Assembly: GCF_008014675.1 (NCBI RefSeq)
Contig: NZ_VOXD01000010.1
Coordinates: forward strand, 62,001-126,000
Direction: 5' to 3'
Origin: Neolewinella aurantiaca
Lineage (GTDB): Bacteria; Bacteroidota; Bacteroidia; Chitinophagales; Saprospiraceae
Length of the DNA stretch: 64,000 bases
Part shown: positions 1-64,000 of the stretch, one piece after another
Position numbering within the stretch: position 1 is the stretch's first letter
Layout: the number at the start of each line of letters is the position of its first letter
Notes under the pieces: model-generated
The model's database searches: none
What the model was told of the DNA's origin: nothing
The model's input: only the letters and a program-made list of their open reading frames with translations
Position numbers and translations under genes: made by a program

Positions 1-732
1 GTAGCGGCTTTCTTCGGCTACGGCGCTTTCGAACATCTGCTCGCTTACGGGCAGTGCTTTTGCGGTTACGTTGGCGCAGGCATTGTCGTAGTTGTGCTGA
101 TGATTCGGGGTTCCGAAGTCACACTTCAGCACCTGATTCGCCCGTTGCAGGACATCACCGGTTTCAGCATCGATCACTACGTACCAGATGTCGGAATCGG
201 CAGCATGCCGATCGATCATCACGCGGTAAGCGAGGCGGAGGCCGGCTTTGGTCACGTAATAAGCGGTCTTGGCCCGGATGGGTTCCGGGCTGGCAGCAGT
301 CCAGCTGAACAGAGCCTCATCACCGTCGGCTCCTATTGCTACGGGGTTCCCGAAGGCAGGAGTCACCGCATTTACCGCCGTTGCGATAGCTGCTTGGGCG
401 CTCAACGCCGGTGCAGGGTAAGGAACTGCGGCAAGGCCGGTAGCGAGATCGCTCGTGCGGTGCACCAGCTTATCGTTACGGAAGTGAAGCGAAGCCTGAG
501 CGTTAAGCAGCGGCAAGCCGTGCAGTTGCTGCACGACGTAGATGTGCCGGGTGCCACTGGGGCTGACGTAGTTGTCGGTGATCCGGAGATCATCGATGTC
601 GGCCGCTTCGAGGCCGAAGGAGGCGTACTCTTTCTGGAGGTAATCGAGGGCAATTTTGCCATCAGCCTGAGCAATGAGGGTAGTGGTTGCTCCCAGCAAG
701 AGTAGGAGAACGGAAGTTAATATTCTTTTCAT
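1..732 (-). CDS. M36 (fungalysin)-type metallopeptidase, N-terminal part, cut by the window edge
   Basis: An open frame of 244 codons runs from the ATG at 732 to the first base of the window without a stop, so only the N-terminus is here. Residues 1-22 form a signal peptide ending in LIAQ. The next ~60 residues (LDYLQKEYASFGLEAADI, then YVVQQLHGLPLLNAQASLHF) match the FTP propeptide domain that precedes secreted M36/M4 peptidases, followed by a PepSY-like segment (YRVMIDRHAADSDIWYVVID). The zinc motif would lie beyond the edge. A good Bacteroidota promoter lies 40 bp upstream. Exported peptidase is well supported; the M36 subclass is inferred from the propeptide. Confidence 0.75.
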   Translation of the reverse strand, partial: MKRILTSVLLLLLGATTTLIAQADGKIALDYLQKEYASFGLEAADIDDLRITDNYVSPSGTRHIYVVQQLHGLPLLNAQASLHFRNDKLVHRTSDLATGLAAVPYPAPALSAQAAIATAVNAVTPAFGNPVAIGADGDEALFSWTAASPEPIRAKTAYYVTKAGLRLAYRVMIDRHAADSDIWYVVIDAETGDVLQRANQVLKCDFGTPNHQHNYDNACANVTAKALPVSEQMFESAVAEESRY

Positions 733-771
733 ACTAGATTTGAACAGTGAAATATTATGTGAATTGGCTCC

Positions 772-799
772 CAAAGCTAAGAAATGATTGTTGCACCAA
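772..799 (-). promoter_or_regulatory. Bacteroidota-type promoter for the M36 peptidase gene
   Basis: On the minus strand a -33 TTG (797-799) is followed after a 17-base spacer by TAGCTTTG (772-779), an exact match to the TAnnTTTG -7 box. The predicted start lies about 33 bases before the ATG at 732. Confidence 0.6.
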
Positions 800-856
800 C
801 TATCCATATAATAGCCGGAATGAGAAAATGTTAAATATTTGTCGGTACTTCGGAGT

Positions 857-2410
857 ATGGAAGACACTTTAATCAGCCGGCGATGCCTCTTTACCTTGCT
901 TTTCATAGCCTTTCTCTGCACCTGCGGCCGCGCCCAGCATACAATACTGCAAAACGAAACTGCCGACCGCGAACTCCGGGCAGTTTGGATGGCTACCGTC
1001 CTGAACATTGATTACCCACAAAACCCTACCCCGAGTGCTGCAACCCTGCAGGCTGATTTTAAAAGCCAGCTCTACCGGCTGCGTCAGGCGGGCATGAACG
1101 CAATTTTTGTACAAGTTCGCCCCGCCGGAGATGCGATTTACCCCAGCAGTCTGGCCCCCTGGAGCGAATGGCTCACCGGCGTACAGGGCAAAGCCCCGGT
1201 CAGCGATTTCGACCCTCTGGCCTACATGATCAAAACTGCCCATGCGCAGGGCATCGAACTGCACGCATGGGTGAACCCCTACCGCGTTGCGATGACGATG
1301 GACAGTCTCGACAAAGCCCCCAACCACCTGCTGAACACCCACCCCGAATGGGTCCGCGCCTACAATGGCCGGCGCTACCTGGATCCCGGCCTGCCCGAAG
1401 TGCGCGCTCATCTCGGCGAAGTGATCGACGAACTGATCAGTAATTATGACCTCGATGGTATCCATTTCGATGATTACTTCTACCCCTACCCCGCCGCCGG
1501 GCAGCCCTTCCCTGATCGGGAAACCTTCGCCCGTTACAGGCGTAGCCAGCAACTGGCCGACTGGCGCCGCGGCAACGTGAATACCTTCATCGCAGAAACC
1601 CACCGCAGAATCAAAGCGAAGAAACCCTGGATTCACTTCGGCATCAGCCCTTACGGTGTATGGCGCAACCAAAGTCAGGACCCCGTCCGAGGCAGCGCTA
1701 CGCGCGCTTCGGTCAGCAGCTATGACGACCTCTACGGCGACGCCCTCCACTGGGCCAACAACGGTACGGTCGATTATCTGCTGCCCCAGCTTTACTGGAG
1801 CATGAACTACGCTCCGGCCGGTTATAAAGTGCTCGCCGACTGGTGGGCCGCCAACACCCCCGCCAGTGTTGCGCTCTACACCGGCCACGCAGCCTATAAA
1901 GTAGGCACCGACCCCGCCGACCCCGACGCCTGGAACACCCTCGAAGAGCTACCTAATCAAGTTGCCTACAACCGCAACCTGCCGGCAGTAAGTGGCAGCG
2001 TTTTCTTCAGTTCCAAATCCATCCTCCTCAATCCCTTCGGGCTTGCCCAGCGTATGGCCGACGTCTACCCCGCTCCCGCTTTACTCCCCGAAAGAATTGC
2101 CCCCTCCCCCGTTACGATGCGCAAGGTGAAAGTTTACAAACCCAAACGCACAGAAAAAGGGATGCTCCTGGTGTGGGAAGTAGACAAAAAACTGCCAAAA
2201 GAAGAAGTACCGTACTACTACGCAGTCTATCGTTCCGGCGGAGGAACTCCCACCACGCTACTGCACATAACTCCTTATGGCCAGGGGTGCCACCGACTCC
2301 ATTACTACGATACAACTGCGGATGCAGCAGTATCGTACGATTATGCTGTGGTGCCTTTAGACCGGTACCACCGGGCACTGTCCGGCAACCTGCAGGCTTC
2401 GGTTCGGTAG
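857..2410 (+). CDS. GHL10/DUF187 family glycosidase-like exported protein (YngK-like)
   Basis: 517 aa. The ATG at 857 is preferred to the TTG at 839 because it starts a compact signal peptide ending CTCGRAQ. Residues ~30-330 carry the signatures of the GHL10 TIM-barrel family: LRAVWMATVLNIDYP, AIFVQVRPAGDAIYP, a HAWVNPYR strand end and DGIHFDDYFYPYP with the conserved acidic pair. A C-terminal ~95-residue segment looks like a fibronectin-III-type domain. The family is thought to act on envelope or extracellular glycans, but few members have a proven substrate. The signal-peptide codons contain a copy of the dispersed DNA word (914-935). Transcribed convergently with the exonuclease gene 26 bp downstream. 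Confidence 0.85.
   Translation: MEDTLISRRCLFTLLFIAFLCTCGRAQHTILQNETADRELRAVWMATVLNIDYPQNPTPSAATLQADFKSQLYRLRQAGMNAIFVQVRPAGDAIYPSSLAPWSEWLTGVQGKAPVSDFDPLAYMIKTAHAQGIELHAWVNPYRVAMTMDSLDKAPNHLLNTHPEWVRAYNGRRYLDPGLPEVRAHLGEVIDELISNYDLDGIHFDDYFYPYPAAGQPFPDRETFARYRRSQQLADWRRGNVNTFIAETHRRIKAKKPWIHFGISPYGVWRNQSQDPVRGSATRASVSSYDDLYGDALHWANNGTVDYLLPQLYWSMNYAPAGYKVLADWWAANTPASVALYTGHAAYKVGTDPADPDAWNTLEELPNQVAYNRNLPAVSGSVFFSSKSILLNPFGLAQRMADVYPAPALLPERIAPSPVTMRKVKVYKPKRTEKGMLLVWEVDKKLPKEEVPYYYAVYRSGGGTPTTLLHITPYGQGCHRLHYYDTTADAAVSYDYAVVPLDRYHRALSGNLQASVR
914..935 (-). repeat. dispersed 22-bp DNA word, copy 1
   Basis: Reverse orientation, one mismatch to the consensus, core exact. It overlaps the end of the signal peptide of the GHL10 gene and reads there as CTCGRA. 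Confidence 0.75.
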
Positions 2411-2436
2411 CTTTAGCCTCAAGGCCGGCGGGACGG

Positions 2437-3186
2437 TTAATCCGCTACCTGCACCTGGTCATCTTCCAGCAACGGCTTGAGCTGGTAGCGGAAAAACAGC
2501 TGGGCCGTGGCCAGCACGTCTTTTTCGCAGTAAGTAGCAATGCGCTCCAAATCGTCTTCCTCCCAGAACACGCGGCCAACCTGACTGCCGTCGATGTCGT
2601 CCTTCGGGGTAGGAAAGCCCAGGACGCCCGCCAGGAGTTTCAGGGAAGTATAGGACTTGTAATCGCCGAATTTCCAAAGCTCCATTGTATCCAGGAGGTG
2701 CTTGGTTTCCCATGGCTTTTTACCGGCAATGTCGAGCATTTTCGGCAGCGGGAGCTGGTTAGCGATCAACCGCCGGCACATGTACGGCACGTCGAATTCC
2801 TTGATGTTATGCCCACAGATGAACTGGGTATGAATATTACCGTAGTACTGGTCGAGCATGGCGCTGAACTCCTGCAACAGTACTTTTTCGTCACGATCAG
2901 CGAAGGACTTGAGTCGAATTTTCAACCGTTTGTCTTTATCGCGGTAAACAGCCCCCACACTGATGCAGACGATCTTACCGAACTCAGCATAAATAGCGGC
3001 TTTATCGATATAACTGCTTGCGTTTTCCTCTTCGGTCAGTTCTTCGCCGTACCGCTTGAGCACTCCGGGGGCTTTCAGGCCCCAGAGGTACTGGAAGGTT
3101 TCGTCGAGGTCACTGTAAGTAGCGCGACCACTCACGGTTTCGATGTCAAGAAAGAGGACTTTGGTTGCGTCGATGTGCTCGATCAT
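2437..3186 (-). CDS. predicted 3'-5' exonuclease related to the PolB proofreading domain
   Basis: 249 aa, the full length of this stand-alone exonuclease family. The three DEDD-type motifs are visible: Exo I FLDIET (D14 and E16), Exo II in CGHNIKEFDVP near residue 125, and Exo III YCEKD near 215, a YxxxD arrangement (DEDDy). It should remove nucleotides from DNA or RNA 3' ends with two metal ions; the cellular substrate is not known. ATG at 3186 with an AT-rich upstream spacer. Convergent with the GHL10 gene. Confidence 0.85.
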   Translation of the reverse strand: MIEHIDATKVLFLDIETVSGRATYSDLDETFQYLWGLKAPGVLKRYGEELTEEENASSYIDKAAIYAEFGKIVCISVGAVYRDKDKRLKIRLKSFADRDEKVLLQEFSAMLDQYYGNIHTQFICGHNIKEFDVPYMCRRLIANQLPLPKMLDIAGKKPWETKHLLDTMELWKFGDYKSYTSLKLLAGVLGFPTPKDDIDGSQVGRVFWEEDDLERIATYCEKDVLATAQLFFRYQLKPLLEDDQVQVAD

Positions 3187-3331
3187 TAATGCTGTACTTT
3201 AGTATTCAGTAGGGATATTACCAAAGATACGCATTTAGTAGCAAATAGTTGAATTGTTGCAAAAACATTACTTATTTGATAATAAATAATTGAAGTGTCA
3301 CTTTGTGGCTTCTGGTATCTTCCGGTTATTG

Positions 3332-3353
3332 GGGCGCAAACGCAGGTGCAAAG
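3332..3353 (+). repeat. dispersed 22-bp DNA word, copy 2 (exact)
   Basis: Perfect match to the consensus with AAA in the variable triplet. It lies between the exonuclease start (3186) and the stop of the glycosyltransferase gene (3388) and continues into GTGGGTTTT, an extension shared with other intergenic copies. Confidence 0.9.
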
Positions 3354-3387
3354 TGGGTTTTGGGGAGGCAATGAATCGTTTCTTTTA

Positions 3388-4086
3388 TTACCATGGCTTG
3401 AGCATGGTTCGATACCTGCTGATCATTTCCTCCTCCGGCGCACCGGCTTTGTACATCCGAAACACTTTGAGGTTGGCCATTTGTACTTTGTACCATCCGT
3501 TGGCCCGGTACTTCCGGGCCGAAACGGTTACCGAGCGGGGAATAACCCGAAAGGGAATTCCTTTTTCCCAGATTCGCTCGATGATATCATAATCCTCCAT
3601 AATGCGCATATCCCTGAAACCTTCAAGTTCCTGAAAAGTCTGCATCGACAGGTAAAGCGATTGGTCGCCGCCCCTGCAGGCCAGTCCGTTGAAACGGGTA
3701 CAATAAGCATTGATCCAAAGCAGGGGGTGCCACATATCGAACTTGAAGCGGTAACAGCCTACGGGATAACCTTCGGAGATTGCCTTTTTGATGTCTTCGT
3801 AGAAACCTTCGGGGGGCCGGGTGTCGGCATGGATAAAGTACACCGCGTCGAAGCGGTCCTGGTTCAGGCGGGCAGCTTCGTTCATCTGCTGCGCCCGCCC
3901 ACAGCGGTTGCAGTGCAGATGATTGACCGTGGGGAACTGACTGAGCACCTTTGCGGTATCATCCGTACTTCCACCGTCCGCGATGGTTATCTGGCTACCT
4001 GGGGGTAAACCTGAGAGTAAAACGGGGAGTAAAGAGCGAAGATTTTCTGCTTCGTTAAGGGCAGGAGTAATAACGTGTAAACGCAT
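3388..4086 (-). CDS. family 2 glycosyltransferase (TIGR04283 type)
   Basis: 232 aa, GT-A fold. The N-terminus starts MRLHVITPALNEAENL, followed by ITIADGGSTDDT (nucleotide-sugar binding) and a DxD-like IHADTRPP around residue 85. The C-terminal FRDMRIMEDYDIIERI matches the acceptor region. This resembles the TIGR04283 group of small cytosolic transferases often found beside radical-SAM or selenium-related genes; none is seen here. The donor and acceptor cannot be told. A 63-bp hairpin element sits just upstream. Confidence 0.85.
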   Translation of the reverse strand: MRLHVITPALNEAENLRSLLPVLLSGLPPGSQITIADGGSTDDTAKVLSQFPTVNHLHCNRCGRAQQMNEAARLNQDRFDAVYFIHADTRPPEGFYEDIKKAISEGYPVGCYRFKFDMWHPLLWINAYCTRFNGLACRGGDQSLYLSMQTFQELEGFRDMRIMEDYDIIERIWEKGIPFRVIPRSVTVSARKYRANGWYKVQMANLKVFRMYKAGAPEEEMISRYRTMLKPW

Positions 4087-4105
4087 ATCAGAATTAAGAT
4101 CAACC

Positions 4106-4168
4106 TAGTGCTCTGTCAAACCTAAACGTGGTAGTAGCCTGCGGCATAATCGACCTGACGGAGCACTA
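4106..4168. repeat. 63-bp hairpin element, MITE-like
   Basis: TAGTGCTCTGTCA (4106-4118) is matched in inverse by TGACGGAGCACTA (4156-4168) with one mismatch. The inner 33 bases (4115-4147) recur at 17260-17292 with about 80% identity, so this is a repeated unit and not a simple terminator. It lies between the glycosyltransferase start and the rlmI stop. Confidence 0.6.
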
Positions 4169-4215
4169 ATGCCGTAAGGTACGAAAACGATAAAGTCTCC
4201 GGATTAGCCCGGCGC

Positions 4216-5409
4216 CTAATTAAGGCGATAATAACCGGATTTCAGGTAAGCTCCTTCGGGGAACCCGATGGGGTGGTCGTCGTCGTGCGCAGTTTTTTCC
4301 AGCAGTGTCCATTTACGGCCTGAGGCCGTAAGAACTGCCTCCACCACCCGGAAGAAATCCTCTGCAGGCACCCGCGCCGAACAGGAGGCAGCGAGCAGAA
4401 TCCCACCCGGTTCGACCAGCGGAACGGCCAGTTTATTGATCCGGCGGTAAGCATCCAGCGCACCGGGGACTTCCTTTTCGCGCTTAGCGAAGCTGGGCGG
4501 ATCAACGATGACGACGCCGAAGGTTTCTCCTTTTTTTTGCATCCGCTCCAGGGCAACGAAGGCATCTTCGGCCAGGGTTTCGTGGCGGCGCTCTTCGCCG
4601 AAGTTCAGGACGACGTTGCGGCGGGCCATGGCAAGGGCCGGGGCGCTGATGTCCAGACTGACAACGCGGCGGGCTCCGCCGCCGAGCGCATGAACGCTGA
4701 AGCCGCCGGCATAGCTGAAGACGTCGAGCACGTCGTGACCTTTTGCCAGTTGGCCTATCCGCCGCCGGTTGGCGCGGTGATCGAGGAAGAAACCCGTTTT
4801 ATGGCCATGCACTACGTTGGCGACAAAAGATAAGCCGTGCTCCCGGAAGACAACGTCTTCGTCCGCCAGCTCACCGTGGATGACCTGTCCGTCGATAAAG
4901 CCCAAAGCCGCGGCGGCTTTTTCTACGTTGCGGGCGCAACGGAAGACGGCCGTTTCGGCCGCGGCGGCTTCAACGATGACCGGGATGAGACCGGAGAGCC
5001 AGGGGAACCAGACGGGAGAATAGACCTTGATGACGGCGACGCCGGCGTAGACATCGACGACCAGGCCGGGGAAGCCATCGTTCTCGCCGTGCAGCAGGCG
5101 GTATCCGTTCGTGTCCGTTGCAAGCAATGCCTCCCGAACCTTCTTTGCATCCTGCGTCCGCGCCCGAAAGAAATCGTTGTTGATCTGCGCCGGGCTACCC
5201 TGGTGTAACACCCGAATCCGGATCGGTGAATCGGGGTCGTAGAGCCCGACACCGATGAATTTGTTTTTCTTGAAGCTGAAGATCACCGCGAGGTCGCCGG
5301 CTTTGCCTTCGCCTTTGATTTTGGCTATTGCGCCATCGAACAGCCACGGATGACCGGATTTAAGGGCGCGCTCACCTGCGGCGGTGAGCGTTACGGGCAA
5401 ACGGTTCAT
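4216..5409 (-). CDS. rlmI: class I SAM-dependent rRNA cytosine methyltransferase (RlmI family)
   Basis: 397 aa, close to E. coli RlmI, which makes m5C1962 in 23S rRNA. A PUA domain occupies about residues 5-75 (LKSGHPWLFDGAIAKIKG). The Rossmann methyltransferase domain shows motif I DVFSYAGGFSVHALGGGA, an LDIS acidic strand end and VIVDPPSFAKR (motif IV). The ATG at 5409 is chosen because the PUA domain begins there; a longer frame to 5535 would overlap the gmhA gene. It starts 11 bases after the gmhA stop, so the two are probably one transcript. A one-base-longer variant of the dispersed DNA word lies inside (5143-5165) and encodes ARTQDAK. Confidence 0.85.
   Translation of the reverse strand: MNRLPVTLTAAGERALKSGHPWLFDGAIAKIKGEGKAGDLAVIFSFKKNKFIGVGLYDPDSPIRIRVLHQGSPAQINNDFFRARTQDAKKVREALLATDTNGYRLLHGENDGFPGLVVDVYAGVAVIKVYSPVWFPWLSGLIPVIVEAAAAETAVFRCARNVEKAAAALGFIDGQVIHGELADEDVVFREHGLSFVANVVHGHKTGFFLDHRANRRRIGQLAKGHDVLDVFSYAGGFSVHALGGGARRVVSLDISAPALAMARRNVVLNFGEERRHETLAEDAFVALERMQKKGETFGVVIVDPPSFAKREKEVPGALDAYRRINKLAVPLVEPGGILLAASCSARVPAEDFFRVVEAVLTASGRKWTLLEKTAHDDDHPIGFPEGAYLKSGYYRLN
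5143..5165 (-). repeat. dispersed DNA word, copy 3 (one extra base)
   Basis: Identical to the exact copies except for one inserted T after CTTTGCA. It lies inside rlmI, where the coding strand reads RARTQDAK. Confidence 0.6.
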
Positions 5410-5420
5410 GGACGGGTGAT

Positions 5421-5999
5421 TTAACGGGGAAAAATGGTGGCCTCTACGATTTCGCACAGGGTGTGCCCGATGTGCATATGGCACTCCTGAATGCGCGGCG
5501 TATCCGTTGAAGGCACCCGAAGAATGAGGTCGCAAGCTTCCTTCAGAGCTCCGCCATCCGCTCCGGTAAAACCGATGGTTACCATACCGTTTTCGTTAGC
5601 TTGCGCAACGGCTTTTACCACGTTCGGCGAATTGCCGGAAGTAGACATCGCGATCAGAACATCTCCTTCCTGGCCGATGGCGGTGATCCAGCGGGCGTAC
5701 ACATCATCGAACGAATAATCGTTCGCTACCGCCGTGATGTATGAGGTATTTACGTGCAGTGCTTCGGCAAAAAGTGCCGGCCGGTCGTAGTAGTAACGCC
5801 CCGAGAGTTCGGCCGCGAGGTGCTGGGCATCGGCCGCCGATCCGCCGTTTCCGCAAAAGAAGACTTTGCGTCCGTTGCGGTAAGCCCTCACGATCGCTTC
5901 GGTCATTTCTACAATGAGGTTCACCGTAAATTCATCAGACAGCAGTTGCTGTTTGAGGTCTATTGCGTTTTGCAGGTTTTTGCGGATAGTGGATTGCAT
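5421..5999 (-). CDS. gmhA: SIS-domain phosphoheptose isomerase
   Basis: 192 aa, the normal length of GmhA, which converts sedoheptulose-7-phosphate to D-glycero-D-manno-heptose-7-phosphate for LPS core heptose. A helical N-terminus precedes the SIS fold with FFCGNGGSAADAQHLAAELSGRY, the signature with the Ser/Asp/His active-site residues, then MSTSGNSPNVVKA and a C-terminal ECHMHIGHTLCEIVE that supplies the metal/active-site His. The ATG at 5999 is used because that is where the family's N-terminal helix starts. An exact -7 box lies only five bases upstream of it. Likely co-transcribed with rlmI. Confidence 0.9.
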   Translation of the reverse strand: MQSTIRKNLQNAIDLKQQLLSDEFTVNLIVEMTEAIVRAYRNGRKVFFCGNGGSAADAQHLAAELSGRYYYDRPALFAEALHVNTSYITAVANDYSFDDVYARWITAIGQEGDVLIAMSTSGNSPNVVKAVAQANENGMVTIGFTGADGGALKEACDLILRVPSTDTPRIQECHMHIGHTLCEIVEATIFPR

Positions 6000-6003
6000 T
6001 CTG

Positions 6004-6011
6004 CAAAGGTA
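6004..6011 (-). promoter_or_regulatory. possible -7 box of gmhA
   Basis: TACCTTTG on the minus strand matches TAnnTTTG exactly. It sits so close to the ATG at 5999 that the mRNA would be almost leaderless. No clear -33 TTG is seen. Confidence 0.35.
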
Positions 6012-6029
6012 GTTGGTAGAAGGTAGAAT

Positions 6030-6152
6030 GTAGTGGGTAGTGCTCCTGCACGGGATAGGCATCGGAGTAGAAGTTGGTAGAGGGTAGTGCTACCGCACGG
6101 GATAGCTGTCGAAATCGTAGCGGGTAGAACGTAGTGGGTAGTGCTACTGCAC
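6030..6152. repeat. three imperfect short repeats between ald and gmhA
   Basis: Near-identical segments starting GTAGTGGGTAGTGCT or GTAGAGGGTAGTGCT and continuing to GCACGGGATAG occur at 6030-6058, 6078-6105 and 6131-6152 (the last shortened), separated by 19-25 bases. They fill most of the spacer between gmhA and ald. Open frames here are low-complexity repeat translations and not genes. Confidence 0.7.
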
Positions 6153-6165
6153 AATTTTTCACCTT

Positions 6166-7401
6166 CTACATTCCACTCGTCATCAGCAAGTCGATATCGG
6201 TGCAACGCATCTCGAACCGTTTACCGAGGTAGTCGTTCGTGAGGCAGCCGCGGAAGGTATAAACGCCGTGCCGCATACCCGCCCGGTGCAGGATGAAGTG
6301 CTCGAAAGACCTGGCTCCGTCGGCTTTGAGGAGCATGGGAACAAGGACGTTGCTGACCGCAATACTGGCCGTACGCCCTACCCTGCTGGCGAGGTTGGGG
6401 ACGCAGCAGTGGATTACGTCATGCTTTACGAAGGTGGGCTTATCCAGGCTGGTGAGTTCGCTGGTGGCGAAACAGCCACCCTGATCGATGCTCACGTCTA
6501 TAATGACGGAGCCGGGGCGCATCTGGCTCACCATTTCTTCGCTTACCATTACCGGTGCGCGGCCGTTTTCGGCGTGAATAGCACCAATTGCGACTTCGGC
6601 GGTAACGAGTTCGCGGCGCAGATAGAGGGGGTTGATGGCGCTGGTGTACAACTGGCGGCCAACACTGTTTTGGAGGCGCATCAGTTTATGGATGTTATCA
6701 TCGAAGATGCGAACTTCGGCGCCCATGCCCAAGGCGGCGCGGGTGGCGTATTCAGCTACAACTCCTCCTCCTAGGATAACAACTTTCGCACTGGGCACTC
6801 CGGAGACGCCGCCTAACAGAACGCCGGGTCCTCCTTGGGCGGAGGACAGCAAATGTGCCGCGGTCTGAATAGCGGAAATGCCCGCCATTTCGCTCATAAT
6901 GCGAACAAGCGGAAAGCAGCCCTCTTCGTCCTGCAGGTACTCCATCGCCAGCGCGATGATACGCTTATGCTTGAGGCGGTAGAGGTACTCGGCACTGATG
7001 GTTGGCAACTGCAACGGACTGATGAGCACCGTGTTGGGCTGCATCATGTCGATTTCCTCCAGCGTAGGCGGAGCTACCTTCAGGATAACCTGGGCTTTTC
7101 GGTAGACTTCCTGAGCGGAGTAAGCTATTTCTCCTCCACTTTCGCTGTAGGCATGGTCGGTGAAATTGCTGGCTGCGCCAGCCTTCGTTTCAATCAGGAC
7201 GCGGTGGCCGCGGCTGCTTAGGTTGGCAACGCCACTGGGTACCAGGGCAACACGTTTTTCCTGCAGCGTAATTTCTTTGGGGATACCGATATATAAAGAT
7301 TCCTGCTTATGCTGCACAGCAAGCGTTTCGGTTTGGGTCTGGCCGTAGCCTGACGTTAGCTCCTCCGGGAGAGATACCTTTTTTTTATCCTTACTGCTCA
7401 T
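6166..7401 (-). CDS. ald: alanine dehydrogenase
   Basis: 411 aa. NAD-dependent reversible deamination of L-alanine to pyruvate and ammonia. The AlaDH/PNT N-terminal domain begins at about residue 40 (IGIPKEITLQEKRVALVPSG) and includes the catalytic region VILKVAPPTLEE. The Rossmann part shows VVILGGGVVAEYATRAALGMGA near residue 215, and the end has HCCVPNLASRVGRTASIAVSN, all typical. Compared with ~370-residue classical enzymes there is a ~35-residue charged N-terminal extension (SSKDKKKVSLPEEL). The ATG at 7401 was preferred to an upstream frame start at 7440. Divergent from the barrel-protein gene at 7617. Confidence 0.9.
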   Translation of the reverse strand: MSSKDKKKVSLPEELTSGYGQTQTETLAVQHKQESLYIGIPKEITLQEKRVALVPSGVANLSSRGHRVLIETKAGAASNFTDHAYSESGGEIAYSAQEVYRKAQVILKVAPPTLEEIDMMQPNTVLISPLQLPTISAEYLYRLKHKRIIALAMEYLQDEEGCFPLVRIMSEMAGISAIQTAAHLLSSAQGGPGVLLGGVSGVPSAKVVILGGGVVAEYATRAALGMGAEVRIFDDNIHKLMRLQNSVGRQLYTSAINPLYLRRELVTAEVAIGAIHAENGRAPVMVSEEMVSQMRPGSVIIDVSIDQGGCFATSELTSLDKPTFVKHDVIHCCVPNLASRVGRTASIAVSNVLVPMLLKADGARSFEHFILHRAGMRHGVYTFRGCLTNDYLGKRFEMRCTDIDLLMTSGM

Positions 7402-7483
7402 TGACGATGAATGGGTTACCCGTGCCTGTTGTGGTAACACTTTACGGGCGTCGAGGTTGTGTTTTTAGTGGCAAATTAGACAG

Positions 7484-7505
7484 GTGCGCTGACGCAGGTG
7501 CCGGA
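7484..7505 (+). repeat. dispersed DNA word, copy 4
   Basis: Core exact with TGA in the variable triplet; the AAAG end is replaced by CGGA. It lies in the spacer between the divergent ald and outer-membrane protein genes. Confidence 0.75.
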
Positions 7506-7616
7506 ATCCGTTTTAGGACGCCCGTTTTTCCGGCCTTGAAAAGCGTTAAAGTCCAACCTTCCGGCACAAAGACTTACCGGCTTGTCATTCTATCAATGAA
7601 TCAATGACACCGAATT

Positions 7617-8405
7617 ATGCGTTACCTATCCCTCTTAATCTGCCTTCTGGCGGGCCTTTCCCTCCATGCTCAACGCGAAAACAAATCTTCCAACGGCTGG
7701 GAGATCAGCGCGAGTTTTGCGCCGGAACTGAGTAAGCGTCCCCTGCTCAATGGCGTCCAGTTCGAAACCGATCCGAATGACATCCCGGTCAGTCAGCGGC
7801 CGCAAAATGGCGTTTACGATACCATCAACATTGCGGGACAGGACCGTATTTTCAGCGGAGATTACGTCTACGGGCAGAAGAGTTCTCCGGCAGATTCCGA
7901 CTTCTGGTTCGGCGCAACCATTACTGCCCATCGTCGTATCGGGACCAACTTTGACTTTTCCGCAGGGATGTTCTTCAACCAAGCAGGATACACTACCGGC
8001 GTTGACGACGAAATTATCCAGGGAGGTATCGTCAACACCAGCGCGCCCATTCTCTTCAACCTCGAGGAGGTTGAGCTCCGCTCCGTTGGCCTGACCTTGC
8101 GCGGCAACTATCACCTCTTGCCCGAGCGCCGGTTACACCCATATTTCGGGATGGGTATCAATGTTTACCATACCCATCGAAACCAGCGCCCCTTCGGCCG
8201 GGCCTATATCGGAGAGACCGTTGAAATTTTGCCCCTGAGCACACCTGTTCCTGATTTGACAAACAGTCAGATCAACCTGGATTTCGTTGCTACCGCAGGC
8301 TTACTTTTTCGAATTAGTGATGCCTGGTCGGTTGGGCTTAACGTTACGAGTACCCCGGTCCTGGGACCGGGTTTGGTGGGGATGCAGATTCGGCGGGAGT
8401 TGTGA
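7617..8405 (+). CDS. outer-membrane beta-barrel protein, function unknown
   Basis: 262 aa with a signal peptide (MRYLSLLICLLAGLSLHAQ). The rest alternates hydrophobic and polar residues in strands with aromatic girdles (GLTLRGNYHLLPERRLHPYFGMGINVYH, FVATAGLLFRISDAWSVGLN), the pattern of small PorT/OmpA-like barrels. The next plus-strand gene (8839-9654) has the same layout: FHYRVDERLEISAGFFF, LRPYVGLQGRFGVRHT and SPG-type ends are comparable. The two are probably distant paralogues. No ligand can be inferred. Confidence 0.7.
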   Translation: MRYLSLLICLLAGLSLHAQRENKSSNGWEISASFAPELSKRPLLNGVQFETDPNDIPVSQRPQNGVYDTINIAGQDRIFSGDYVYGQKSSPADSDFWFGATITAHRRIGTNFDFSAGMFFNQAGYTTGVDDEIIQGGIVNTSAPILFNLEEVELRSVGLTLRGNYHLLPERRLHPYFGMGINVYHTHRNQRPFGRAYIGETVEILPLSTPVPDLTNSQINLDFVATAGLLFRISDAWSVGLNVTSTPVLGPGLVGMQIRREL

Positions 8406-8439
8406 ATGAGCGCCTGTAGCCGACTCGCCTCGTGATGAG

Positions 8440-8773
8440 CGGAGCAGCGCCCGAAAGCTCAGCCAGAGTCGATCGTTATCATTGAATGACTCAACCCTTT
8501 TCCCCGAACGCACCCATCAGCGAAAACGACGGGCTGCACCCATCGCCACGTGAGACGGACCTCCGGCCCTCAGCCGCGAGCGTTCCGCGGATCAGCTATC
8601 GATTCGGAATGGCCGGGAGGAACGGAGCAGCGCACCGAAACACCCACCACCAAAGCCGATCAATCTCGTTGAATGACTCAACCCTTTTCCCCGAACGCAC
8701 CCATCAGCGAAAACGACGGGCTACACCCATCGCCACAAGAGACGGACCTCCGGCCCTCAATCGGGAGCGTTCC
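8440..8773. repeat. direct duplication of a ~105-bp non-coding repeat
   Basis: Bases 8482-8586 and 8669-8773 are nearly identical at a spacing of 187 bases (shared TTGAATGACTCAACCC, CGAAAACGACGGGCT, GACGGACCTCCGGCCCTC). A shorter match just before each (CGGAGCAGCGC at 8440 and 8623) extends the unit. The stretch between the two barrel genes contains no convincing gene; open frames across it are translations of the repeat. A diverged third copy is at 29238-29310. Confidence 0.85.
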
Positions 8774-8838
8774 ACCAAGAAACAGGCTTTAAAGAGGTTT
8801 TATATCTTGTGGTTCACCTACAACCTAAAGCACCCTGT

Positions 8839-9654
8839 ATGCACCGTATTATCATCCTTTTTCTGTTCCTGCCCGTTTGCCTCACCGCCCAACAAAACGA
8901 TATCAGTATTTTTGGCAAGGGCTGGTATCTGAGCCTGATGCTTCAGCCGGAAGTCGATTCAAAGTTTATTCTAACTCCCTACGTCACAGCCAACGACACC
9001 CTGCCCCGCAGCACAGGGACTGTTTACAATCCATATCCCCGTTTCGGCGTGACCTCCCCTCTTGACGGAGACGAAACCCTTTATTACGAGGAACCCAATC
9101 TTCGGCGCAAAGCAGAGCGGGAGCAGATAATCTATAATCTCCTGGCCAGCATTCGTTTCCACTACCGAGTGGACGAGCGACTGGAAATTTCCGCCGGTTT
9201 CTTCTTCCTTCCTACTTTCAACGACGAGGAAATAACGGAAGACCCGTTCGAAGACCTCCCCGACGATTTCTACTATTCTTCATGGGGGACCAAGGAGACC
9301 TACGGTGGTTTGATGGCCGACTTCAACTATCACCTGCGTAAAGGGAAGCGCCTGCGGCCTTACGTCGGTCTGCAGGGCCGCTTTGGGGTGAGACACACCG
9401 AGGGGATTCGGCTTTCGCAGATATTTCCTGGCCTTAACCAGGAAGTTGGTTCGATAGAAAACGTTGTTGAACGCTTCCGTGTCAACACCATTTTTGATTT
9501 TGATCTTGACTTGCTGGCCGGTATCAATTACCAACTTAACGATCGCTTCGTGGTTGGCCTCGAAGCTCATCTCGGGCGTTTTCTTGTGCCGGTACCCAGA
9601 GCTCTCGTAGTCCGTTACCGGTTGAAATCTCCGGGCGGAGAACCGAATCGTTAA
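8839..9654 (+). CDS. outer-membrane beta-barrel protein, function unknown (second copy)
   Basis: 271 aa. The ATG at 8839 starts a clean signal peptide (MHRIIILFLFLPVCLTAQ). The frame extends 30 bases upstream, but that adds non-signal residues. Body: amphipathic strands including IRFHYRVDERLEISAGFFFLP, KRLRPYVGLQGRFGVRHT and LLAGINYQLNDRFVVGLEAHLG, consistent with an 8-10-strand barrel with long acidic loops. It resembles the product of 7617-8405 in order and spacing of strands. A dispersed DNA word begins 5 bases after the stop. Confidence 0.7.
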   Translation: MHRIIILFLFLPVCLTAQQNDISIFGKGWYLSLMLQPEVDSKFILTPYVTANDTLPRSTGTVYNPYPRFGVTSPLDGDETLYYEEPNLRRKAEREQIIYNLLASIRFHYRVDERLEISAGFFFLPTFNDEEITEDPFEDLPDDFYYSSWGTKETYGGLMADFNYHLRKGKRLRPYVGLQGRFGVRHTEGIRLSQIFPGLNQEVGSIENVVERFRVNTIFDFDLDLLAGINYQLNDRFVVGLEAHLGRFLVPVPRALVVRYRLKSPGGEPNR

Positions 9655-9659
9655 CCTCC

Positions 9660-9681
9660 CCCGGCACCTGCGTTTGCGCCC
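9660..9681 (-). repeat. dispersed DNA word, copy 5
   Basis: Core exact with AAA in the variable triplet on the minus strand; the outer AAAG is replaced by CGGG. It lies five bases past the stop of the barrel gene and merges with the T-tract of the trxA terminator. Confidence 0.8.
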
Positions 9682-9682
9682 T

Positions 9683-9723
9683 AAAAAAATGAGGTTGCTG
9701 CACTTGGTGTGTGCAGCAACCTC
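9683..9723 (-). terminator. Rho-independent terminator of trxA
   Basis: GAGGTTGCTGCAC (9691-9703) pairs perfectly with GTGCAGCAACCTC (9711-9723). On the minus strand the stem is followed by ATTTTTTTAG. It lies 30 bases past the trxA stop. Confidence 0.85.
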
Positions 9724-9752
9724 TCAATGCTGTTCATAAAGTGTCTGTTGCT

Positions 9753-10070
9753 CTAAGCAACTAATTTGCTGATTCGCTTGCGTAATTCGTGCTCAGACGT
9801 CATACCCTTCAGGCTGTCTTTGATTTGATTGCCTTCGAGGAAAAACAAAGACGGGATGCTGCGTACACCAAATTTTTCGGCCAGCGCGCGTTGTTCGTCA
9901 ATGTTAACCTTTACTATATCTACTTCGCCGTGGTACTCTTCGGCCAGTTTTTCTACCGTTGGTAACAGCGCCTGACAAGGTCCGCACCAATCGGCGTAGA
10001 AATCAATAACAAAAGGCTTCCCGCCGGCGACCAGATCGTTGAATTGTTTATTGGATGTGATGGCTTGCAT
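9753..10070 (-). CDS. trxA: thioredoxin
   Basis: 105 aa, the usual size of a single-domain cytosolic thioredoxin. The active site WCGPC is in FVIDFYADWCGPCQALLP near residue 32, and the cis-proline is in GVRSIPSLFF near residue 75. It reduces protein disulfides, normally recharged by thioredoxin reductase (not in this window). It has its own promoter and terminator, so it is monocistronic. Confidence 0.95.
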   Translation of the reverse strand: MQAITSNKQFNDLVAGGKPFVIDFYADWCGPCQALLPTVEKLAEEYHGEVDIVKVNIDEQRALAEKFGVRSIPSLFFLEGNQIKDSLKGMTSEHELRKRISKLVA

Positions 10071-10105
10071 CTTGAAATAATTTTAGAGGTTATCAATTTA
10101 CACTG

Positions 10106-10134
10106 CAAAGTTAGGAGGCTTGCGGGGGTAGCAA
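10106..10134 (-). promoter_or_regulatory. promoter of trxA
   Basis: On the minus strand a -33 TTG (10132-10134), an 18-base spacer and TAACTTTG (10106-10113), an exact TAnnTTTG box, 36 bases before the ATG. Confidence 0.65.
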
Positions 10135-10186
10135 GTACCAATTTTCCACAGACAGATGTCAATTATTCCCTTTGCCCCCAAAAGCG

Positions 10187-10221
10187 AAGAGGGATGCTGC
10201 CGCAGTGGCAACATCCCTCTT
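10187..10221 (-). terminator. terminator hairpin behind the PLP enzyme gene
   Basis: AGAGGGATG (10188-10196) pairs with CATCCCTCT (10212-10220), extended by GCC/GGC around a short loop. On the minus strand it is followed by CTTCGCTTTTGGGG, a weak T-tract. It lies 30 bases past the stop at 10251. Confidence 0.55.
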
Positions 10222-10250
10222 TGTCAGAACGATCGGGTTTGATCCGGTTT

Positions 10251-11519
10251 CTATTCCAAGACACCCGCGAGGGCACCTTTAGACAGTTCTTCACCCATTT
10301 TGGCGTAAGTTCCGTCTTCCAGTTTGGTACGAACGGCCTTGAAGGCGTCGAGCGTAGTCTGGATGTCTTCCGGCGTGTGCTCGGCAGTCGGGATCATACG
10401 AAGCAGAATCTGGCCTCTCGGGATCATCGGCGGCAGTACGATGGAGCAGAAGATGCCGTAGTTCTCGCGCATGTCGTAGATAAGGGCACCGGCTTCGTAC
10501 TCGTTACCGTGCATGTACACGGGTGTTACGCAGGCACCGGTATTTCCGATGTCAAAGCCAGCCTCTTTAAGACCATTCTGCAGGTGGTTTACGTTACGCC
10601 ACAGTTTTTCGCGTAGTTCGGGCATGGTACGCAGCAGGCGGAGGCGCGTGAGCGCTCCTTTTACCATCGGCATACAGAGGCTCTTAGCGAACAGCTGGCT
10701 CCGCAGGTTGTAGCGGAAGAACTCCATGATGTCCTTGTCTCCGGAAATGAAGGCACCGAAGCCAGACATTGCCTTAGCAAAAGTGGAGAAGTAGATATCG
10801 ATCTGATCCTGGCAACCCTGTGCTTCACCAGCACCCATGCCGGTTTCGCCGAGGGTACCGAAGCCGTGTGCGTCGTCAACGAGGAGGCGGAAACCGTACT
10901 CTTCTTTGAACTCACAGATTTCTTTCAGGATACCCTGCTCACCGCGCATACCGAAGACGCCTTCGGAAATCACGAGGATACCGGAATTGCGTTTTTCGGC
11001 TTCAGCCTTGGCCTGCTTGAGGCGGACTTCGAAGTGCTCGATGTCGTTGTGCTTGAAGGCATACTTGGGGCCAGTGTGCATCCGGATACCATCCATGATA
11101 CAGGCGTGGTCGTCGCGGTCGTAAACCACCACATCGTGGCGGCTGAGACAAGCATCGACTACGGACATGATGCCCTGGTAGCCAAAGTTGAGGAGCACAC
11201 ACTCTTCCTTTTGGGTGAACTCAGCGAGTTCTTTTTCAAGTTGGAGGTGAGCATCCGTTTCACCACTCATGATGCGGGCCCCCATCGGGTAAGCCATACC
11301 GAACTCAGCTGCAGCTTCGGCATCTGCCTTGCGCACTTCGGGGTGATTGGTAAGCCCCAGGTAAGAGTTGATGCTCCAGATGATATACTCCTTGCCACGG
11401 AACTGCATGCGCGGGCCTAGTTCTCCTTCCAGCTTCGGGAAAGAGAAGTAGCCGTGAGCTACGTCCTGGTACTGCCCCAGAGGGCCTTTATGGTTGAACT
11501 TTTCGAAAAGATCTTTCAT
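10251..11519 (-). CDS. alpha-oxoamine synthase family PLP enzyme, serine palmitoyltransferase/KBL type
   Basis: 422 aa; the start at 11519 gives MKDLFEKFNHKG. Fold-type I PLP enzyme: NSYLGLTNHPEV near residue 55, SGETDAHLQLEKELAEF, LLVDDAHGFGTLGETG around residue 210 with the Asp/His cofactor contacts, and the Schiff-base lysine in STFAKAMSGFGAF. These fit the family of glycine C-acetyltransferase, AONS and serine palmitoyltransferase, which condense an amino acid with an acyl-CoA. Bacteroidota use a member of this family to start sphingolipid synthesis. No tdh gene (threonine route) or bio gene is adjacent, which slightly favours a lipid role. The exact substrate is not settled by sequence alone. 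An exact -7 box is upstream. Confidence 0.75.
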   Translation of the reverse strand: MKDLFEKFNHKGPLGQYQDVAHGYFSFPKLEGELGPRMQFRGKEYIIWSINSYLGLTNHPEVRKADAEAAAEFGMAYPMGARIMSGETDAHLQLEKELAEFTQKEECVLLNFGYQGIMSVVDACLSRHDVVVYDRDDHACIMDGIRMHTGPKYAFKHNDIEHFEVRLKQAKAEAEKRNSGILVISEGVFGMRGEQGILKEICEFKEEYGFRLLVDDAHGFGTLGETGMGAGEAQGCQDQIDIYFSTFAKAMSGFGAFISGDKDIMEFFRYNLRSQLFAKSLCMPMVKGALTRLRLLRTMPELREKLWRNVNHLQNGLKEAGFDIGNTGACVTPVYMHGNEYEAGALIYDMRENYGIFCSIVLPPMIPRGQILLRMIPTAEHTPEDIQTTLDAFKAVRTKLEDGTYAKMGEELSKGALAGVLE

Positions 11520-11540
11520 TTGCTTTCGCTTTTGATCGCG

Positions 11541-11548
11541 CAAAGATA
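11541..11548 (-). promoter_or_regulatory. -7 box for the PLP enzyme gene
   Basis: TATCTTTG on the minus strand, exact TAnnTTTG, 22 bases before the ATG at 11519. No good -33 TTG at standard spacing. Confidence 0.45.
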
Positions 11549-11616
11549 AGAATTCCGTAGAGTAGGCGCGAAATGTTTGCAGCTGCTTAGCGTCGGTAGA
11601 GCGTCAAGTTTTCCAG

Positions 11617-11638
11617 GGGCGCAGACGCGGGTGCAGGG
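11617..11638 (+). repeat. dispersed DNA word, copy 6
   Basis: Core exact with AGA in the variable triplet and purine G; the end is AGGG in place of AAAG. Lies in the divergent spacer between the PLP enzyme gene and the gene at 11782. Confidence 0.8.
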
Positions 11639-11781
11639 AAAGTTGACAAAACCTTGTTCGTTGTGCGAATGACCGTTTTACCCCGGAGCTATCAGAGCTG
11701 GTCTACTTATCAAGTTCGCAACATAAAATTTATGAGGCCCCGTTTACTTAAAGAGGTCAAAAGCCACACCATCCGAAAACC

Positions 11782-12975
11782 ATGTACAAACTCCTGAAAC
11801 GCTGTTGCCAACTCTTCCTTTTGCTGCTTGCAGCAGTTGTTCTCTTTTTCAATGCAGGATTTTACTTCTCACCGGATGTCCGGTCTGATGAAGGATGCTG
11901 CCCGAATAAAGATGTACACCATCAGTTGACCTACCTGAAGAAGAAAATCCACGCAGGAGCGGCGGAAAACATGCAGCACCTCTTCCCCGAAGGGCACCTC
12001 TTCATGAACGCACTCTACGGCCTGACCTGGACCGAATTGAACAACGAAGCCGGAGATGAAGCCCTGAACGAAATCGACTGGGCCCTGGCAGAAATGAATT
12101 CGGAAACCGGCCGCCGCATTTTCAACGAAGACCTCCCCCTGCCCTACGGCGCCTTCTATCGGGGATGGACCAATTACCTCACCGGAAAAAGACTTGAAGC
12201 GGACATTATTTCTCAGGAGATTACCGGACTGCATGAGGAAAACTTCAGGCTCAATTGCCAGGACATTGCAAAGGCCTACGCGGAAGCAGAAAGCCCTTAC
12301 CTGCAGTCCTACCACGGCGGTATCTGGCCGGCCGATAACCTACTGGCCATCGCTTCCCTTGCCTCATACGACCGTTATTTCGACACCCTCCGGTACCAGC
12401 CTCTCATTGAAGGGTGGCTCGCCAAAGTCAAGAAAGCACTAGATCCCGCCACCGGGCTCATCCCCCACGTTGTTTACGAAGGCGCGCCGCCGCAGGGCGC
12501 GCGGGGCAGCTCACAAAGCCTGATGCTGAGCCTCCTGCCGGAAATCGATTCCGCATTCGCAGCAGAACAATTCGCTTTGTACCAGCAATACTTTGTCGGC
12601 CAGCGTCTGGGCCTCCCCGGCATCCGGGAGTACCCGAAAGGGATGGAGGGTACGGGCGACATCGACTCCGGCCCGGTGATCTGGGGCATCGGCGGAGCAG
12701 CCTCGGTGGTGGGCCAACGGGCCGCTTACGTCAACGGCGATTATGAGTTGTATAAAGGTCTGCGGAACAGCATCGAAGCCTTCGGCTTCGGATTCACCTG
12801 GTTCGGGAAGAAACGCTATGTTTTCGGCCAACTACCAATTGCGGATGCGTTTATTGCCTGGAGTAATTCGGTAGAGAAAACACCGGCTGATGCACCGTCC
12901 TCCGTGCCCTGGCCGATTCATCTTGTATCCCTGGTGTTACTTCTACTCATCCTGTGGGTAGGTTTCAAATTGTGA
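11782..12975 (+). CDS. membrane-anchored protein of unknown function, alpha/alpha-toroid-like
   Basis: 397 aa. Residues 7-28 are one hydrophobic segment and the last ~20 residues (IHLVSLVLLLLILWVGFKL) another, so the middle ~340 residues would sit on one side of the membrane. The core has helix-rich segments with WPADNLLAIASLASYDRYF, YEGAPPQGARGSSQSLML, DIDSGPVIWGIGGAASV and FGQLPIADAFIAWSN, a spacing that recalls (alpha/alpha)6 toroids such as linalool-dehydratase-like or glycosidase-like proteins. No catalytic residues can be named. It stands alone: divergent from the PLP enzyme gene and convergent with the rhodanese gene. Confidence 0.7.
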   Translation: MYKLLKRCCQLFLLLLAAVVLFFNAGFYFSPDVRSDEGCCPNKDVHHQLTYLKKKIHAGAAENMQHLFPEGHLFMNALYGLTWTELNNEAGDEALNEIDWALAEMNSETGRRIFNEDLPLPYGAFYRGWTNYLTGKRLEADIISQEITGLHEENFRLNCQDIAKAYAEAESPYLQSYHGGIWPADNLLAIASLASYDRYFDTLRYQPLIEGWLAKVKKALDPATGLIPHVVYEGAPPQGARGSSQSLMLSLLPEIDSAFAAEQFALYQQYFVGQRLGLPGIREYPKGMEGTGDIDSGPVIWGIGGAASVVGQRAAYVNGDYELYKGLRNSIEAFGFGFTWFGKKRYVFGQLPIADAFIAWSNSVEKTPADAPSSVPWPIHLVSLVLLLLILWVGFKL

Positions 12976-13003
12976 TGAGGTATTGAATCCTCCCGGCATG
13001 AGC

Positions 13004-13531
13004 CTACTCCCACACTTTTTCGCCGATGCTGTCCGGCACGAAGCTACCCCACTTTTCGTTGTAGGTATGTAAACGTTCCGTAGGTTTCCCGTTAGCGTCT
13101 TCCAGCGGAAGACCGGCCAGTTTCCAGGCGTACAGGCTCCCGTAGAGATTGTACACATTCGTAAAGCCTCGTTTCCGAAGCTTTTTGGCGGCGCGTTCGC
13201 TGCGGTAGCCGACGGTGCAGTACACCACAACGGGCCGTGACTTATCGACGTCTTTCACCGTTTTGAGGTTGAGGTTATCGTAGCCAATATTAATTGCTCC
13301 GGGCAGATGACTAACGTCGTACTCAAAAGATTCCCTGGCGTCCAGAAACAGTACATTGTCCAGAGATGCAGCTTCTTTGGCGCTAACGGCCAGTTCGTCG
13401 GCAGATATGAGTTTCTCTAGTTTCTGGTCCAGCTGATCGTATCCCGTTTGCAGGCGGGCGGGCACATTCTGGGCGCGGCCGCAGGTTGCAAGGGAAAGGA
13501 CAAAGAGCAAGGAGGCGAGGGCTCGTTTCAT
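13004..13531 (-). CDS. exported rhodanese-domain protein
   Basis: 175 aa, starting at the ATG at 13531 (MKRALASLLFVLSLATCGRAQ). The signal looks like a classical or lipoprotein-type one, with Cys in LATC. The rhodanese fold covers about residues 45-150: LFLDARESFEYDVSHLPGAIN, then the active-site loop VVYCTVGYRSER with the catalytic cysteine in a CxxGxR loop. It would move sulfane sulfur or act as a thiol relay in the periplasm; the partner is unknown. It begins 29 bases after the hisH stop, so it is probably co-transcribed with hisH, an odd pairing. A one-base-longer copy of the dispersed DNA word forms the end of its signal peptide. Confidence 0.8.
   Translation of the reverse strand: MKRALASLLFVLSLATCGRAQNVPARLQTGYDQLDQKLEKLISADELAVSAKEAASLDNVLFLDARESFEYDVSHLPGAINIGYDNLNLKTVKDVDKSRPVVVYCTVGYRSERAAKKLRKRGFTNVYNLYGSLYAWKLAGLPLEDANGKPTERLHTYNEKWGSFVPDSIGEKVWE
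13471..13493 (+). repeat. dispersed DNA word, copy 7 (one extra base)
   Basis: GGGCGCGGCCGCAGG is intact, then an extra T and GCAAGG. On the coding strand it reads TCGRAQ at the end of the rhodanese signal peptide. Confidence 0.55.
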
Positions 13532-13560
13532 AATAATAAGTAAACGCATCAACCGGGGAT

Positions 13561-14157
13561 TCAGTTATCCACCGCTAAAAAATCGCGGATGATCTGCTCC
13601 CCTACAGCCGCCGACTTCTCGGGGTGAAACTGCGCTGCGTAGAAGTTGTCTTTTTGCAGCATTGCTGCGTATTCAACACCACAGTATTCAGTAGTCGCTA
13701 CGGTATCAGCGCCGGTTTCAACGTAGTAACTGTGGACGTAGTAACAGAAGTCATTATCCACCTCCTTGCTCACCCAGTTGTTGTTTGCGGATAGTTTGAC
13801 GTTGTTCCAGCCCATGTGCGGTACTTTGTCACCATTGACTGGCCGGAAGCGCTTCACCCTTTCGGGGAAAACGCCGATACAGGGAACGTCCCCCTCTTCA
13901 CTATGGCTGCATAACAGTTGCATCCCTACACAGATGCCAAAAACTGGTTGTTTCAGTGAACGAATCAGCTCGGTTAGTCCCGTCTCGTTCAGGTGCTTCA
14001 TGGTGCTCTCCGCTGCGCCCACCCCGGGGAAGATAACCTTATCGGCTGCCCGGATTACGTCGTGGTCACTGGTGAGCACGTGCTCTACGCCGATTCGCTC
14101 CAGGGCGTAAAGAACGGATCGAATATTGCCGGCGTTGTAGTCTATTACTGCTATCAC
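13561..14157 (-). CDS. hisH: imidazole glycerol phosphate synthase, glutaminase subunit
   Basis: 198 aa, normal HisH length. Class I glutamine amidotransferase: nucleophile Cys in GICVGMQLL near residue 76, oxyanion-strand motif FPGVGAAES, and His/Glu of the triad in QFHPEKS near residue 180. It feeds ammonia to HisF to make IGP and AICAR. The usual partners hisA, hisF and hisI are not in this window, and hisH is separated from hisB by a two-component system. A near-match -7 box (GATATTTG) lies at 14193-14200. Confidence 0.93.
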   Translation of the reverse strand: MIAVIDYNAGNIRSVLYALERIGVEHVLTSDHDVIRAADKVIFPGVGAAESTMKHLNETGLTELIRSLKQPVFGICVGMQLLCSHSEEGDVPCIGVFPERVKRFRPVNGDKVPHMGWNNVKLSANNNWVSKEVDNDFCYYVHSYYVETGADTVATTEYCGVEYAAMLQKDNFYAAQFHPEKSAAVGEQIIRDFLAVDN

Positions 14158-14246
14158 GTGAAAGAATAGTTCGTTTTATCGATAAAGGCTGACAAATATC
14201 GCCTTTTCCGACTTCATGGATTAAAAAACAACACATCACCTGATTT

Positions 14247-15020
14247 TTAGATCAGTCGCCGCTTCTCTTTGATTAGAGCTTCCAGTTCTTTTCTCCTTGC
14301 TTTTGAGACGGGCAGCATGCAATCATCTTCCATCACCAGGCTTCCTCCATCAGAACGATCTATTCGTTTCACATAAAGAAGATTGATAAGAGCAGTGGTA
14401 TGGCTGCGAAAGAAATCATAATCCTCCAATAACCTTTCGTAATACTTGAGATTTTTAGAGACTGTAATGGTGCTGCCTGATTTGAAGTGAAAGTTGGTGT
14501 AACTACCATTCGCGACACAATAAGTGATCTCGTTAATGTGAACCATCTCGTACCCTTTTTCAGTAGACAGAGCAATTTTGTGTTGTTTGCGGTTGAAGTT
14601 ACGTACTTGCTGTACCATCTCTTCCATCGACACATGAAACGACTTTACCCCAACTCTCTTCACCGCGCTATCCACCGCCTGAGTAAGTTTATCGACATCA
14701 ATGGGTTTGAGCAGATAAGAGATTGCCATGAACTCAAATGCTCTGATAGCGAACCGATCGTATGCCGTCACGAATATGATCTCGAAAGATATTTCGTTCA
14801 ATTGCTCCAGCAGGGTAAAGGCAGTTTCTGTACCAAGTTGAATATCCAGAAACACCAATTGGGGGTTCTCGTCTTCAATAAGTTCTGCTGCCTTTTTCAC
14901 GCTTGAAGCAACACCTGCAACATTAACGTCGGGGCAAAATTCTTCCAGCAGGATCAAAATATTTTCACGGCTGCTGGCTTCATCATCAACGACAATGGAT
15001 TTCAACTTTTCTTTTCTCAT
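14247..15020 (-). CDS. LytTR-type response regulator
   Basis: 257 aa. The receiver domain starts SIVVDDEASSRENIL, with the phosphoacceptor Asp in LVFLDIQLG near residue 58, conserved Thr/Ser in FVTAYD and Lys in YLLKPID. The C-terminal LytTR DNA-binding domain (about residues 150-250) has ITYCVANGSYTNFHF and a FFRSHTTALINLLYVKRIDR end. It follows the histidine kinase gene by 21 bases on the same strand, a cognate pair. Targets are not evident. Confidence 0.92.
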   Translation of the reverse strand: MRKEKLKSIVVDDEASSRENILILLEEFCPDVNVAGVASSVKKAAELIEDENPQLVFLDIQLGTETAFTLLEQLNEISFEIIFVTAYDRFAIRAFEFMAISYLLKPIDVDKLTQAVDSAVKRVGVKSFHVSMEEMVQQVRNFNRKQHKIALSTEKGYEMVHINEITYCVANGSYTNFHFKSGSTITVSKNLKYYERLLEDYDFFRSHTTALINLLYVKRIDRSDGGSLVMEDDCMLPVSKARRKELEALIKEKRRLI

Positions 15021-15041
15021 TGGTCTGGCGTTTGGTAAGAA

Positions 15042-17000
15042 TCAGTTTAGGAAAGGGAGGTAAATCCTGGCCCGTGTTCCCGCAGCCGTTCCATCCGGAT
15101 GGTGCAAGTCTTCGATAAAAAGTCTCGCGCTTGTGTAACCAAGGGCTTGAAGGTATTTCAGAGTTTCCTGGGTATTGCTCGTTGAAATGGATAGGTGGCG
15201 CCCCGCTTGTAAGCGAGCACCACCAGCAGCTGCGCGTCCTCTCCCATTGTCTTCCACGACGCATTCAATACAGTTTTCGAAAGGCTTAAAACTTACGGTT
15301 AATACTCCTTGATAGGAGAGTCCCGTAAGGCCATGCTGAATAGCATTCTCCACAATAGGTTGAACCATCATACTGGGTATTTCTACGTCTAAATCACGTA
15401 AGGAGTCGGCCACGTTCAATTCGAAAACAAAACTGTCTCTGAAGCGCAGTTTTTCAAGTTCCAGGTATGTTTCTATAAGCCCTATTTCTTTGTTCAGTGC
15501 TATACTACCCGTAGTAGAAGATTGTGCGATTGTCCGGAGAAGGTCTGAAAACTTCCCCAGGTAGTTGTACGCGTCCATCTTCTTTGACTTGAGGATGAAA
15601 TTCTGGATACCGGTGATCGCATTAAAGAGAAAGTGCGGATTCATCTGTGACTTAAGTAAGCGCACTTTCGTTTCTGCAATAACCCGGTTTTTATTGGCAA
15701 TATTGACGCGGCTCCTGGCACTGATAAGTAAAAAGAGGATACCAAAAAAAACTACAAGGCCAATCACTACATTGTACATCGCCCGCCTCCGGTTCAGCAA
15801 TGTCTGCTTCTGTTCTTCTTCTACCAGCAGAAGGCGCTCTATCTCCCAGTCCTTTTCCCGCAAAGCTTGTTTTGCGCGTATGGATTGAATTTCACTTTTG
15901 GCTTTCAACCCCGTTTGTTCTTCGTTGATGGTGTGATACTCCTTGAAATACGCAAGAGCCTTCTCATTATCCCCCACTTCTTCATAATACTCAGACAAAC
16001 TCTTCCGGCAGAACGAAATGCCGAAAGCAAATCGAAGTGAATCCGAAACCTGACACCCTTCCATCAAACAAGCGTAAGCTTTGGTATAGTTTTTCTTCCC
16101 CAGGTAAGCCTCGTAAAGGTTAAAGTTGATCATAGCGGTGCTGATCGTCAACTCATCAGAAGCAGGCAATTCTCGCTCCACCAATAGTTCAATTGCCTGT
16201 TCGTACTTCTTCTGACTTATGTAGAGGTAAGACAAGTTCGACAACGAATACTTTTCTAACTCCCCCAGCTTTTCTTCGCGGGCCAGACGCAGAGCACCCT
16301 CTGCAAAGTAAATTGCGGAGTCTACCGTCCCGGTGCTGAATTCCAGAATAGCGCCCGTCAGCAAAAGGTGAGACGATATACTTGGCTCTTTAAGCTTATT
16401 GACAAGCTTCTCTGCCTGGTCAAAATGGATAACAGCCTGATCAAAATCATGAAATCGGATGAGTGTATTTGCCTGTCCCAACAAATTCCAGCACATCATT
16501 TTTGAGTCTCCCTGCGACTTCGCTATTTCAAAAGCATCGTTATACAGTTGCAGTGCTTCGGGATAATCTCCCTTGAGGTAAATAATGCGGGCCAGAGCGT
16601 TTTTCAGTTTTGCAGCATCTTCAAAATCCTTGTTATCCAGCGCAATGCTGGCCAGCCCGTTGATATAGTCAGCGAACTCTTCCATGCCTCCCATCTCGGT
16701 AATCAACGAATCTTTACGGTCATACCAAACCTCCAACTCTCTTGTAGCCGGATCAGAACGCAGAACCGGCATCAGCTCTCTGACCTTCTCTCCGTAACCA
16801 GCAGTGTCCGTTAAAAATTCTACGGGTATCTTCCTGGTAACCTCCTGATCAAACGAGGGGCCTCCACTAGACACAACCTGATCTTCTGCACCTTCAGACT
16901 CGCACCCCAAAAGAAAAAACAGCAAGATCACCACACCAGGCAAAACAAAAAAACCAGGTAATAACCTTCGTTTACGCAAGTCTGTTTTAATGAGAGACAT
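15042..17000 (-). CDS. TPR-containing histidine kinase of the LytS/YehU class
   Basis: 652 aa. The N-terminus is a lipoprotein-like or uncleaved signal (FFLLGCESEG). Residues ~60-380 hold tetratricopeptide repeats (for example ALARIIYLKGDYPEALQLYNDAF and CWNLLGQANTLIRFHDFDQA), then a coiled segment and one transmembrane helix (YNVVIGLVVFFGILFLLIS). The kinase core has the H-box LKSQMNPHFLFNAI with the phosphoaccepting His, the N-box MVQPIVENAIQHGL and the G-box VVEDNGRGR. The sensor is therefore periplasmic TPRs. It is paired with the LytTR regulator just downstream. Confidence 0.92.
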   Translation of the reverse strand: MSLIKTDLRKRRLLPGFFVLPGVVILLFFLLGCESEGAEDQVVSSGGPSFDQEVTRKIPVEFLTDTAGYGEKVRELMPVLRSDPATRELEVWYDRKDSLITEMGGMEEFADYINGLASIALDNKDFEDAAKLKNALARIIYLKGDYPEALQLYNDAFEIAKSQGDSKMMCWNLLGQANTLIRFHDFDQAVIHFDQAEKLVNKLKEPSISSHLLLTGAILEFSTGTVDSAIYFAEGALRLAREEKLGELEKYSLSNLSYLYISQKKYEQAIELLVERELPASDELTISTAMINFNLYEAYLGKKNYTKAYACLMEGCQVSDSLRFAFGISFCRKSLSEYYEEVGDNEKALAYFKEYHTINEEQTGLKAKSEIQSIRAKQALREKDWEIERLLLVEEEQKQTLLNRRRAMYNVVIGLVVFFGILFLLISARSRVNIANKNRVIAETKVRLLKSQMNPHFLFNAITGIQNFILKSKKMDAYNYLGKFSDLLRTIAQSSTTGSIALNKEIGLIETYLELEKLRFRDSFVFELNVADSLRDLDVEIPSMMVQPIVENAIQHGLTGLSYQGVLTVSFKPFENCIECVVEDNGRGRAAAGGARLQAGRHLSISTSNTQETLKYLQALGYTSARLFIEDLHHPDGTAAGTRARIYLPFLN

Positions 17001-17198
17001 CTAAATTCATTGATCTGTTAGTCAACTTATGAATGCCCTAATATAGCTTTATCTATCCATTCCGTGAATTCATTTGTGCCTCCAGTGAATCCGGAACGGT
17101 AAATGACAAAGGCAAACTCGTTCTTTATATCATGAACGACACGCCTTATACGTTAGCGATTACACTATGAACAGACTTTATGAGAGACGTTGATTGTA

Positions 17199-17224
17199 TG
17201 GCCATCCGATGACTGGATGGCCAT
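17199..17224. terminator. hairpin upstream of the histidine kinase gene
   Basis: ATGGCCATCC (17199-17208) pairs perfectly with GGATGGCCAT (17215-17224) and is followed on the plus strand by TATTTTGTT. No gene points into it from the left on the plus strand, so its use is unclear. The rest of 17001-17404 holds no gene, only the repeat at 17260. Confidence 0.45.
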
Positions 17225-17259
17225 TATTTTGTTACAGCTACAACTGAACCCAACGGCCC

Positions 17260-17409
17260 GTCAGACCTGAATATGGTAGCAGCCCGCGGCATCTTTTCAA
17301 TTCTGACTGCGTCGCTCAAATCCTTGTTGAACTCCGGATCGAGTCCCTTGCCAGGCTCAAAAACCTGCCAGCAATCTACCACCGATTTAAGTTTTGACAG
17401 ACTACTAAA
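17260..17409. repeat. relative of the 63-bp hairpin element, next to hisB
   Basis: Bases 17260-17292 match 4115-4147 at about 80% (GTCAGACCTGAATATGG versus GTCAAACCTAAACGTGG, both ending GCGGCAT). The far end, around 17387-17409 on the opposite strand (TAGTAGTCTGTCAAAAC), resembles the outer end of the 4106 element, so an element of ~150 bp with inverted ends may end inside the hisB stop region. Confidence 0.45.
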
Positions 17410-18544
17410 GCATCCCTTTCGTAGACGGTAACCGCATGTTGTCTACATCCCGCCGCTTTGCAGCTTTGATGGATTTGGCGAGTGCCTTAAAGGTAGCCTC
17501 AATCATGTGGTGCTCATTTTGCCCTTCGGCCTTGATCGCCAAATTACATTTCGCCCCGTCACTGAAAGATTTGAAGAAGTGATGGAACATCTCAGTAGGC
17601 ATATCCCCGATCTTCTCACGCTTGTAGCTACAGTCCCACACCAACCAGGGCCGGCCGCCAAAGTCGAGGCGTACGTCCACCGTAGACTCGTCCATTACCA
17701 GGTTAAACCCATAGCGCTCTATGCCCAGCTTATCTCCGAGTGCCTGCCCGAAAGCTTCGCCCAGAGCAATAGCGGTATCCTCGATGGTGTGGTGTTCGTC
17801 GATGTGGAGATCGCCATCTACGGCGACACTGAGGTCGCAGCCTGAATGACGGCCCAACTGATCGAGCATGTGATCGAAGAAGCCAAGACCGGTGTTCATG
17901 TCCGTTTTCCCTGTCCCGTCAAGGTCCAGTTCGATTTTAATGTCGGTCTCCTTCGTCTTACGGTGAATGGAGGCCGTTCTGGACGCAAGACGAAGCAAGC
18001 GGTAAATCTCTTCCCAGCTGGTGGTCGTCAGGGCAATTGTATCGTTCAGGCTTGCGAGTTGGTCCACGTCCAGTTCCTCTGCGCCCAGCTCCGGATCGGT
18101 GGCGATCCAAATGCCCTTCGCCCCCATATTCTTGGCCAACTGAATATCGGTCAGGCGATCACCTACTACGTAGCTGTTGGCCAGATCGTGATCACCGGTC
18201 ATGTAGTGCTCTACCAACTTGGTTCCTGGCTTGCGGGTGGGCTGGTTATCGGCCGCAAAAGTCCGGTCAATCACCTGTTCAGAGAAGGTGATGCCTTCGG
18301 CTTCCAGCGCGCGGAGCATGGCGTTGTGGGTTGGCCAGAAATTTTCCTCGGGGTAGCTCTCCGTTCCCAGTCCGTCCTGGTTCGTTACCATCACCAGTTC
18401 GTAATCGAGCTCACGCACGATGCGGCCCAGCCAGCGGAAGACACCGGGGTAGAAATTGAGCTTGTCAATGTGGTCTACCTGATAATCTGCCGGTTCGAGG
18501 ATGAGGGTGCCGTCGCGGTCAAGGAAAAGTACTCTTTTGGACAT
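17405..18544 (-). CDS. hisB: bifunctional histidinol-phosphatase / imidazoleglycerol-phosphate dehydratase
   Basis: 379 aa, the fused form of HisB. The N-terminal HAD phosphatase (residues 1-165) has the nucleophile motif FLDRDGTL and VMVTNQDGLG. The C-terminal dehydratase (from ~185) has GLGFFDHMLDQLGRHSGCDL and HHTIEDTAIALGEAFGQALG with the metal-binding His/Glu residues, repeated as EMFHHFFKSFSDGAKCNL. It catalyses steps 6 and 8 of histidine synthesis. The ATG at 18544 gives MSKRVLFLDRDG; two tandem stop codons end the gene. Downstream of hisC on the same strand. Confidence 0.95.
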   Translation of the reverse strand: MSKRVLFLDRDGTLILEPADYQVDHIDKLNFYPGVFRWLGRIVRELDYELVMVTNQDGLGTESYPEENFWPTHNAMLRALEAEGITFSEQVIDRTFAADNQPTRKPGTKLVEHYMTGDHDLANSYVVGDRLTDIQLAKNMGAKGIWIATDPELGAEELDVDQLASLNDTIALTTTSWEEIYRLLRLASRTASIHRKTKETDIKIELDLDGTGKTDMNTGLGFFDHMLDQLGRHSGCDLSVAVDGDLHIDEHHTIEDTAIALGEAFGQALGDKLGIERYGFNLVMDESTVDVRLDFGGRPWLVWDCSYKREKIGDMPTEMFHHFFKSFSDGAKCNLAIKAEGQNEHHMIEATFKALAKSIKAAKRRDVDNMRLPSTKGML

Positions 18545-18707
18545 ATAACTGATTTTAAAAACCCTGCGATCAGGCAAGGTTACGCCATTTGGGCAATAAG
18601 ATTTAACAAATACAAGCCTGCGACCTTATTCCCGGACGCGGACACAACCCTGCCTATAACACCTCTGCTCCTCCAGCATTCTCAGCGCCTGCAGCAGGGG
18701 ACAACAT

Positions 18708-19763
18708 TTACAGCGCTTTCAGCGCCGCCAGCAAGCGATCGTTTTCTTCCGCAAGTCCTGCCGTGATGCGCAGACAGTTCTCCGCGTTCGGCTGGTAGGC
18801 CTGGTTGCGTACCACAATGGCGTTGTCCAGCAGGTTTTGGTAAACGGTGGAAGAATCCTTGAACCGGACCAGAAGGAAATTGGTCACCGACGGAAAGATA
18901 TAGTCCACGCAGTCCAGCTTAGCCAGTTCTGCTTCCAGCCGCTTCCGTTCGCTGATGAGGGTGTCTACTTTGGCCTGCATCTCCTCTTTTTTCCCGAGTG
19001 CATCCAGTGCGACCCCGGTCGTAAGGACGTTGATGTTGTACGGCATCTTGATGGTATTGAGCATCCGGATGATGAACGGCGAAGCAAAGGCCGCACCACA
19101 ACGGATACCGGCCATGCCCCAGCCTTTGCTCAGCGTTTGAGTGATGATGAGGTTAGGGAATTCGTCGAGTCGGCCAAGGAAGCTCAACTCCGGAACGAAG
19201 TCGATGTACGCCTCGTCGAGCACCACGATGCCCGGAAACGTATGGATGAGGTCTTCCAGCACAGCGGGGTCCATGGCGTTTCCGCTCGGGTTGTTTGGGC
19301 TACAGAGCCAGAGGATTTTGCTGCGGTCGTCCCAGGTAGCCTTCAGTTCATCCACCGGGATGGTGAATTCGGGCGTGAGGTTGGTATCGCGAAACTCCGC
19401 GCCGGCGATGCCGGCGGCCACTTTGTACATCCCGAAGGTCGGAGGCAACGCATGAACAGCGTCGTTCTCTTTGCAGAAGATGCGGGTGATCTGATCTACC
19501 AGCTCATCGGAGCCATTCCCGAAGACGATTTGATCGGGATTGAAGTTTTTGAGCTTGCCCAGCGCAAGGCGCAACTCGGTGGATGATGGATCCGGGTAGC
19601 GGTTACGGCCGGTGGGCCAGGGGCTTTCGTTGGCGTCCAGCAGTACATCGGCGCGGCCTTTGAACTCCGCCCGGGCGCTGGAGTATGCTTTCAGGGAAAG
19701 AAGGTTGGGGCGAACGAGAGCTTCGATTTTTTCGGTCGTCCAGTTAATCTTCGTAGTAGTCAT
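18708..19763 (-). CDS. hisC: histidinol-phosphate aminotransferase
   Basis: 351 aa, fold-type I aminotransferase. Visible motifs: DANESPWPTGRNRYPDP near residue 43, FGNGSDELVDQITR, LCSPNNPSGNAM, VVLDEAYIDF (cofactor Asp/Tyr) and the lysine-bearing TQTLSKGWGMAGIRCG near residue 215. It transfers an amino group from glutamate to imidazole-acetol phosphate. It lies between hisD and hisB in biosynthetic-operon order; the 220-base gap to hisD contains a dispersed DNA word. Confidence 0.95.
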   Translation of the reverse strand: MTTTKINWTTEKIEALVRPNLLSLKAYSSARAEFKGRADVLLDANESPWPTGRNRYPDPSSTELRLALGKLKNFNPDQIVFGNGSDELVDQITRIFCKENDAVHALPPTFGMYKVAAGIAGAEFRDTNLTPEFTIPVDELKATWDDRSKILWLCSPNNPSGNAMDPAVLEDLIHTFPGIVVLDEAYIDFVPELSFLGRLDEFPNLIITQTLSKGWGMAGIRCGAAFASPFIIRMLNTIKMPYNINVLTTGVALDALGKKEEMQAKVDTLISERKRLEAELAKLDCVDYIFPSVTNFLLVRFKDSSTVYQNLLDNAIVVRNQAYQPNAENCLRITAGLAEENDRLLAALKAL

Positions 19764-19913
19764 TGGTTGTAATTTCAGGATAAGGAAATAGTTTGGGGAT
19801 CGAACGTGCGCGCTGCTATTTACCTTTATCCACCAACACCTTGGCGAACATCTCCGGGCGACCGGCGGGTGAAGTTTGACGAACGGAATTAATCATTTAC
19901 CTAAAATTCTTTT

Positions 19914-19935
19914 GGGCGCTTGCGCGGGTGCAAAG
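19914..19935 (+). repeat. dispersed DNA word, copy 8 (exact)
   Basis: Exact consensus with TTG in the triplet and purine G, followed by ATCGTTTTTT. It lies between hisD (stop 19984) and hisC (start 19763), inside the his operon. Confidence 0.9.
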
Positions 19936-19983
19936 ATCGTTTTTTAGTAGCAATGGCCTAAGGGTTTTCTTGAATCCTGAGAT

Positions 19984-21270
19984 TTAATTCAGGTCTGCCA
20001 GTCGTACCGTTACCGCCAGCGCGTGGCCTTTCAACTCTTCTGCCTCCGCCATCGTCTCCACGGCAGGCCCTAGCTTACGCAAGCCTTCTTCGGTGAGTTC
20101 CTGAAACGTGATTTTCTTCACGAAGCTGTCCAGGCTCACACCCGAGTAGTTGCGTGCGTAACCGTACGTGGGCAGGGTGTGGTTGGTGCCCGACGCATAG
20201 TCGCCCACGCTCTCGGGGGTATGATACCCAAGAAATATGGAGCCTGCGTTCTGGATGCCGTGGGCGAAAGCGCGGGCGTCTTCCATACTAAGGATGAGGT
20301 GCTCGGGGGCGTAGGCGTTGATGTAGTCCAACTGGTCTTTCCTTTCGGGCAAGATCAAAATCATGGAATTAGCAATACTCGCTCCGGCCATTTCCCTGCG
20401 GGGCAGTTCGGCCAGTTGCCGCTCTACCTCAGTTTTCACTTCTTCGGCTTGCTCCTCGTTGTCTACCACGAGGACAACCTGGCTGTCAGCGCCGTGCTCG
20501 GCCTGCGCCAGGAGATCGGCGGCAATCCAACTTGCCTTTGCACCTGCGTCCGCGCCCACCAGAACCTCGCTTGGCCCTGCTGGCATATCGATGGCCAGGC
20601 CATCGAGTTGCGCCAATTGCTTGGCAACGGTGACGTAAGCATTACCCGGCCCGAACAGTTTGTACACCGCCGGCACTGATTCGGTGCCGTAAGCCATTGC
20701 TGCAATCGCCTGCGCGCCACCAACGCGGAAGATTTTAGTTACGCCACAGAGGCTGGCGGCATAGAGAACAGCAGGATGAATCTCGCCCGTTTCCCGGTTG
20801 GGCGGCGAGCAAAGCACGACCTCTCCGCAACCCGCAATCGCCGCCGGAGTCGCCAGCATCAAAACAGTACTGAACAATGGCGCAGTGCCGCCGGGGATGT
20901 ACAGCCCCACCTTTTCGATGCCCCGTGCTTCGCGCCAGCAGGTAACACCCGGCATGGTTTCGATTTCCTCCGGTTTCGTTTGCTGCGCCAGGTGGAAGCG
21001 TTCAATATTTTGCTTCGCCAGCGTGATGGCCTTGCGCAATTCCGGCGAGAGCTGATCTGAGGCAGCAGCAATGGTTTCGGCATCCACCGCCAGGTCACCG
21101 AGCTCCACTTTGTCGAAACGGGCGGTGAGTTCTCTTAGCGTTGCGTCTCCTCCTTCCTTCACTGACTGCATAATACTACTGACCGAGGCACGAAGATTAC
21201 TCAGGTCTTTGGCGGGGCGCTGAAGGAGTGATGGCCAGTTGGCGCGGGATGGGTTGTTGTAAATTTTCAT
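19984..21270 (-). CDS. hisD: histidinol dehydrogenase
   Basis: 428 aa, normal HisD size. It oxidises histidinol to histidine in two NAD-dependent steps. Motifs: VGLYIPGGTAPLFSTVLMLATPA (NAD site) near residue 115, FGPGNAYVTVAKQLA, DLLAQAEHGADSQVVLV with the zinc-binding Gln/His, and PEHLILSMED near residue 325 with the catalytic Glu-His pair. The ATG at 21270 (MKIYNNPSRANWP) is chosen over an upstream frame start that runs into the intergenic hairpin. An exact copy of the dispersed DNA word lies inside and encodes GADAGAK at a position where HisD proteins do not need an insertion. Confidence 0.95.
   Translation of the reverse strand: MKIYNNPSRANWPSLLQRPAKDLSNLRASVSSIMQSVKEGGDATLRELTARFDKVELGDLAVDAETIAAASDQLSPELRKAITLAKQNIERFHLAQQTKPEEIETMPGVTCWREARGIEKVGLYIPGGTAPLFSTVLMLATPAAIAGCGEVVLCSPPNRETGEIHPAVLYAASLCGVTKIFRVGGAQAIAAMAYGTESVPAVYKLFGPGNAYVTVAKQLAQLDGLAIDMPAGPSEVLVGADAGAKASWIAADLLAQAEHGADSQVVLVVDNEEQAEEVKTEVERQLAELPRREMAGASIANSMILILPERKDQLDYINAYAPEHLILSMEDARAFAHGIQNAGSIFLGYHTPESVGDYASGTNHTLPTYGYARNYSGVSLDSFVKKITFQELTEEGLRKLGPAVETMAEAEELKGHALAVTVRLADLN
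20536..20557 (-). repeat. dispersed DNA word, copy 9 (exact)
   Basis: Exact consensus with GGA in the triplet, inside hisD. The coding strand reads GADAGAK. Confidence 0.9.
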
Positions 21271-21337
21271 CTGTGGCTGGATTGAGGCAATTGTGAAGGT
21301 GTGTATCACGAGATGCACGGATTTCCCTCTCCCCCGG

Positions 21338-21358
21338 CCCCTCTCCCCGGGAGAGGGG
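21338..21358. repeat. GC-rich hairpin between hisG and hisD
   Basis: CCCCTCTCCC and GGGAGAGGGG pair perfectly around a single C. There is no T-tract, so it is more likely a REP-like palindrome or an mRNA processing/stability element within the operon than a terminator. Confidence 0.5.
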
Positions 21359-21451
21359 AGAAGTGACAGGCGGCAAATTCGTGATAATAGTGCATTTGGT
21401 GACACACATTGTGAAGGGGTAAAAATCGGGCCAAAAGCCCTCCATCCCGTA

Positions 21452-22318
21452 CTAGAGGATCATTTTGTCGATAGGAACGATCAGAATCCCCTCTGCACCG
21501 TTGGCGCGCAGTTCATCGATAATCTCCCAGAAACGCCCTTCTTCAATTACGGTGTGGACGCTGCTCCAACCGTCTTCGGCAAGCGGAAGAACCGTGGGGG
21601 AACGCATACCCGGCAGTAAAGCTGTTACTGCTTTCACTTTGTTGGTCGGGACGTTCATCAGCAGGTATTTTTTGTTGCGGGCTTCCAGAACAGCATTGAC
21701 GCGGAAGAGCAGTCGGTCCAGAATTGCCCGGCGCTCGTCGTCCATTTTAGGGCTGGCAGCGATGACTGCTTCAGACTTGAGAACGATGTCTTGTTCTTCG
21801 AGGCCGTTCTTAAAGAGCGTTGACCCCGTAGAAACGAGGTCGCAGATAGCATCGGCCAGGCCGATATTGGGAGCAATCTCTACCGATCCGCTGATCTCGT
21901 GGATGTCGGCTTTGATGTTGTTCCGGTCCAGGAAAAGCTGAAGGCTTACGGGGTAGCTGGTAGCAATGCGTTTGCCGTCGAGGTCTTTTACGCCGTTGTA
22001 GGGCATATCCTTCGGGGTCGCCAGCGAGAGGCGACATTTGCTGAAGCCGAGCTTTTTAACCACTTCGACTTCCTTCTTCTTCTCGATGATCGTGTTCTCA
22101 CCGATGATACCGATGTCGGCCACACCATCCTGAATGTACTGAGGGATGTCTGAATTGCGGAGGTAAAGGACTTCGATGGGGAAGTTGCGCGCGGCGGCTT
22201 TGAGCTGGTCACGGCCGTTGTCGATCTTGATGCCGCACTCTTTCAGCAGCTGAATGGATTCATCGAGGAGGCGGCCCTTTTTCTGGACAGCAATGCGAAG
22301 TGGAGAAGGAGTACTCAT
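21452..22318 (-). CDS. hisG: ATP phosphoribosyltransferase, long form
   Basis: 288 aa, the long HisG form with the C-terminal ACT-like regulatory domain. It does the first committed step, joining ATP and PRPP, and is normally feedback-inhibited by histidine. Motifs: RIAVQKKGRLLDESIQLLKE at the start, DVGIIGENTIIEKK (as ADIGIIGEN) near residue 88, the PRPP loop DLVSTGSTLFKNGLEE near residue 165 and KKYLLMNVPTNKVKAV opening the regulatory domain. First structural gene of the cluster, with a leader peptide and attenuator in front. Confidence 0.96.
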   Translation of the reverse strand: MSTPSPLRIAVQKKGRLLDESIQLLKECGIKIDNGRDQLKAAARNFPIEVLYLRNSDIPQYIQDGVADIGIIGENTIIEKKKEVEVVKKLGFSKCRLSLATPKDMPYNGVKDLDGKRIATSYPVSLQLFLDRNNIKADIHEISGSVEIAPNIGLADAICDLVSTGSTLFKNGLEEQDIVLKSEAVIAASPKMDDERRAILDRLLFRVNAVLEARNKKYLLMNVPTNKVKAVTALLPGMRSPTVLPLAEDGWSSVHTVIEEGRFWEIIDELRANGAEGILIVPIDKMIL

Positions 22319-22409
22319 ATTGTTATTTTCAAGGGGGCGCGTTCAGCTTTCATTCGTGACATTCAAAACGGTGAATGGAGGCTGAACAAAAAAAATCAGG
22401 ATATAAATG

Positions 22410-22442
22410 AAAAAAGGTCCGTTGGCAACTTGCCAACGGACC
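22410..22442 (-). terminator. attenuator hairpin in front of hisG
   Basis: GGTCCGTTGGCA (22416-22427) pairs perfectly with TGCCAACGGACC (22431-22442) around a 3-base loop. On the minus strand a TTTTTT tract follows. It lies after the His-rich leader peptide and before the hisG start, the place of a transcription attenuator. Confidence 0.8.
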
Positions 22443-22485
22443 TTTAAGAAGTAATTCTAAAGAATGTTCAATGTCATTCACACAA

Positions 22486-22545
22486 TTACCGCTCGCCGGT
22501 GTGGCAAGAGAAGTCTGCGTGATGATGATGGTTGAAGTTGAACAT
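22486..22545 (-). CDS. hisL: his operon leader peptide
   Basis: A 19-codon open frame reading MFNFNHHHHADFSCHTGER, with four consecutive His codons and a fifth further on, ending TAA 43 bases before a strong terminator hairpin that precedes hisG. This is the arrangement of a ribosome-stalling histidine attenuator: scarce charged tRNA-His would stall the ribosome at the His run and favour antitermination. The peptide and hairpin are seen directly. The mechanism is inferred from the Proteobacterial model; the competing antiterminator was not worked out. Confidence 0.8.
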   Translation of the reverse strand: MFNFNHHHHADFSCHTGER

Positions 22546-22564
22546 TACTGTTTATCTGAAATGA

Positions 22565-22598
22565 AAGAACGGAAACCAGCACTGCCAGTTTCCGTTCT
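22565..22598 (-). terminator. hairpin just downstream of tRNA-Phe
   Basis: AGAACGGAAAC (22565-22575) pairs perfectly with GTTTCCGTTCT (22588-22598), 11 bases past the tRNA 3' end; on the minus strand TTCATTT follows. It may end the tRNA transcript or be a processing stem if tRNA and his operon are read together. Confidence 0.55.
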
Positions 22599-22608
22599 GT
22601 TCTTTGGG

Positions 22609-22681
22609 TGGTGTAGGGCGGAATCGAACCGCCGACACATGGATTTTCAGTCCATTGCTCTACCAACTGAGCTACTGCACC
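22609..22681 (-). tRNA. tRNA-Phe (GAA)
   Basis: A 73-nt cloverleaf without encoded CCA. D-loop region AGCTCAGTTGGTAGAGC, anticodon arm ATGGACTGAAAATCCAT with anticodon GAA, T arm GGCGGTTCGATTCCGCC. The acceptor stem GGTGCAG/CTACACC contains one C-A mismatch at pair 5-68. It is transcribed toward the his leader. Confidence 0.95.
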
Positions 22682-22968
22682 CTATTGAATATGCTCTTGT
22701 TGAAAATCAAACCGTGAAATATGATCTGCAACCACAGGCATTCCTGCTAGAGCGACGCAAAGTTACGTTCGTTCAACGGACTTAGGCAAGCATCCGGCAA
22801 ATTATTTTACACAACAGAGCAATTGAGGTTACTTTCGGGAAGTTCTGAATTTAAGGTTACTCCCTGACTTACTAAGGCTTACCTTGCCGGCGTTACTCAG
22901 AAAAGAACCTGAATGTTTTTCTAAAAAACATTCTCTTTCTTCGTTTTCTACTCCCTTAACAAGCAAAT

Positions 22969-23850
22969 TTGCCCGGCTCAACAGCCTGCTGCCGGGCAAC
23001 TGTCAACCCTCTAACCTCCGCTCTATTGGATCCTGTACGCGCTATTTCGATTTCCGGCCTTTGCCTTTTTTCCATCGGTGCTATTTTGCGCTATACCACC
23101 AGCAGTAGTGCCTACGATGTCCTGATGATCATTCCTGTCATTGCTATCGGAGCAGCTCTGGCTCTGGCGCCGCAGCTGCGCTGGCGGTACTGGCTGAAAC
23201 ACGCACCGGACCTTCCCGTAGAGCTGGCTCCACTCCTGGAGCGCTTCGATCTCTACCGCCGGCTGGACCTGGAGGGCAAGAGAGAGTTCCGTCGGCGGAC
23301 CTTCCTGCTCAAGGAGCGTTTTCACTTTCGGGGTGAGGCGATCGAAGAGATTCCGGCCGATGTAGAAATTATGGTCGCAGCCTCGGCCGCTACTGCAGGC
23401 TTTCACCGGGAAGACTTCCTGCTGGGCGATTACGAGACCATCGTTTTTTACCGTCACTTCTTCCCGACCCCGGAGCATGAGGTACTGCACTGTTCGGAAC
23501 TGTACCCACCGGACGGCGCCATCATCTGGACCTTCGCCGCGTTTCTACGCTCTTGCATAGAGCCAAAAAAGTACCTCCATCTGGGGCTTTACGAATTCGG
23601 CCGGGCCATGATGAACCTCGAACCAGAGCTCCGGGCTAAACTGGATGCTTTTGCACTGGATTACCCGTCGATCGCGAAACTTTCCGGCTTCACGGAAGTG
23701 AAACTTAAAGAATACATCGGGCTGCCCGAACTCGACCTCACAGCGATCACCCTGGTACTTTACTTTACGCACCGGGAGGAAATGGCTGTGCTCCAGAAGG
23801 AGCTTCTGGAGAAAACAGACGCTTTGCTGGTTAAGCCAACAGCGGTTTAG
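22969..23850 (+). CDS. MtfA-like protein lacking the zinc motif
   Basis: 293 aa from a TTG at 22969; the true start is uncertain because no early ATG exists in frame. Two hydrophobic segments (AISISGLCLFSIGAILRY and VLMIIPVIAIGAALALA) suggest a membrane anchor. The rest matches the MtfA (Mlc titration factor) peptidase layout: LLERFDLYRRLDLEGKREF, LLKERFHFRGEAIEEIPADV, MVAASAATAGF and TIVFYRHFFP. Where MtfA has HEFAH, this protein has YEFGR (in LGLYEFGRAMM), so the zinc ligands are gone. It is likely a pseudo-enzyme or binding protein. It is followed by two inverted DNA-word copies and a strong two-way terminator. Confidence 0.7.
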   Translation: MPGSTACCRATVNPLTSALLDPVRAISISGLCLFSIGAILRYTTSSSAYDVLMIIPVIAIGAALALAPQLRWRYWLKHAPDLPVELAPLLERFDLYRRLDLEGKREFRRRTFLLKERFHFRGEAIEEIPADVEIMVAASAATAGFHREDFLLGDYETIVFYRHFFPTPEHEVLHCSELYPPDGAIIWTFAAFLRSCIEPKKYLHLGLYEFGRAMMNLEPELRAKLDAFALDYPSIAKLSGFTEVKLKEYIGLPELDLTAITLVLYFTHREEMAVLQKELLEKTDALLVKPTAV

Positions 23851-23851
23851 C

Positions 23852-23873
23852 AAGCGGGGCCGCAGGTGCAAAG
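23852..23873 (+). repeat. dispersed DNA word, copy 10
   Basis: Right half exact (CCGCAGGTGCAAAG), left half with three mismatches. It starts just after the TAG of the MtfA-like gene and continues into CGGGTTTTT, as in copy 2. Confidence 0.6.
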
Positions 23874-23893
23874 CGGGTTTTTCAATTACCCTT

Positions 23894-23915
23894 CCCTTCA
23901 CCTGCGACCGCGCCG
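23894..23915 (-). repeat. dispersed DNA word, copy 11
   Basis: Centre CACCTGCGACCGCGCC exact, outer bases diverged. It faces copy 10 at a distance of 20 bases, so the two can pair as a hairpin in RNA. Confidence 0.5.
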
Positions 23916-23941
23916 GAAAAAAGCCACCTGCAGTTGGTACA

Positions 23942-23986
23942 AAGCAAACAGGCTGCCGCGAAAAAATCGCGACAGCCTGTTTGCTT
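23942..23986. terminator. bidirectional terminator between convergent genes
   Basis: Two 19-base arms (23942-23960 and 23968-23986) pair with a single mismatch around AAAAAAT: AAGCAAACAGGCTG with CAGCCTGTTTGCTT, plus CGCG with CGCG. It sits between the MtfA-like gene and the M48 protease gene, both of which end toward it. Confidence 0.85.
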
Positions 23987-24003
23987 CAATTAGAATTAGC
24001 TTT

Positions 24004-25488
24004 TTACTTCTGCTGGCGAATATCACCACCTAAAGCTTTGAAAAGCATTCCGGCCGGGATGGTCTGGTTCACCTCCATTCCGTTCAGGATGGCGAGTTCT
24101 TCCACCCGTCCCTGCGGAACACCAGCGCTGATGAGTGCCTGCCCCAGAGACTGGCTGCGGGAGTTGGTAACGATCTTAATCGTCTCCGCCTTTTTGTTGA
24201 GCTTACTCTGATCGGTAAGGCGTGCGAAAGACGTCAGAGTGTAGTCAATGTCGTTTTGGTAACGGGTGAAGTCTGCTGGCAGTGAAAGGCCTGCGAGCAT
24301 GTAAACATTTCCTCCGTAGCTGATGAAGCTTGCTTTTACCCGGGTAGACTGTGCAGTTTGGCCCTGCTCGGTAGCCTGCTGGGTGATGTCACCGTAGATC
24401 GTAGTGGCGGGGTTACCATTGATCGCGTTCTGGTTGGAAGTAGCAACAACGATCCCCGTTTCTTCAACGAAAGACTGTGCGGCAGCGTTCTGATCGGTGC
24501 CTGCGGCCAGTTTCATGATCATTACCGACTTTTGGTCGGAGCTCACCATCTGTACCTGGCTGGGAGAGTTGATGAGTTGCCACTGGCCGGGAACTTTAAA
24601 CTGAAAGGCCAGTCCGGGGTGGTAGAAAGAGCCACCTTCCACAAAACCCTGTGCTGGGTCTTCGCCGTAAATCATTCCGTCGATGAGACGGAGGTAGCCG
24701 TCGCGGTCAACCTCGAACTTTTGTCCGGGCGCGGCAGCCTGAGCTTCTGCGGCAAGCTCACCTACGCGGACCTTGCGGTTGGCCGGGTCGGGGTGAGTAC
24801 TCTGGAATTCAGGAACGCGGTTCTCCGAACCTCCGGTGAGGCGGTCGAGAGTACCGAAGAAACCGGCCATTTCCTTAGCGTCGTAGCCAATCTGGGTGCT
24901 GTATTTAACGCCCAGCTCATCCGACTGGCTCTCGGCATCGCGGCCATACTTCAGAAAGAGCAGCTGCATACTCTGCATCAGTGACTCTCCCTGGCTGGCC
25001 AATTCGGGGCTCAGGATCATGCCACCGATAAGGCCGATCTGACCTACGGTTTGGCGGGCTTGCTGTGTTACGGTATGGCGCGCGGTTACGTGGCCGATTT
25101 CGTGGCCGAGTACACCGGCAAACTGCGCTTCGTTGTTGAAGTGCGCCATGATACCACGGGTAAAGTAGACAAAGCCGCCGGGAACGGCAAAGGCGTTCAC
25201 AACGTCGGAGTCGATAAGCGTGAATTTCCACGGCAGGTTAGGCCGCTCAGAAATAGCCGCCATCGCATTGCCCTTTTCCGTCAGGAACTGAGCCAGTTTA
25301 GGGTTCTCGTACTTTCCCATTTCTGCAACTACCTGCGGATCGTAAGATTGGCCGAGGGCAATTTCCTTTTCTTCAGACATAAAAGCAAGCTGTCGCTTAC
25401 CCGTTACCGGGTTCACCTGGCATCCCTGAATCAGGAAAAGAGACATAAAAAGAATAAGCGCCGAGAAGCGGCCATTGAGGTATTTCAT
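24004..25488 (-). CDS. M48 family metalloprotease, lipoprotein
   Basis: 494 aa from the ATG at 25488. The lipoprotein signal ends LIQGC. The zinc motif HEIGH is in FAGVLGHEIGHVTARHTV near residue 130, with the third ligand Glu in ESQSDELGVKY near residue 190. Residues ~280-420 are a second domain (FYHPGLAFQFKVPGQWQLINS) and the last ~60 form a small LysM-like or helical tail (NSRSQSLGQALISAGVPQGRVEELAILNGME). This is the architecture of BepA/LoiP-like envelope quality-control proteases of Bacteroidota, acting in the periplasm on outer-membrane proteins. A palindrome lies upstream at 25573. Confidence 0.9.
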   Translation of the reverse strand: MKYLNGRFSALILFMSLFLIQGCQVNPVTGKRQLAFMSEEKEIALGQSYDPQVVAEMGKYENPKLAQFLTEKGNAMAAISERPNLPWKFTLIDSDVVNAFAVPGGFVYFTRGIMAHFNNEAQFAGVLGHEIGHVTARHTVTQQARQTVGQIGLIGGMILSPELASQGESLMQSMQLLFLKYGRDAESQSDELGVKYSTQIGYDAKEMAGFFGTLDRLTGGSENRVPEFQSTHPDPANRKVRVGELAAEAQAAAPGQKFEVDRDGYLRLIDGMIYGEDPAQGFVEGGSFYHPGLAFQFKVPGQWQLINSPSQVQMVSSDQKSVMIMKLAAGTDQNAAAQSFVEETGIVVATSNQNAINGNPATTIYGDITQQATEQGQTAQSTRVKASFISYGGNVYMLAGLSLPADFTRYQNDIDYTLTSFARLTDQSKLNKKAETIKIVTNSRSQSLGQALISAGVPQGRVEELAILNGMEVNQTIPAGMLFKALGGDIRQQK

Positions 25489-25572
25489 ACTTGTTGGTTT
25501 TTGATTCGTGTCAATAGAAAGCAGGAAACCATCCATTTGTTGGTTGGTTCCCGGAAGCTTTAAACGATCTTA

Positions 25573-25597
25573 TGACCAAATAACAGCTATCTGGTCA
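25573..25597. promoter_or_regulatory. possible operator palindrome upstream of the M48 gene
   Basis: TGACCAAATA is matched in inverse by TATCTGGTCA (9 of 10) with a 5-base centre, 85 bases upstream of the M48 start. It may be a regulator site or a weak hairpin. Confidence 0.3.
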
Positions 25598-25713
25598 CTT
25601 TTCTTAACGAGTTGGTAAAAGAGGAGTAATCAGACTACAGATTTCATTGCCGGCCTAACGAGCAGATTCAACTGTAGCTCTTCCGTTACCATACCACCTC
25701 TGTTTTCTGTATC

Positions 25714-26925
25714 TCACCTGCTTCGTTCATGCGCCAAAACCGCCCGGCCTAACTCTCCGAAAAACGGCAGACCTATGGTTTCGTACTCGTACATTCCATC
25801 ATTGAAGACTTTATTTTCGTTGACGTGTATGGTTCCTGCCAGTATAAACTCCCGGCCCGATGCGGTATCAGTGATATACGCCACATCGATCAGAAAGCCG
25901 TAGGCCCATCCTACCTTATTATAAATGCGGAGCCCATCGGGGATTCTGGTTGTTTCAGGCTCGTCGCCGTAAATCCAGAACTTCACGTAGTTGTCGGGCT
26001 TATCGTAACGGGGTGAATTACTTTCCCGTGGGCGTTGGCCCATAGCACTGAGCAGAAGTTTATGGTCGTGTTCTTTCAGGTTGAAGCGTTGCCCTGCAGG
26101 CACGGTTTCCGGCAAAACTACCCGCACAAGAATATCATGCAGATTACGGATGGAGAGGTAGTTTTTGTGGCTAAAATCGAATGGGGAGTTGATCATTTCA
26201 CCGTTACCGGCGAGGTACCCCGCACCGCGCTGCTGTTTCTTCACGTTGGTCAACGGATCGTAATAACCGTCGTGTCGTTCTCCGATCTGGTAGGGCGTTT
26301 CCATACCGTTGACGAAGCGGACCGGGTTCAGCCATGCGTGGGTTTCGGCATCAAAGCCCCCGACACCTACGCGGTGCTGAATTCTTCCGCCCCGAATTCC
26401 GGCACGCTGCAATGCGTGGTTCATATAAGTAGGCCCCAGCAATTCAAAAATTCGGTTGTAAGCGTCATTATCGGAGACCAGGAATATTTTACGAATATAG
26501 TGTTCGAGGGAAGGGTAACCGGATGCGCTGGTAGTATCTGATGTCGCTGGTGTTTGGGGCGCGGCCGCAGGTGCCGTGCCCGCTCCATGGAAAAGCAGGG
26601 TTTGAGGATTCAGGCCTCTGATGCCACGCTCATTAATCCATTGTAAGGCAAGGATGGCTGCAGGCATCTTAACCGTACTGGCCGGATAAAAATATTGTGT
26701 TGAATCCGAGCCCCACCAGTGAGTCTTCAGTACTGGCCTGCCATCTTCCTTACGGTCGATCTCAGTGTAGAGCACCTGAATTTCGTACTTATCAGGGTTA
26801 TTCGCCCAGAGCCCAAAAGTGTCTTTTCCCCGTGCTATGATTTCAGCAAGAGGGTTCTCAGTCGGTTGAGCTAACGCAAAAGACAGAAAACCGGCCCAGG
26901 TAATTACAGTTAACAAAATTTTCAT
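25714..26925 (-). CDS. class A beta-lactamase-like serine hydrolase, exported
   Basis: 403 aa with a signal peptide ending FALAQ. Penicillin-binding-fold motifs: SxxK in YPASTVKMPAAIL near residue 82, SDN in FLVSDNDAYNRIF near residue 150, and YNKVGWAYGF near residue 345 in the place of KTG. This fits the Beta-lactamase2 family; such stand-alone proteins may be beta-lactamases, DD-peptidases or esterases, and the altered KTG makes antibiotic hydrolysis uncertain. A loop between the first two motifs is Ala/Pro/Thr-rich (TAPAAAPQTPATSDTTSA) and its codons contain a dispersed DNA word. Divergent from recG. Confidence 0.82.
   Translation of the reverse strand: MKILLTVITWAGFLSFALAQPTENPLAEIIARGKDTFGLWANNPDKYEIQVLYTEIDRKEDGRPVLKTHWWGSDSTQYFYPASTVKMPAAILALQWINERGIRGLNPQTLLFHGAGTAPAAAPQTPATSDTTSASGYPSLEHYIRKIFLVSDNDAYNRIFELLGPTYMNHALQRAGIRGGRIQHRVGVGGFDAETHAWLNPVRFVNGMETPYQIGERHDGYYDPLTNVKKQQRGAGYLAGNGEMINSPFDFSHKNYLSIRNLHDILVRVVLPETVPAGQRFNLKEHDHKLLLSAMGQRPRESNSPRYDKPDNYVKFWIYGDEPETTRIPDGLRIYNKVGWAYGFLIDVAYITDTASGREFILAGTIHVNENKVFNDGMYEYETIGLPFFGELGRAVLAHERSR
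26557..26578 (+). repeat. dispersed DNA word, copy 12
   Basis: Core exact with GGC in the triplet; the end is CGTG. On the coding strand of the hydrolase it reads APAAAP in a low-complexity loop. Confidence 0.75.
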
Positions 26926-27063
26926 GGCTCTAAGATAGCGAACCCTGGGCCTGAAGCACTCACTTACAACCGCTCACGTATATAGTCTGCGCAGCACTGT
27001 TGCAGACAACCATTACAAACCAATTTCGTACATTTACCCAAATTTGTTTGAAACAGCAACAAG

Positions 27064-29190
27064 GTGCCAGAAAACAGCAACAAACCCGCCATTCTCGATC
27101 GCTCGGTAGCCCACCTCAAGGGCATCGGCCCGGCCAAGGCCAACCTCTTGGGCGAGGAGTTGCACATTCATACCCTCAACGACCTTCTGCACGCCTATCC
27201 TTTCCGGTACGTTGATCGAACTAAGTTCCACCGCATCATTGACATCATCCCGAATGAGGGCTCGGTGCAGGTAAAAGGAGTCCTGAAAATCCTGAGCGTG
27301 AAGGGGGAAGGCCGGGCAAAACGCCTGGTAGGCCGCCTGAGAGACGAGTCAGGCGCAGCACTTGAACTCGTCTGGTTTCGTGGCATCAATGTATTGCAGA
27401 ACATGTTTGTGGTTGGTGAAGAATACATCTGCTACGGCCCGGTGCTCGAATTTAACGGTAAGCTGAGCATCACCCATCCGGAAATGGAACTCGCAAAGCG
27501 GGCTCCTGCGGATTCTTCCGTTTTTGAGCCGGTTTACTCCAGCACCGAGAAACTCAACCGTCGGGGTCTCGATCATCGCGGCCGCCGCAAGCTGATCCGC
27601 GCCCTGTTTGATGAGCTTAAAGCAGAGGACCTTCCGGAAATCATCCCCAACTACCTGATGAAGGAACTCCGCCTAATGCCCCGCGCAAAGGCGCTCTACA
27701 CTATTCATCTTCCACCCAATCAGGCACAGTTGGACGGTGCCCGGCGGCGGATGAAATTCGAAGAGTTATTTCTCCTGCAAATGCGCCTGCTCCAGCTTAA
27801 AGTGAAACGCGAAGGGCAGGTGGCCGGTTATAAGTTCGAAAGCATCGGCACCATCTTCAATAAATTCTTCAGCACCAAGCTCCCCTTCGAGCTCACCGGA
27901 GCGCAGAAGCGGGTGCTGAAAGAAATCCGGGCCGATCTCGGCCGGGGTGTGCAGATGAACCGCCTGCTGCAGGGCGACGTTGGTTCGGGCAAAACGATGG
28001 TCGGGCTGATGTCGATGCTCATGGCGCTCGACAACGGATTTCAGGCCTGCATGATGGCACCAACGGAAATCCTGGCCTATCAGCATTACGAAGGCATCTC
28101 CGAATACGTCGAAGGACTTGATATTAACGTTGCTTTTCTCTCCGGCAGCATCAAGGGGAAAGCCCGCAAAAAAATCCTGGAAGAACTCATTAACGGCGAG
28201 ATAGACATTCTGCTCGGCACCCACGCCCTGATCGAGCCCTGGGTGGAATTCAAGAATCTTGGCCTGGCTATTATCGATGAGCAGCACCGCTTCGGTGTAA
28301 AGCAACGGGCAAAGTTGTGGGTGAAGAACAAACCCTACCCTCCCCACGTGCTCCTGATGACCGCCACCCCGATTCCCCGGACGCTGGCCATGACCGCTTA
28401 CGGAGACCTCGACGTTTCTGTCATCGACGAGCTTCCGCCTGGCCGGACGCCCATCCAGACCGTCCACTTTACCGAGCACCGCCGGCAGCGGGTATTCGGC
28501 CGTATCCGGGAGGAGATCGCTAAAGGACGGCAGGCCTACATTGTTTATCCGCTCATCGAAGAAAACGAAAAGCTGGACCTCCTCGCGCTTGAAGAGGCTT
28601 ACGACGAAATGCGGTTCAAGTTTCCTCCACCGGAATATCAGATCAGCATCGTGCACGGCAAGATGAAGCCCGACGTGAAAGACGCCGAGATGCAGCGCTT
28701 CAAGCGCGGCGAGACCAACATCATGATGGCGACCACCGTAATTGAGGTTGGTGTAAACGTCCCGAATGCAACCATTATGGTCATCGTTCATACCGAGCGT
28801 TTTGGTCTTAGTCAGTTGCACCAATTGCGTGGTCGGGTGGGCCGGGGAGCCGAAGAGTCTTACTGTATCCTGCTCTCCAGCGTAAAATTGAGCCGAGAAA
28901 GCAAGGAGCGCATCCGAACTATGGTGGAGACCACCGACGGTTTCAAAATTGCGGAGGCAGACCTTCGGCTGCGTGGCCCGGGCATGCTCGACGGCACCCA
29001 GCAATCCGGCGTACTGCAAATGCGCATCGCCGACCTGGCCAACGACGGGCGCATCCTCGCCGTCGCCCGTGACCGGGCGAAGGACATCCTGGAGCGCGAC
29101 CCGAAACTTGAAGGCCCGGAATTCGCCAACCTGAAAGCTCATATGGACAAGCACATGCTCGGGGTCAAAGGCTGGGGACGGATCAGTTAG
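27064..29190 (+). CDS. recG: ATP-dependent DNA helicase RecG
   Basis: 708 aa, full length. The wedge/OB domain is N-terminal (LKGIGPAKANLLGEELHIHTLNDLLHAYPFRYVDRTKF). Helicase motif I is LLQGDVGSGKTMVGLM near residue 305, Ia APTEILAYQHY, II IIDEQHRFGVKQR, III MTATPIPRTLAM, then IV-VI with VEVGVNVPNATIM and QLRGRVGRGAEESYC. It remodels stalled replication forks and Holliday junctions. The start is a GTG at 27064; the helix-hairpin motif follows within 17 residues, so no N-terminal part is missing. Confidence 0.96.
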   Translation: MPENSNKPAILDRSVAHLKGIGPAKANLLGEELHIHTLNDLLHAYPFRYVDRTKFHRIIDIIPNEGSVQVKGVLKILSVKGEGRAKRLVGRLRDESGAALELVWFRGINVLQNMFVVGEEYICYGPVLEFNGKLSITHPEMELAKRAPADSSVFEPVYSSTEKLNRRGLDHRGRRKLIRALFDELKAEDLPEIIPNYLMKELRLMPRAKALYTIHLPPNQAQLDGARRRMKFEELFLLQMRLLQLKVKREGQVAGYKFESIGTIFNKFFSTKLPFELTGAQKRVLKEIRADLGRGVQMNRLLQGDVGSGKTMVGLMSMLMALDNGFQACMMAPTEILAYQHYEGISEYVEGLDINVAFLSGSIKGKARKKILEELINGEIDILLGTHALIEPWVEFKNLGLAIIDEQHRFGVKQRAKLWVKNKPYPPHVLLMTATPIPRTLAMTAYGDLDVSVIDELPPGRTPIQTVHFTEHRRQRVFGRIREEIAKGRQAYIVYPLIEENEKLDLLALEEAYDEMRFKFPPPEYQISIVHGKMKPDVKDAEMQRFKRGETNIMMATTVIEVGVNVPNATIMVIVHTERFGLSQLHQLRGRVGRGAEESYCILLSSVKLSRESKERIRTMVETTDGFKIAEADLRLRGPGMLDGTQQSGVLQMRIADLANDGRILAVARDRAKDILERDPKLEGPEFANLKAHMDKHMLGVKGWGRIS

Positions 29191-29237
29191 GGTGGATGGC
29201 CTGCGCGTCGATGGGTTTTGGTGGTGGTGGCGTGTAT

Positions 29238-29310
29238 CACCAAACGCACAACGAAAACGGGGAGGGACAGCCCCCCACGCTACAAGAGGCGGACCTCCGG
29301 TCTTAAGCAA
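29238..29310. repeat. diverged third copy of the 8.4-8.8 kb repeat
   Basis: It shares CGAAAACG, then ACAAGAGGCGGACCTCCGG against ACAAGAGACGGACCTCCGG at 8691-8760, in the same order and spacing. It lies just after recG. It may have inserted into the left end of the larger element that begins at 29346, since GTGTATCAC stops directly before it and CACAATGG resumes after it. Confidence 0.55.
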
Positions 29311-29459
29311 CACCACCCAAGAAAGGTTGTTTGTGCAATTTGTTGCACAATGGTCCGCTACGGTTTATAGCTAAAGAGATGACTTTACTTCCGTGCGGCC
29401 AGTCTTTGCAGGAGCGTAACGGCGTCATATCTCGTCATACATCTTGTCTAGCATGTCTG

Positions 29460-29530
29460 TTACGCAACCTGAGGCCGCTCATCCCCGCTGTTCACCAGAG
29501 GTGAAGGCGACCGGACCATAGCTTTTCCTG
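29460..29530 (+). repeat. 71-bp direct repeat, left copy
   Basis: About 65 of 71 bases match 30214-30284. It starts TTACGCAACC, contains GCTGTTCACC and ends GGACCATAGCTTTTCCTG. Confidence 0.8.
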
Positions 29531-29602
29531 AATGCTCTAAGTTCCGTAATTGAAAGCAAAGCACAGAGCTCCGATACTCCGGCCTCGGCCTTGGCACCGG
29601 CA

Positions 29603-29765
29603 GTGGAATCCAGTTTTTGAAGCCGTTTAAAAATGGAAACTGTCTGAGCGTTCTCAAGGCCCAGGACGCAGCTACCCAGATTTCAACGAACCGATGGGTT
29701 TAGAAGCAACCTGACCAACGCTAACGCGAGTTTTTCCATTTTAGGCTTCAAGAACTGGATTCCAC
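29603..29765. repeat. long inverted repeat inside the 1.0-kb unit
   Basis: GTGGAATCCAGTTTTTGAAG (29603-29622) pairs with CTTCAAGAACTGGATTCCAC (29746-29765) with one mismatch, and the pairing continues through AAAATGGAAAC / AGTTTTTCCATTTT with small bulges. The arms enclose about 87 bases. Confidence 0.75.
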
Positions 29766-30213
29766 GATCAGCCGGTGGCACAGCCTTGATTTTTTGGTTC
29801 GTTTTTTATCAAGAAAAAATGAACGGGCAAAACGAAAAGAAACGAAGTCTTTTGGGAGGAAACAATCACTCCGCGTTCCCGCCCGTCTCACCTTGCCTGC
29901 CGGCGGCCTTCTTTGTCGGGGCAAAGAAGCAAACCCCTCAGGCTGTGTCTCCGGCTAATCACTAATCCGGTCACTGCTGGCCTAAAAAGCAAAAACTCGC
30001 CATCAAACTTGTCTTTCGAAGCTTTGGAACCGTCGGATTTAATAGCCTTTCGGAAATGCAGCCACTCCGTTTTGGCTCATACAGTTTGCTTTTTTTAACG
30101 GCCATCAGCAACCGAATCAGTGGCCGGAGCCAAGGCCGAAGTAACTTCGCAATGAAAATAGTCGAAAGTGTCGGCGGAGGAGTCTCACTCCGATTAAACC
30201 TCGTACGTGCCAA

Positions 30214-30284
30214 TTACGCGACCAGAGGCCGCTCACCCCCGCTGTTCACCGGAGATGAAGGCGGCCGGACCATAGCTTTTCCTG
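30214..30284 (+). repeat. 71-bp direct repeat, right copy
   Basis: Right partner of 29460-29530. In this copy GGCCGC and GCGGCC, 28 bases apart, can pair and close a hairpin; the left copy has one change that weakens it. Confidence 0.8.
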
Positions 30285-30450
30285 GGTACACACCTAAAAT
30301 GTAAGCAGTGATGAGGGGGGTAAAGATGTAGAGCGCCAGAGACACCTAAAATTGTAGCGGACCATTGTGATACACACAGTGCAGTGCCCCGACAACGGGC
30401 ATAAACCAAAATGATTACCTTACCGTTAACTTAGCCAAGATCAAACTAAT

Positions 30451-31275
30451 ATGAACCAGAAAAAATATATGACCCTCGGCATCGTGGGTTTCTTCCTCCT
30501 CATCGCCATCATCATGTTCAGCAACGCTACATTCCTGACAATAGAAGCGGGAGAACGAGGAGTCCTGTTTCGAACTTTTGGTGATGGTCTCGATAAAAGC
30601 AATATCTACCAGCCAGGGTTCCACATGGTTGCTCCCTGGAATACAATGTATGTGTATGACGTCCGCGAAGCCCAATTGGAAGAAGAGATGGAAGTACTTT
30701 CCAGCAACGGCCTGAACATTAAGGTAGACGTGACCGCCCGGATCCGGCCTAATTACGGCCAGATCGGAGACATCCATGAGACGTTCGGAAGAGAATATAT
30801 GGACCGTCTCGTTCGTCCGGAGGTACGCTCTGCTGTGCGGCAGGTGATTGGCAAGTTCACGCCGGAGGAACTCTACTCTACCAAGCGCGATGAGGTGCAA
30901 ACACTCATCACCGAGGAACTAACCAATGTTTTGGCCAAGAACTACATTGACCTGCGGGCCATCCTGATCCGCGACATCGAGCTGCCCGAAAAGGTTCGGA
31001 CCGCCATCGAAGAGAAACTGGAGGCAGAGCAGGGCTCACTCAAGTACGAATACATCCTCACCCGCGAAAAGCAGGAAGCAGAGCGGCGCCTCATCGAGGC
31101 GCAGGCCAAAGCTGATGCCAACCGAATCCTGTCCGCCAGTCTATCCGACAAGATTCTGCAGGATAAAGGCATCGAGGCTACCCTCGAGCTTTCCAAGTCG
31201 CCCAACAGCAAAGTAATCGTTGTGGGTGGCAGCGACAACGGAGGCCTGCCCCTCATCCTCGGCGGAGGCAACTAA
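30451..31275 (+). CDS. prohibitin/SPFH-domain membrane protein
   Basis: 274 aa. One N-terminal membrane helix (MTLGIVGFFLLIAIIMF) is followed by the SPFH/band-7 domain (TIEAGERGVLFRTFGDGLD, YQPGFHMVAPWNTMYVYDVR, SSNGLNIKVDVTARIRP) and a helical coiled coil (AIEEKLEAEQGSLKYEYILTREKQEAERRLIEAQAKADANR). This is the prohibitin layout: ring-forming scaffolds that organise membrane microdomains and often regulate FtsH-like proteases. It stands alone, with its own terminator. Confidence 0.9.
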   Translation: MNQKKYMTLGIVGFFLLIAIIMFSNATFLTIEAGERGVLFRTFGDGLDKSNIYQPGFHMVAPWNTMYVYDVREAQLEEEMEVLSSNGLNIKVDVTARIRPNYGQIGDIHETFGREYMDRLVRPEVRSAVRQVIGKFTPEELYSTKRDEVQTLITEELTNVLAKNYIDLRAILIRDIELPEKVRTAIEEKLEAEQGSLKYEYILTREKQEAERRLIEAQAKADANRILSASLSDKILQDKGIEATLELSKSPNSKVIVVGGSDNGGLPLILGGGN

Positions 31276-31336
31276 TCTGTTCTTCGGCATGTATGCTGAA
31301 TGAAACGTGGCCTCTAATAATTTCCTGAGGCGACTT

Positions 31337-31378
31337 AAGTAGAGTGTAAGGCTTAACCGCTTTGCACTCTACTTTTTT
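31337..31378 (+). terminator. terminator of the prohibitin gene
   Basis: AAGTAGAGTG (31337-31346) pairs perfectly with CACTCTACTT (31365-31374), followed by TTTTG. Confidence 0.75.
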
Positions 31379-31425
31379 GTTACCACAGCAATACCGGAGA
31401 AAGCGGGACACATTGAATTCTTTCA

Positions 31426-31480
31426 GTAGGTCCGGCTTCAGCCGGAGGCTAAATTGGCCTCCCGCTGAAGCCGGGCCTAC
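31426..31480. repeat. 24-bp-stem hairpin upstream of the PmoA-like gene
   Basis: Arms 31426-31449 and 31457-31480 match 22 of 24 (CCGGCTTCAGC against GCTGAAGCCGG in the middle) around TAAATTG. There is no T-tract. This looks like a REP-type palindrome; GGCTGAAGCC also appears near 60465. Confidence 0.6.
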
Positions 31481-31561
31481 CCTATTTGACATTTGATGTC
31501 TCTACTTTGCCACGAGTTAAAGCCCCGTCGCAAAACTCATCCGGAGACCGTACATTACAGC

Positions 31562-32509
31562 ATGATCCACCGCTATATCTTTCTTTGCTCCTTCATCCTT
31601 TTCCTTGCATCCTGCGGCCCCGCCCAAGAGAATAAAGGGGAAGAGAGTACAGGTACTTTGCACCTTGAACAAACGACAGATTACCTCCGCATCATGAACG
31701 GCGACCAACCCGTGCTGAACTACTGGCTGACGCCGCAGTTGCCCGACGGGCTGCCCGAACATTACACCCGCAGCGGGTTCATTCACCCGATTCACAGCCC
31801 ATCCGGTCAGGTTGTTAGCGACGGCTTCCCCGCAGGCTACGCCCACCAGAATGGTTTTTTCAGTGCCTGGACGAACACGACCTTCCGGGACAGCTTCGTC
31901 GATTTCTGGAACACGCATAAAGAGTTAGCGACATTGAGGAACCAGGAAATTGTTGAAACCGTCAAGGAGGACGGCATCATTGGCTTCAAGGCAAGGATCG
32001 ACCACCTGAGCAACGCCCACGGGCTCATACTCGCCGAAGAACTTACCGTTCGTGTTCACGACCGGGACGACGTTTTCGTCTGGGATGTCCGCAGTGAGCA
32101 GACCAACATTACGGAAGACACCCTCATCCTGAACAAGCACCTTTACGGCGGCCTTGGCGTCCGGGGCAGCAAATACTGGAACGCGAAGGACACCACCAAC
32201 TTTATGGGCCTCGCCGATTTCCTGACCAGCGACGGCCTCACCCGCGACTCCGCCAACCATACCCACCCGGAGTGGACCGCTATTTACGGCGACCTGCCCG
32301 GCGGCAAAGCAGGAATGGCAGTGATTCCCCATCCCGAAAATTTCCGCTGGCCGGTGGGTGTACGGGTACACCCGGACCTACCCTACTTTTCGGTATCGCC
32401 AATCACGGAAAAAGCAGCTTTCATCGCGCCGGGACAGACTTACCTCGCCCGCTACCGCGTCGTGGTTTTTGACGGCGAGGTGCCGGTTGATTTGTTGAGT
32501 AGCTTTTGA
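31562..32509 (+). CDS. PmoA family (DUF6807) lipoprotein
   Basis: 315 aa from the ATG at 31562, which starts a lipoprotein signal ending LASC. Residues ~40-310 match the PmoA-like family: YWLTPQLPDGLPEHYTRSGFIHPIHSPSG, a FPAGYAHQNGFFSAW stretch, YGGLGVRGSKYW, and GMAVIPHPENFRWPVGVRVHPDLPYFSVSP. The name is historical; the family is common in glycan-degrading bacteria and has no established activity. The signal-peptide codons carry a variant dispersed DNA word. Convergent with hemB. Confidence 0.8.
   Translation: MIHRYIFLCSFILFLASCGPAQENKGEESTGTLHLEQTTDYLRIMNGDQPVLNYWLTPQLPDGLPEHYTRSGFIHPIHSPSGQVVSDGFPAGYAHQNGFFSAWTNTTFRDSFVDFWNTHKELATLRNQEIVETVKEDGIIGFKARIDHLSNAHGLILAEELTVRVHDRDDVFVWDVRSEQTNITEDTLILNKHLYGGLGVRGSKYWNAKDTTNFMGLADFLTSDGLTRDSANHTHPEWTAIYGDLPGGKAGMAVIPHPENFRWPVGVRVHPDLPYFSVSPITEKAAFIAPGQTYLARYRVVVFDGEVPVDLLSSF
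31603..31625 (-). repeat. dispersed DNA word, copy 13 (one extra base)
   Basis: Has the same inserted T as copy 3 (TTGCATCCTGCG) and one C for G in the right block. It reads SCGPAQ at the end of the lipoprotein signal. Confidence 0.5.
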
Positions 32510-32552
32510 ACTGCGGGCTATTCGGAGATAGCCTGAAGGCTGTTGAACACAA

Positions 32553-33539
32553 TTACTGGCCGTACCAGGTGGCAAAATCTTTAGCGAAGTAACTAATGAT
32601 CACGCTCGCTCCGGCGCGGCGGATGGAAAGCAGTGCTTCGCTGGCGGCCGTTTGGTAATCCAGCCAGCCGCGCTCAGCGGCGGCGAGGAGCATGGCGCAT
32701 TCGCCGGAAACGTGGTAAGCTGCGATGGGGAGATGGTGCTCGTTGGTCAGCTCGCGGATGATATCCAGGTAATTGATGGCGGGCTTCACCATCAGGTAAT
32801 CGGCGCCTTCGGCGGCGTCCAGCGCGGCTTCGCGGAGGGCCTCCTTACGGTTGGCCGGGTCCATCTGGTAGGTTTTTTTGTCGGTAGGTACGTCTTCGAG
32901 CTGGCGGGGAGCAGAGTCGAGCGCATCGCGGAAAGGGCCGTAGAAGGCGCTGGCGTATTTGGCGCAATAGCTCATGATGGAGGTATCGGTGAAGCCTTCC
33001 TTATCGAGCGCGCGACGGATGGATTCGATGCGGCCGTCCATCATTTCGCTGGGTCCGATGACGTCGAAGCCAGCACGTGCCTGGGCGACGGCCATAGCGT
33101 CGACCAGGGGCAGGGTTTGGTCATTATCGATTTTGCCGTTCACCACCAAACCGTCGTGGCCGTCGGTGCTGTAAGGATCGAGCGCTACATCGGAGATGAG
33201 GCAGATATCGGGGTATTCCGTTTTCAGGCGGGTGGCGGCGTGGAGGTAGAAATTCTCCTCGCTGGTGGCGTAGGTGCCGGTTTTGTCTTTGTGCTCTTCG
33301 GGTACAGCGGGGAACATAATGAAGCTGTAAATGCCCAACTTCCGGCACTCACCTACTTCCCGCACAACCTCTTCGATACCGAGGCGAAAGGTTCCCGGCA
33401 GGCTCACGATCGGCAGGCGTGCGTTGGGCTCGGGCATCAGAAAAATGGGCTGTACAAGATGGCCTGGGGTAAGTTCGGTCTCGCGAATCTGAGCGCGAAT
33501 GGCGGCGGATTGGCGGTTGCGGCGGGGGCGACTTAGCAT
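32553..33539 (-). CDS. hemB: delta-aminolevulinic acid dehydratase (porphobilinogen synthase)
   Basis: 328 aa, normal HemB length. It condenses two ALA molecules to porphobilinogen for heme. Motifs: LVQPIFLMP near the start, DVALDPYSTDGHDG near residue 125 (metal/substrate region without the three-Cys zinc site), GPSEMMDGRI, YCAKYASAFYGPFRDA with the first Schiff-base Lys, and MVKPAINYLDII with the second. The ATG at 33539 fits the family start; a frame continuing to 33743 is upstream non-coding DNA. A -7 box lies at 33617. Confidence 0.95.
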   Translation of the reverse strand: MLSRPRRNRQSAAIRAQIRETELTPGHLVQPIFLMPEPNARLPIVSLPGTFRLGIEEVVREVGECRKLGIYSFIMFPAVPEEHKDKTGTYATSEENFYLHAATRLKTEYPDICLISDVALDPYSTDGHDGLVVNGKIDNDQTLPLVDAMAVAQARAGFDVIGPSEMMDGRIESIRRALDKEGFTDTSIMSYCAKYASAFYGPFRDALDSAPRQLEDVPTDKKTYQMDPANRKEALREAALDAAEGADYLMVKPAINYLDIIRELTNEHHLPIAAYHVSGECAMLLAAAERGWLDYQTAASEALLSIRRAGASVIISYFAKDFATWYGQ

Positions 33540-33616
33540 AGTCTTTAGGTCTGTTGGTTCATTAGTTTTTGCGGGTGTTGAGAAAACACAGCGCAGAGGA
33601 AAAACTCCAGAAACGC

Positions 33617-33624
33617 AAAGGTAG
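33617..33624 (-). promoter_or_regulatory. -7 box for hemB
   Basis: TACCTTTG on the minus strand, exact TAnnTTTG, 78 bases before the ATG at 33539. No clear -33 TTG. Confidence 0.4.
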
Positions 33625-33688
33625 AAGCTTACCTGATTGGCTTCGTCATTGTTTTGGCATTTTGGTGCACCTTCTGTACAGGCAAGTC

Positions 33689-33710
33689 TGGCGCGGGCGC
33701 GGGTGCAAAG
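33689..33710 (+). repeat. dispersed DNA word, copy 14
   Basis: One mismatch (T for the first G), GGG in the triplet, AAAG intact. It lies in the divergent spacer between hemB and the T9SS operon. Confidence 0.85.
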
Positions 33711-33788
33711 CAGGTTGAAGGGGGCAGGCCTGAGTTGGCACAAGTTGGTTCAGTCTCGTATTACCTCTGCCAAGAGCACGTATAACCA

Positions 33789-33818
33789 CGTATAAACATA
33801 CGTGTTTATACGCGTTTT
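33789..33818. terminator. AT-rich palindrome with T-tract
   Basis: CGTATAAACA and TGTTTATACG pair perfectly around TACG (33789-33812), then CGTTTTTT on the plus strand. No plus-strand gene ends here, so it may instead act on the downstream operon as an operator or leader hairpin. Confidence 0.45.
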
Positions 33819-33886
33819 TTGCACATTAGATGGTAAAAACGGCGATAAACAGGTGACAAGTAAGCCCAGTTAATTATACTTGTGTC

Positions 33887-34780
33887 ATGAAAAAACTCCT
33901 ACTCTCTCTCCTGGCAATGATGACCTGTTTTACTTTATCCGCTCAGATAGAACTATCTGGTGGCTGTTTTTCGGGTACAATTGTTCTGACCGAGGACGCT
34001 GCTCCAATCAACGGAAAACCGGCCTTTGCTGGCTCTGGCACCTACGATGGTTATTTCTATGCCCTCATTCAGATCTATTGGGATCCCGCCCCCTACAATG
34101 AGTGGGTCGTAGTAGGTGACGGAGGTGCATTCCTGTATGTTATTGCGGAAGACACAACGTATCCACCTTCCTCGTCACTTGCTGCCTGGTCCCATTCCGG
34201 CGATTGCCCGTCTAACGCCGCACTGACGGTAGGCGGAGCAAGTGCCTTACCGGTCAACTGGCTTTCCTTCAACGGCCGGGCCGTAGAAAAAAAATCTGTT
34301 CTGCTGGAATGGCAGACCTCTTCTGAAGATCAGAACGCTGGCTTTTCGGTCCAACGTCTTGTTGGTGGAAACGATTGGGAGACGATAGGCTACGTAGAGA
34401 CCCTTGGCAATGGCTACTCCGTCAACAGTTACGAATTCAAAGACATTTCTCCCCGCAGCGGAGAAAATACTTACCGTCTCCGCCAGGAAGATCTGACGGG
34501 TTACTATTCATTCTCCAGCATTGTAAACATTGGGTTTTACTACCTCGCCGAGGGCTTGTACGCCTACCCTAACCCGACGGTCCAATCCTTCACTTTGCAG
34601 GGCCCGACAGAAGCGGGCGACGTCACCCTGTTTTCCACTGCCGGCCAGGTCTTACAGCAACACCTCTCTTACACCCCCGGAAGCGCTATCTCCGTCACAG
34701 AACTTCCCGCCGGGACCTACTTCGTGCGTTTCCAGAACAAAGAAACGCAACTCACAACCCGGATTTCCACTACCAAATAA
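33887..34780 (+). CDS. T9SS-secreted protein, first gene of the tail-collar operon
   Basis: 297 aa. Signal peptide MKKLLLSLLAMMTCFTLSAQ. Residues 20-115 are a small domain without clear homology (CFSGTIVLTEDAAPINGKPAF). Residues ~120-215 are a common Bacteroidota domain before sorting signals (LPVNWLSFNGRAVEKKSVLLEWQT, YRLRQEDLTGYYSFSSIV). The last ~80 (YAYPNPTVQSFTLQGP to the TRISTTK end) are a T9SS type A sorting domain, so it is exported through the outer membrane and attached or released. It lies 41 bases before the first tail-collar gene. Confidence 0.85.
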   Translation: MKKLLLSLLAMMTCFTLSAQIELSGGCFSGTIVLTEDAAPINGKPAFAGSGTYDGYFYALIQIYWDPAPYNEWVVVGDGGAFLYVIAEDTTYPPSSSLAAWSHSGDCPSNAALTVGGASALPVNWLSFNGRAVEKKSVLLEWQTSSEDQNAGFSVQRLVGGNDWETIGYVETLGNGYSVNSYEFKDISPRSGENTYRLRQEDLTGYYSFSSIVNIGFYYLAEGLYAYPNPTVQSFTLQGPTEAGDVTLFSTAGQVLQQHLSYTPGSAISVTELPAGTYFVRFQNKETQLTTRISTTK

Positions 34781-34821
34781 CAACAACGGGGCTATTCCCG
34801 CAAACCCATAAACAGACAACA

Positions 34822-35352
34822 ATGGAACCATTTATCGGACAAGTCATATACTTCGCAGGAAACTTCGCTCCCCGTGGCTGGGCGCTGTGCGAAGGACAGC
34901 TTCTCGCAATAAACAGCAACTCTGCCCTTTTCTCTATCCTCGGAACGACGTACGGAGGAGACGGACGGACAAGTTTCGGACTGCCGGACCTGAGAGGCCG
35001 CGCTCCGGTGACTCCGGGAAGTGGTCCTGGGCTTACTTCTTTGAGCTTAGGCCAGAAAGGAGGTGCCGAACAAGCTCACCTCAACATAAACAACCTGCCC
35101 AGCCACAATCACTCCCTTAACCTGAAAGCCAGTGCCGACCCCGGTACTGTTACCAGTCCGGCAGACAGCTACTTAGCCGAATCTGGCCGGGGTGACAACG
35201 ACTTCACCCCTGGTGCTTCGAACCTGGTCAACCTTCAGGGTGGTGGGATGACAACATATACCGGAAACTCGGCACCATTCAACATTCGCGACCCGTTTCT
35301 GGCGGTCAACGCAATCATCGCACTTCAGGGAGTCTACCCTTCCCGTAACTAA
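34822..35352 (+). CDS. phage tail-collar domain protein (MdpB/tail-fibre type), copy 1
   Basis: 176 aa. The N-terminal tail-collar domain is complete: FIGQVIYFAGNFAPRGWALC, GQLLAINSNSALFSILGTTYGGDG and FGLPDLRGRAPV. The C-terminal half has LPSHNHSLNLKAS and ESGRGDNDFTPG, then FLAVNAIIALQGVYPSRN at the end. Stand-alone tail-collar proteins of this size occur in many bacteria outside prophages; no phage genes flank it. Their role is unproven (adhesin-like or contractile-injection fibre parts have been suggested). 78% or so similar to the next copy by eye. Confidence 0.88.
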   Translation: MEPFIGQVIYFAGNFAPRGWALCEGQLLAINSNSALFSILGTTYGGDGRTSFGLPDLRGRAPVTPGSGPGLTSLSLGQKGGAEQAHLNINNLPSHNHSLNLKASADPGTVTSPADSYLAESGRGDNDFTPGASNLVNLQGGGMTTYTGNSAPFNIRDPFLAVNAIIALQGVYPSRN

Positions 35353-35571
35353 TTCGCGGTCTTAACCCCCTGCTCTTACCTGCTGGAAACTGTCGTAGAA
35401 TGCTACATGTCCCCCGGGTTCCAAAGCGGAAGAAACCAGGGAGCACAACCATCTCTTCAGCCAAAACAGCAATTATGCTACCGGGTGTCTTGGCTTTACC
35501 TCTGTTCCGGCTCCGGCTGGTGATTAAGAGTGAGAATTCAAGAACCGGTAGCATATTCAACAATACCAAAC

Positions 35572-36102
35572 ATGGACCCATTCTTAGGCCAGATTATCTT
35601 CTTCGCTGGCAACTTCGCCCCCCGTGGCTGGGCGTTTTGCCATGGCCAATTGTTACCCATCGCTTCAAACCAAGCCCTTTTTGCCATTCTCGGTACTATA
35701 TACGGAGGAGATGGACGGACAACTTTTGCCCTGCCCGACCTGAGAGGCCGCGCTCCGGTGTCTGAAGGCACCGGCCCGGGGCTTAGCTCCATCAGCATCG
35801 GCCAAAAAGGAGGCACAGAACAAGTTACTCTCAACGTTACCAACCTGCCCAGCCACAACCACTCAATCATCCTGAAAGCCAGTGGAGACCCTGGTACGAC
35901 TACCAGCCCTGCTGATAGTTACCTGGCAGAGTCGGGCCGTGGCGACAACGACTTCACCCCCAGCGGTGCGAACCTGGTGAACCTTCAAGGTGGTGGCATG
36001 ACCACAAATACCGGTGGCTCACAACCAGTTTACACCCGTGCACCATACCTTGCGATCAACTCAATCATCGCCCTCCAGGGAACCTTTCCATCCAGAAACT
36101 AA
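35572..36102 (+). CDS. phage tail-collar domain protein, copy 2
   Basis: 176 aa, same length and layout as copy 1: FLGQIIFFAGNFAPRGWAFC, GTIYGGDGRTTFALPDLRGRAPV, LPSHNHSIILKAS and FLAINSI-like end YLAINSIIALQGTFPSRN. The ATG at 35572 aligns exactly with the start of copy 1; a longer frame from 35530 is not needed. The 219-base gap between the copies has no gene; open frames there are composition artefacts. A tandem duplication is likely. Confidence 0.88.
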   Translation: MDPFLGQIIFFAGNFAPRGWAFCHGQLLPIASNQALFAILGTIYGGDGRTTFALPDLRGRAPVSEGTGPGLSSISIGQKGGTEQVTLNVTNLPSHNHSIILKASGDPGTTTSPADSYLAESGRGDNDFTPSGANLVNLQGGGMTTNTGGSQPVYTRAPYLAINSIIALQGTFPSRN

Positions 36103-36107
36103 GCATT

Positions 36108-36458
36108 ATGGTAGCAAGTAGAAAAAGATTTTTAAAAACGCTGGGTGGCGTAGGCATGGGAATCATGGCCGGGCCGTTGTTAGCGAATCAGGGGCAGGCT
36201 TTCAGCTCCTCTCCGAGCAGCGTTTTGAACCTTTCTTCCTGGGAAGAGAAACACATCTCATCCTTCTGTAGCCAGTTGCGTAATGCAGATTTTCCACTTC
36301 CGGAGAGTGCAGTCAACGGCTTCCGTCCGGTTCGCATCATCAAACGTAAAACCAGCCTCAGGGAATACCATTTCGAGTACATCGCAGAAAATGGCAACCG
36401 AATGGTGATGGGCTGCGCAAAGGGAAGAATGTTTACCAAGTCGCTCAGCAACGCCTGA
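36108..36458 (+). CDS. small exported protein with a Tat-like signal, function unknown
   Basis: 116 aa, starting 5 bases after the second tail-collar gene. The N-terminus SRKRFLKTLGGVGMGIMAG resembles a twin-arginine signal with Lys in place of the second Arg. The mature part has no recognised domain (FCSQLRNADFPLPESAV, YHFEYIAENGNRMVMGC). It belongs to the same transcript as the collar proteins and is followed by a terminator, so it probably works with them. Confidence 0.7.
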   Translation: MVASRKRFLKTLGGVGMGIMAGPLLANQGQAFSSSPSSVLNLSSWEEKHISSFCSQLRNADFPLPESAVNGFRPVRIIKRKTSLREYHFEYIAENGNRMVMGCAKGRMFTKSLSNA

Positions 36459-36556
36459 TCTACCTGAACCTGCTCAGCAGGTTTGCCCGCCAGCGGCACT
36501 TGTCTGGCATCACCGAACGAACTGTTTGCTCCTGAAAAGAGAGCAGTTTAAAAATC

Positions 36557-36605
36557 AGCAATTAACCTTAGGGTCAGCAATGACTCAGGCGGTTAATTGC
36601 TTTTT
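36557..36605 (+). terminator. terminator of the tail-collar operon
   Basis: AGCAATTAACC pairs perfectly with GGTTAATTGCT (36591-36601) and runs into TTTTTG. Confidence 0.8.
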
Positions 36606-36723
36606 GCGTTTATATATATCCCTCTTTAAACATACACCAGAATATAAAGCAGGTCGTGGCCGGCAACCTCCAAATCCTACAACTGTCGTATATTCCCGTT
36701 CCCAAAGCACTAACCAAATATTC

Positions 36724-39700
36724 ATGAGACTACATCATATACCCCTCCTTGCTCTTTTAGCCTTTCTTGGCACCTGCGTCCCCGCCCAAATCGGTGCCCA
36801 GATCGACCTGAAATACTGGGAGGCTCTTTCACCCCGCAACATCGGCCCTGCGGGCATGTCTGGCCGGGTAACGGCCATTGACGTAAACCCGACCGACCGC
36901 GACCACATCTACGTCGGCACCGCCTCCGGCGGTGTCTGGATGAGCCGCAACGGTGGCATCAGCTTCGAACCCATCTTCGACGACCAGAAGTACCTCGGCA
37001 TCGGTGCCGTTGCCGTTTCCGATGCCAACCCCAACGTGATTTGGGTAGGAACCGGCGAAGGGAACCCGCGTAACTCGGCTAACTACGGCGGTGGCATTTA
37101 CAAAAGCCTCGACGGTGGAAAAACCTGGAAAATGATGGGCCTGGAAGCTACCCGTCACATCCACCGCGTAATCGTACACCCTACCAACCCCGACGTGGTT
37201 TACGTTGGCGCAATGGGCAACATGTGGTACCCCAACGAGGAACGCGGTGTGTTCCGCACAAAAGACGGCGGTAAAACCTGGGAGAAAATCCTTTACGTCG
37301 ATGACGGTACCGGCATCGCCGATATGATCATCGACCCCAGCAACCCGAACAAGATCATTGCAGCAACGTGGACGTTTGACCGCGACCCCGATTACTTCAA
37401 CTCCGGCGGCCCCGGCTCCGGCATCTGGATCACACACGACGGCGGCGACAGCTGGGAGCGTAAAACTGCCAAGCACGGACTGCCGAAAGGAGATCTCGGT
37501 CGCATCGGTCTTACCATCGGCACCAACAAACCCAACATCCTGTACGCCCTCGTGGAAGCCAAAGAAAACGGCCTCTACAAATCCACTGACGGCGGTGCGA
37601 ACTGGAAACTGGTCAGCACCAAAAACATCGGTGGCCGTCCTTTCTACTACGCAGAACTGTACGTAGACCCGCAGAACGAGAACCGGATCTACAACGTCCA
37701 TACCTACATCGACAAATCTGAAGACGGCGGCAAATCCTTCCGTCAGATTGCCGGTTACGGCAACGGCGTTCACCCCGATCACCACGCCTTCTGGATCGAC
37801 CCCAACGACCCCGAATACATCATTGACGGCAACGACGGTGGCCTCAACATCAGCCACGACGGCGGAGACACCTGGCGCTTCGCCGCCAACCTGCCACTGG
37901 CCCAGCTCTACCACATCAACTACGACATGAGCTTCCCCTACCTCGTTGGTGGAGGCATGCAGGACAACGGCTCGTGGGTAGGCCCCAGCCAGGGACTTAA
38001 ATCAGGCGGCATCACCGATTCCGACTGGCAGGAAGTCTACTTCGGTGATGGGTTCGACCTGATCTTCAAGCCCGGCAGCAAAAAAATGGTCTACGCCGCC
38101 AGCCAGGGCGGAGCCCTGGGCCGCGTGAACCGCGAAACCGGCAAAACCATCGGCATCAAGCCTGTTCACCCCGACGGGACCTTCCTGCGCTTCAACTGGA
38201 ACGCACCGATTGCACAGAGTACCGAGAGCGACTGTACCATCTACATGGGCAGCCAGTTCGTACACAAATCCACCGACTGTGGCGACAACTGGACCATCAT
38301 CAGCCCCGACCTGACCACCAACGACAGCCTCCGCCAACGGTCCATGATCTCCGGAGGTCTCACCATCGATGCTACCCAGGCGGAAAACCACACGACCCTG
38401 CTCGCCATCGTACCGACCAAGAGCAACACGCCCGAAGGGCGTGGCCTGTGGGTAAGCTCCGACGATGGAAAACTGCACTTCAGCCCCAACGACGGGGGAA
38501 CCTGGAACGACCTCTCCAAAAATCTGCCTGGCATGAAAGAAGGTGCCTGGATTCCTTACGTAGAAGCATCAGAACACAACCCTGCGGAAGCATGGGTCAT
38601 CGTCAACGATTTCCGGAGAGGAGACACTAAGCCTTACGTTTACCACACTACGGATTATGGACAAACATTCCGCCAGATCATCAAATCCGACGGAGCCGTT
38701 GTTGGTCATACCCTCGCCATCGTTCAGGATCCTGTCGAGCCAAACCTGCTCTTTCTGGGCACCGATCAGGGGCTGTTCATCAGCTTCGACAAAGGAGCCA
38801 AATGGACACATTACGATCAGAACTACCCGCACGTTTCTACCCGCGACATGAAGATTCACCCGCGTGAGCACGACCTCATCATCGGTACTTTCGGGCGTGC
38901 AGTCTGGATTATGGACGACATCCGTCCGCTACGCGAGATCGCTAAGCAGGGTACGAAGATGCTGAAAGACACCTTCGCCGTTTTCCCCGCGCCGGATGCG
39001 TACCAGTGGGAGACCCGCTCTTACCAGGGTGTGCGTTTCTACGCGCAGGGACAGTTTCAGGGGCAGGACCGCCGCCGTGGCGCTATGCTCACCTACTGGG
39101 TACTGCCCGAGGAAGGCAAAAAAGGCGGCAAAGGGAAAGGCATGAAAGCCGACGCTACTAAGGAAGAAATGGCTGGCAAAGGCAAGCGCAAAAAAGGCAA
39201 GAAGGGCGAGGCCGCTGGTGCAATGGAAGTTGAAAAAGAGCAGGGCCCGGATGTAAGTCGTCTGCTCCGCTACTCCGTTACCGAAGACCCTGCGGAAGCC
39301 GAAATGCTTACTGCCGACGACAAGGACCCCAACGCGCCAATGCGCAACAAAAAGAAGATGACCATCCAGGTGGTTGATGTTCAGTCGGGCGACACGATCC
39401 GGACCTACAAAACAACGCCCAAGTACGGTATGAACCGCACCAGTTGGAACATGCGCCGCGACGGGATCTCCTTCCCCAGCCGCCGCGCTCCCCGCCCCGA
39501 TGCCGGTACCCCGAGCGGAGCTCAGGTCCCTCCTGGCGTTTATGAAGTCGTGATGACCTTCAATGGCCACGTAGGCAAAACCATGCTGACCATCCATCCC
39601 GATCCGCGCGAAGAGCCCGTCCCCAACGCTTTTGCTGCCCGCGAAGAACTCACCGCCAAGTACGACACCACCGTCGTCCACCTCACCACTGCCTGGGACG

Positions 39701-40083
39701 ACCTGCAGGCGGCCGGCAAGTCGCTTACCCGCGTACAGGGCCTCCTGAAGGATGCTCCCGAAGCGGTGAAAGATTCTCTTAGCGCCGACATCAAGGACCT
39801 CAAAAAGGAGATTGCACGGATCGAGGAAATCTACACCGAAAAAGAGGGGCTGAAGGGCATCCAGCGTAACCCGACCAACCTGCAGGCACAGATGTTCACC
39901 GCCCGGCGGTACATCGGCCAGGTAGAAGGCAAGGCCTCGCAGATGGCAACCGTTACTCTCAGTCAGTTCCAGGAAGGAGCAGAAGACTTCATCAAGGAAG
40001 TTGAAGGCTTCATCAGCGGCGACTTCTCTGCCTTCCGGCGGGAGGTTGAGGCGGCGGACTTGTCGTTATTTGGGAAGTTGTAG
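36724..40083 (+). CDS. large exported BNR/sortilin-type beta-propeller protein
   Basis: 1119 aa from the ATG at 36724 (signal MRLHHIPLLALLAFLGTCVPAQ). Residues ~40-740 contain many BNR/Asp-box-like repeats of the form S-x-D-G-G-x-x-W (MSRNGGISFEPIF, KSLDGGKTWKMM, RTKDGGKTWEKI, ITHDGGDSWERK, KSTDGGANWKLV, ISHDGGDTWRFA), the VPS10/sortilin propeller style. A Lys/Gly-rich insert (KKGGKGKGMKAD to GKRKKGKKGEAAG, bases ~39115-39230) breaks the C-terminal part, followed by a beta domain (YGMNRTSWNMRRDG) and a helical end. Similar proteins are annotated as glycosyl hydrolases, but no catalytic residues are evident. Probably a periplasmic or surface binding protein. Confidence 0.8.
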   Translation: MRLHHIPLLALLAFLGTCVPAQIGAQIDLKYWEALSPRNIGPAGMSGRVTAIDVNPTDRDHIYVGTASGGVWMSRNGGISFEPIFDDQKYLGIGAVAVSDANPNVIWVGTGEGNPRNSANYGGGIYKSLDGGKTWKMMGLEATRHIHRVIVHPTNPDVVYVGAMGNMWYPNEERGVFRTKDGGKTWEKILYVDDGTGIADMIIDPSNPNKIIAATWTFDRDPDYFNSGGPGSGIWITHDGGDSWERKTAKHGLPKGDLGRIGLTIGTNKPNILYALVEAKENGLYKSTDGGANWKLVSTKNIGGRPFYYAELYVDPQNENRIYNVHTYIDKSEDGGKSFRQIAGYGNGVHPDHHAFWIDPNDPEYIIDGNDGGLNISHDGGDTWRFAANLPLAQLYHINYDMSFPYLVGGGMQDNGSWVGPSQGLKSGGITDSDWQEVYFGDGFDLIFKPGSKKMVYAASQGGALGRVNRETGKTIGIKPVHPDGTFLRFNWNAPIAQSTESDCTIYMGSQFVHKSTDCGDNWTIISPDLTTNDSLRQRSMISGGLTIDATQAENHTTLLAIVPTKSNTPEGRGLWVSSDDGKLHFSPNDGGTWNDLSKNLPGMKEGAWIPYVEASEHNPAEAWVIVNDFRRGDTKPYVYHTTDYGQTFRQIIKSDGAVVGHTLAIVQDPVEPNLLFLGTDQGLFISFDKGAKWTHYDQNYPHVSTRDMKIHPREHDLIIGTFGRAVWIMDDIRPLREIAKQGTKMLKDTFAVFPAPDAYQWETRSYQGVRFYAQGQFQGQDRRRGAMLTYWVLPEEGKKGGKGKGMKADATKEEMAGKGKRKKGKKGEAAGAMEVEKEQGPDVSRLLRYSVTEDPAEAEMLTADDKDPNAPMRNKKKMTIQVVDVQSGDTIRTYKTTPKYGMNRTSWNMRRDGISFPSRRAPRPDAGTPSGAQVPPGVYEVVMTFNGHVGKTMLTIHPDPREEPVPNAFAAREELTAKYDTTVVHLTTAWDDLQAAGKSLTRVQGLLKDAPEAVKDSLSADIKDLKKEIARIEEIYTEKEGLKGIQRNPTNLQAQMFTARRYIGQVEGKASQMATVTLSQFQEGAEDFIKEVEGFISGDFSAFRREVEAADLSLFGKL
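36766..36787 (-). repeat. dispersed DNA word, copy 15
   Basis: Two mismatches; TCC in the triplet. Reads TCVPAQ at the end of the signal peptide of the propeller protein. Confidence 0.6.
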
Positions 40084-40084
40084 C

Positions 40085-40138
40085 GGTTGAGACGCTGTGC
40101 GTCGAACTGGCGCCAGTTCGACGCACAGCGTCTCAACC
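40085..40138. repeat. perfect 54-bp palindrome
   Basis: Starting two bases after the stop of the propeller gene, the left arm 40085-40111 (GGTTGAGACGCTGTGCGTCG, then AACTGGC) is the exact reverse complement of 40112-40138. The centre is GGCGCC and there is no spacer. A T-tract is absent. Confidence 0.95.
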
Positions 40139-40139
40139 A

Positions 40140-40330
40140 TTATAACTCTGCCATACGCTCTTTAACCCACTTCAGGTTATTCTCGAATTCTTTATAGTCA
40201 GGAAATTGCTGATTCAGTTCGAACCACAATTTTTCTGCTGCTTTATAGTATCTCATTTGGCTTTCCTTATCTTCTGTGACGCTGGCCAACATAGTACAGA
40301 AGGCTACCAGCTTCTTTTGTGGTCATCGTT
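40140..40330 (-). pseudogene. C-terminal fragment of a TPR protein
   Basis: A 50-codon frame (ATG 40292, stop 40140), with readable sequence back to a stop at ~40333, gives KLVAFCTMLASVTEDKESQM, then YYKAAEKLWFELNQQFPDYK and ENNLKWVKERMAEL. This matches the final repeat of Bacteroidota TPR/CHAT-type proteins (LW..L...FP....NL.WV..RL). Nothing upstream completes the gene, so it is a remnant. The rest of 40334-40560 shows no gene. Confidence 0.45.
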
Positions 40331-40470
40331 GACTAGCTTCAACCCAGAGCAATTGCAAATTCGTGAGTTTTATTTTTGATAGTCCTGAAGGGACTTTGCT
40401 CAATACAGGCGGCAACTTCAGTTGTCGCAAGGCAGAGAGGACTTTGCCATTTCACCGTCCCCTCAACCTC

Positions 40471-40492
40471 CCCTGCACCCGCGCCCCCGCAA
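40471..40492 (-). repeat. dispersed DNA word, copy 16 (weak)
   Basis: GCACCCGCGCCCCCG keeps the left core, but the right block and ends are changed. It lies just upstream of the regulator gene. Confidence 0.35.
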
Positions 40493-40560
40493 AAAACACC
40501 TAAATTGCTGCTTCAATCAAGCCAACCGATCTGAGGCACCGCCATTCACATATAGCCCTG

Positions 40561-43287
40561 TTGTTTATTTTCCAGCTGCTGTACGGCGTAGGCACGCTTT
40601 ATTCTCAACCGGAGGAAACGCCTGGTTTTTCATTGCCGAAGATTGTTTCCTTTCCCCGGGCCGAGTACAGCGGCGAAGGGCAGATTTGGGACATCGCCAC
40701 CGACGAAAAAGGGATAATGTACCTGGCCAACGCAAGCGGTGTCCTGCGTTATGACGGAGCCATATGGACAGAGCTCTACCTTCCCGGCGGGCCGACCGTT
40801 CGAGCCTTAGCTGCCGTTGGTGACCGGCTTTACGCCGGAGGCTACGGAGAATTCGGTTACTTTCAAATTGCAGGAGACGAGCCTTCCGCCTGGGTTTCTT
40901 TGTCTGCTTCTCTAAAATCGCCAGACCGGGAAGAAGAGATCTGGAACATTGAAGTTCTGGAAACCGGCGAAGTCGTTTTTCAATCTTTCGGCCGTTTATT
41001 CGTGTATGACGGAACGCAGACGACCACTGTTGTTCCTCCGGGAGTAATGATGTTCGCCGTAGCTGCCGGCCCTGATTTGCTCGTACCAGTAACCGGGCGG
41101 GGAGTATTCAGCTGGAGAGTTGCGGAGGGGTTCAGGCTATTGCCCGGCAGTGCAGCACTCGGCGATCGCGAAGTGGTAAGTATAATCCCCGCCCCAGACC
41201 AGTTGATCCTGGGCACTGCAGATTCGGTACTGGGATTTAAAGACGGGCAACTGACCTCGTGGGACCACCGGTTGAACGAACAGCTTGCCGGTACAAAAAT
41301 AAACCGTCTCGCGCTGCTGCAAGACAGTTCGCTGGCCGTTGGCACCATCGGCGGAGGGTTGATTCTTTTTGGTCCCAGCCAGGGCAAAACGCTGTTTCTC
41401 GACGAGGCCTCCGGGCTGAGGAATAACACCATTCTGGCGCTGAACGAAAGCAAAAACGGCAACTTATGGCTGGGGCTGGACCGCGGCCTCGACCTGATGG
41501 TCCGTTCGTCGCACGTCAGTTTCGTTACCGGTAAAAGCCGCCCGCCGGGTACTGTTTACACGGCTGCTTATTATGATGGGAAAGCCTACTTTGGCACCAA
41601 CCAGGGTTTGTATCTCCAACAGGAAACCGCTACCGGTTTTACGTACACCCTGGTGCCCGGCACCTCAGGTCAGGTGTGGGAACTCCGGGAGACCGACGTG
41701 GGATTACTGTGCGGACACAACGACGGCACCTTTCTTGTCCGGAATAACGTTGCCCGTAAAATATCTGCCCGTTCGGGAGGTTGGATGACTGTGCCCGTTC
41801 CGGGCAGTCCGGAGAAGTTGCTTCAGGCAACCTATACCGGCCTGCAACTACTGGAATGGGCGGGCGAAGATGTTTTGGTGAGTGGAATTGCCGGGCTCTC
41901 GGCGCCCATTCGCCAGCTGGAGTGGGTCGATCAACACCGACTGCTGGCCCTGCACAGTTCTCAGGGCGCTTTCCTGCTCACCATGAGTGATGATGCCCGG
42001 CAAATTGAGAAAATAGACACCCTTACCGACGACATCCTCAGTAAGACCAGCTCCCTACGCACCTCCGAAGGTATCCTGCTGCAAAGCGCCCAGGGCCGCC
42101 GCCTCTTTCGGAACGACTCATTGCTCGCCTTCGAAGCCGTGCACAATGTGCCGCTTATGCCGGGAGAGTACTTTATCGGCGGTCAGGATGATGCTCCCTG
42201 GTTCATTGCCGGGGCCGACCGGGTGAAGATTTACCGGAAAGAAAAAATGGTCGCGGAGCTACCTATGCGATTGCGCTTCCCTTACCCCGGAATCATTCCA
42301 TGGACGGACGGCCAACGTCTTTTCCTGCTGGACGAAGGCTACGCTACGGTAAAGCCAGGCTCCGAGACGACCGATGCTCCTCCCATGATCCTGCGGGCGT
42401 CTCTGCGTTCAGGCGCAAAGTGGAGGCCCTTCAGCGATAAAGCTACCCGCCCCAGGATAGCATTCAGAAACAACGACCTGCGGTTCTCCGCAGCCTTGCC
42501 GGTATTTGACCGAACGACCAGCTACCGCAGTCGCCTTAACGGATACGCAAACGAGTGGTCGGCCTGGTCAAAATCCGGTGAGCGCGGATTTACGAACCTC
42601 CCCGAAGGAGACTACTTATTCGAGGTAGAAGCCAATTGGTTCGGGAAGCGTGAGACTCTCGCTTTTACCATCCTCCCACCCTGGTATCGTTCGCGCCTGG
42701 CTTACGTACTCTACGCACTGGCACTCTGTGTTGCACTTTGGGTGTTGTACCAACTCCATTTGCAGCGGCTGCGCAACCAGGCACGCCGGATGGAAGTGAT
42801 TCGTCAGCGCGAAGTCCAGCGCGAGCGAATCGTTGCCCGCAACCGGGAACTGAACGCAAACCTGAAACGAAAAAGCAGGGAGCTGGCCAACACCACCCTG
42901 ACGCTGGCCAAGAAGAACGAAATGCTCCTCGCCCTCAAGGAAGAACTGGCGAAAGGCAAGCGCAACCCCTCCGGCACGATTGACCACCGGAAAGTAGACA
43001 AACTCATTGACCGGAACCTCAACAACGAGGAAGACTGGTCTATTTTTGAATCGCACTTCAACGAAGTGCACGAAGCATTCCTCAAGCGGTTGCGGAAGCG
43101 ACACCCGGAATTAACAGCAGGCGACCTCAAACTGGCCGCCTACCTGCGCATGGACCTGAGCTCGAAGGAAATTGCTCCGCTACTGCACATCTCTTTGCGT
43201 GGCGTGGAGAATAAAAGGTACCGCCTGCGCAAAAAAATCGGCCTGGAAAGCGGAGACGACCTAAACCGATATTTATTGGAATTTTAG
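40561..43287 (+). CDS. two-component-like propeller sensor with HTH output (SusR/triple-tyrosine type)
   Basis: 908 aa from a TTG at 40561. Residues ~20-600 form a reg_prop beta-propeller (IWDIATDEKGIMYLANASGVLRYDG, RLYAGGYGEFGYFQI, NGNLWLGLDRGLDLM). Then a Y_Y_Y domain (YRSRLNGYANEWSAWS), one membrane helix (LAYVLYALALCVALWVLYQL), a long coiled coil, and a C-terminal LuxR-like HTH (LTAGDLKLAAYLRMDLSSKEIAPLLHISLRGVENKRYRLRKKIGL). No kinase or receiver domain is present. The periplasmic propeller should sense a glycan and the cytoplasmic HTH control the locus that follows. No ATG is available in frame; see findings on the start. Confidence 0.85.
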   Translation: MFIFQLLYGVGTLYSQPEETPGFSLPKIVSFPRAEYSGEGQIWDIATDEKGIMYLANASGVLRYDGAIWTELYLPGGPTVRALAAVGDRLYAGGYGEFGYFQIAGDEPSAWVSLSASLKSPDREEEIWNIEVLETGEVVFQSFGRLFVYDGTQTTTVVPPGVMMFAVAAGPDLLVPVTGRGVFSWRVAEGFRLLPGSAALGDREVVSIIPAPDQLILGTADSVLGFKDGQLTSWDHRLNEQLAGTKINRLALLQDSSLAVGTIGGGLILFGPSQGKTLFLDEASGLRNNTILALNESKNGNLWLGLDRGLDLMVRSSHVSFVTGKSRPPGTVYTAAYYDGKAYFGTNQGLYLQQETATGFTYTLVPGTSGQVWELRETDVGLLCGHNDGTFLVRNNVARKISARSGGWMTVPVPGSPEKLLQATYTGLQLLEWAGEDVLVSGIAGLSAPIRQLEWVDQHRLLALHSSQGAFLLTMSDDARQIEKIDTLTDDILSKTSSLRTSEGILLQSAQGRRLFRNDSLLAFEAVHNVPLMPGEYFIGGQDDAPWFIAGADRVKIYRKEKMVAELPMRLRFPYPGIIPWTDGQRLFLLDEGYATVKPGSETTDAPPMILRASLRSGAKWRPFSDKATRPRIAFRNNDLRFSAALPVFDRTTSYRSRLNGYANEWSAWSKSGERGFTNLPEGDYLFEVEANWFGKRETLAFTILPPWYRSRLAYVLYALALCVALWVLYQLHLQRLRNQARRMEVIRQREVQRERIVARNRELNANLKRKSRELANTTLTLAKKNEMLLALKEELAKGKRNPSGTIDHRKVDKLIDRNLNNEEDWSIFESHFNEVHEAFLKRLRKRHPELTAGDLKLAAYLRMDLSSKEIAPLLHISLRGVENKRYRLRKKIGLESGDDLNRYLLEF

Positions 43288-43340
43288 CGGAAGCACCAAA
43301 CAATTGTATCGCAGCACCCCAAAAAACACGTTAAACATCG

Positions 43341-43385
43341 GAAACGGTGTAGTCGTGGTGAGGTCTTTTTTTTGGTTGAGGAGAG
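43341..43385 (+). promoter_or_regulatory. shared upstream element, copy at the SGNH gene
   Basis: GTAGTCGTGGTGAGGT followed by a T-run and GGTTGAGGAG, about 80 bases before the ATG at 43428. The same block occurs at 47350-47397 before the first GH144 gene. Candidate binding site of the propeller/HTH regulator, or a leader element. Confidence 0.55.
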
Positions 43386-43427
43386 TTATAACGGGACATT
43401 GTTCTGGTAAATAATTCAGTTTCGATC

Positions 43428-46400
43428 ATGCAACACACCCAGACTTTTCTTCGCCTCCTTTCAGGAATTTTCCTGTTGGCCCTGCCTTATACCCTTGCGG
43501 CTCAGGTCCCGGCCAACGACACCCTTCTGATCGATTTCGGCAACAACCTTTCTCCCGCACCGTGGAATAACGTCACCGATCCGGCGGTACCGGACACCAT
43601 CACGCTCGCTAACTCGGCGGGCTTCACTACTACCTATGGCCTTTCCGTTTCGGATCCCTTCAACAACATCAACACGGGAGGCACCCAAACCCCGGATGAG
43701 GGCCTTGGCTTCCCGGCTACCGCAACCGGAGACAGCTTCTTCGGGAGCGTAACGGACTTCGGCGGTCAGATTCAGCCTACCGGCGGGGTAACCCTCGTTG
43801 GGCTCATTCCGGAAAAGGACTACACCATTACCTTATTTGCCTCCCGCGAAGCAACCGACAACCGCGAGGCACAGTACGTGGTGTCCGGCAGCACCACAGA
43901 AACCCTCCTGCTGGATGCGGCGAGCAATACTTCAGTAACAGTTTCCACAACGGTACGACCCGACGCCGATGGTTCCATTACGGTAACCGCAGGTCCTGGC
44001 CCCAACAATACCAACTCGGCTGGTTTTTACTACCTGGGCGCCATGAAGGTTATTTACGAACACGAAGAGGTGGCGCTGCCGCAGGATACAATACTGGTGG
44101 ATTTCGGCAGCGTGATCAGCCCCGCTCCCTGGAACAATATGTCGGATCAAGTAACGGGCAACATCCGCAACCTCGCCAACACCGCAGGCTTTGCTTCATC
44201 CTACGACATCGTCGTCGTTGACCGGTTCAACGGTATTAACACCGGAGGCACCCAGACACCAGACGAAGAGTTGGGTTACCCTGCCTCTGTTACCGGAGAC
44301 AGCTTCTTCGGTAGCGTAACCGAATTTAGTGGCCTGACGGAGCCAACGGGAGGCTTTCATCTTCGTGAGCTTCGCCCGGAGAAGTCTTACACCATCACCC
44401 TCTTTGCTTCCCGTGACGCTGCCGACAACCGGGAGGCGCAGTACGTTCTCGCAGGCGCTTCAGCAGACACGCTGTTGCTCAATGCCTCCGACAATACGGG
44501 AATGACCGTTACGACGACCCTCTTCCCTGCCGCAGACAGCACAATAACCATCACTGCGGCCACCGGCCCGAACAACGACAACGGATCCGGATTCTACTAC
44601 CTCGGAGCCCTGAGCATAAACTACGACGCTGAGGAGCGTCCTCCAGTAGTGGACAATGGCGGAGATACTTTGTTGATTGACTTCGGCGACATCCTCTCCC
44701 CCACGCCCTGGAACAACGTTACCGACCCTGCATCGGATACCACAATCCAACTCTTGCTCGCCGACGGCAGCCTGAGCGCGATCAGCCTCACCGTGATTGA
44801 TTCCTTCAACAGCATCAACCGCAACGGGACGGTGTCTCCTTCTTCAGCGCTTGGCCTTCCGGCCACGGCTACGGGAGACAGTTTCTTCGGCAACGTGACG
44901 CCCTTTACCGGTCAAACCCAGCCTACCGGCGGGGTCGAGTTGGCCAACATGAACCCGGAAACGCCTTACTTCTTCAGCCTCTTCGCTTCCCGCAGCGCGT
45001 CTGACAACCGGGAAGCCCAGTACATCGTACAAGGGATGAACACCGACACCGTCTACCTGGATGCAGCCTCTAACGACGATAGCGCAGCGACCATTATTGC
45101 TTACCCCGGAGAAGATGGCACCGTCCGGATCACCGCAGGCCCCGGCCCGAACAACGACAACAGCTCTGGCTTTTACTACCTCGGGGCGATCAAGGTAGGC
45201 TTCGAGTCTGAGCCCGCAGTTTCGCCCTTCGATACCGTCCTCGTCGATTTTGGTGGTACTACCGTGTCTCCAGCCCCGTGGAACAACGTCACCGACCCCG
45301 TAGCGGGCATCATCGGCGACCTGTCTAACACCAGCGGTTTCCAGACCGGTTACGGTCTTGAGATGACGGACGCCTTCAACAACATCAACACCGACGGCAC
45401 CATCAATCCGGCTGCAGAGCTTGGCTTCCCTGCTACCGCCACCGGCGATAGTTTCTTTGGCAACTCAGTCGATTTCGGTGGACAGGTTCAGCCCACCGCA
45501 GCGGTTACCCTGACCAACCTTACAGTAGACAAAGCGTACACCCTCGATATTTTCGCCTCGCGCACAACCAGTGAAAACAGAGAGACACAGTACGTGGTAG
45601 AGGGCCTTACCACCGACACCGTCTACCTCAACGTAGCGTCCAATTCGGATATGCTGGCTACTACGACAATGCTTCCTGCGACCGACGGGACCATCGTCGT
45701 GACCGCAACGGCTGGCCCGAACAACGTCAACTCCTTCAGCTTCTACTACCTCGGAGCCCTCCGCTTGGTGTACGAAAACGAAGCCCCTGCCGGAGGCACC
45801 TCTCTGGCGTTGCTTGCTCCGAACGGAGGCGAATTCCTGCAAGCCGGTAAAACCACAGACATCCGCTGGGAAAGCCGTAACCTGTTCAGTGTCGACCTAG
45901 AATACTCCGCAGATGCGGGCGCCAACTGGTCGCCAATTGAGACGGTACCCGCCATCGGGCAATCGTACAATTGGACCATCCCGGCTACTGCCACCACAGA
46001 AGGTCTGATTCGGATTACCGCAGACACGCTTACGGATACCAGCGACGACGTCTTTGAGATTTCCCTCGATTCCACTTCGTGTAACATTGTAGTGCTCGGT
46101 TCTTCCACTGCGGAAGGTGCGGGTGCTTCTTCACCGGATAGTTCCTGGGTCAACCGGTTCAGTCAGTACCTGGCGGGCGACTCCCGCTATGAGGTGACCA
46201 ATCTTGGCCGTGGTGGCTACACGACTTACCACATTCTTCCTACCGGTACTTCCATCCCGGCAGGGGTAAACATCAGCGTTGACCAAACGCGCAACATAAC
46301 CCGTGCCCTCGAGCTGGATCCCTTCGCCATCATCATCAACATGCCGTCCAACGATGCGGCCAACAACTTCTCGGTAGCGGACCAACTTGCCAACTTCCGC

Positions 46401-47000
46401 CAGATTGTGGAAGCGGCCGCCAGCCAGGGCGTTCGTGTTTGGGTGGCCACCACCCAACCCCGCAACTTCAGCAACCCCGCTCAGGTCGACCTCCAGCGGG
46501 AGGTCAGAGATTCCATCTTTTCCATTTACGGTGAATACGCGATCGACTTCTGGAATGACCTCGCCACCGACGAAGGATTCATTGATCCGGATTTAGACTC
46601 CGGTGACGGCGTACACGTGAACAATACCGGACACCGCCTGATTTTCGAGAGGGTTCGTGACCTGAGGATAGACACCCTTAACTGCTCACTGACCACCGCC
46701 CTGAGTGAACCGGGCCGGGCGTTACAGGATGCGGGTGCCCGCATCTTCCCAAACCCGACCGGAGGCGAGTTCCAGGTACAAGTCAGTACCGAGACCTCCG
46801 CCGACATGACCGTCTCTTTGGTCGACGCACTCGGCCGGGAGCACTTTCAGCGGCGCCACTTCCTGCCCGCAGGGCAGGACCAGGTTGTTGGCATAAACCC
46901 CGAATTGAAAATTCCGGGTGCCCGGCAAATGTTCTGCGTTGTCACCCTGAAGAGTAGCGATGGTCTGCGGCGCAGCATCATCCCTCTGACTTTCCGTTAA
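43428..47000 (+). CDS. T9SS-secreted SGNH esterase with four tandem N-terminal domains
   Basis: 1190 aa. Signal peptide ending TLAAQ. Four repeats of about 190 residues each start DTLLIDFG or a variant with SPAPWNNVTDP and end SGFYYLGA, at roughly residues 27-210, 222-405, 412-595 and 600-785; the repeats have NREAQYVV and FFGSVT-type motifs in common. A short domain (LLAPNGGEFLQAGKTTDIRWES) follows. The SGNH hydrolase domain (~885-1100) has GSSTAEGAGASSPDS (block I Ser), INMPSNDAAN (block III Asn) and GDGVHVNNTGH (block V Asp/His). A T9SS sorting domain ends the protein. Probably removes acyl groups from a surface glycan while the repeats bind it. Confidence 0.85.
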   Translation: MQHTQTFLRLLSGIFLLALPYTLAAQVPANDTLLIDFGNNLSPAPWNNVTDPAVPDTITLANSAGFTTTYGLSVSDPFNNINTGGTQTPDEGLGFPATATGDSFFGSVTDFGGQIQPTGGVTLVGLIPEKDYTITLFASREATDNREAQYVVSGSTTETLLLDAASNTSVTVSTTVRPDADGSITVTAGPGPNNTNSAGFYYLGAMKVIYEHEEVALPQDTILVDFGSVISPAPWNNMSDQVTGNIRNLANTAGFASSYDIVVVDRFNGINTGGTQTPDEELGYPASVTGDSFFGSVTEFSGLTEPTGGFHLRELRPEKSYTITLFASRDAADNREAQYVLAGASADTLLLNASDNTGMTVTTTLFPAADSTITITAATGPNNDNGSGFYYLGALSINYDAEERPPVVDNGGDTLLIDFGDILSPTPWNNVTDPASDTTIQLLLADGSLSAISLTVIDSFNSINRNGTVSPSSALGLPATATGDSFFGNVTPFTGQTQPTGGVELANMNPETPYFFSLFASRSASDNREAQYIVQGMNTDTVYLDAASNDDSAATIIAYPGEDGTVRITAGPGPNNDNSSGFYYLGAIKVGFESEPAVSPFDTVLVDFGGTTVSPAPWNNVTDPVAGIIGDLSNTSGFQTGYGLEMTDAFNNINTDGTINPAAELGFPATATGDSFFGNSVDFGGQVQPTAAVTLTNLTVDKAYTLDIFASRTTSENRETQYVVEGLTTDTVYLNVASNSDMLATTTMLPATDGTIVVTATAGPNNVNSFSFYYLGALRLVYENEAPAGGTSLALLAPNGGEFLQAGKTTDIRWESRNLFSVDLEYSADAGANWSPIETVPAIGQSYNWTIPATATTEGLIRITADTLTDTSDDVFEISLDSTSCNIVVLGSSTAEGAGASSPDSSWVNRFSQYLAGDSRYEVTNLGRGGYTTYHILPTGTSIPAGVNISVDQTRNITRALELDPFAIIINMPSNDAANNFSVADQLANFRQIVEAAASQGVRVWVATTQPRNFSNPAQVDLQREVRDSIFSIYGEYAIDFWNDLATDEGFIDPDLDSGDGVHVNNTGHRLIFERVRDLRIDTLNCSLTTALSEPGRALQDAGARIFPNPTGGEFQVQVSTETSADMTVSLVDALGREHFQRRHFLPAGQDQVVGINPELKIPGARQMFCVVTLKSSDGLRRSIIPLTFR

Positions 47001-47020
47001 GCTATTTACCGGTTTTCCTT

Positions 47021-47074
47021 AGCGGGTTACCGATCACTTGCCTTCCCGGCTTGAGATCGGTAACCCGCTTTTTA
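47021..47074 (+). terminator. terminator behind the SGNH gene
   Basis: AGCGGGTTACCGATC (47021-47035) pairs perfectly with GATCGGTAACCCGCT (47055-47069), followed by TTTTT. The 47075-47349 stretch after it has no recognisable gene. Confidence 0.85.
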
Positions 47075-47349
47075 ATTCGGCCACCTCCACCCCGCCTGGC
47101 CTTGGTGCTTTCCGTTTCCTGACAGAGGAAATTACCACCGAAATGCTGCCCTTCGCCTACTCCAACTCGTAAGAACAGGTGACCCCGGCCCGCAGCATTG
47201 CCCACCGAGCCAATCAAAAGAGAGGTGAGGTCCGTTCCCCAACCCTCCATTTCCTTCAAAACGGAAACAAGCACGATAAAATACTGAACTACAACAACAT
47301 ACACACAACCAATGCGCCACTCAAAACGGTACACCGCATCAAAAAATAC

Positions 47350-47397
47350 GGCAATGGCGTAGTCGTGGTGAAGTGTTTTTTTAGGTTTAAGAGGTGC
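47350..47397 (+). promoter_or_regulatory. shared upstream element, copy at the first GH144-type gene
   Basis: GCAATGGCGTAGTCGTGGTG, then AAGTG, a T-run and AGGTTTAAGAGG, about 100 bases before the ATG at 47470. It matches 43341-43385 in order and spacing. A near -7 box (GATATTTG) lies downstream at 47405-47412. Confidence 0.55.
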
Positions 47398-47469
47398 GAC
47401 ACCCCGATATTTGGAATACACTTAAGAGACATTATGAACAACAGTGTTTAATCGATTTTAAAGTATTTC

Positions 47470-49344
47470 ATGCAAGCATTTAAGGTATTTTCTTGGACAG
47501 TATTTTATGTAATGATCGTAAGCCAGAGTAGCCAATTGCTCGCCCAGCCAGAGGCTGCAACGGGTGTAACAGCTACGGCTTACGATCACCATATAGAGCT
47601 AAACTGGGATCAGCACCCAAATCCTTCCGTCAACACAATGCGGGTGTATGGCTCGATAGACGGTGCTGAGTATACGCTGCTCGGCAGCGTGAACAGCGTA
47701 ACGTTCAACTATGTAGACTTCGTCGGTGACTTCGATGTAACCAGCAGCTACTATCTGCGTGCGGTGGGATCCGGAGGTCAGCTGGGAACTCCATCTGACA
47801 CCGTAACGGCGACAACATTCGAGATGAACGATTCGATGTTGCTGGACATGGTACAAGCCTATACCTTTCGGTACTTCTACGACTTCGGCCACCCTACTTC
47901 GGGCCTGGCAAGAGAGCGAAACACCACCGCAACGGTAACCTCCGGTGGCAGCGGCTTCGGAATAATGGCATTGATTGTCGGCGCAGAACGTGGTTTTATC
48001 ACCTACGAGCAAGCGCGGGTGCGGACGAGTAAGATTGTCGACTTCCTCCTGACGGTTCCCCGCTTCAAAGGAGCCTTTTCCCACTGGATGAACGGTGCTA
48101 CGGGAGCGGTGATTCCCTTCAGTCCGCCCGACGACGGTGGAGACCTGGTGGAAACCGCCTTCCTTATGCAAGGCCTGCTCACTGCCCGACAGTACTACAC
48201 CGGAGACTCCGCAGAAGAGATTGCGTTGCGCGAGAACATCACCCAGCTCTGGGAGGACGTGAACTGGGATTGGTACCGTAAAGAAAGCAACGAGGATGTG
48301 CTGTACTGGCACTGGTCGCCGACGAACAACTTCTCCATCAACCTGCAGCTGCGGGGTTTCAACGAAACCCACATCGCCTACATCCTGGGTATTGCTGCCC
48401 CGAATGCCGAGCACAGCATCCCGGCGTCGCTTTATCATACTGGTTGGGCTGGTGGTGCTTACGAGAATTCTCTTGGCTACTACGGCATTCCCCTGATTGT
48501 CGGCAGGGGAAAAGGAGGTCCGCTGTTTTTTACCCACTACAGCTATCTCGGCTTTGACCCGCGGGGAATCAAGGACCAGTACGCCAACTATTTTGTAGCC
48601 AACCGCAACCACACGCTCATCAACTACGAGCACTGTGTAGACAACCCTTACAACTGGGAAGGCTACGGCCCTAATAGTTGGGGTCTCACCGCGAGTGACG
48701 ACCCCGATGGTTATCTGGCCCACGCGCCCGACAGCCGCCAAACCGACAACGGAACCATCAGCCCCACCGCAGCGCTGAGTTCAATGCCCTACACCCCGGA
48801 AAAAAGCATGGACGCCCTCAAGTATTTCTACCGTGAATTGGGCGACGAAATGTGGGGTCCGTATGGTTTCTATGACGCCTTCAACGCAGACCGAAATTGG
48901 TACGCCAACTCTTACCTGGCCATCGATCAGGGTCCCATTATTTGTATGATCGAGAACCACCGCAGCGGTTTACTCTGGGACTTATTCATGCGTAATCCGG
49001 AGATCGAACCTGCCCTGGAAGCCATAGGTTTTACGACTGACTCAACTATTGTAAGCAATGAAGAAATACCTCAGTTCCTAACCTCACCTCCAAGTATTTC
49101 ACCCAATCCGGTCAGGGGTACCACCACGCTAACCCTTGCGCTGGATCGGGCAGGGGCAATAACAGTTAATCTGTTTGGGGCCGACGGCCACAACCACGGG
49201 CTTGTCCTCGAGCCGGGTCTGCTACAACCGGGCTCTCATCAACTCACCTTGCACCTGCGACCGCGCCTGAAGAACGGCCTCTACTACTTAAGAATTAACG
49301 GTCCGGGAGGATCGGCTATACTGCCGATCATTCTCGCCGACTAG
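47470..49344 (+). CDS. glucoamylase-family (GH144-type) glycoside hydrolase, T9SS-secreted
   Basis: 624 aa. Signal peptide to LLAQ, a fibronectin-III-type domain (residues ~28-115, ATGVTATAYDHHIELNWDQ), then the ~420-residue (alpha/alpha)6 glucoamylase-like domain: TFRYFYDFGHPTSGLARERN, GSGFGIMALIVGAERGFIT, GLTASDDPDGYLAHAPDS, DNGTISPTAALSSMPYTPE, GPYGFYDAFNADRNWYA and AIDQGPIICMIENHRSGLLW. These are hallmarks of PF10091, which includes GH144 endo-beta-1,2-glucanases. The C-terminal ~80 residues are a T9SS sorting domain (ISPNPVRGTTTLTL). A secreted endo-glucanase is the likely role; substrate by family only. Confidence 0.85.
   Translation: MQAFKVFSWTVFYVMIVSQSSQLLAQPEAATGVTATAYDHHIELNWDQHPNPSVNTMRVYGSIDGAEYTLLGSVNSVTFNYVDFVGDFDVTSSYYLRAVGSGGQLGTPSDTVTATTFEMNDSMLLDMVQAYTFRYFYDFGHPTSGLARERNTTATVTSGGSGFGIMALIVGAERGFITYEQARVRTSKIVDFLLTVPRFKGAFSHWMNGATGAVIPFSPPDDGGDLVETAFLMQGLLTARQYYTGDSAEEIALRENITQLWEDVNWDWYRKESNEDVLYWHWSPTNNFSINLQLRGFNETHIAYILGIAAPNAEHSIPASLYHTGWAGGAYENSLGYYGIPLIVGRGKGGPLFFTHYSYLGFDPRGIKDQYANYFVANRNHTLINYEHCVDNPYNWEGYGPNSWGLTASDDPDGYLAHAPDSRQTDNGTISPTAALSSMPYTPEKSMDALKYFYRELGDEMWGPYGFYDAFNADRNWYANSYLAIDQGPIICMIENHRSGLLWDLFMRNPEIEPALEAIGFTTDSTIVSNEEIPQFLTSPPSISPNPVRGTTTLTLALDRAGAITVNLFGADGHNHGLVLEPGLLQPGSHQLTLHLRPRLKNGLYYLRINGPGGSAILPIILAD
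49247..49268 (-). repeat. dispersed DNA word, copy 17
   Basis: Core exact with ACC in the triplet; two end mismatches. It reads HLRPRL inside the T9SS sorting domain of the GH144-type enzyme. Confidence 0.75.
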
Positions 49345-49381
49345 CTATCTGTATTTCGCTTAACCCAAAATCAACTGTATC

Positions 49382-52084
49382 ATGCAAAGAGTTTTATTTT
49401 TCTTAATGGTTGCCTTTTTCTGCGGCACCCTGAGTGCCCAGGTGGTGCTCGAAGACTTCGAAGGCGGCATCGCCGACCTGCCCTGGAATGCCTTTGAGGG
49501 CACCTACGATGGTCCCGTCCTGAACCCGGAAGACACTACTGGCATCAACCCCAGCGAATGGGTCGGATCGTACACCAAAGCCGGCGACCGTGCCTACAGC
49601 TACTTCGTCGCTCAACTCGCCGACCCGCTTGACCTGAGCGTCAACAACCAGTACTCCATCCAGATCAATGCCGGTGCGGCAACCCAGTTGCTGATGAAGC
49701 TTGAAGGCGGGGGCAACAGCATCGAAAAGATTGTCAACATCCCCACCCCAAACGTCTGGAGAACCTACACCTTCGACTTCAGTGCTGCCGCTGGCTTTAC
49801 CGGCATGACGGACATCATCCTCTTCTTCGATCCCGGAGTAGAGACCAGTACCGACACTTACCTGTTCGACAACCTGATCGCCAGTCCAGCCGGCGACTGC
49901 GCGGGCACGGAGGCAGACCCAACCATCCTCGACGACTTCGAATGCCAGCGCAACGCCAGCTACGGCGTACCCGGATTCGACGACATCACCGCCATTGCCA
50001 ATCCTGATCCTTCCGGCATCAACACCAGTACCACCGTTGGCCAGTACACCGATCAGGAAGGCGCGTTCCACGCATTGGTGATAGATTACAACGGCGCGAT
50101 CGATCTTAGCGTGAACAACCAGCTTTGTCTCAAAGTATGGGCTCCGGTTGCGGGTGATTTGCTCTTCAAAATCGAAGGAGGTGCTTCCGCTGCTTTTGAA
50201 ATGGCACAGACCATTACGGAAACCGAAACCTGGGTGGAAGTCTGCCAGGATTTTAGTGCACAAGCTGGTGGTGATTACGGCCAGTTCACCTTATTCCTCA
50301 ACGCCGGCCAGGACGGCACCGGTGACATTTACTACCTCGACGACATCACCCTGACGCCAGCTCCTGCCGCCGAAGCCATTGAAGATTTTGAGGACGGTGC
50401 CAGCCTTGCCTGGAACCCGCTGAACGATAATAACGCCCTGCACGGCACCTTTGCTGTGGTGGCCAACCCCGATGCCACGGGCATCAACACCAGCGACAAC
50501 GTAGGAAGCTACGTGCGCGGATCTTCCAACTTTGCCACCCTCACCTCTTCGCTGCTGGAAGGTATCGATCTTAGCGGCAACCCCCAATTGAATATCGATG
50601 TACTCGCCCCTGCCGGAGCGACGACCGTTACGATGAACCTCATCAGCGCCCTCAACGGTGCCACGAGTGTAAACGCCGACGTTACCACCCCTGGCAGCTG
50701 GGAGACCCTGAATTTCAACTTCGAAGGTGTTGCTGACGTAACCGATTTTGGCGAAATCCAACTTCAGTTCGACCCCATGACCACCGGTACCGGACAGTAC
50801 TACTTCGATAACCTTGTACAGGGCGCAAGTACCGTAGATGTTTGTGCTGACGTTGAGCCGGACCTGGACATCTTGGACGACTTCGAGTGTCAGCGGAACG
50901 CCAACTACACCTGCTGCGACGTAACCGTAGTGCCGGTCAACAACCCCGACATTACCCCGACCAACTCCAGCGCTAAAGTAGGAGAAGTAACGGATCCTCC
51001 CGGTAGCTTCAACGCCTTGGTGCACGACAACGTCGACGCCTTCGACTTCGAGGTAAAGAACCGTCTACAGGCGAAAGTATGGGCTCCGGTTACCGGTCAG
51101 ATTCTCTTCAAACTGGAAGGTGGAGACAACCCAGCGGTTGAATTTTTTGCTGACATCCCCGTTGCCAACGAATGGGTCGAATACGAAATCGACTTCAGTG
51201 GCGCTGCCGGCCAGGGCCATACCCGATTAGTGATCTTCTTTGGTGCAGGTGGAGAAAACACGGAAAACAACATTTACTACATTGACGACCTGCAGTTTTC
51301 CCGTGCTCCTTACGTAAACGATTGCGTAGTCACCTTCGAGAACGAAGACGAAACCATCAGCAGCTGGGCTTACTTCGCCAACGGTGCGCTGGAGGGCAAT
51401 GAGTTCATCATTTCCGACAACCCGAATGCTTCCGGCATCAACACAAGTGCTAAAGTGGGTACTTTCGAAGAAGCTGCAGACGGCGAGGAATTCGCCGGTA
51501 TGTTTGCTGACACGAAAGCACCGATCATCCTACCCACCAGTAATAAAGTGGTGAAGATGAAAATGCTGATGCCTGTAGCCGGAGACGTAGTACTGAAACT
51601 GGAGGGCGGCCCCGAAGAGCTACCACAATCCGGAGACATTTTTGCTCAGTACACTACCCCCGGCGAGTGGCAGGAACTGACCTTTGACATGAGTGTAGTA
51701 CCCGACGACGCCCCTTACACCCGCCTCACCTTGATTCCTAATTTCGGTGTAATCCCGGCAGAGACGCTGACTTTCTACTTCGATGATATCGCGGTAGGTA
51801 ACGGCTCCTGCATCGCTACTTCCATTTTCACACCTGTGGTAATCGACGATCTCCGTGTTTTCCCCAACCCTGTGCGTACTGTACTGACAATCGACAAGCC
51901 CGAAGGTGCCGTTTCCTTTGAACTCACTAACATGCTTGGTCAGAATGCGAAGCGCCTTAGCGTTGATAGGGCGCAAACGCAGGTGCAATGGGACGTTAAT
52001 GAACTGCCCGTTGGAACCTACGTACTGACCGCCCGCTCGGCGAACGGAATGCCCGTTGCCCGCACCATGATCATTCACGAATAA
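49382..52084 (+). CDS. T9SS-secreted protein with five tandem carbohydrate-binding-like domains
   Basis: 900 aa, signal peptide ending LSAQ. Five repeats of ~155-175 residues begin VLEDFEGG, ILDDFECQRNASYG, AIEDFEDGASLAW, ILDDFECQRNANYT and VTFENEDETISSW. Each has a central LLMKLEGG or LFKLEGGD-type strand and ends with a YYFDNL or YYLDDI motif, a jelly-roll pattern like CBM-type beta-sandwiches. A T9SS domain ends it (VFPNPVRTVLTIDKPEG). No catalytic domain is visible, so it is best seen as a cell-surface glycan-binding protein. It lies between the two GH144-type genes, one base before the second. Confidence 0.8.
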   Translation: MQRVLFFLMVAFFCGTLSAQVVLEDFEGGIADLPWNAFEGTYDGPVLNPEDTTGINPSEWVGSYTKAGDRAYSYFVAQLADPLDLSVNNQYSIQINAGAATQLLMKLEGGGNSIEKIVNIPTPNVWRTYTFDFSAAAGFTGMTDIILFFDPGVETSTDTYLFDNLIASPAGDCAGTEADPTILDDFECQRNASYGVPGFDDITAIANPDPSGINTSTTVGQYTDQEGAFHALVIDYNGAIDLSVNNQLCLKVWAPVAGDLLFKIEGGASAAFEMAQTITETETWVEVCQDFSAQAGGDYGQFTLFLNAGQDGTGDIYYLDDITLTPAPAAEAIEDFEDGASLAWNPLNDNNALHGTFAVVANPDATGINTSDNVGSYVRGSSNFATLTSSLLEGIDLSGNPQLNIDVLAPAGATTVTMNLISALNGATSVNADVTTPGSWETLNFNFEGVADVTDFGEIQLQFDPMTTGTGQYYFDNLVQGASTVDVCADVEPDLDILDDFECQRNANYTCCDVTVVPVNNPDITPTNSSAKVGEVTDPPGSFNALVHDNVDAFDFEVKNRLQAKVWAPVTGQILFKLEGGDNPAVEFFADIPVANEWVEYEIDFSGAAGQGHTRLVIFFGAGGENTENNIYYIDDLQFSRAPYVNDCVVTFENEDETISSWAYFANGALEGNEFIISDNPNASGINTSAKVGTFEEAADGEEFAGMFADTKAPIILPTSNKVVKMKMLMPVAGDVVLKLEGGPEELPQSGDIFAQYTTPGEWQELTFDMSVVPDDAPYTRLTLIPNFGVIPAETLTFYFDDIAVGNGSCIATSIFTPVVIDDLRVFPNPVRTVLTIDKPEGAVSFELTNMLGQNAKRLSVDRAQTQVQWDVNELPVGTYVLTARSANGMPVARTMIIHE
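51969..51990 (+). repeat. dispersed DNA word, copy 18
   Basis: One mismatch (AATG for AAAG), AAA in the triplet as in copy 2. Reads RAQTQVQ in the sorting domain of the five-repeat protein. Confidence 0.85.
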
Positions 52085-52085
52085 G

Positions 52086-53504
52086 GTGGTGGTAAAATAT
52101 TTACCGCTGTTCCTGTTGGCCGCCATAATGGCGGCCTGTTCCGGCACCCCCGTCGCGCCCACCCCTGTGGGCGGGCCGGCGGGGGAGGCTGCAACGAACC
52201 CGACTGAGCTGGAACGTCAATTCAGCCTGGACGAACTTCAGGAGCGAACCTTCAACTTCTTCTGGGAAACCGCTCTGCCGGACAACTACCAGATCCCCGA
52301 CCGTTGGCCAACGAAGCGCTTCAGCTCCATCGCCGCCACCGGATTCGGCCTTACCTCTTATCTCGTTGGGGCAGAACGCGGCTACGTCAGCCGCGCCGAC
52401 GCCGCCAAACGAACCAGACTTACACTCGAAAAACTATGGTCGCTCCCCCAGGGACCAGCCATGGCGGGTGTTGCCGGACATAAGGGACTGTTTTACCACT
52501 TCCTGACCAACGATAAAGCCCTTCGCTACAAAGATGTGGAACTTTCCACCATCGATAGCGGGCTACTAATGGCCGGCGTACTTTCCTCCCAGTCTTACTT
52601 CGACGGCGACACCGACGATGAACGCCGTATTCGATCACTGGCCGACAGCCTCTACCTCCGGGTAGAATGGGACTGGGCGCTCAACGAACAGGGACGCCTC
52701 AGTATGGGCTGGCGACCAGACAAAGGCTTCATCGAGCACGACTGGAGCGGCTACAACGAAGCAATGATCTTGCTGATACTCGGAATGGGATCACCAGCCC
52801 ACCCCCTGCCCGACGACGCCTGGGAACGCTGGAGTGCCACCTACGAATGGTCTGATTTCCAGGGCAGGAATCACCTCAACTTCAGCCCTCTCTTCGGCCA
52901 CCAGTACAGTCAGATGTACATCGACTTTCGGGGCATTCAGGATGATTACATGCGGGCCCACGACAGCGATTACTTTACGAACAGTCAGGTCGCCACGCTG
53001 ACCAACCGGGAATACTGTATCCAGAACCCCGGCGGATTTGCAGGATACGGCCCTGACCAGTGGGGACTAACCGCTTGTGACGGCCCGGGAGAACTCGATA
53101 CGGTAATCAACGGAAAGCAGCTGAAATTCTTCAGCTACCGCGCCCGCGGGGCTTCGGCCCGCCATATCGTAGACGACGGAACGATCTCCCCCACCGCAGC
53201 CGGAGGCTCGGTACCCTTTGCCCCCGACGAAACCATCGCTGCGCTGAACCACATGTGGACAACCCACTACGACAGCCTCGTTGGCCCCTACGGTTTCAAA
53301 GATGCCTTTAACCTCACCTACCCCGACCCAAACAGACCAGAGGGATGGTTCGACATTGATTATCTCGGGATCGATCAGGGTCCGATTCTGATCCAGATCG
53401 AGAACCACCGTTCAGGGCTGATTTGGAAACTGATGAAAAAGAACAAATACATCCGGAAAGGGCTGGAAAGGTCCGGTTTCACGGGAGGATGGATGGCCAA
53501 GTAG
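52086..53504 (+). CDS. glucoamylase-family (GH144-type) glycoside hydrolase, lipoprotein
   Basis: 472 aa. The start is a GTG at 52086, one base past the stop of the previous gene, so translation is probably coupled. The lipoprotein signal ends IMAAC. The catalytic domain shares all landmarks with the first enzyme: TFNFFWETALPDNY, TGFGLTSYLVGAERGYV, GPDQWGLTACDGPGE, DDGTISPTAAGGSVPFAPDE, GPYGFKDAFN and GIDQGPILIQIENHRSGLIW. There is no fibronectin or T9SS part, so it acts at the membrane, probably periplasmic or at the surface, on shorter products of the secreted enzyme (inference). Confidence 0.87.
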   Translation: MVVKYLPLFLLAAIMAACSGTPVAPTPVGGPAGEAATNPTELERQFSLDELQERTFNFFWETALPDNYQIPDRWPTKRFSSIAATGFGLTSYLVGAERGYVSRADAAKRTRLTLEKLWSLPQGPAMAGVAGHKGLFYHFLTNDKALRYKDVELSTIDSGLLMAGVLSSQSYFDGDTDDERRIRSLADSLYLRVEWDWALNEQGRLSMGWRPDKGFIEHDWSGYNEAMILLILGMGSPAHPLPDDAWERWSATYEWSDFQGRNHLNFSPLFGHQYSQMYIDFRGIQDDYMRAHDSDYFTNSQVATLTNREYCIQNPGGFAGYGPDQWGLTACDGPGELDTVINGKQLKFFSYRARGASARHIVDDGTISPTAAGGSVPFAPDETIAALNHMWTTHYDSLVGPYGFKDAFNLTYPDPNRPEGWFDIDYLGIDQGPILIQIENHRSGLIWKLMKKNKYIRKGLERSGFTGGWMAK

Positions 53505-53654
53505 CTGGCCGGCACCTCGAAGGGAGCCGAGACAATGGTTTGATACACCTGCCGAAAGGCAGCCAGCAGTAATAAGACAACATACCTGAAGACACTTCCG
53601 AACCCTTCTCAGGTTTCACTGAACTTTCGGAAGCCGCGTAAAAAACAAAAAAAT

Positions 53655-55934
53655 ATGTGCGTAAACATCATGCAAAACCTCGGAGCAGCAAACCACTTCT
53701 CTCATTCAACAAAAGTGTCTTTCGTCCTGCTGTTTATTCTTACAGTAGCCGGTATTCAGGCTCAAACCGTAGTGCCAGCCTGGTACAATCAGGTCCACGA
53801 AGTTGAGATTGACAAGCTGTTAGACAAAATGACGCTGGAAGAGAAAGTAGGCCAGATGACGCTGTTCACCAGCGACTGGGACGTAACGGGACCAACCATC
53901 CGTAAAGGGTACGAGGCCGACATCAAATCTGGTCGTCTGGGAGCTATTTTCAATGCTCATACGGCAGATTACAACCGCAGGCTTCAGAAAATTGCCGTGG
54001 AGGAAACCCGCCTGGGAATTCCCTTACTGTTTGGATACGATGTAATCCATGGTTACCGAACCATCTTCCCGATTCCACTGGCAGAAGCGGGGAGTTTCAA
54101 CCCTGCTGCGGCGGAGGAATCGGCCCGCATTGCTGCCCGCGAATCGGCAGCGGCTGGGCTGCACTGGACCTTTGCACCGATGGTGGATATTGCCCGCGAC
54201 CCCCGTTGGGGCCGGGTAATGGAAGGTGCCGGAGAGGACGTTTACCTGGGCAACGTAATGGGTGCAGCGCGGGTCCGTGGCTTTCAGGGCGACGACCTTG
54301 CCGACCCCTTCACCCTGCTGGCGTGCGCCAAGCACTTTGCCGCCTACGGCGCAGCTCAGGCTGGCCGGGACTACCATACTGTAGACATCTCTGAGCGGGT
54401 ACTGCACGATATTTACCTTCCTCCATTTAAGGCAGTCCTTGATGCCGGAGCAGCCACCTTCATGACCAGCTTCAACGAGCTCGATGGTGTACCCGCAACG
54501 GCGAACGAACACCTTCTCACCGAAATCCTGCGGGAAGACTGGGGCTTTATGGGCTTTGTGGTAACCGATTACACCAGCATCAACGAAATGATCCCACACG
54601 GTATCGCAAAAGACGAAGCGGAAGCAGGACTGCTCGCCGTAAATGCAGGCGTAGACATGGATATGCAAGGGGCCGTCTTTTACAATAACCTCCGCAAGCA
54701 GGTTGAAAACGGAGAGGTAGCCATGAAGATGATCGACGATGCGGTGCGTCGTGTGCTGCGCATGAAGTTTGCGCTGGGGCTCTTCGATGATCCTTACCGA
54801 TACTCGGATTCAGAACGCGAGAAAGCCAACATCCTCACTCCGGCCCACCGGGAAGCTGCCCGCCGTATCGCGCGCGAGAGCATGATCCTGCTCAAGAACG
54901 ATAACGAAACCCTGCCCCTCAGCAAGAACCTCAAGCGGATTGCCGTCATCGGCAGCCTGGCTGATTCCGGAGCCGACATGATCGGAGCCTGGCACGCCGA
55001 CGGACGGGCCGAAGACGTAGTTACTCTACTGACCGGACTGAAAGAGGCCCTCGGCTCCGCTGTTAAAGTCGACTTCGTCGACGTGGACGCCATCAAAGGG
55101 ACCGACCGAAAAGGCTTCGACGAGGCACTGAAAGCGGCCCGCTCCGCCGACGCGGTCATCCTGGCCCTCGGCGAAACGTGGGAGATGAGCGGCGAAGCCG
55201 CCAGCAGAGCAGACATTGGCCTACCGGGCGTACAGGACCAACTCGTGGAAGAACTCAGCCAAACGGGCAAGCCTTTCGTTGCCGTGCTGTTCAACGGACG
55301 GCCGCTCGCTATCCCCGAACTCGACAAAAAGGCCGCCGCCATTCTGGAGGCCTGGTTCCCCGGCACCGAGGCCGGCCATGCCATTGCGGACTTACTTTTC
55401 GGCGACGATGCACCTTCGGCGAAGGTTCCCCTCACCTTTCCCCGCTCCGTCGGTCAGGTCCCCGTCTTTTACGCTGCCAAGAACACCGGCCGGCCCAGAA
55501 ACCCCAACGAGAAATACACCAGTAAGTACCTGGACGAGGAAAACTCCCCGCTCTACCCGTTCGGCTACGGTCTTACGTACACCACTTTCTCCTACGGAGA
55601 TCCTGTTGCCGACAAAACAGAAATGAACAGGAACGGTAAAGTAAAAATCCTTACCACCGTGACGAACACAGGAAAGCGTACCGGCACCGAAGTAGTCCAG
55701 TTGTACGTACGCGACCTTGCCGGCAGTGTAACCCGGCCACTACGGGAGTTGAAAGCCTTTCAGCGCGTCGAATTATCGGCGGGTGAAAGCAAAACTGTAA
55801 GCTTCGAGCTTACGGCAGAAGACCTGTCTTTTTACCGTCGTGACATGACGTTCGGTCCGGAGGCAGGCGAGTACCAGGTATTCGTCGGTGGCGATTCCCG
55901 TGCGGAGAAATCCGTAACCATAACCTTTAAGTAA
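53655..55934 (+). CDS. bglX: GH3 beta-glucosidase, BglX-like
   Basis: 759 aa. The ATG at 53655 is followed by another at 53670; either leads into a signal peptide ending AGIQAQ. GH3 N-domain: DKMTLEEKVGQMTLF, LLFGYDVIHGYRTIFPIPLAEA, RVMEGAGEDVYLG, KHFAAYGAAQAGRDY and GFVVTDYTSINEM with the nucleophile Asp. The C-domain follows (SMILLKNDNETLPLSKNLKRIAVIG) and a FnIII-like domain ends it (TNTGKRTGTEVVQLYVRD). Periplasmic exo-acting beta-glucosidase; some GH3 enzymes in Bacteroidota prefer beta-1,2-linked oligosaccharides. Confidence 0.92.
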   Translation: MCVNIMQNLGAANHFSHSTKVSFVLLFILTVAGIQAQTVVPAWYNQVHEVEIDKLLDKMTLEEKVGQMTLFTSDWDVTGPTIRKGYEADIKSGRLGAIFNAHTADYNRRLQKIAVEETRLGIPLLFGYDVIHGYRTIFPIPLAEAGSFNPAAAEESARIAARESAAAGLHWTFAPMVDIARDPRWGRVMEGAGEDVYLGNVMGAARVRGFQGDDLADPFTLLACAKHFAAYGAAQAGRDYHTVDISERVLHDIYLPPFKAVLDAGAATFMTSFNELDGVPATANEHLLTEILREDWGFMGFVVTDYTSINEMIPHGIAKDEAEAGLLAVNAGVDMDMQGAVFYNNLRKQVENGEVAMKMIDDAVRRVLRMKFALGLFDDPYRYSDSEREKANILTPAHREAARRIARESMILLKNDNETLPLSKNLKRIAVIGSLADSGADMIGAWHADGRAEDVVTLLTGLKEALGSAVKVDFVDVDAIKGTDRKGFDEALKAARSADAVILALGETWEMSGEAASRADIGLPGVQDQLVEELSQTGKPFVAVLFNGRPLAIPELDKKAAAILEAWFPGTEAGHAIADLLFGDDAPSAKVPLTFPRSVGQVPVFYAAKNTGRPRNPNEKYTSKYLDEENSPLYPFGYGLTYTTFSYGDPVADKTEMNRNGKVKILTTVTNTGKRTGTEVVQLYVRDLAGSVTRPLRELKAFQRVELSAGESKTVSFELTAEDLSFYRRDMTFGPEAGEYQVFVGGDSRAEKSVTITFK

Positions 55935-55957
55935 ACTATCAAATAAAACCAAAGATC

Positions 55958-58951
55958 ATGCGACAACGTATCCTGTTCTTCCTTGCTCTTTTTACCTTCC
56001 TTTGCACCAGCGTCAGCGCCCAAACAACGGTAAGCGGAATCGTGACCGGCGACGGAGATCCGCTGATTGGCGTGAGTGTACGGGCCAATAACAGCTCCTC
56101 CGGAGCCGTAACCGATCTCGACGGAAGGTACGAGCTCTCCCTGCCAGCTGGCAGCGACAGCCTCTATTTCACTTACATCGGTTTCGCGCCGCGCGCCGAA
56201 GCCGTCAACAACCGCAGCATCATTGATATTGAGCTGTCCGAAGCATCCGAATTACTGAGCGAAGTGGTCGTGATCGGCTACGGTGTTCAGAAAAAAGATG
56301 ACCTCACCGGGTCGGTCTCTGTCGTTTCCACCGAAGACCTTGTAGACGTTCCTACCCAATCACTTGGCCAGGCGCTTCAGGGCAAAGTCTCCGGCCTGCA
56401 GATCATCCCCGGCTCCGGTACGCCGGGAGCCGATGCCATCTTCCGCATCCGGGGCGTGGGTACGCTGAACAATGCGGACCCTCTCTTCGTGGTCGACGGG
56501 ATGATTCTGAGCGATATATCCTTCCTCAATCCTCGCGATGTGGAGAGTGTATCGGTACTTAAAGACGCTTCCGCAACGGCAATTTACGGAGCTCGCGGTG
56601 CGAACGGTGTAATCATCGTGACGACCAAGCAGGGCGCGGACGCGGGTGCAGGGCGCATCTCGGTGAGTGCTTACACCGGCACGCAGGAAGTCGTTAAAAC
56701 CATTGACGTGGCGAACGCAACCGAATACGCCACCCTCATCAACGAAGCGGACATCAACGAAGGCCGGCCGGCCCGGTACGCCAACCCCGAGCAGTACGGC
56801 GAGGGTACCAACTGGCAGGATGAGATCTTCCAGACCGCTCCTATTCAGAATATTCAGGCGAGTTTTGCTGCAGGCAACGATGTTTCGTCGTTCAACCTTA
56901 GCGCTAATTACTTCAAGCAGGAAGGCATCATCAAAGGCTCCGATTTTGAGCGGTTCACAGCCCGCATCAATACCACCCGCAAAGTAAAAAGCTGGCTGCA
57001 GCTGGGCACCAACATCGGGCTCATTCTCGGTTCCTCCGACAACGTAAATTCGGGCGGTATTTTGCTGAATGCTTACCGGGCCGACCCCATTACTGCTCCG
57101 CGCGACTCGTTGGGTAATTTCGGCAACACGGCCATCCGGGGCAACACCGGCAACCCGCTTGCCACCATCGAATTCAACAACAACAAAAGCCAGGATTACC
57201 GGGCAGTTGGTAATGCATTTGCCAGCGCGAGCCTGGGCGAGCACTTTACCTTCCGGACCAGCTTCGGGCTCGATTTCACTTACGCCAAAAACCGTGCGTT
57301 CACTCCCGTATTCTTTGTATCAGCCAGCCAGCAGAACGAAGAGAACAACATCAGCGTCTTCAATGCCTACCGCAGAAACTGGTTGTGGGAGAACACACTC
57401 ACCTACAATCAATCCTTCGGCAAACACAACGTAGACGGTCTGGTGGGAGTTACCTCGCAGGACAACTTCGGAGAATTCATCAGTGGTGGCCGGCAGCGGC
57501 TGATTGGCGAAGACCCTTCGCTGTTCTACCTCAATGCCGGAGACGTAACGACCGCTACCAACAGCAACGGTACCTTTGGTGGTAACTGGGGCCTGCTCTC
57601 TTACCTGGGGCGGATCAACTACACCTACGACAGTCGTTACCTCCTTACGGTTTCGGGGCGGGTTGACGGTTCTTCCCGCTTCGGAGACAACAACCGTTAC
57701 GGCTTCTTCCCTTCCGTCGGGCTGGGCTGGAACGTCAGCCAGGAAGAATTCTGGAACGCCAGCGGAGCAATAAGCCGGCTCAAACTGCGGGCGAGCTGGG
57801 GGCAAACCGGCAACGACCGGATCGGAGACTTTGGTTACACACCGCTGGTCAGCAGCGGCGTCAATGCCGTATTCGGAGTCGATGAAATTCTGCTGCCGGG
57901 TGCCACCCTCCAAACGCATTCCAACCCTGACCTGAAGTGGGAGACCACCACCCAAACGGATTTTGGTATCGAGCTCGGTTTGCTCGACAATCGTCTTCAG
58001 CTGGAAGCCGATGCTTACCGCAAAGTAACCAGCGGCGTACTGTTCAATGCTCCCATCCCCGACTACATCGGTGCCGGAGCAGCCGTCCGTAACATCGCGG
58101 AGGTACTGAACCGTGGCCTCGACCTCAAGCTGGAGTGGCGGGAAGTCCGGGGCGCGCTCAGCTACTCGCTGGGGGGGAACCTCAGCCTGGTACACAACGA
58201 AGTACTTAAACTTGACGGCGAACAGAACGATTTCTTCGCCGGAGGCCTCGGCATCGGCGGGCAGTTGGGCACCAACTCCCGGGCGGGATTTGCCGCCGGT
58301 TCTTTCTGGGGCTACGAGATCGACGGCGTCTTCCAGAACCAGGAGGAAGTCGATCAGTTTGCCACCCTGGGCACCCAACGGCCGGGCGATCTGCGCTTCA
58401 AGGATCAGAATGGTGACGGTGTAATCACTCCGGACGAAGACCGTGTGGTGCTCGGCTCTGCTATTCCCGACGCGATCCTGGGCCTGAACGGCTCGGTTGC
58501 CATCAGTGGTTTTGACCTCACCTTCGACTTCACCGGTCAGTTCGGAAACGAAATCATCAACGCAAAGAAGATGTCCCGCTTCGGCGCTTACAACTATGAA
58601 GTCAGTTTCCTGGACCGCTGGAACGGCGAAGGCACCAGCGACACCGAGCCACGAGTTACCCTGGCCGGGCAGAACATCGAAACCCTTTCTTCCCGTTTTG
58701 TGGAAGACGGCTCTTACATCCGCCTGAGAAACCTGACCGTAGGCTACACCTTACCCAAGGCCGTAACCGACCGCTTGCGGATGCAATCGTTCCGGCTTTA
58801 CCTCAGCGGCACCAACTTGTGGACGTCAACGGATTACTCCGGTTACAACCCGGAGATTTACAACGGCTCCGTTTTCGACAACGGTATCGACAGGGGAGAT
58901 ATCTACCCCATCGCCAAAACCATCACGGCTGGCCTCGACATCCAATTTTAA
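55958..58951 (+). CDS. susC: SusC/RagA TonB-dependent outer-membrane transporter
   Basis: 997 aa. Signal peptide MRQRILFFLALFTFLCTSVSAQ, CarboxypepD_reg-like domain (residues ~24-105: TVSGIVTGDGDPLIGVSVRANN), TonB box region, then the plug (QALQGKVSGLQIIPGSGTPGADAIFRIRGVGTLN, ILKDASATAIYGARGANGVIIVTTKQG) and a 22-strand barrel ending ITAGLDIQF. It imports oligosaccharides in complex with the SusD lipoprotein encoded next. It begins 23 bases after bglX. Two dispersed DNA words lie inside, one in the signal peptide and one at GADAGAG. Confidence 0.95.
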   Translation: MRQRILFFLALFTFLCTSVSAQTTVSGIVTGDGDPLIGVSVRANNSSSGAVTDLDGRYELSLPAGSDSLYFTYIGFAPRAEAVNNRSIIDIELSEASELLSEVVVIGYGVQKKDDLTGSVSVVSTEDLVDVPTQSLGQALQGKVSGLQIIPGSGTPGADAIFRIRGVGTLNNADPLFVVDGMILSDISFLNPRDVESVSVLKDASATAIYGARGANGVIIVTTKQGADAGAGRISVSAYTGTQEVVKTIDVANATEYATLINEADINEGRPARYANPEQYGEGTNWQDEIFQTAPIQNIQASFAAGNDVSSFNLSANYFKQEGIIKGSDFERFTARINTTRKVKSWLQLGTNIGLILGSSDNVNSGGILLNAYRADPITAPRDSLGNFGNTAIRGNTGNPLATIEFNNNKSQDYRAVGNAFASASLGEHFTFRTSFGLDFTYAKNRAFTPVFFVSASQQNEENNISVFNAYRRNWLWENTLTYNQSFGKHNVDGLVGVTSQDNFGEFISGGRQRLIGEDPSLFYLNAGDVTTATNSNGTFGGNWGLLSYLGRINYTYDSRYLLTVSGRVDGSSRFGDNNRYGFFPSVGLGWNVSQEEFWNASGAISRLKLRASWGQTGNDRIGDFGYTPLVSSGVNAVFGVDEILLPGATLQTHSNPDLKWETTTQTDFGIELGLLDNRLQLEADAYRKVTSGVLFNAPIPDYIGAGAAVRNIAEVLNRGLDLKLEWREVRGALSYSLGGNLSLVHNEVLKLDGEQNDFFAGGLGIGGQLGTNSRAGFAAGSFWGYEIDGVFQNQEEVDQFATLGTQRPGDLRFKDQNGDGVITPDEDRVVLGSAIPDAILGLNGSVAISGFDLTFDFTGQFGNEIINAKKMSRFGAYNYEVSFLDRWNGEGTSDTEPRVTLAGQNIETLSSRFVEDGSYIRLRNLTVGYTLPKAVTDRLRMQSFRLYLSGTNLWTSTDYSGYNPEIYNGSVFDNGIDRGDIYPIAKTITAGLDIQF
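56000..56021 (-). repeat. dispersed DNA word, copy 19
   Basis: One mismatch at the purine position; TCA in the triplet. Reads CTSVSAQ at the end of the SusC signal peptide. Confidence 0.7.
56632..56653 (+). repeat. dispersed DNA word, copy 20
   Basis: Core exact with GGA in the triplet and purine G; the end is AGGG as in copy 6. Reads GADAGAG in SusC, almost the same residues as copy 9 in hisD. Confidence 0.8.
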
Positions 58952-58970
58952 GCTTAGTAAACCTATCCAC

Positions 58971-60434
58971 ATGAAATTCTTGAAATACATTCTCTCCCTC
59001 ACCTTGTTTTTTGCGGCAGTTTCCTGTACCGAAGTGCTTGACCGGACACCCCAGGGAGAGTTCACCCTCGATAATTACTTCCAAACAGAAGATCAGGCGG
59101 TTCAATCCGTCAACGCGATCTACAGCCAGTTGCGCGAATGGCAGGTCCACGTTTTCAGCTTCATCGGCATGACTGACATCGTCAGCGACGATTCAGAAAA
59201 AGGCAGCTTCCCCAGCGATGGTTTTTTCCTTCAGGAAGTTGAAGACTTTGAGTTTACCGCGTCCAATACAGCCCCGGCCTCAGTTTGGGCGGGCTACTAC
59301 GATGGCATCTTCCGTGCGAACCTCGCCATCGAGCGCATCCCGACGGTACCGGAGATGGACGAAGAACTGCGGGAGCGCCTGCTGGGCGAAGCCAGAGTAC
59401 TCCGTGCTTACTTCTACTTTAACCTCGTACGCTGGTTTGGTGATGTCCCAATGATCCTGGAACCCTTCCCGGCAGATTTCGCGATTCCGCGTACCGGCAA
59501 AGACGCAGTCTACGCTCAGATCATTGCTGACCTCGAAGCCGGTGCTTCTGTGCTCCCCACCAAATCAGCCTATCCTGCCGCAGACCTGGGCCGGGTAACG
59601 AAAGGAACCGCCGAGGCCTTGCTCGCCAAAGTAGAACTTACCCGGGGCAATTACCAGTCTGCACTGGATTACGCGCAGTCGGTCATCAGCAGCAACGAGT
59701 ACAGCCTGAGCTCCTCCTATACCAGCATTTTCTCGCAGGCGGGAGAGAACGGCCCCGGCAGCATTTTTGAAGTACAGGCGGCCGCCTACGAGATTGGCGG
59801 CGGTGGCACTCAGTACAACGAAGTTCAGGGTGTGCGTGGAACCCCGAACCTGGGTTGGGGCTTCAACAGTCCCAGCGATGACTTGATTTCAGCTTTTGAG
59901 CCGGGCGATCCCCGGCGGGAAGCCACCATTCTGTACGTCGGCGAAGTACTCCCTGACGGTTCCGATATAGTAATTGGAGACGACAACATCGTTGGGGAAC
60001 GCTTCAACCAAAAAGCGTTCGTGGTAGATCACCCCGGCGGCAACGGAAACGGACCGGGCAACATCCGCATCTATCGCTACGCAGACCTGCTGCTCATCGC
60101 CGCCGAAGCGCTGAACGAACTGGGTCGCAGCAACGAAGCACTTCCTTACCTGAACCAGGTACGCGCCCGGGCACGTGGCAACAATCCCAATATCCTCCCG
60201 GACGTAACCACCACCAATCAAGAAGAACTGCGAACAGCGATCCTCCGCGAACGCAGGGTCGAACTGGCCCTCGAGCAACACCGCTGGTTCGATCTCGTGC
60301 GGACGAACCGGGCCGCATCGATCATGCAGGCACTGGGCAAGCCCTTCATCGAAGGAAAGCACGAACTGTTCCCCATCCCACAGGGAGAGGTAGACCTCAG
60401 TGAAGGGGCATTAGAGCAGAATCCGGGGTACTAA
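58971..60434 (+). CDS. susD: SusD/RagB glycan-binding outer-membrane lipoprotein
   Basis: 487 aa. The lipoprotein signal ends AAVSC. SusD fold: LDRTPQGEFTLDNYFQTEDQAVQSVNAIYSQL at the start, TPR-like helices (LLGEARVLRAYFYFNLVRWFGDVPMI) near residue 140, and the C-terminal RYADLLLIAAEALNELGR, LPYLNQVRARARGN and LRTAILRERRVELALEQHRWFDLVRT. It caps the SusC barrel and delivers glycan. It is last in the locus, unlike most loci where susC/susD come first. Confidence 0.95.
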   Translation: MKFLKYILSLTLFFAAVSCTEVLDRTPQGEFTLDNYFQTEDQAVQSVNAIYSQLREWQVHVFSFIGMTDIVSDDSEKGSFPSDGFFLQEVEDFEFTASNTAPASVWAGYYDGIFRANLAIERIPTVPEMDEELRERLLGEARVLRAYFYFNLVRWFGDVPMILEPFPADFAIPRTGKDAVYAQIIADLEAGASVLPTKSAYPAADLGRVTKGTAEALLAKVELTRGNYQSALDYAQSVISSNEYSLSSSYTSIFSQAGENGPGSIFEVQAAAYEIGGGGTQYNEVQGVRGTPNLGWGFNSPSDDLISAFEPGDPRREATILYVGEVLPDGSDIVIGDDNIVGERFNQKAFVVDHPGGNGNGPGNIRIYRYADLLLIAAEALNELGRSNEALPYLNQVRARARGNNPNILPDVTTTNQEELRTAILRERRVELALEQHRWFDLVRTNRAASIMQALGKPFIEGKHELFPIPQGEVDLSEGALEQNPGY

Positions 60435-60497
60435 GCCTTTGTTTTACTGCTTTAGAAGTCAGCGGCTGAAGCCGCAACTGTTGTAAGAACCTTTGGG

Positions 60498-61532
60498 TCA
60501 GTACAACTCTTCCCGCATCCCCACCAGCCTGCCCGCTGCCATCGCCTTGTCGACGGTAGCGGGCAAGTTGCTTTTAGCGGCGTACGCTTCGAGCGCTGCC
60601 AGCCTGCTTTCTGCCATTTCAAGCACCGTATCCAGGGGGAAAGCGCCCGCTTTTACCCGCAGCAGAAAGTCGCGGTCTGGCCGTAGGACGTTCAACTGGC
60701 CATCGCGAAAAATTTCGATGGCCATGTCGAGAAGCCGGATCGTGTGCATCATATTTTTAGAGTCGTAGCCCTGGCCGTGGCTCAGAGTAGACTCGTAGCG
60801 GACATCGTTGCGGGCACCGACCCACTGCCAGTATTCGCGGTGGTTTCGGCAGTAGACCGAGTAGCCATCGTGATTGAAGGAGAGATAGGTGAGACACTTC
60901 TGGCCTTTGGGGACACTACTCAGGTGTACGTCGTTTGCATTCGGCCCGCTGGTGATTCCTTCGGCCCAGGTACCGCCAGGATCGTGGTAAACAGCGTAAA
61001 CGCCTCTGGTATGATCGATGCGTACGAGGGCGAGATCGCAGGATGCAAAGGAGGTTTTTGAGAGCCAGGTAAGCAGAGGTATGCTTTTGCCGTCGGTGAG
61101 TACATAACAGAAGTGTTCTACCGGTTTACGCTCCTTCGGCATCGGGTTGTGGACTTTTTTGTTCAGTCCGCGCGCCTTCCGGATTTGGGTAATTGCGTAA
61201 CCGGCGAAGGTGTTTTTGCACGCTTTGGTCAGGAAGTCTTCGATCCGCAGTTGTTCCATAACCGGGTGGCGGTAGAGAATGGCCTCCGCCGGGCTGGCGA
61301 GTAGTTCGAGGGCCGTCGGGTTGGCCTTTGTGAGCAGTTCAACGAAGCGACCGAGTTCGTAGTAGACCCGGTCATTATTCGCGTCGGCAACCTGCTCGGG
61401 GGCGGCGCCTGCATAGAAGTCATGTTTGGCTGCGTAAAACACACCCCGGAAATCTTCGTCCGATGTTTCGGTGGCAAGGCCGTAGGCATGGGAGCCGGAG
61501 CGACAATTCAGGAGGAGGTTTTCTACCTTCAT
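60498..61532 (-). CDS. RlaP-type nucleotidyltransferase, copy A
   Basis: 344 aa. The N-terminal polymerase-beta-like core has GSHAYGLATETSDEDFRGV (GS motif with the metal-binding D/E pair) near residues 13-31, then FVELLTKANPTALELL and a helical C-terminus. The family (PF10127, RNA-ligase-associated protein) is predicted to add nucleotides to RNA or another acceptor; its activity is not established. No RNA ligase gene is in view. A second member is encoded just upstream. Confidence 0.82.
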   Translation of the reverse strand: MKVENLLLNCRSGSHAYGLATETSDEDFRGVFYAAKHDFYAGAAPEQVADANNDRVYYELGRFVELLTKANPTALELLASPAEAILYRHPVMEQLRIEDFLTKACKNTFAGYAITQIRKARGLNKKVHNPMPKERKPVEHFCYVLTDGKSIPLLTWLSKTSFASCDLALVRIDHTRGVYAVYHDPGGTWAEGITSGPNANDVHLSSVPKGQKCLTYLSFNHDGYSVYCRNHREYWQWVGARNDVRYESTLSHGQGYDSKNMMHTIRLLDMAIEIFRDGQLNVLRPDRDFLLRVKAGAFPLDTVLEMAESRLAALEAYAAKSNLPATVDKAMAAGRLVGMREELY

Positions 61533-61544
61533 ATCTCTTTCAGT

Positions 61545-61600
61545 GGTTGAGCGCTTGTAGCGCGGTAAACGCTGCGAGATCGGGCTACAAACGCTCGACC
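61545..61600. repeat. hairpin between the two nucleotidyltransferase genes
   Basis: GGTTGAGCGCTTGTAGC (61545-61561) pairs with GCTACAAACGCTCGACC (61584-61600) at 15 of 17 positions. It starts like the 54-bp palindrome at 40085 (GGTTGAG). Confidence 0.6.
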
Positions 61601-61610
61601 TAAGCAGTGT

Positions 61611-62384
61611 TCAATAGCCGATCAGGTCGCGGAACAGGGCGTCGGCTTCGGTACGTTCGGTGGTTCTGCGTGGGGTTTCGTCCAGCAATGTACTGGTTGT
61701 TTCCCGGAAGGTATCGAAGTAATCGGTCAGCAGCTGCGGAACGACTATACGGTGGCTTTCGCCTACGGTAACTTTGTGAGCGATGAGTTCATCCAGCACA
61801 TTTCTAATCTCTGTGGACTTGATGCGCGCCAGTAGCTCGGCAAAGGTAACGGGCGGGTTATGCCCTTCGCGGAGAACGTAGTCGGCGGCGAGAATAGGCC
61901 GGAGGAAGTAGAAATATTTCTTCAAATTCCAATTGTCTGAAGCCTCGTCGTAACCGGCTAGTTTCGCACTGCGGGCAATACCGAGGTAATGGGCGGCTAC
62001 TTTCGCTGGCTGGAAGTAATTCGCCGACAGGGCTCTGAGTTGCACCAGAAAGCCTTCCTCCAGGTGGTAAACGACCGGCGAATAAAGCCACTCAATCACT
62101 CCGGCATTACTGCCAGCAATATGACTGAGTACTTTACGGAGATCCCACCCTGCAAGGTCAAGCTCTCCGTCCAGTTCCATAATGGGGCCAATCATATCTT
62201 TGGGTCGATCAAGGCGGAGGTACCATTCTTTTGGGTGCTGATAGATGAAACGAACATCGTAGTCCGAATCAGTGCTTTCCAACCCCCAGGCGCGGCTACC
62301 GGATTCGTTGGCGTGCCGAATTGTAATGCCTCGCTCAACGGCGACTTCGCTCAAGCGGGTAGTGATAAAACTGGTGGTAAGCAT
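61611..62384 (-). CDS. RlaP-type nucleotidyltransferase, copy B
   Basis: 257 aa from the ATG at 62384. The core motif is ESGSRAWGLESTDSDYDVRFIYQHP (GS, then D-x-D), followed by ELDGELDLAGWDLRKVLSHIAGSNAGVIEWLYSP. It belongs to the same PF10127 group as copy A but is shorter and lower in identity. The two are on the same strand 78 bases apart, so they are probably co-transcribed; the hairpin between them may set their ratio. Confidence 0.82.
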   Translation of the reverse strand: MLTTSFITTRLSEVAVERGITIRHANESGSRAWGLESTDSDYDVRFIYQHPKEWYLRLDRPKDMIGPIMELDGELDLAGWDLRKVLSHIAGSNAGVIEWLYSPVVYHLEEGFLVQLRALSANYFQPAKVAAHYLGIARSAKLAGYDEASDNWNLKKYFYFLRPILAADYVLREGHNPPVTFAELLARIKSTEIRNVLDELIAHKVTVGESHRIVVPQLLTDYFDTFRETTSTLLDETPRRTTERTEADALFRDLIGY

Positions 62385-62512
62385 ACGTTGAGAATGCAAT
62401 GAGGCTGAAGAAAAGTTGCGGCTCCCGCCGCCCGGTTATGAGCAGTCGTTCCGAGTTTTTACGCTATAAACCACAGTCGGAGGCCGGGACGAGCGATGTT
62501 GCTCCACCCTTT

Positions 62513-62534
62513 CCTTGCACCCGCGGCCGCGCCC
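62513..62534 (-). repeat. dispersed DNA word, copy 21
   Basis: One mismatch; GCC in the triplet and purine G. It lies five bases past the stop of the barrel gene at 62540, the same placement as copy 5. Confidence 0.85.
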
Positions 62535-62539
62535 CTGAA

Positions 62540-63262
62540 TTATCTCGGATCTACGAATACGCGCACGCCGAGTTCCAGGGTAGCTTGCCAGGGATGAATC
62601 TTCGCTGAGCCCGTTCGGTTTATCGTGCGCAGGTGTTGTTGAAAAACCGCCATCCCGTACACCGCGAAGTGATCGTTGAACACATAATTTGTGCCAAGGC
62701 CCGCCCGGCCAACGTAGCCGACGGAACGGTACCAATCAACTGCCTCGATTTGCAGGCCCTCTCCTCCGTCATTTGGTATAAAATTGTATTCCGTCCGGCT
62801 ACCGCTGGCGATGTATTTACCTATTCCACCGCCAATTTCCGCGAATGGTTTCCATGACGATCTGGTTCTGAGCTGATAGCCAAGAGCAAGGACACCTTCG
62901 CCGTAATAATCACGGTTCTCTACTTTCACAGAACTGGAAAGATCAGGGTCAAGGTTGGGGTCGAAGCCGCCGTCGCCGTCATGTTGGGTTCCCCACCGGA
63001 GATCGTTACTGCTCCACCCGAAGCCATACTGAGAGAACTGCATGGCAACCCGGGCGTAGGTTTGCCGGCCCAGCCTGAAGCTGGCACCAAAACCGAACCG
63101 ATTTACGTTTACCGGGCTGTAATTTTCCTCCAAACCGAGCTCGCGGAGAAAGGTATTCGGCTCGTTTGAGCGTCCGTGCGCACCAAAAACTTCGAATGAT
63201 CCGTAGCACTGTCCGCTCAGGTAGAATGGCAGCAAAAAAGAAAGGGCAAGTAGGTGTTTCAT
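62540..63262 (-). CDS. outer-membrane beta-barrel protein, function unknown
   Basis: 240 aa with a signal peptide MKHLLALSFLLPFYLSGQ. Alternating strands with aromatic ends (FGFGASFRLGRQTYARVAMQFSQYGFGWSS, GVLALGYQLRTRSSWKPFAEIGGGIGKYIASG, AVYGMAVFQQHLRT, WQATLELGVRVFVDPR) fit a small 8-strand barrel of the OmpA/PorT-like type. No ligand is predicted. It stands alone, divergent from the MFS gene. Confidence 0.72.
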   Translation of the reverse strand: MKHLLALSFLLPFYLSGQCYGSFEVFGAHGRSNEPNTFLRELGLEENYSPVNVNRFGFGASFRLGRQTYARVAMQFSQYGFGWSSNDLRWGTQHDGDGGFDPNLDPDLSSSVKVENRDYYGEGVLALGYQLRTRSSWKPFAEIGGGIGKYIASGSRTEYNFIPNDGGEGLQIEAVDWYRSVGYVGRAGLGTNYVFNDHFAVYGMAVFQQHLRTINRTGSAKIHPWQATLELGVRVFVDPR

Positions 63263-63370
63263 AATTCGTGAGTGTGCGTAAAAGACAGGTAATCACGCTG
63301 GAATGGTGTCCGCCACTAAAAAATTAACGTTTCAGGTCCACTTCCGCTGCCTTTAGGTGTTAGCATCGCC

Positions 63371-64000
63371 ATGACGATACTTCAACTGATCCGAACCCAC
63401 CCGCGCTACCTCAGTTACGGCTTTCTGCACTTCTTTTTCAGTTCAGTAGGCCAGACATTCTTCATCAGCCTTTTTGTGGTAAGCGTAACGGCCCGCATGG
63501 GCTGGGAAGAAGGCACCTTTGCTGCACTCTACTCCGGTGCGACGCTGGCGGCAGCTTTTACGCTGCCCTCGATCGGGACTCAGGTAGACCGGTTACGGAT
63601 CAGGTACGTGAGCACTACGGTGGCAGTACTGCTTATTCTTGCCTGTATTGCTATTGCTTCTACCGCCAACGTTTACGTATTCATCGTAGCCCTGTTTTTC
63701 GTCCGCTTGGGCGGTCAGGGGGTGATGACGCTGATCGGGTCTACGGTTACGGGGCGCTACTTCACGCAGGGGCGCGGCAAGGCATTGTCTGCCGCTATTC
63801 TCGGTATTTCGCTGGCCGAAGTAACCATCCCCTCGCTGGCCGTGTACGTGATGAGCCAATACGGATACGGACCGGTATGGATGGGAATGGCCGCCTTGTT
63901 GCTGGTGGTTTTCATTCCTGCCGTTTGGCTGTTGATCCCCCGTTACGATAATTTCCAGCGGGGAGACACGGTTGCCGAAGAGCAGGCGAAGGCCGACCCG
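63371..64000 (+). CDS. MFS transporter, N-terminal part, cut by the window edge
   Basis: 210 codons from the ATG at 63371 run open to the last base. At least five membrane helices are visible (FLHFFFSSVGQTFFISLFVV, LYSGATLAAAFTLPSI, VAVLLILACIAIAS, VYVFIVALFFVRLGGQGV, AALLLVVFIPAVWLLIP), with the MFS loop motif TQVDRLRIRYV between helices 2 and 3. A major facilitator superfamily exporter or importer of unknown substrate. Confidence 0.85.
   Translation, partial: MTILQLIRTHPRYLSYGFLHFFFSSVGQTFFISLFVVSVTARMGWEEGTFAALYSGATLAAAFTLPSIGTQVDRLRIRYVSTTVAVLLILACIAIASTANVYVFIVALFFVRLGGQGVMTLIGSTVTGRYFTQGRGKALSAAILGISLAEVTIPSLAVYVMSQYGYGPVWMGMAALLLVVFIPAVWLLIPRYDNFQRGDTVAEEQAKADP

Follow-up and report, generated by a model that had tools for sequence, protein, structure and literature searches.

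A dispersed, dialect-forming DNA word of alternating orientation in Neolewinella aurantiaca and its genus: a candidate uptake-like self-recognition sequence

Uptake words in the literature cited here come from the Neisseriaceae and the Pasteurellaceae and are read by type IV pilus systems. The DUS of Neisseriaceae are 10-12 bases long, and the USS of Pasteurellaceae comprise a strong core with weaker flanking segments, the extended USS being made up of a T-tract, the core and flanks. Chi sites, which are also overrepresented words whose orientation matters, have 5-8 bases and are skewed with replication. The DUS dialects are reported to follow phylogeny (PMC3630211) and the DUS reader to be the pilin ComP (PMC3868556). 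USS uptake in H. influenzae is described as orientation-independent (PMC1939737), and the close inverted USS pairs of this species overlap within 14 bp (PMC7811141, PMC1939737). Riemerella columbina, a member of Bacteroidota, has been described to prefer its own DNA in transformation; that report defines no word and its k-mer table contains A/T-rich words only (PMC7965970).

In the current analysis a dispersed word of Neolewinella aurantiaca has been studied in a 64-kb window (the whole stretch of DNA analysed), in the 6.0 Mb genome and in related genomes. The original prediction had listed 21 copies of a 22-bp word in the window. All of them have been found within one base of the predicted starts, 10 on the plus and 11 on the minus strand, and a pattern search with the exact core GCGCNNNCGCRGGTGC gave 13 matches, the number that had been predicted. 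The list omitted two further words and a weak possible one (Table 1). The length of 22 bp is not upheld, the motif being graded across about 47 positions of the profile with an information content of about 30 bits. The motif is built of a T-tract, the core and flanking segments, is not palindromic, and has a one-base-longer variant, CGCAGG(A/T)TGCAAAG. The listed copies had been divided into 11 genic and 10 intergenic; both classes do occur, and the simple ORF calls divide the 21 into 12 and 9. The word at the start of hemB may precede the true start of the gene, since it lies at residue 11 and the hemB match begins at residue 68.

Table 1. Words in the 64-kb window, with gene placement by a simple ORF caller and word scores from the 47-position profile
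Feature	Coordinates	Strand	Score	Placement and remarks
Word	914..934	-	40.9	Antisense in ORF 839-2410 (LCTCGRAQ)
Word	3333..3353	+	42.4	Intergenic
Word, one-base-longer variant (GGATGC)	5144..5164	-	31.6	In ORF 4216-5535 (rRNA methyltransferase)
Word	7485..7505	+	26.8	Intergenic
Word	9660..9680	-	35.8	Intergenic
Word	11618..11638	+	33.2	Intergenic
Word, one-base-longer variant (GGTTGC)	13472..13492	+	25.1	Antisense in ORF 13004-13552; GGATGC at same place in G074
Word	19915..19935	+	31.5	Intergenic
Word	20536..20556	-	35.3	Within hisD (GADAGAK); conservation in text
Word	23853..23873	+	29.0	Intergenic; facing pair with 23894..23914
Word	23894..23914	-	34.5	Intergenic; facing pair with 23853..23873
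Word	26558..26578	+	33.5	Antisense in ORF 25714-26925 (APAAAP)
Word, one-base-longer variant	31604..31624	-	20.2	Antisense, near start of ORF 31493-32509
Word	33690..33710	+	36.1	Start of hemB ORF 32553-33743, possibly before true start codon
Word	36766..36786	-	40.5	Antisense in ORF 36526-40083
Word, absent from first list	39205..39225	+	33.4	In ORF 36526-40083 (GEAAGAM)
Word	40471..40491	-	31.5	Intergenic
Weak possible word, absent from first list	44072..44092	+	10.3	Slightly below threshold used
Word	49247..49267	-	39.0	Antisense, near end of ORF 47470-49344 (HLRPRL)
Word	51970..51990	+	34.5	Near end of ORF 49382-52084 (RAQTQVQ)
Word	56000..56020	-	39.9	Antisense, start of SusC-like ORF 55958-58951 (FLCTSVSAQ)
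Word	56633..56653	+	23.7	Within SusC-like ORF 55958-58951 (GADAGAG)
Word, one-base-longer variant, absent from first list	61029..61049	+	20.7	Antisense in ORF 60498-61532
Word	62513..62533	-	36.8	Intergenic

The word is far more abundant than shuffled or control patterns. With up to two mismatches the core has 27 matches in the window, against a mean of 5.3 and a largest value of 11 in 100 shuffles. The whole-genome search that had been proposed gave 1,110 exact copies (560 and 550 by strand) against a single match for the core pattern read backwards, and copies continue outside the window. Scanning 464 kb with the profile gave a density of about 0.4 sites per kb (99 coding and 82 intergenic, total 182), the sites being distributed 93/89 between the strands with no strand skew in these sampled contigs, which are not placed relative to origin or terminus. 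The sites are spread uniformly, with no concentration at one region: contig C1 carries 19-22 sites per 50 kb across 300 kb, and the coefficient of variation of the spacing is 0.745 against 1.02 in simulation, none of the 500 simulations being as even. That DNA and not protein is conserved, as originally claimed, is supported. Exact cores within predicted genes of the 464 kb number 41, against a mean of 1.78 and a maximum of 4 in 50 synonymous-codon shuffles, a comparison of the kind which the prediction had named, for genome-wide counts, as its own refuter; the words occupy coding and intergenic DNA and all six reading frames are used. In the window, Rfam at gathering thresholds identified only a tRNA-Phe, and no known RNA element matching the words.

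The proposed search of related genomes has identified a word of the same family in all 21 genus genomes searched, each with one or more of the dialect patterns present in hundreds of copies. The dialect forms are GCGC-N3-CGCRGGTGC, a GGCGGGG form, a longer-spacer form and GCAAAGTAGCA, the last being the dialect of G069 with 331 copies. On a polA tree the dialect groups (patterns A-D) each form one piece and are consistent with phylogeny, as assigned by hand, with G064, G066 and G070 mixed and low support for group A (57/17). These dialects, together with the orientation rule described below, are additions to the original prediction. A de novo search in 40-80 kb from each of five other genera (G003, G018, G031, G040 and G035) revealed no comparable word, and a rarer word could escape a search of this extent. 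The same search revealed a T-tract/A-tract palindrome in G018 and local repeat arrays in G003 and G040.

The word in hisD had been considered to have evolved in place. In agreement with this, the exact core pattern is found at the same codons, without gaps, in 17 of the 21 genus genomes, and the site of G064 is present among the matches listed. A word in the polA linker occupies the same place in 18 of 20 assessable genomes of the genus; it has the B form in three of the four B-group species and an own CAGGTA ending in G071. The longer-spacer species G079, G064 and G070 retain the ordinary spacing at this site, and the re-spelling of dialects is therefore partial. The same-place words thus indicate that at least those of hisD and polA evolve in place. 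Elsewhere the in-place evidence, which covers few sites well, is mixed: seven comparisons lack the word without a gap, and gaps are commoner near coding words (9/32) than in control windows (48/640).

The ComEC gene is encoded in all 21 genus genomes and the DprA gene in 20, being absent from the 55%-complete assembly of G077; both are also found in many control genomes without such words. A search of the 21 genomes for the pilus/T2SS ATPase family PF00437 gave matches extending over no more than about 85 of the 370 positions, with a best E-value of 1.3e-5, marginally above the cut-off in 11 genomes, and the one match examined is ClpB-like. Since these matches are short and weak, a pilus system of the Neisseria/Haemophilus type is not supported by this test, which covered the ATPase family PF00437.

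The overall balance of orientations noted earlier holds; what had been missed is that neighbouring words alternate (131 of 162), as do isolated words separated by over 1.5 kb (32 of 38). Same-orientation pairs closer than 1.5 kb number 3 in G000 against 54 expected and become scarcest where the words lie closest together. Their deficit extends out to 1.5-2.5 kb, with genes lying between, and the pair counts show little effect between words of opposite orientation. Among pairs closer than 200 bp, 17 of 19 face each other, at distances of 34-199 bp, and the sequences between them are not alike by eye. In relatives of G000 the exclusion is weaker and uneven: some show little or no alternation (4/13 in G064), and G069 has 5 same-orientation pairs under 500 bp against 6 expected, that is, no deficit. 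These counts cover the genomes other than G063, G065, G072, G074, G075, G076 and G077. The orientation rule suggests a strand-specific or directional action of the word. It could also arise irrespective of function if direct repeats recombine and delete whereas inverted ones do not, so that same-orientation neighbours are purged; the scarcity of such pairs at the shortest distances agrees with this account, which we regard as unlikely in view of the reach of the deficit across intervening genes and of the alternation of isolated words. Replication polarity was considered with reference to a run of plus-strand words among the matches listed for G062 and was rejected, 80 kb of G062 DNA having 7 plus and 9 minus exact sites.

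The word is probably a self-recognition sequence for natural transformation, similar to uptake signals, as judged from its genomic features: its abundance, dialects, same-place words, coding cores above shuffles, even spacing and the presence of ComEC and DprA. The self-DNA preference of Riemerella columbina, also of the Bacteroidota, points in the same direction. Weighing against this are the lack of an evident pilus ATPase, the common occurrence of ComEC and DprA without words, an orientation rule unlike that of USS, the partial re-spelling at polA and the uneven alternation. We infer that whatever reads the word takes part in DNA uptake, that a recombination bias maintains the word and that the word acts strand-specifically. 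The mode of action would be like that of DUS and USS, with an unrelated word and probably an unrelated receptor. A receptor of the cell envelope would prefer free DNA with a good word, leading to uptake and chromosomal recombination; alleles bearing the word would enter more often than those lacking it, and point mutations toward the word would accumulate wherever tolerated, in genes as well as in intergenic DNA. As the preference of the receptor drifts, words would slowly be re-spelt in place, giving rise to dialects. Each word may serve one strand or direction, such that a second word less than about 2 kb away would add little if it had the same orientation and would still count if it had the opposite one.

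Like DUS, the word has a high copy number, species dialects following phylogeny and copies inside and between genes; it differs in its about 47 graded positions against 10-12 bases, in its alternating orientation and in that no pilus ATPase is evident, DUS being pilin-read. With USS it shares the strong core and weaker flanks, the T-tract that the extended USS also has, the even spacing and the occurrence on both strands, inside and between genes. The cores are unrelated, and here the facing pairs lie apart and same-orientation neighbours are avoided. With Riemerella columbina it shares the phylum and, if the uptake reading holds, a preference for self-DNA in transformation, with no word defined there and the k-mers A/T-rich. 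A narrower proposal, put forward tentatively and with considerable doubt, is a self-recognition of Bacteroidota without type IV pilus in which the word is read asymmetrically. Its orientation would set the strand or side of donor DNA that is imported or recombined, mutual exclusion would extend over about 2 kb between same-orientation words and would not affect opposite ones, and the receptor would be a DNA-binding protein of the envelope that evolves fast and determines the dialects. If true, the uptake reading would add a further phylum in which such words arose independently, here with four or more spellings within a single genus and without an evident pilus ATPase. Genome self-marking would then be shown to evolve repeatedly, a new receptor would be implied, and the self-DNA preference measured in Riemerella columbina would have a possible cause open to testing. 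Any theory of how uptake words evolve would need to account for the alternation of orientation, which is a quantitative feature.

Among the roles offered by the original prediction, which is partly supported overall, an uptake-like word fits best, and a word for recombination or a site for a chromosomal protein is less probable. A Chi-like word would alter a travelling helicase-nuclease in one orientation, each orientation needing its own evenly spaced series, and the exclusion between same-orientation words with little effect on opposite ones is what a directional reader would produce. The information of the motif is however large for a site of Chi length, the sampled contigs have no strand skew and dialects change inside one genus, which makes this explanation improbable. 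A site for a chromosome-organising protein that spaces domains or loops, orientation mattering as in loop anchors, would account for the very even density on C1 and for the alternation. We give it an equally small chance, as its dialects change fast and the word, unlike sites of matS/parS type, is neither palindromic nor confined to one region.

The third role that had been offered, a small self-spreading repeat of REP/MITE type occurring as single copies and inverted pairs, is very improbable. It would fit the facing of close pairs and the excess of gaps near coding words; it is disfavoured by the in-place evidence, namely the gapless conservation at hisD, the polA words at one place and the seven gapless comparisons without the word, and further by the dissimilar DNA between paired words and by coding sites making up more than half of the total. 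The 21-base pattern has also been found in 20 stretches on 18 viral contigs, as a raw count, and a plasmid look-up with one gene gave one partial match.

All 21 copies of the dispersed word that the original prediction had placed in the window are found at their positions. The exact core (GCGC-N3-CGCRGGTGC) has 13 matches in the window, which also carries SusC and T9SS genes, and 27 when up to two mismatches are allowed, against 5.3 in shuffles. A search of the whole genome of the bacterium (G000; 5,995,659 bases in 104 contigs) reveals that the word is abundant beyond the window, with 560 exact cores on the forward and 550 on the reverse strand and a single occurrence of the pattern read backwards as a control. 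Relatives of hisD, together with the SusC and T9SS genes, place the bacterium in Bacteroidota.

Alignment of 94 exact sites, drawn from 464 kb comprising the window and 20 stretches of 20 kb, shows that conservation extends outside the core. An iterated profile identifies 182 sites in the 464 kb at a cut-off of 10.5 (3 in the reversed control), of which 166 score at least 20 (control 0), corresponding to a density of 0.4 per kb and an information content of about 30 bits. The flanks are retained in a variant, CGCAGG-A/T-TGCAAAG, which is one base longer.

Conserved elements of the word in the alignment of 94 exact sites
Element	Position
T-rich tract	-8 to -3
Core	0 to 16
A, then A/G-rich	to 20
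GGTT	24 to 27
Purines	to about 37

With ORFs taken from our own simple ORF caller (87% coding), the 182 sites comprise 99 coding, 82 intergenic and one on an edge, and intergenic DNA is therefore enriched in words, as 158 coding sites would be expected from coverage. The strands are balanced (93/89), and coding words occur in all six frames. Predicted genes contain 41 exact cores, compared to a mean of 1.78 and a maximum of 4 in 50 rounds of synonymous shuffling. Over the opening 100 bases of genes, antisense words outnumber sense ones by 18 to 2 and often fall in signal-peptide-like starts, for example FLCTCVRAQ. The antisense words at window positions 914, 13472, 31604, 36766 and 56000 lie in such starts and the peptides read through them resemble each other (LCTCGRAQ, LGTCVPAQ, LCTSVSAQ); the DNA word may therefore shape signal peptides.

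The words in G000 are spaced more evenly than words placed at random with their coding or intergenic class retained (CV 0.745 against 1.02, sd 0.08; none of 500 simulations is as even). Of 162 neighbour pairs, 131 are opposite in orientation (p about 8e-16); of the 56 closer than 1.5 kb, 53 are. Isolated single words alternate too (32/38). Among all pairs within 1.5 kb, the same orientation is observed 3 times against 54 expected, a deficit that is gone by about 3 kb, and the opposite orientation 58 times against 54. The AAAG sides face each other in 17 of the 19 pairs less than 200 bp apart; words in signal peptides may account for part of this asymmetry.

Seven relatives sharing the core show the same exclusion within 1.5 kb (same-orientation 11 against 45 expected; opposite 49 against 45). 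Opposite orientation also prevails across 13 other species, at 193 of 287 neighbours (p about 5e-9) and at 78 of the 100 closer than 1.5 kb. The strength of alternation differs between species, from G061 (21/25), G071 (17/21), G067 (28/36) and G069 (39/59, p 0.02) to G066 (10/17), G078 (14/24) and G064 (4/13), and the orientation rule is thus most pronounced in G000 and the species close to it. In G069 fewer same-orientation pairs than expected lie within 1.5 kb (6 against 18), with no deficit below 500 bp (5 against 6).

All 21 genomes of the genus contain the exact core, at 4 to 1,315 copies each against totals of 0–9 in the reversed controls; 59 family genomes of other genera have 0–5 copies each. 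Species poor in the exact core have other spellings. GGCGGGGNCGCRGGWGC is found in G078 (529), G067 (410), G006 (398), G073 (312), G066 (227), G070 (152) and G000 (135), with at most 74 copies in the remaining genus genomes. GCGSCGGNGCGCRGGW, which has a longer spacer, is found in G079 (595), G071 (555), G064 (205), G070 (187), G065 (185), G073 (155) and G006 (151), with at most 71 in the rest; controls for both spellings give 0–1 per strand. G069 has 331 copies of GCAAAGTAGCA (control 1), which elsewhere has at most 5 while the reversed control there reaches 11; its word profile likewise starts with a T-tract. G064, G066, G067 and G070 are mixed in spelling, so that assignment to the dialect groups A (ordinary core), B (GGCGGGG form) and C (longer spacer) is our judgement. 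Each group lies on one side of a branch in a polA tree of 19 species (supports: A 57/17, B 88/86, C 81/82); the outermost species, on a long branch, is G069. No comparable word was found in 40–80 kb searched in each of five other genera.

The suggestion that the word in hisD evolved in place is borne out, as 17 of 21 species share the exact core pattern at the same codons, without an adjoining gap. Seven species, each with at least 514 copies, have GGGCGC (Gly), and the other 13 readable rows have Cys at the same position. The residues ADAGA are themselves conserved, hence part of this conservation may be protein-driven. The polA linker carries the word in the same antisense orientation in 18 of 20 assessable species, the exceptions being G072 and G069. 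Form A is seen in 13 and form B in three (G073, G006, G078); the ending is CAGGTA in G071, peculiar to it, and GGTAC in G074, and in G066 and G078 the word lies about 9 codons further on. Re-spelling at polA is partial: three of four B-group species show B, and G079, G064 and G070 of the longer-spacer group retain ordinary spacing. In the G072 linker (L299) the right half of the word is missing, and a T-tract with GGGCGCGGACG looks like its left half. In a wider comparison of 32 pairs at 15 coding sites, 15 of the pairs being hisD, the word is kept in 17, partial in 3, absent without a gap in 7 and absent with a nearby gap in 5. Gaps near the sites (9/32) are commoner than in control windows (48/640), which suggests that words favour pliable segments and that arrival by insertion is possible at individual sites.

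The word resembles the uptake words of Neisseriaceae (DUS) and Pasteurellaceae (USS) in its abundance, even spacing, dialects, persistence at the same place and use of any frame, and by this analogy would work like them. ComEC, the inner-membrane DNA channel, is found in all 21 genus genomes and DprA in 20, being absent from the 55%-complete G077. Transformation in Riemerella, also of Bacteroidota, is described as requiring ComEC and DprA, together with other components whose mechanism is not understood (PMC8459023), and R. columbina as taking self DNA in preference, for which no word has been defined (PMC7965970). The pilus/T2SS ATPase family gives short weak matches only in the 21 genomes (best E 1.3e-5; 11 marginally above cut-off). 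One match examined is a ClpB-like AAA protein. Judged by this family, the pilus machinery of the known DUS and USS families is not found here, and the word is therefore not classed as either. Haemophilus uptake is described as orientation-independent and its words as free of orientation bias around the chromosome (PMC1939737), with close inverted pairs that overlap and are of terminator type (PMC7811141); the accessible parts of these two papers state no same-orientation exclusion. A Chi-like reader, Chi being a recombination word, is possible, as is a chromosome-organising protein. Among the matches listed in literature searches, which covered few subscription journals, there is no report of an uptake word in Bacteroidetes, Lewinella or Saprospiraceae.

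Other repeats have also been identified. Window positions 21286–21405, before the hisD match and read as an ORF extension, have some 30 similar places elsewhere in G000, several near contig ends, and represent a second, different dispersed repeat. A small mobile element is suggested by inverted-repeat elements in one stretch (L037:4684–4851 and L037:17772–17855), whose ends resemble CCAAAGTGGTTTGGGAC; G061 gives one match, and several copies occur in G075 and G068. G079 has a tandem array (L160:367–935) of 12 copies of a unit of about 50 bases (TGCTTTTGGAGC). In G040, of another genus, TGGTTCGATTACGA is repeated 42 times in 40 kb (L153–L154) and is CRISPR-like by number.
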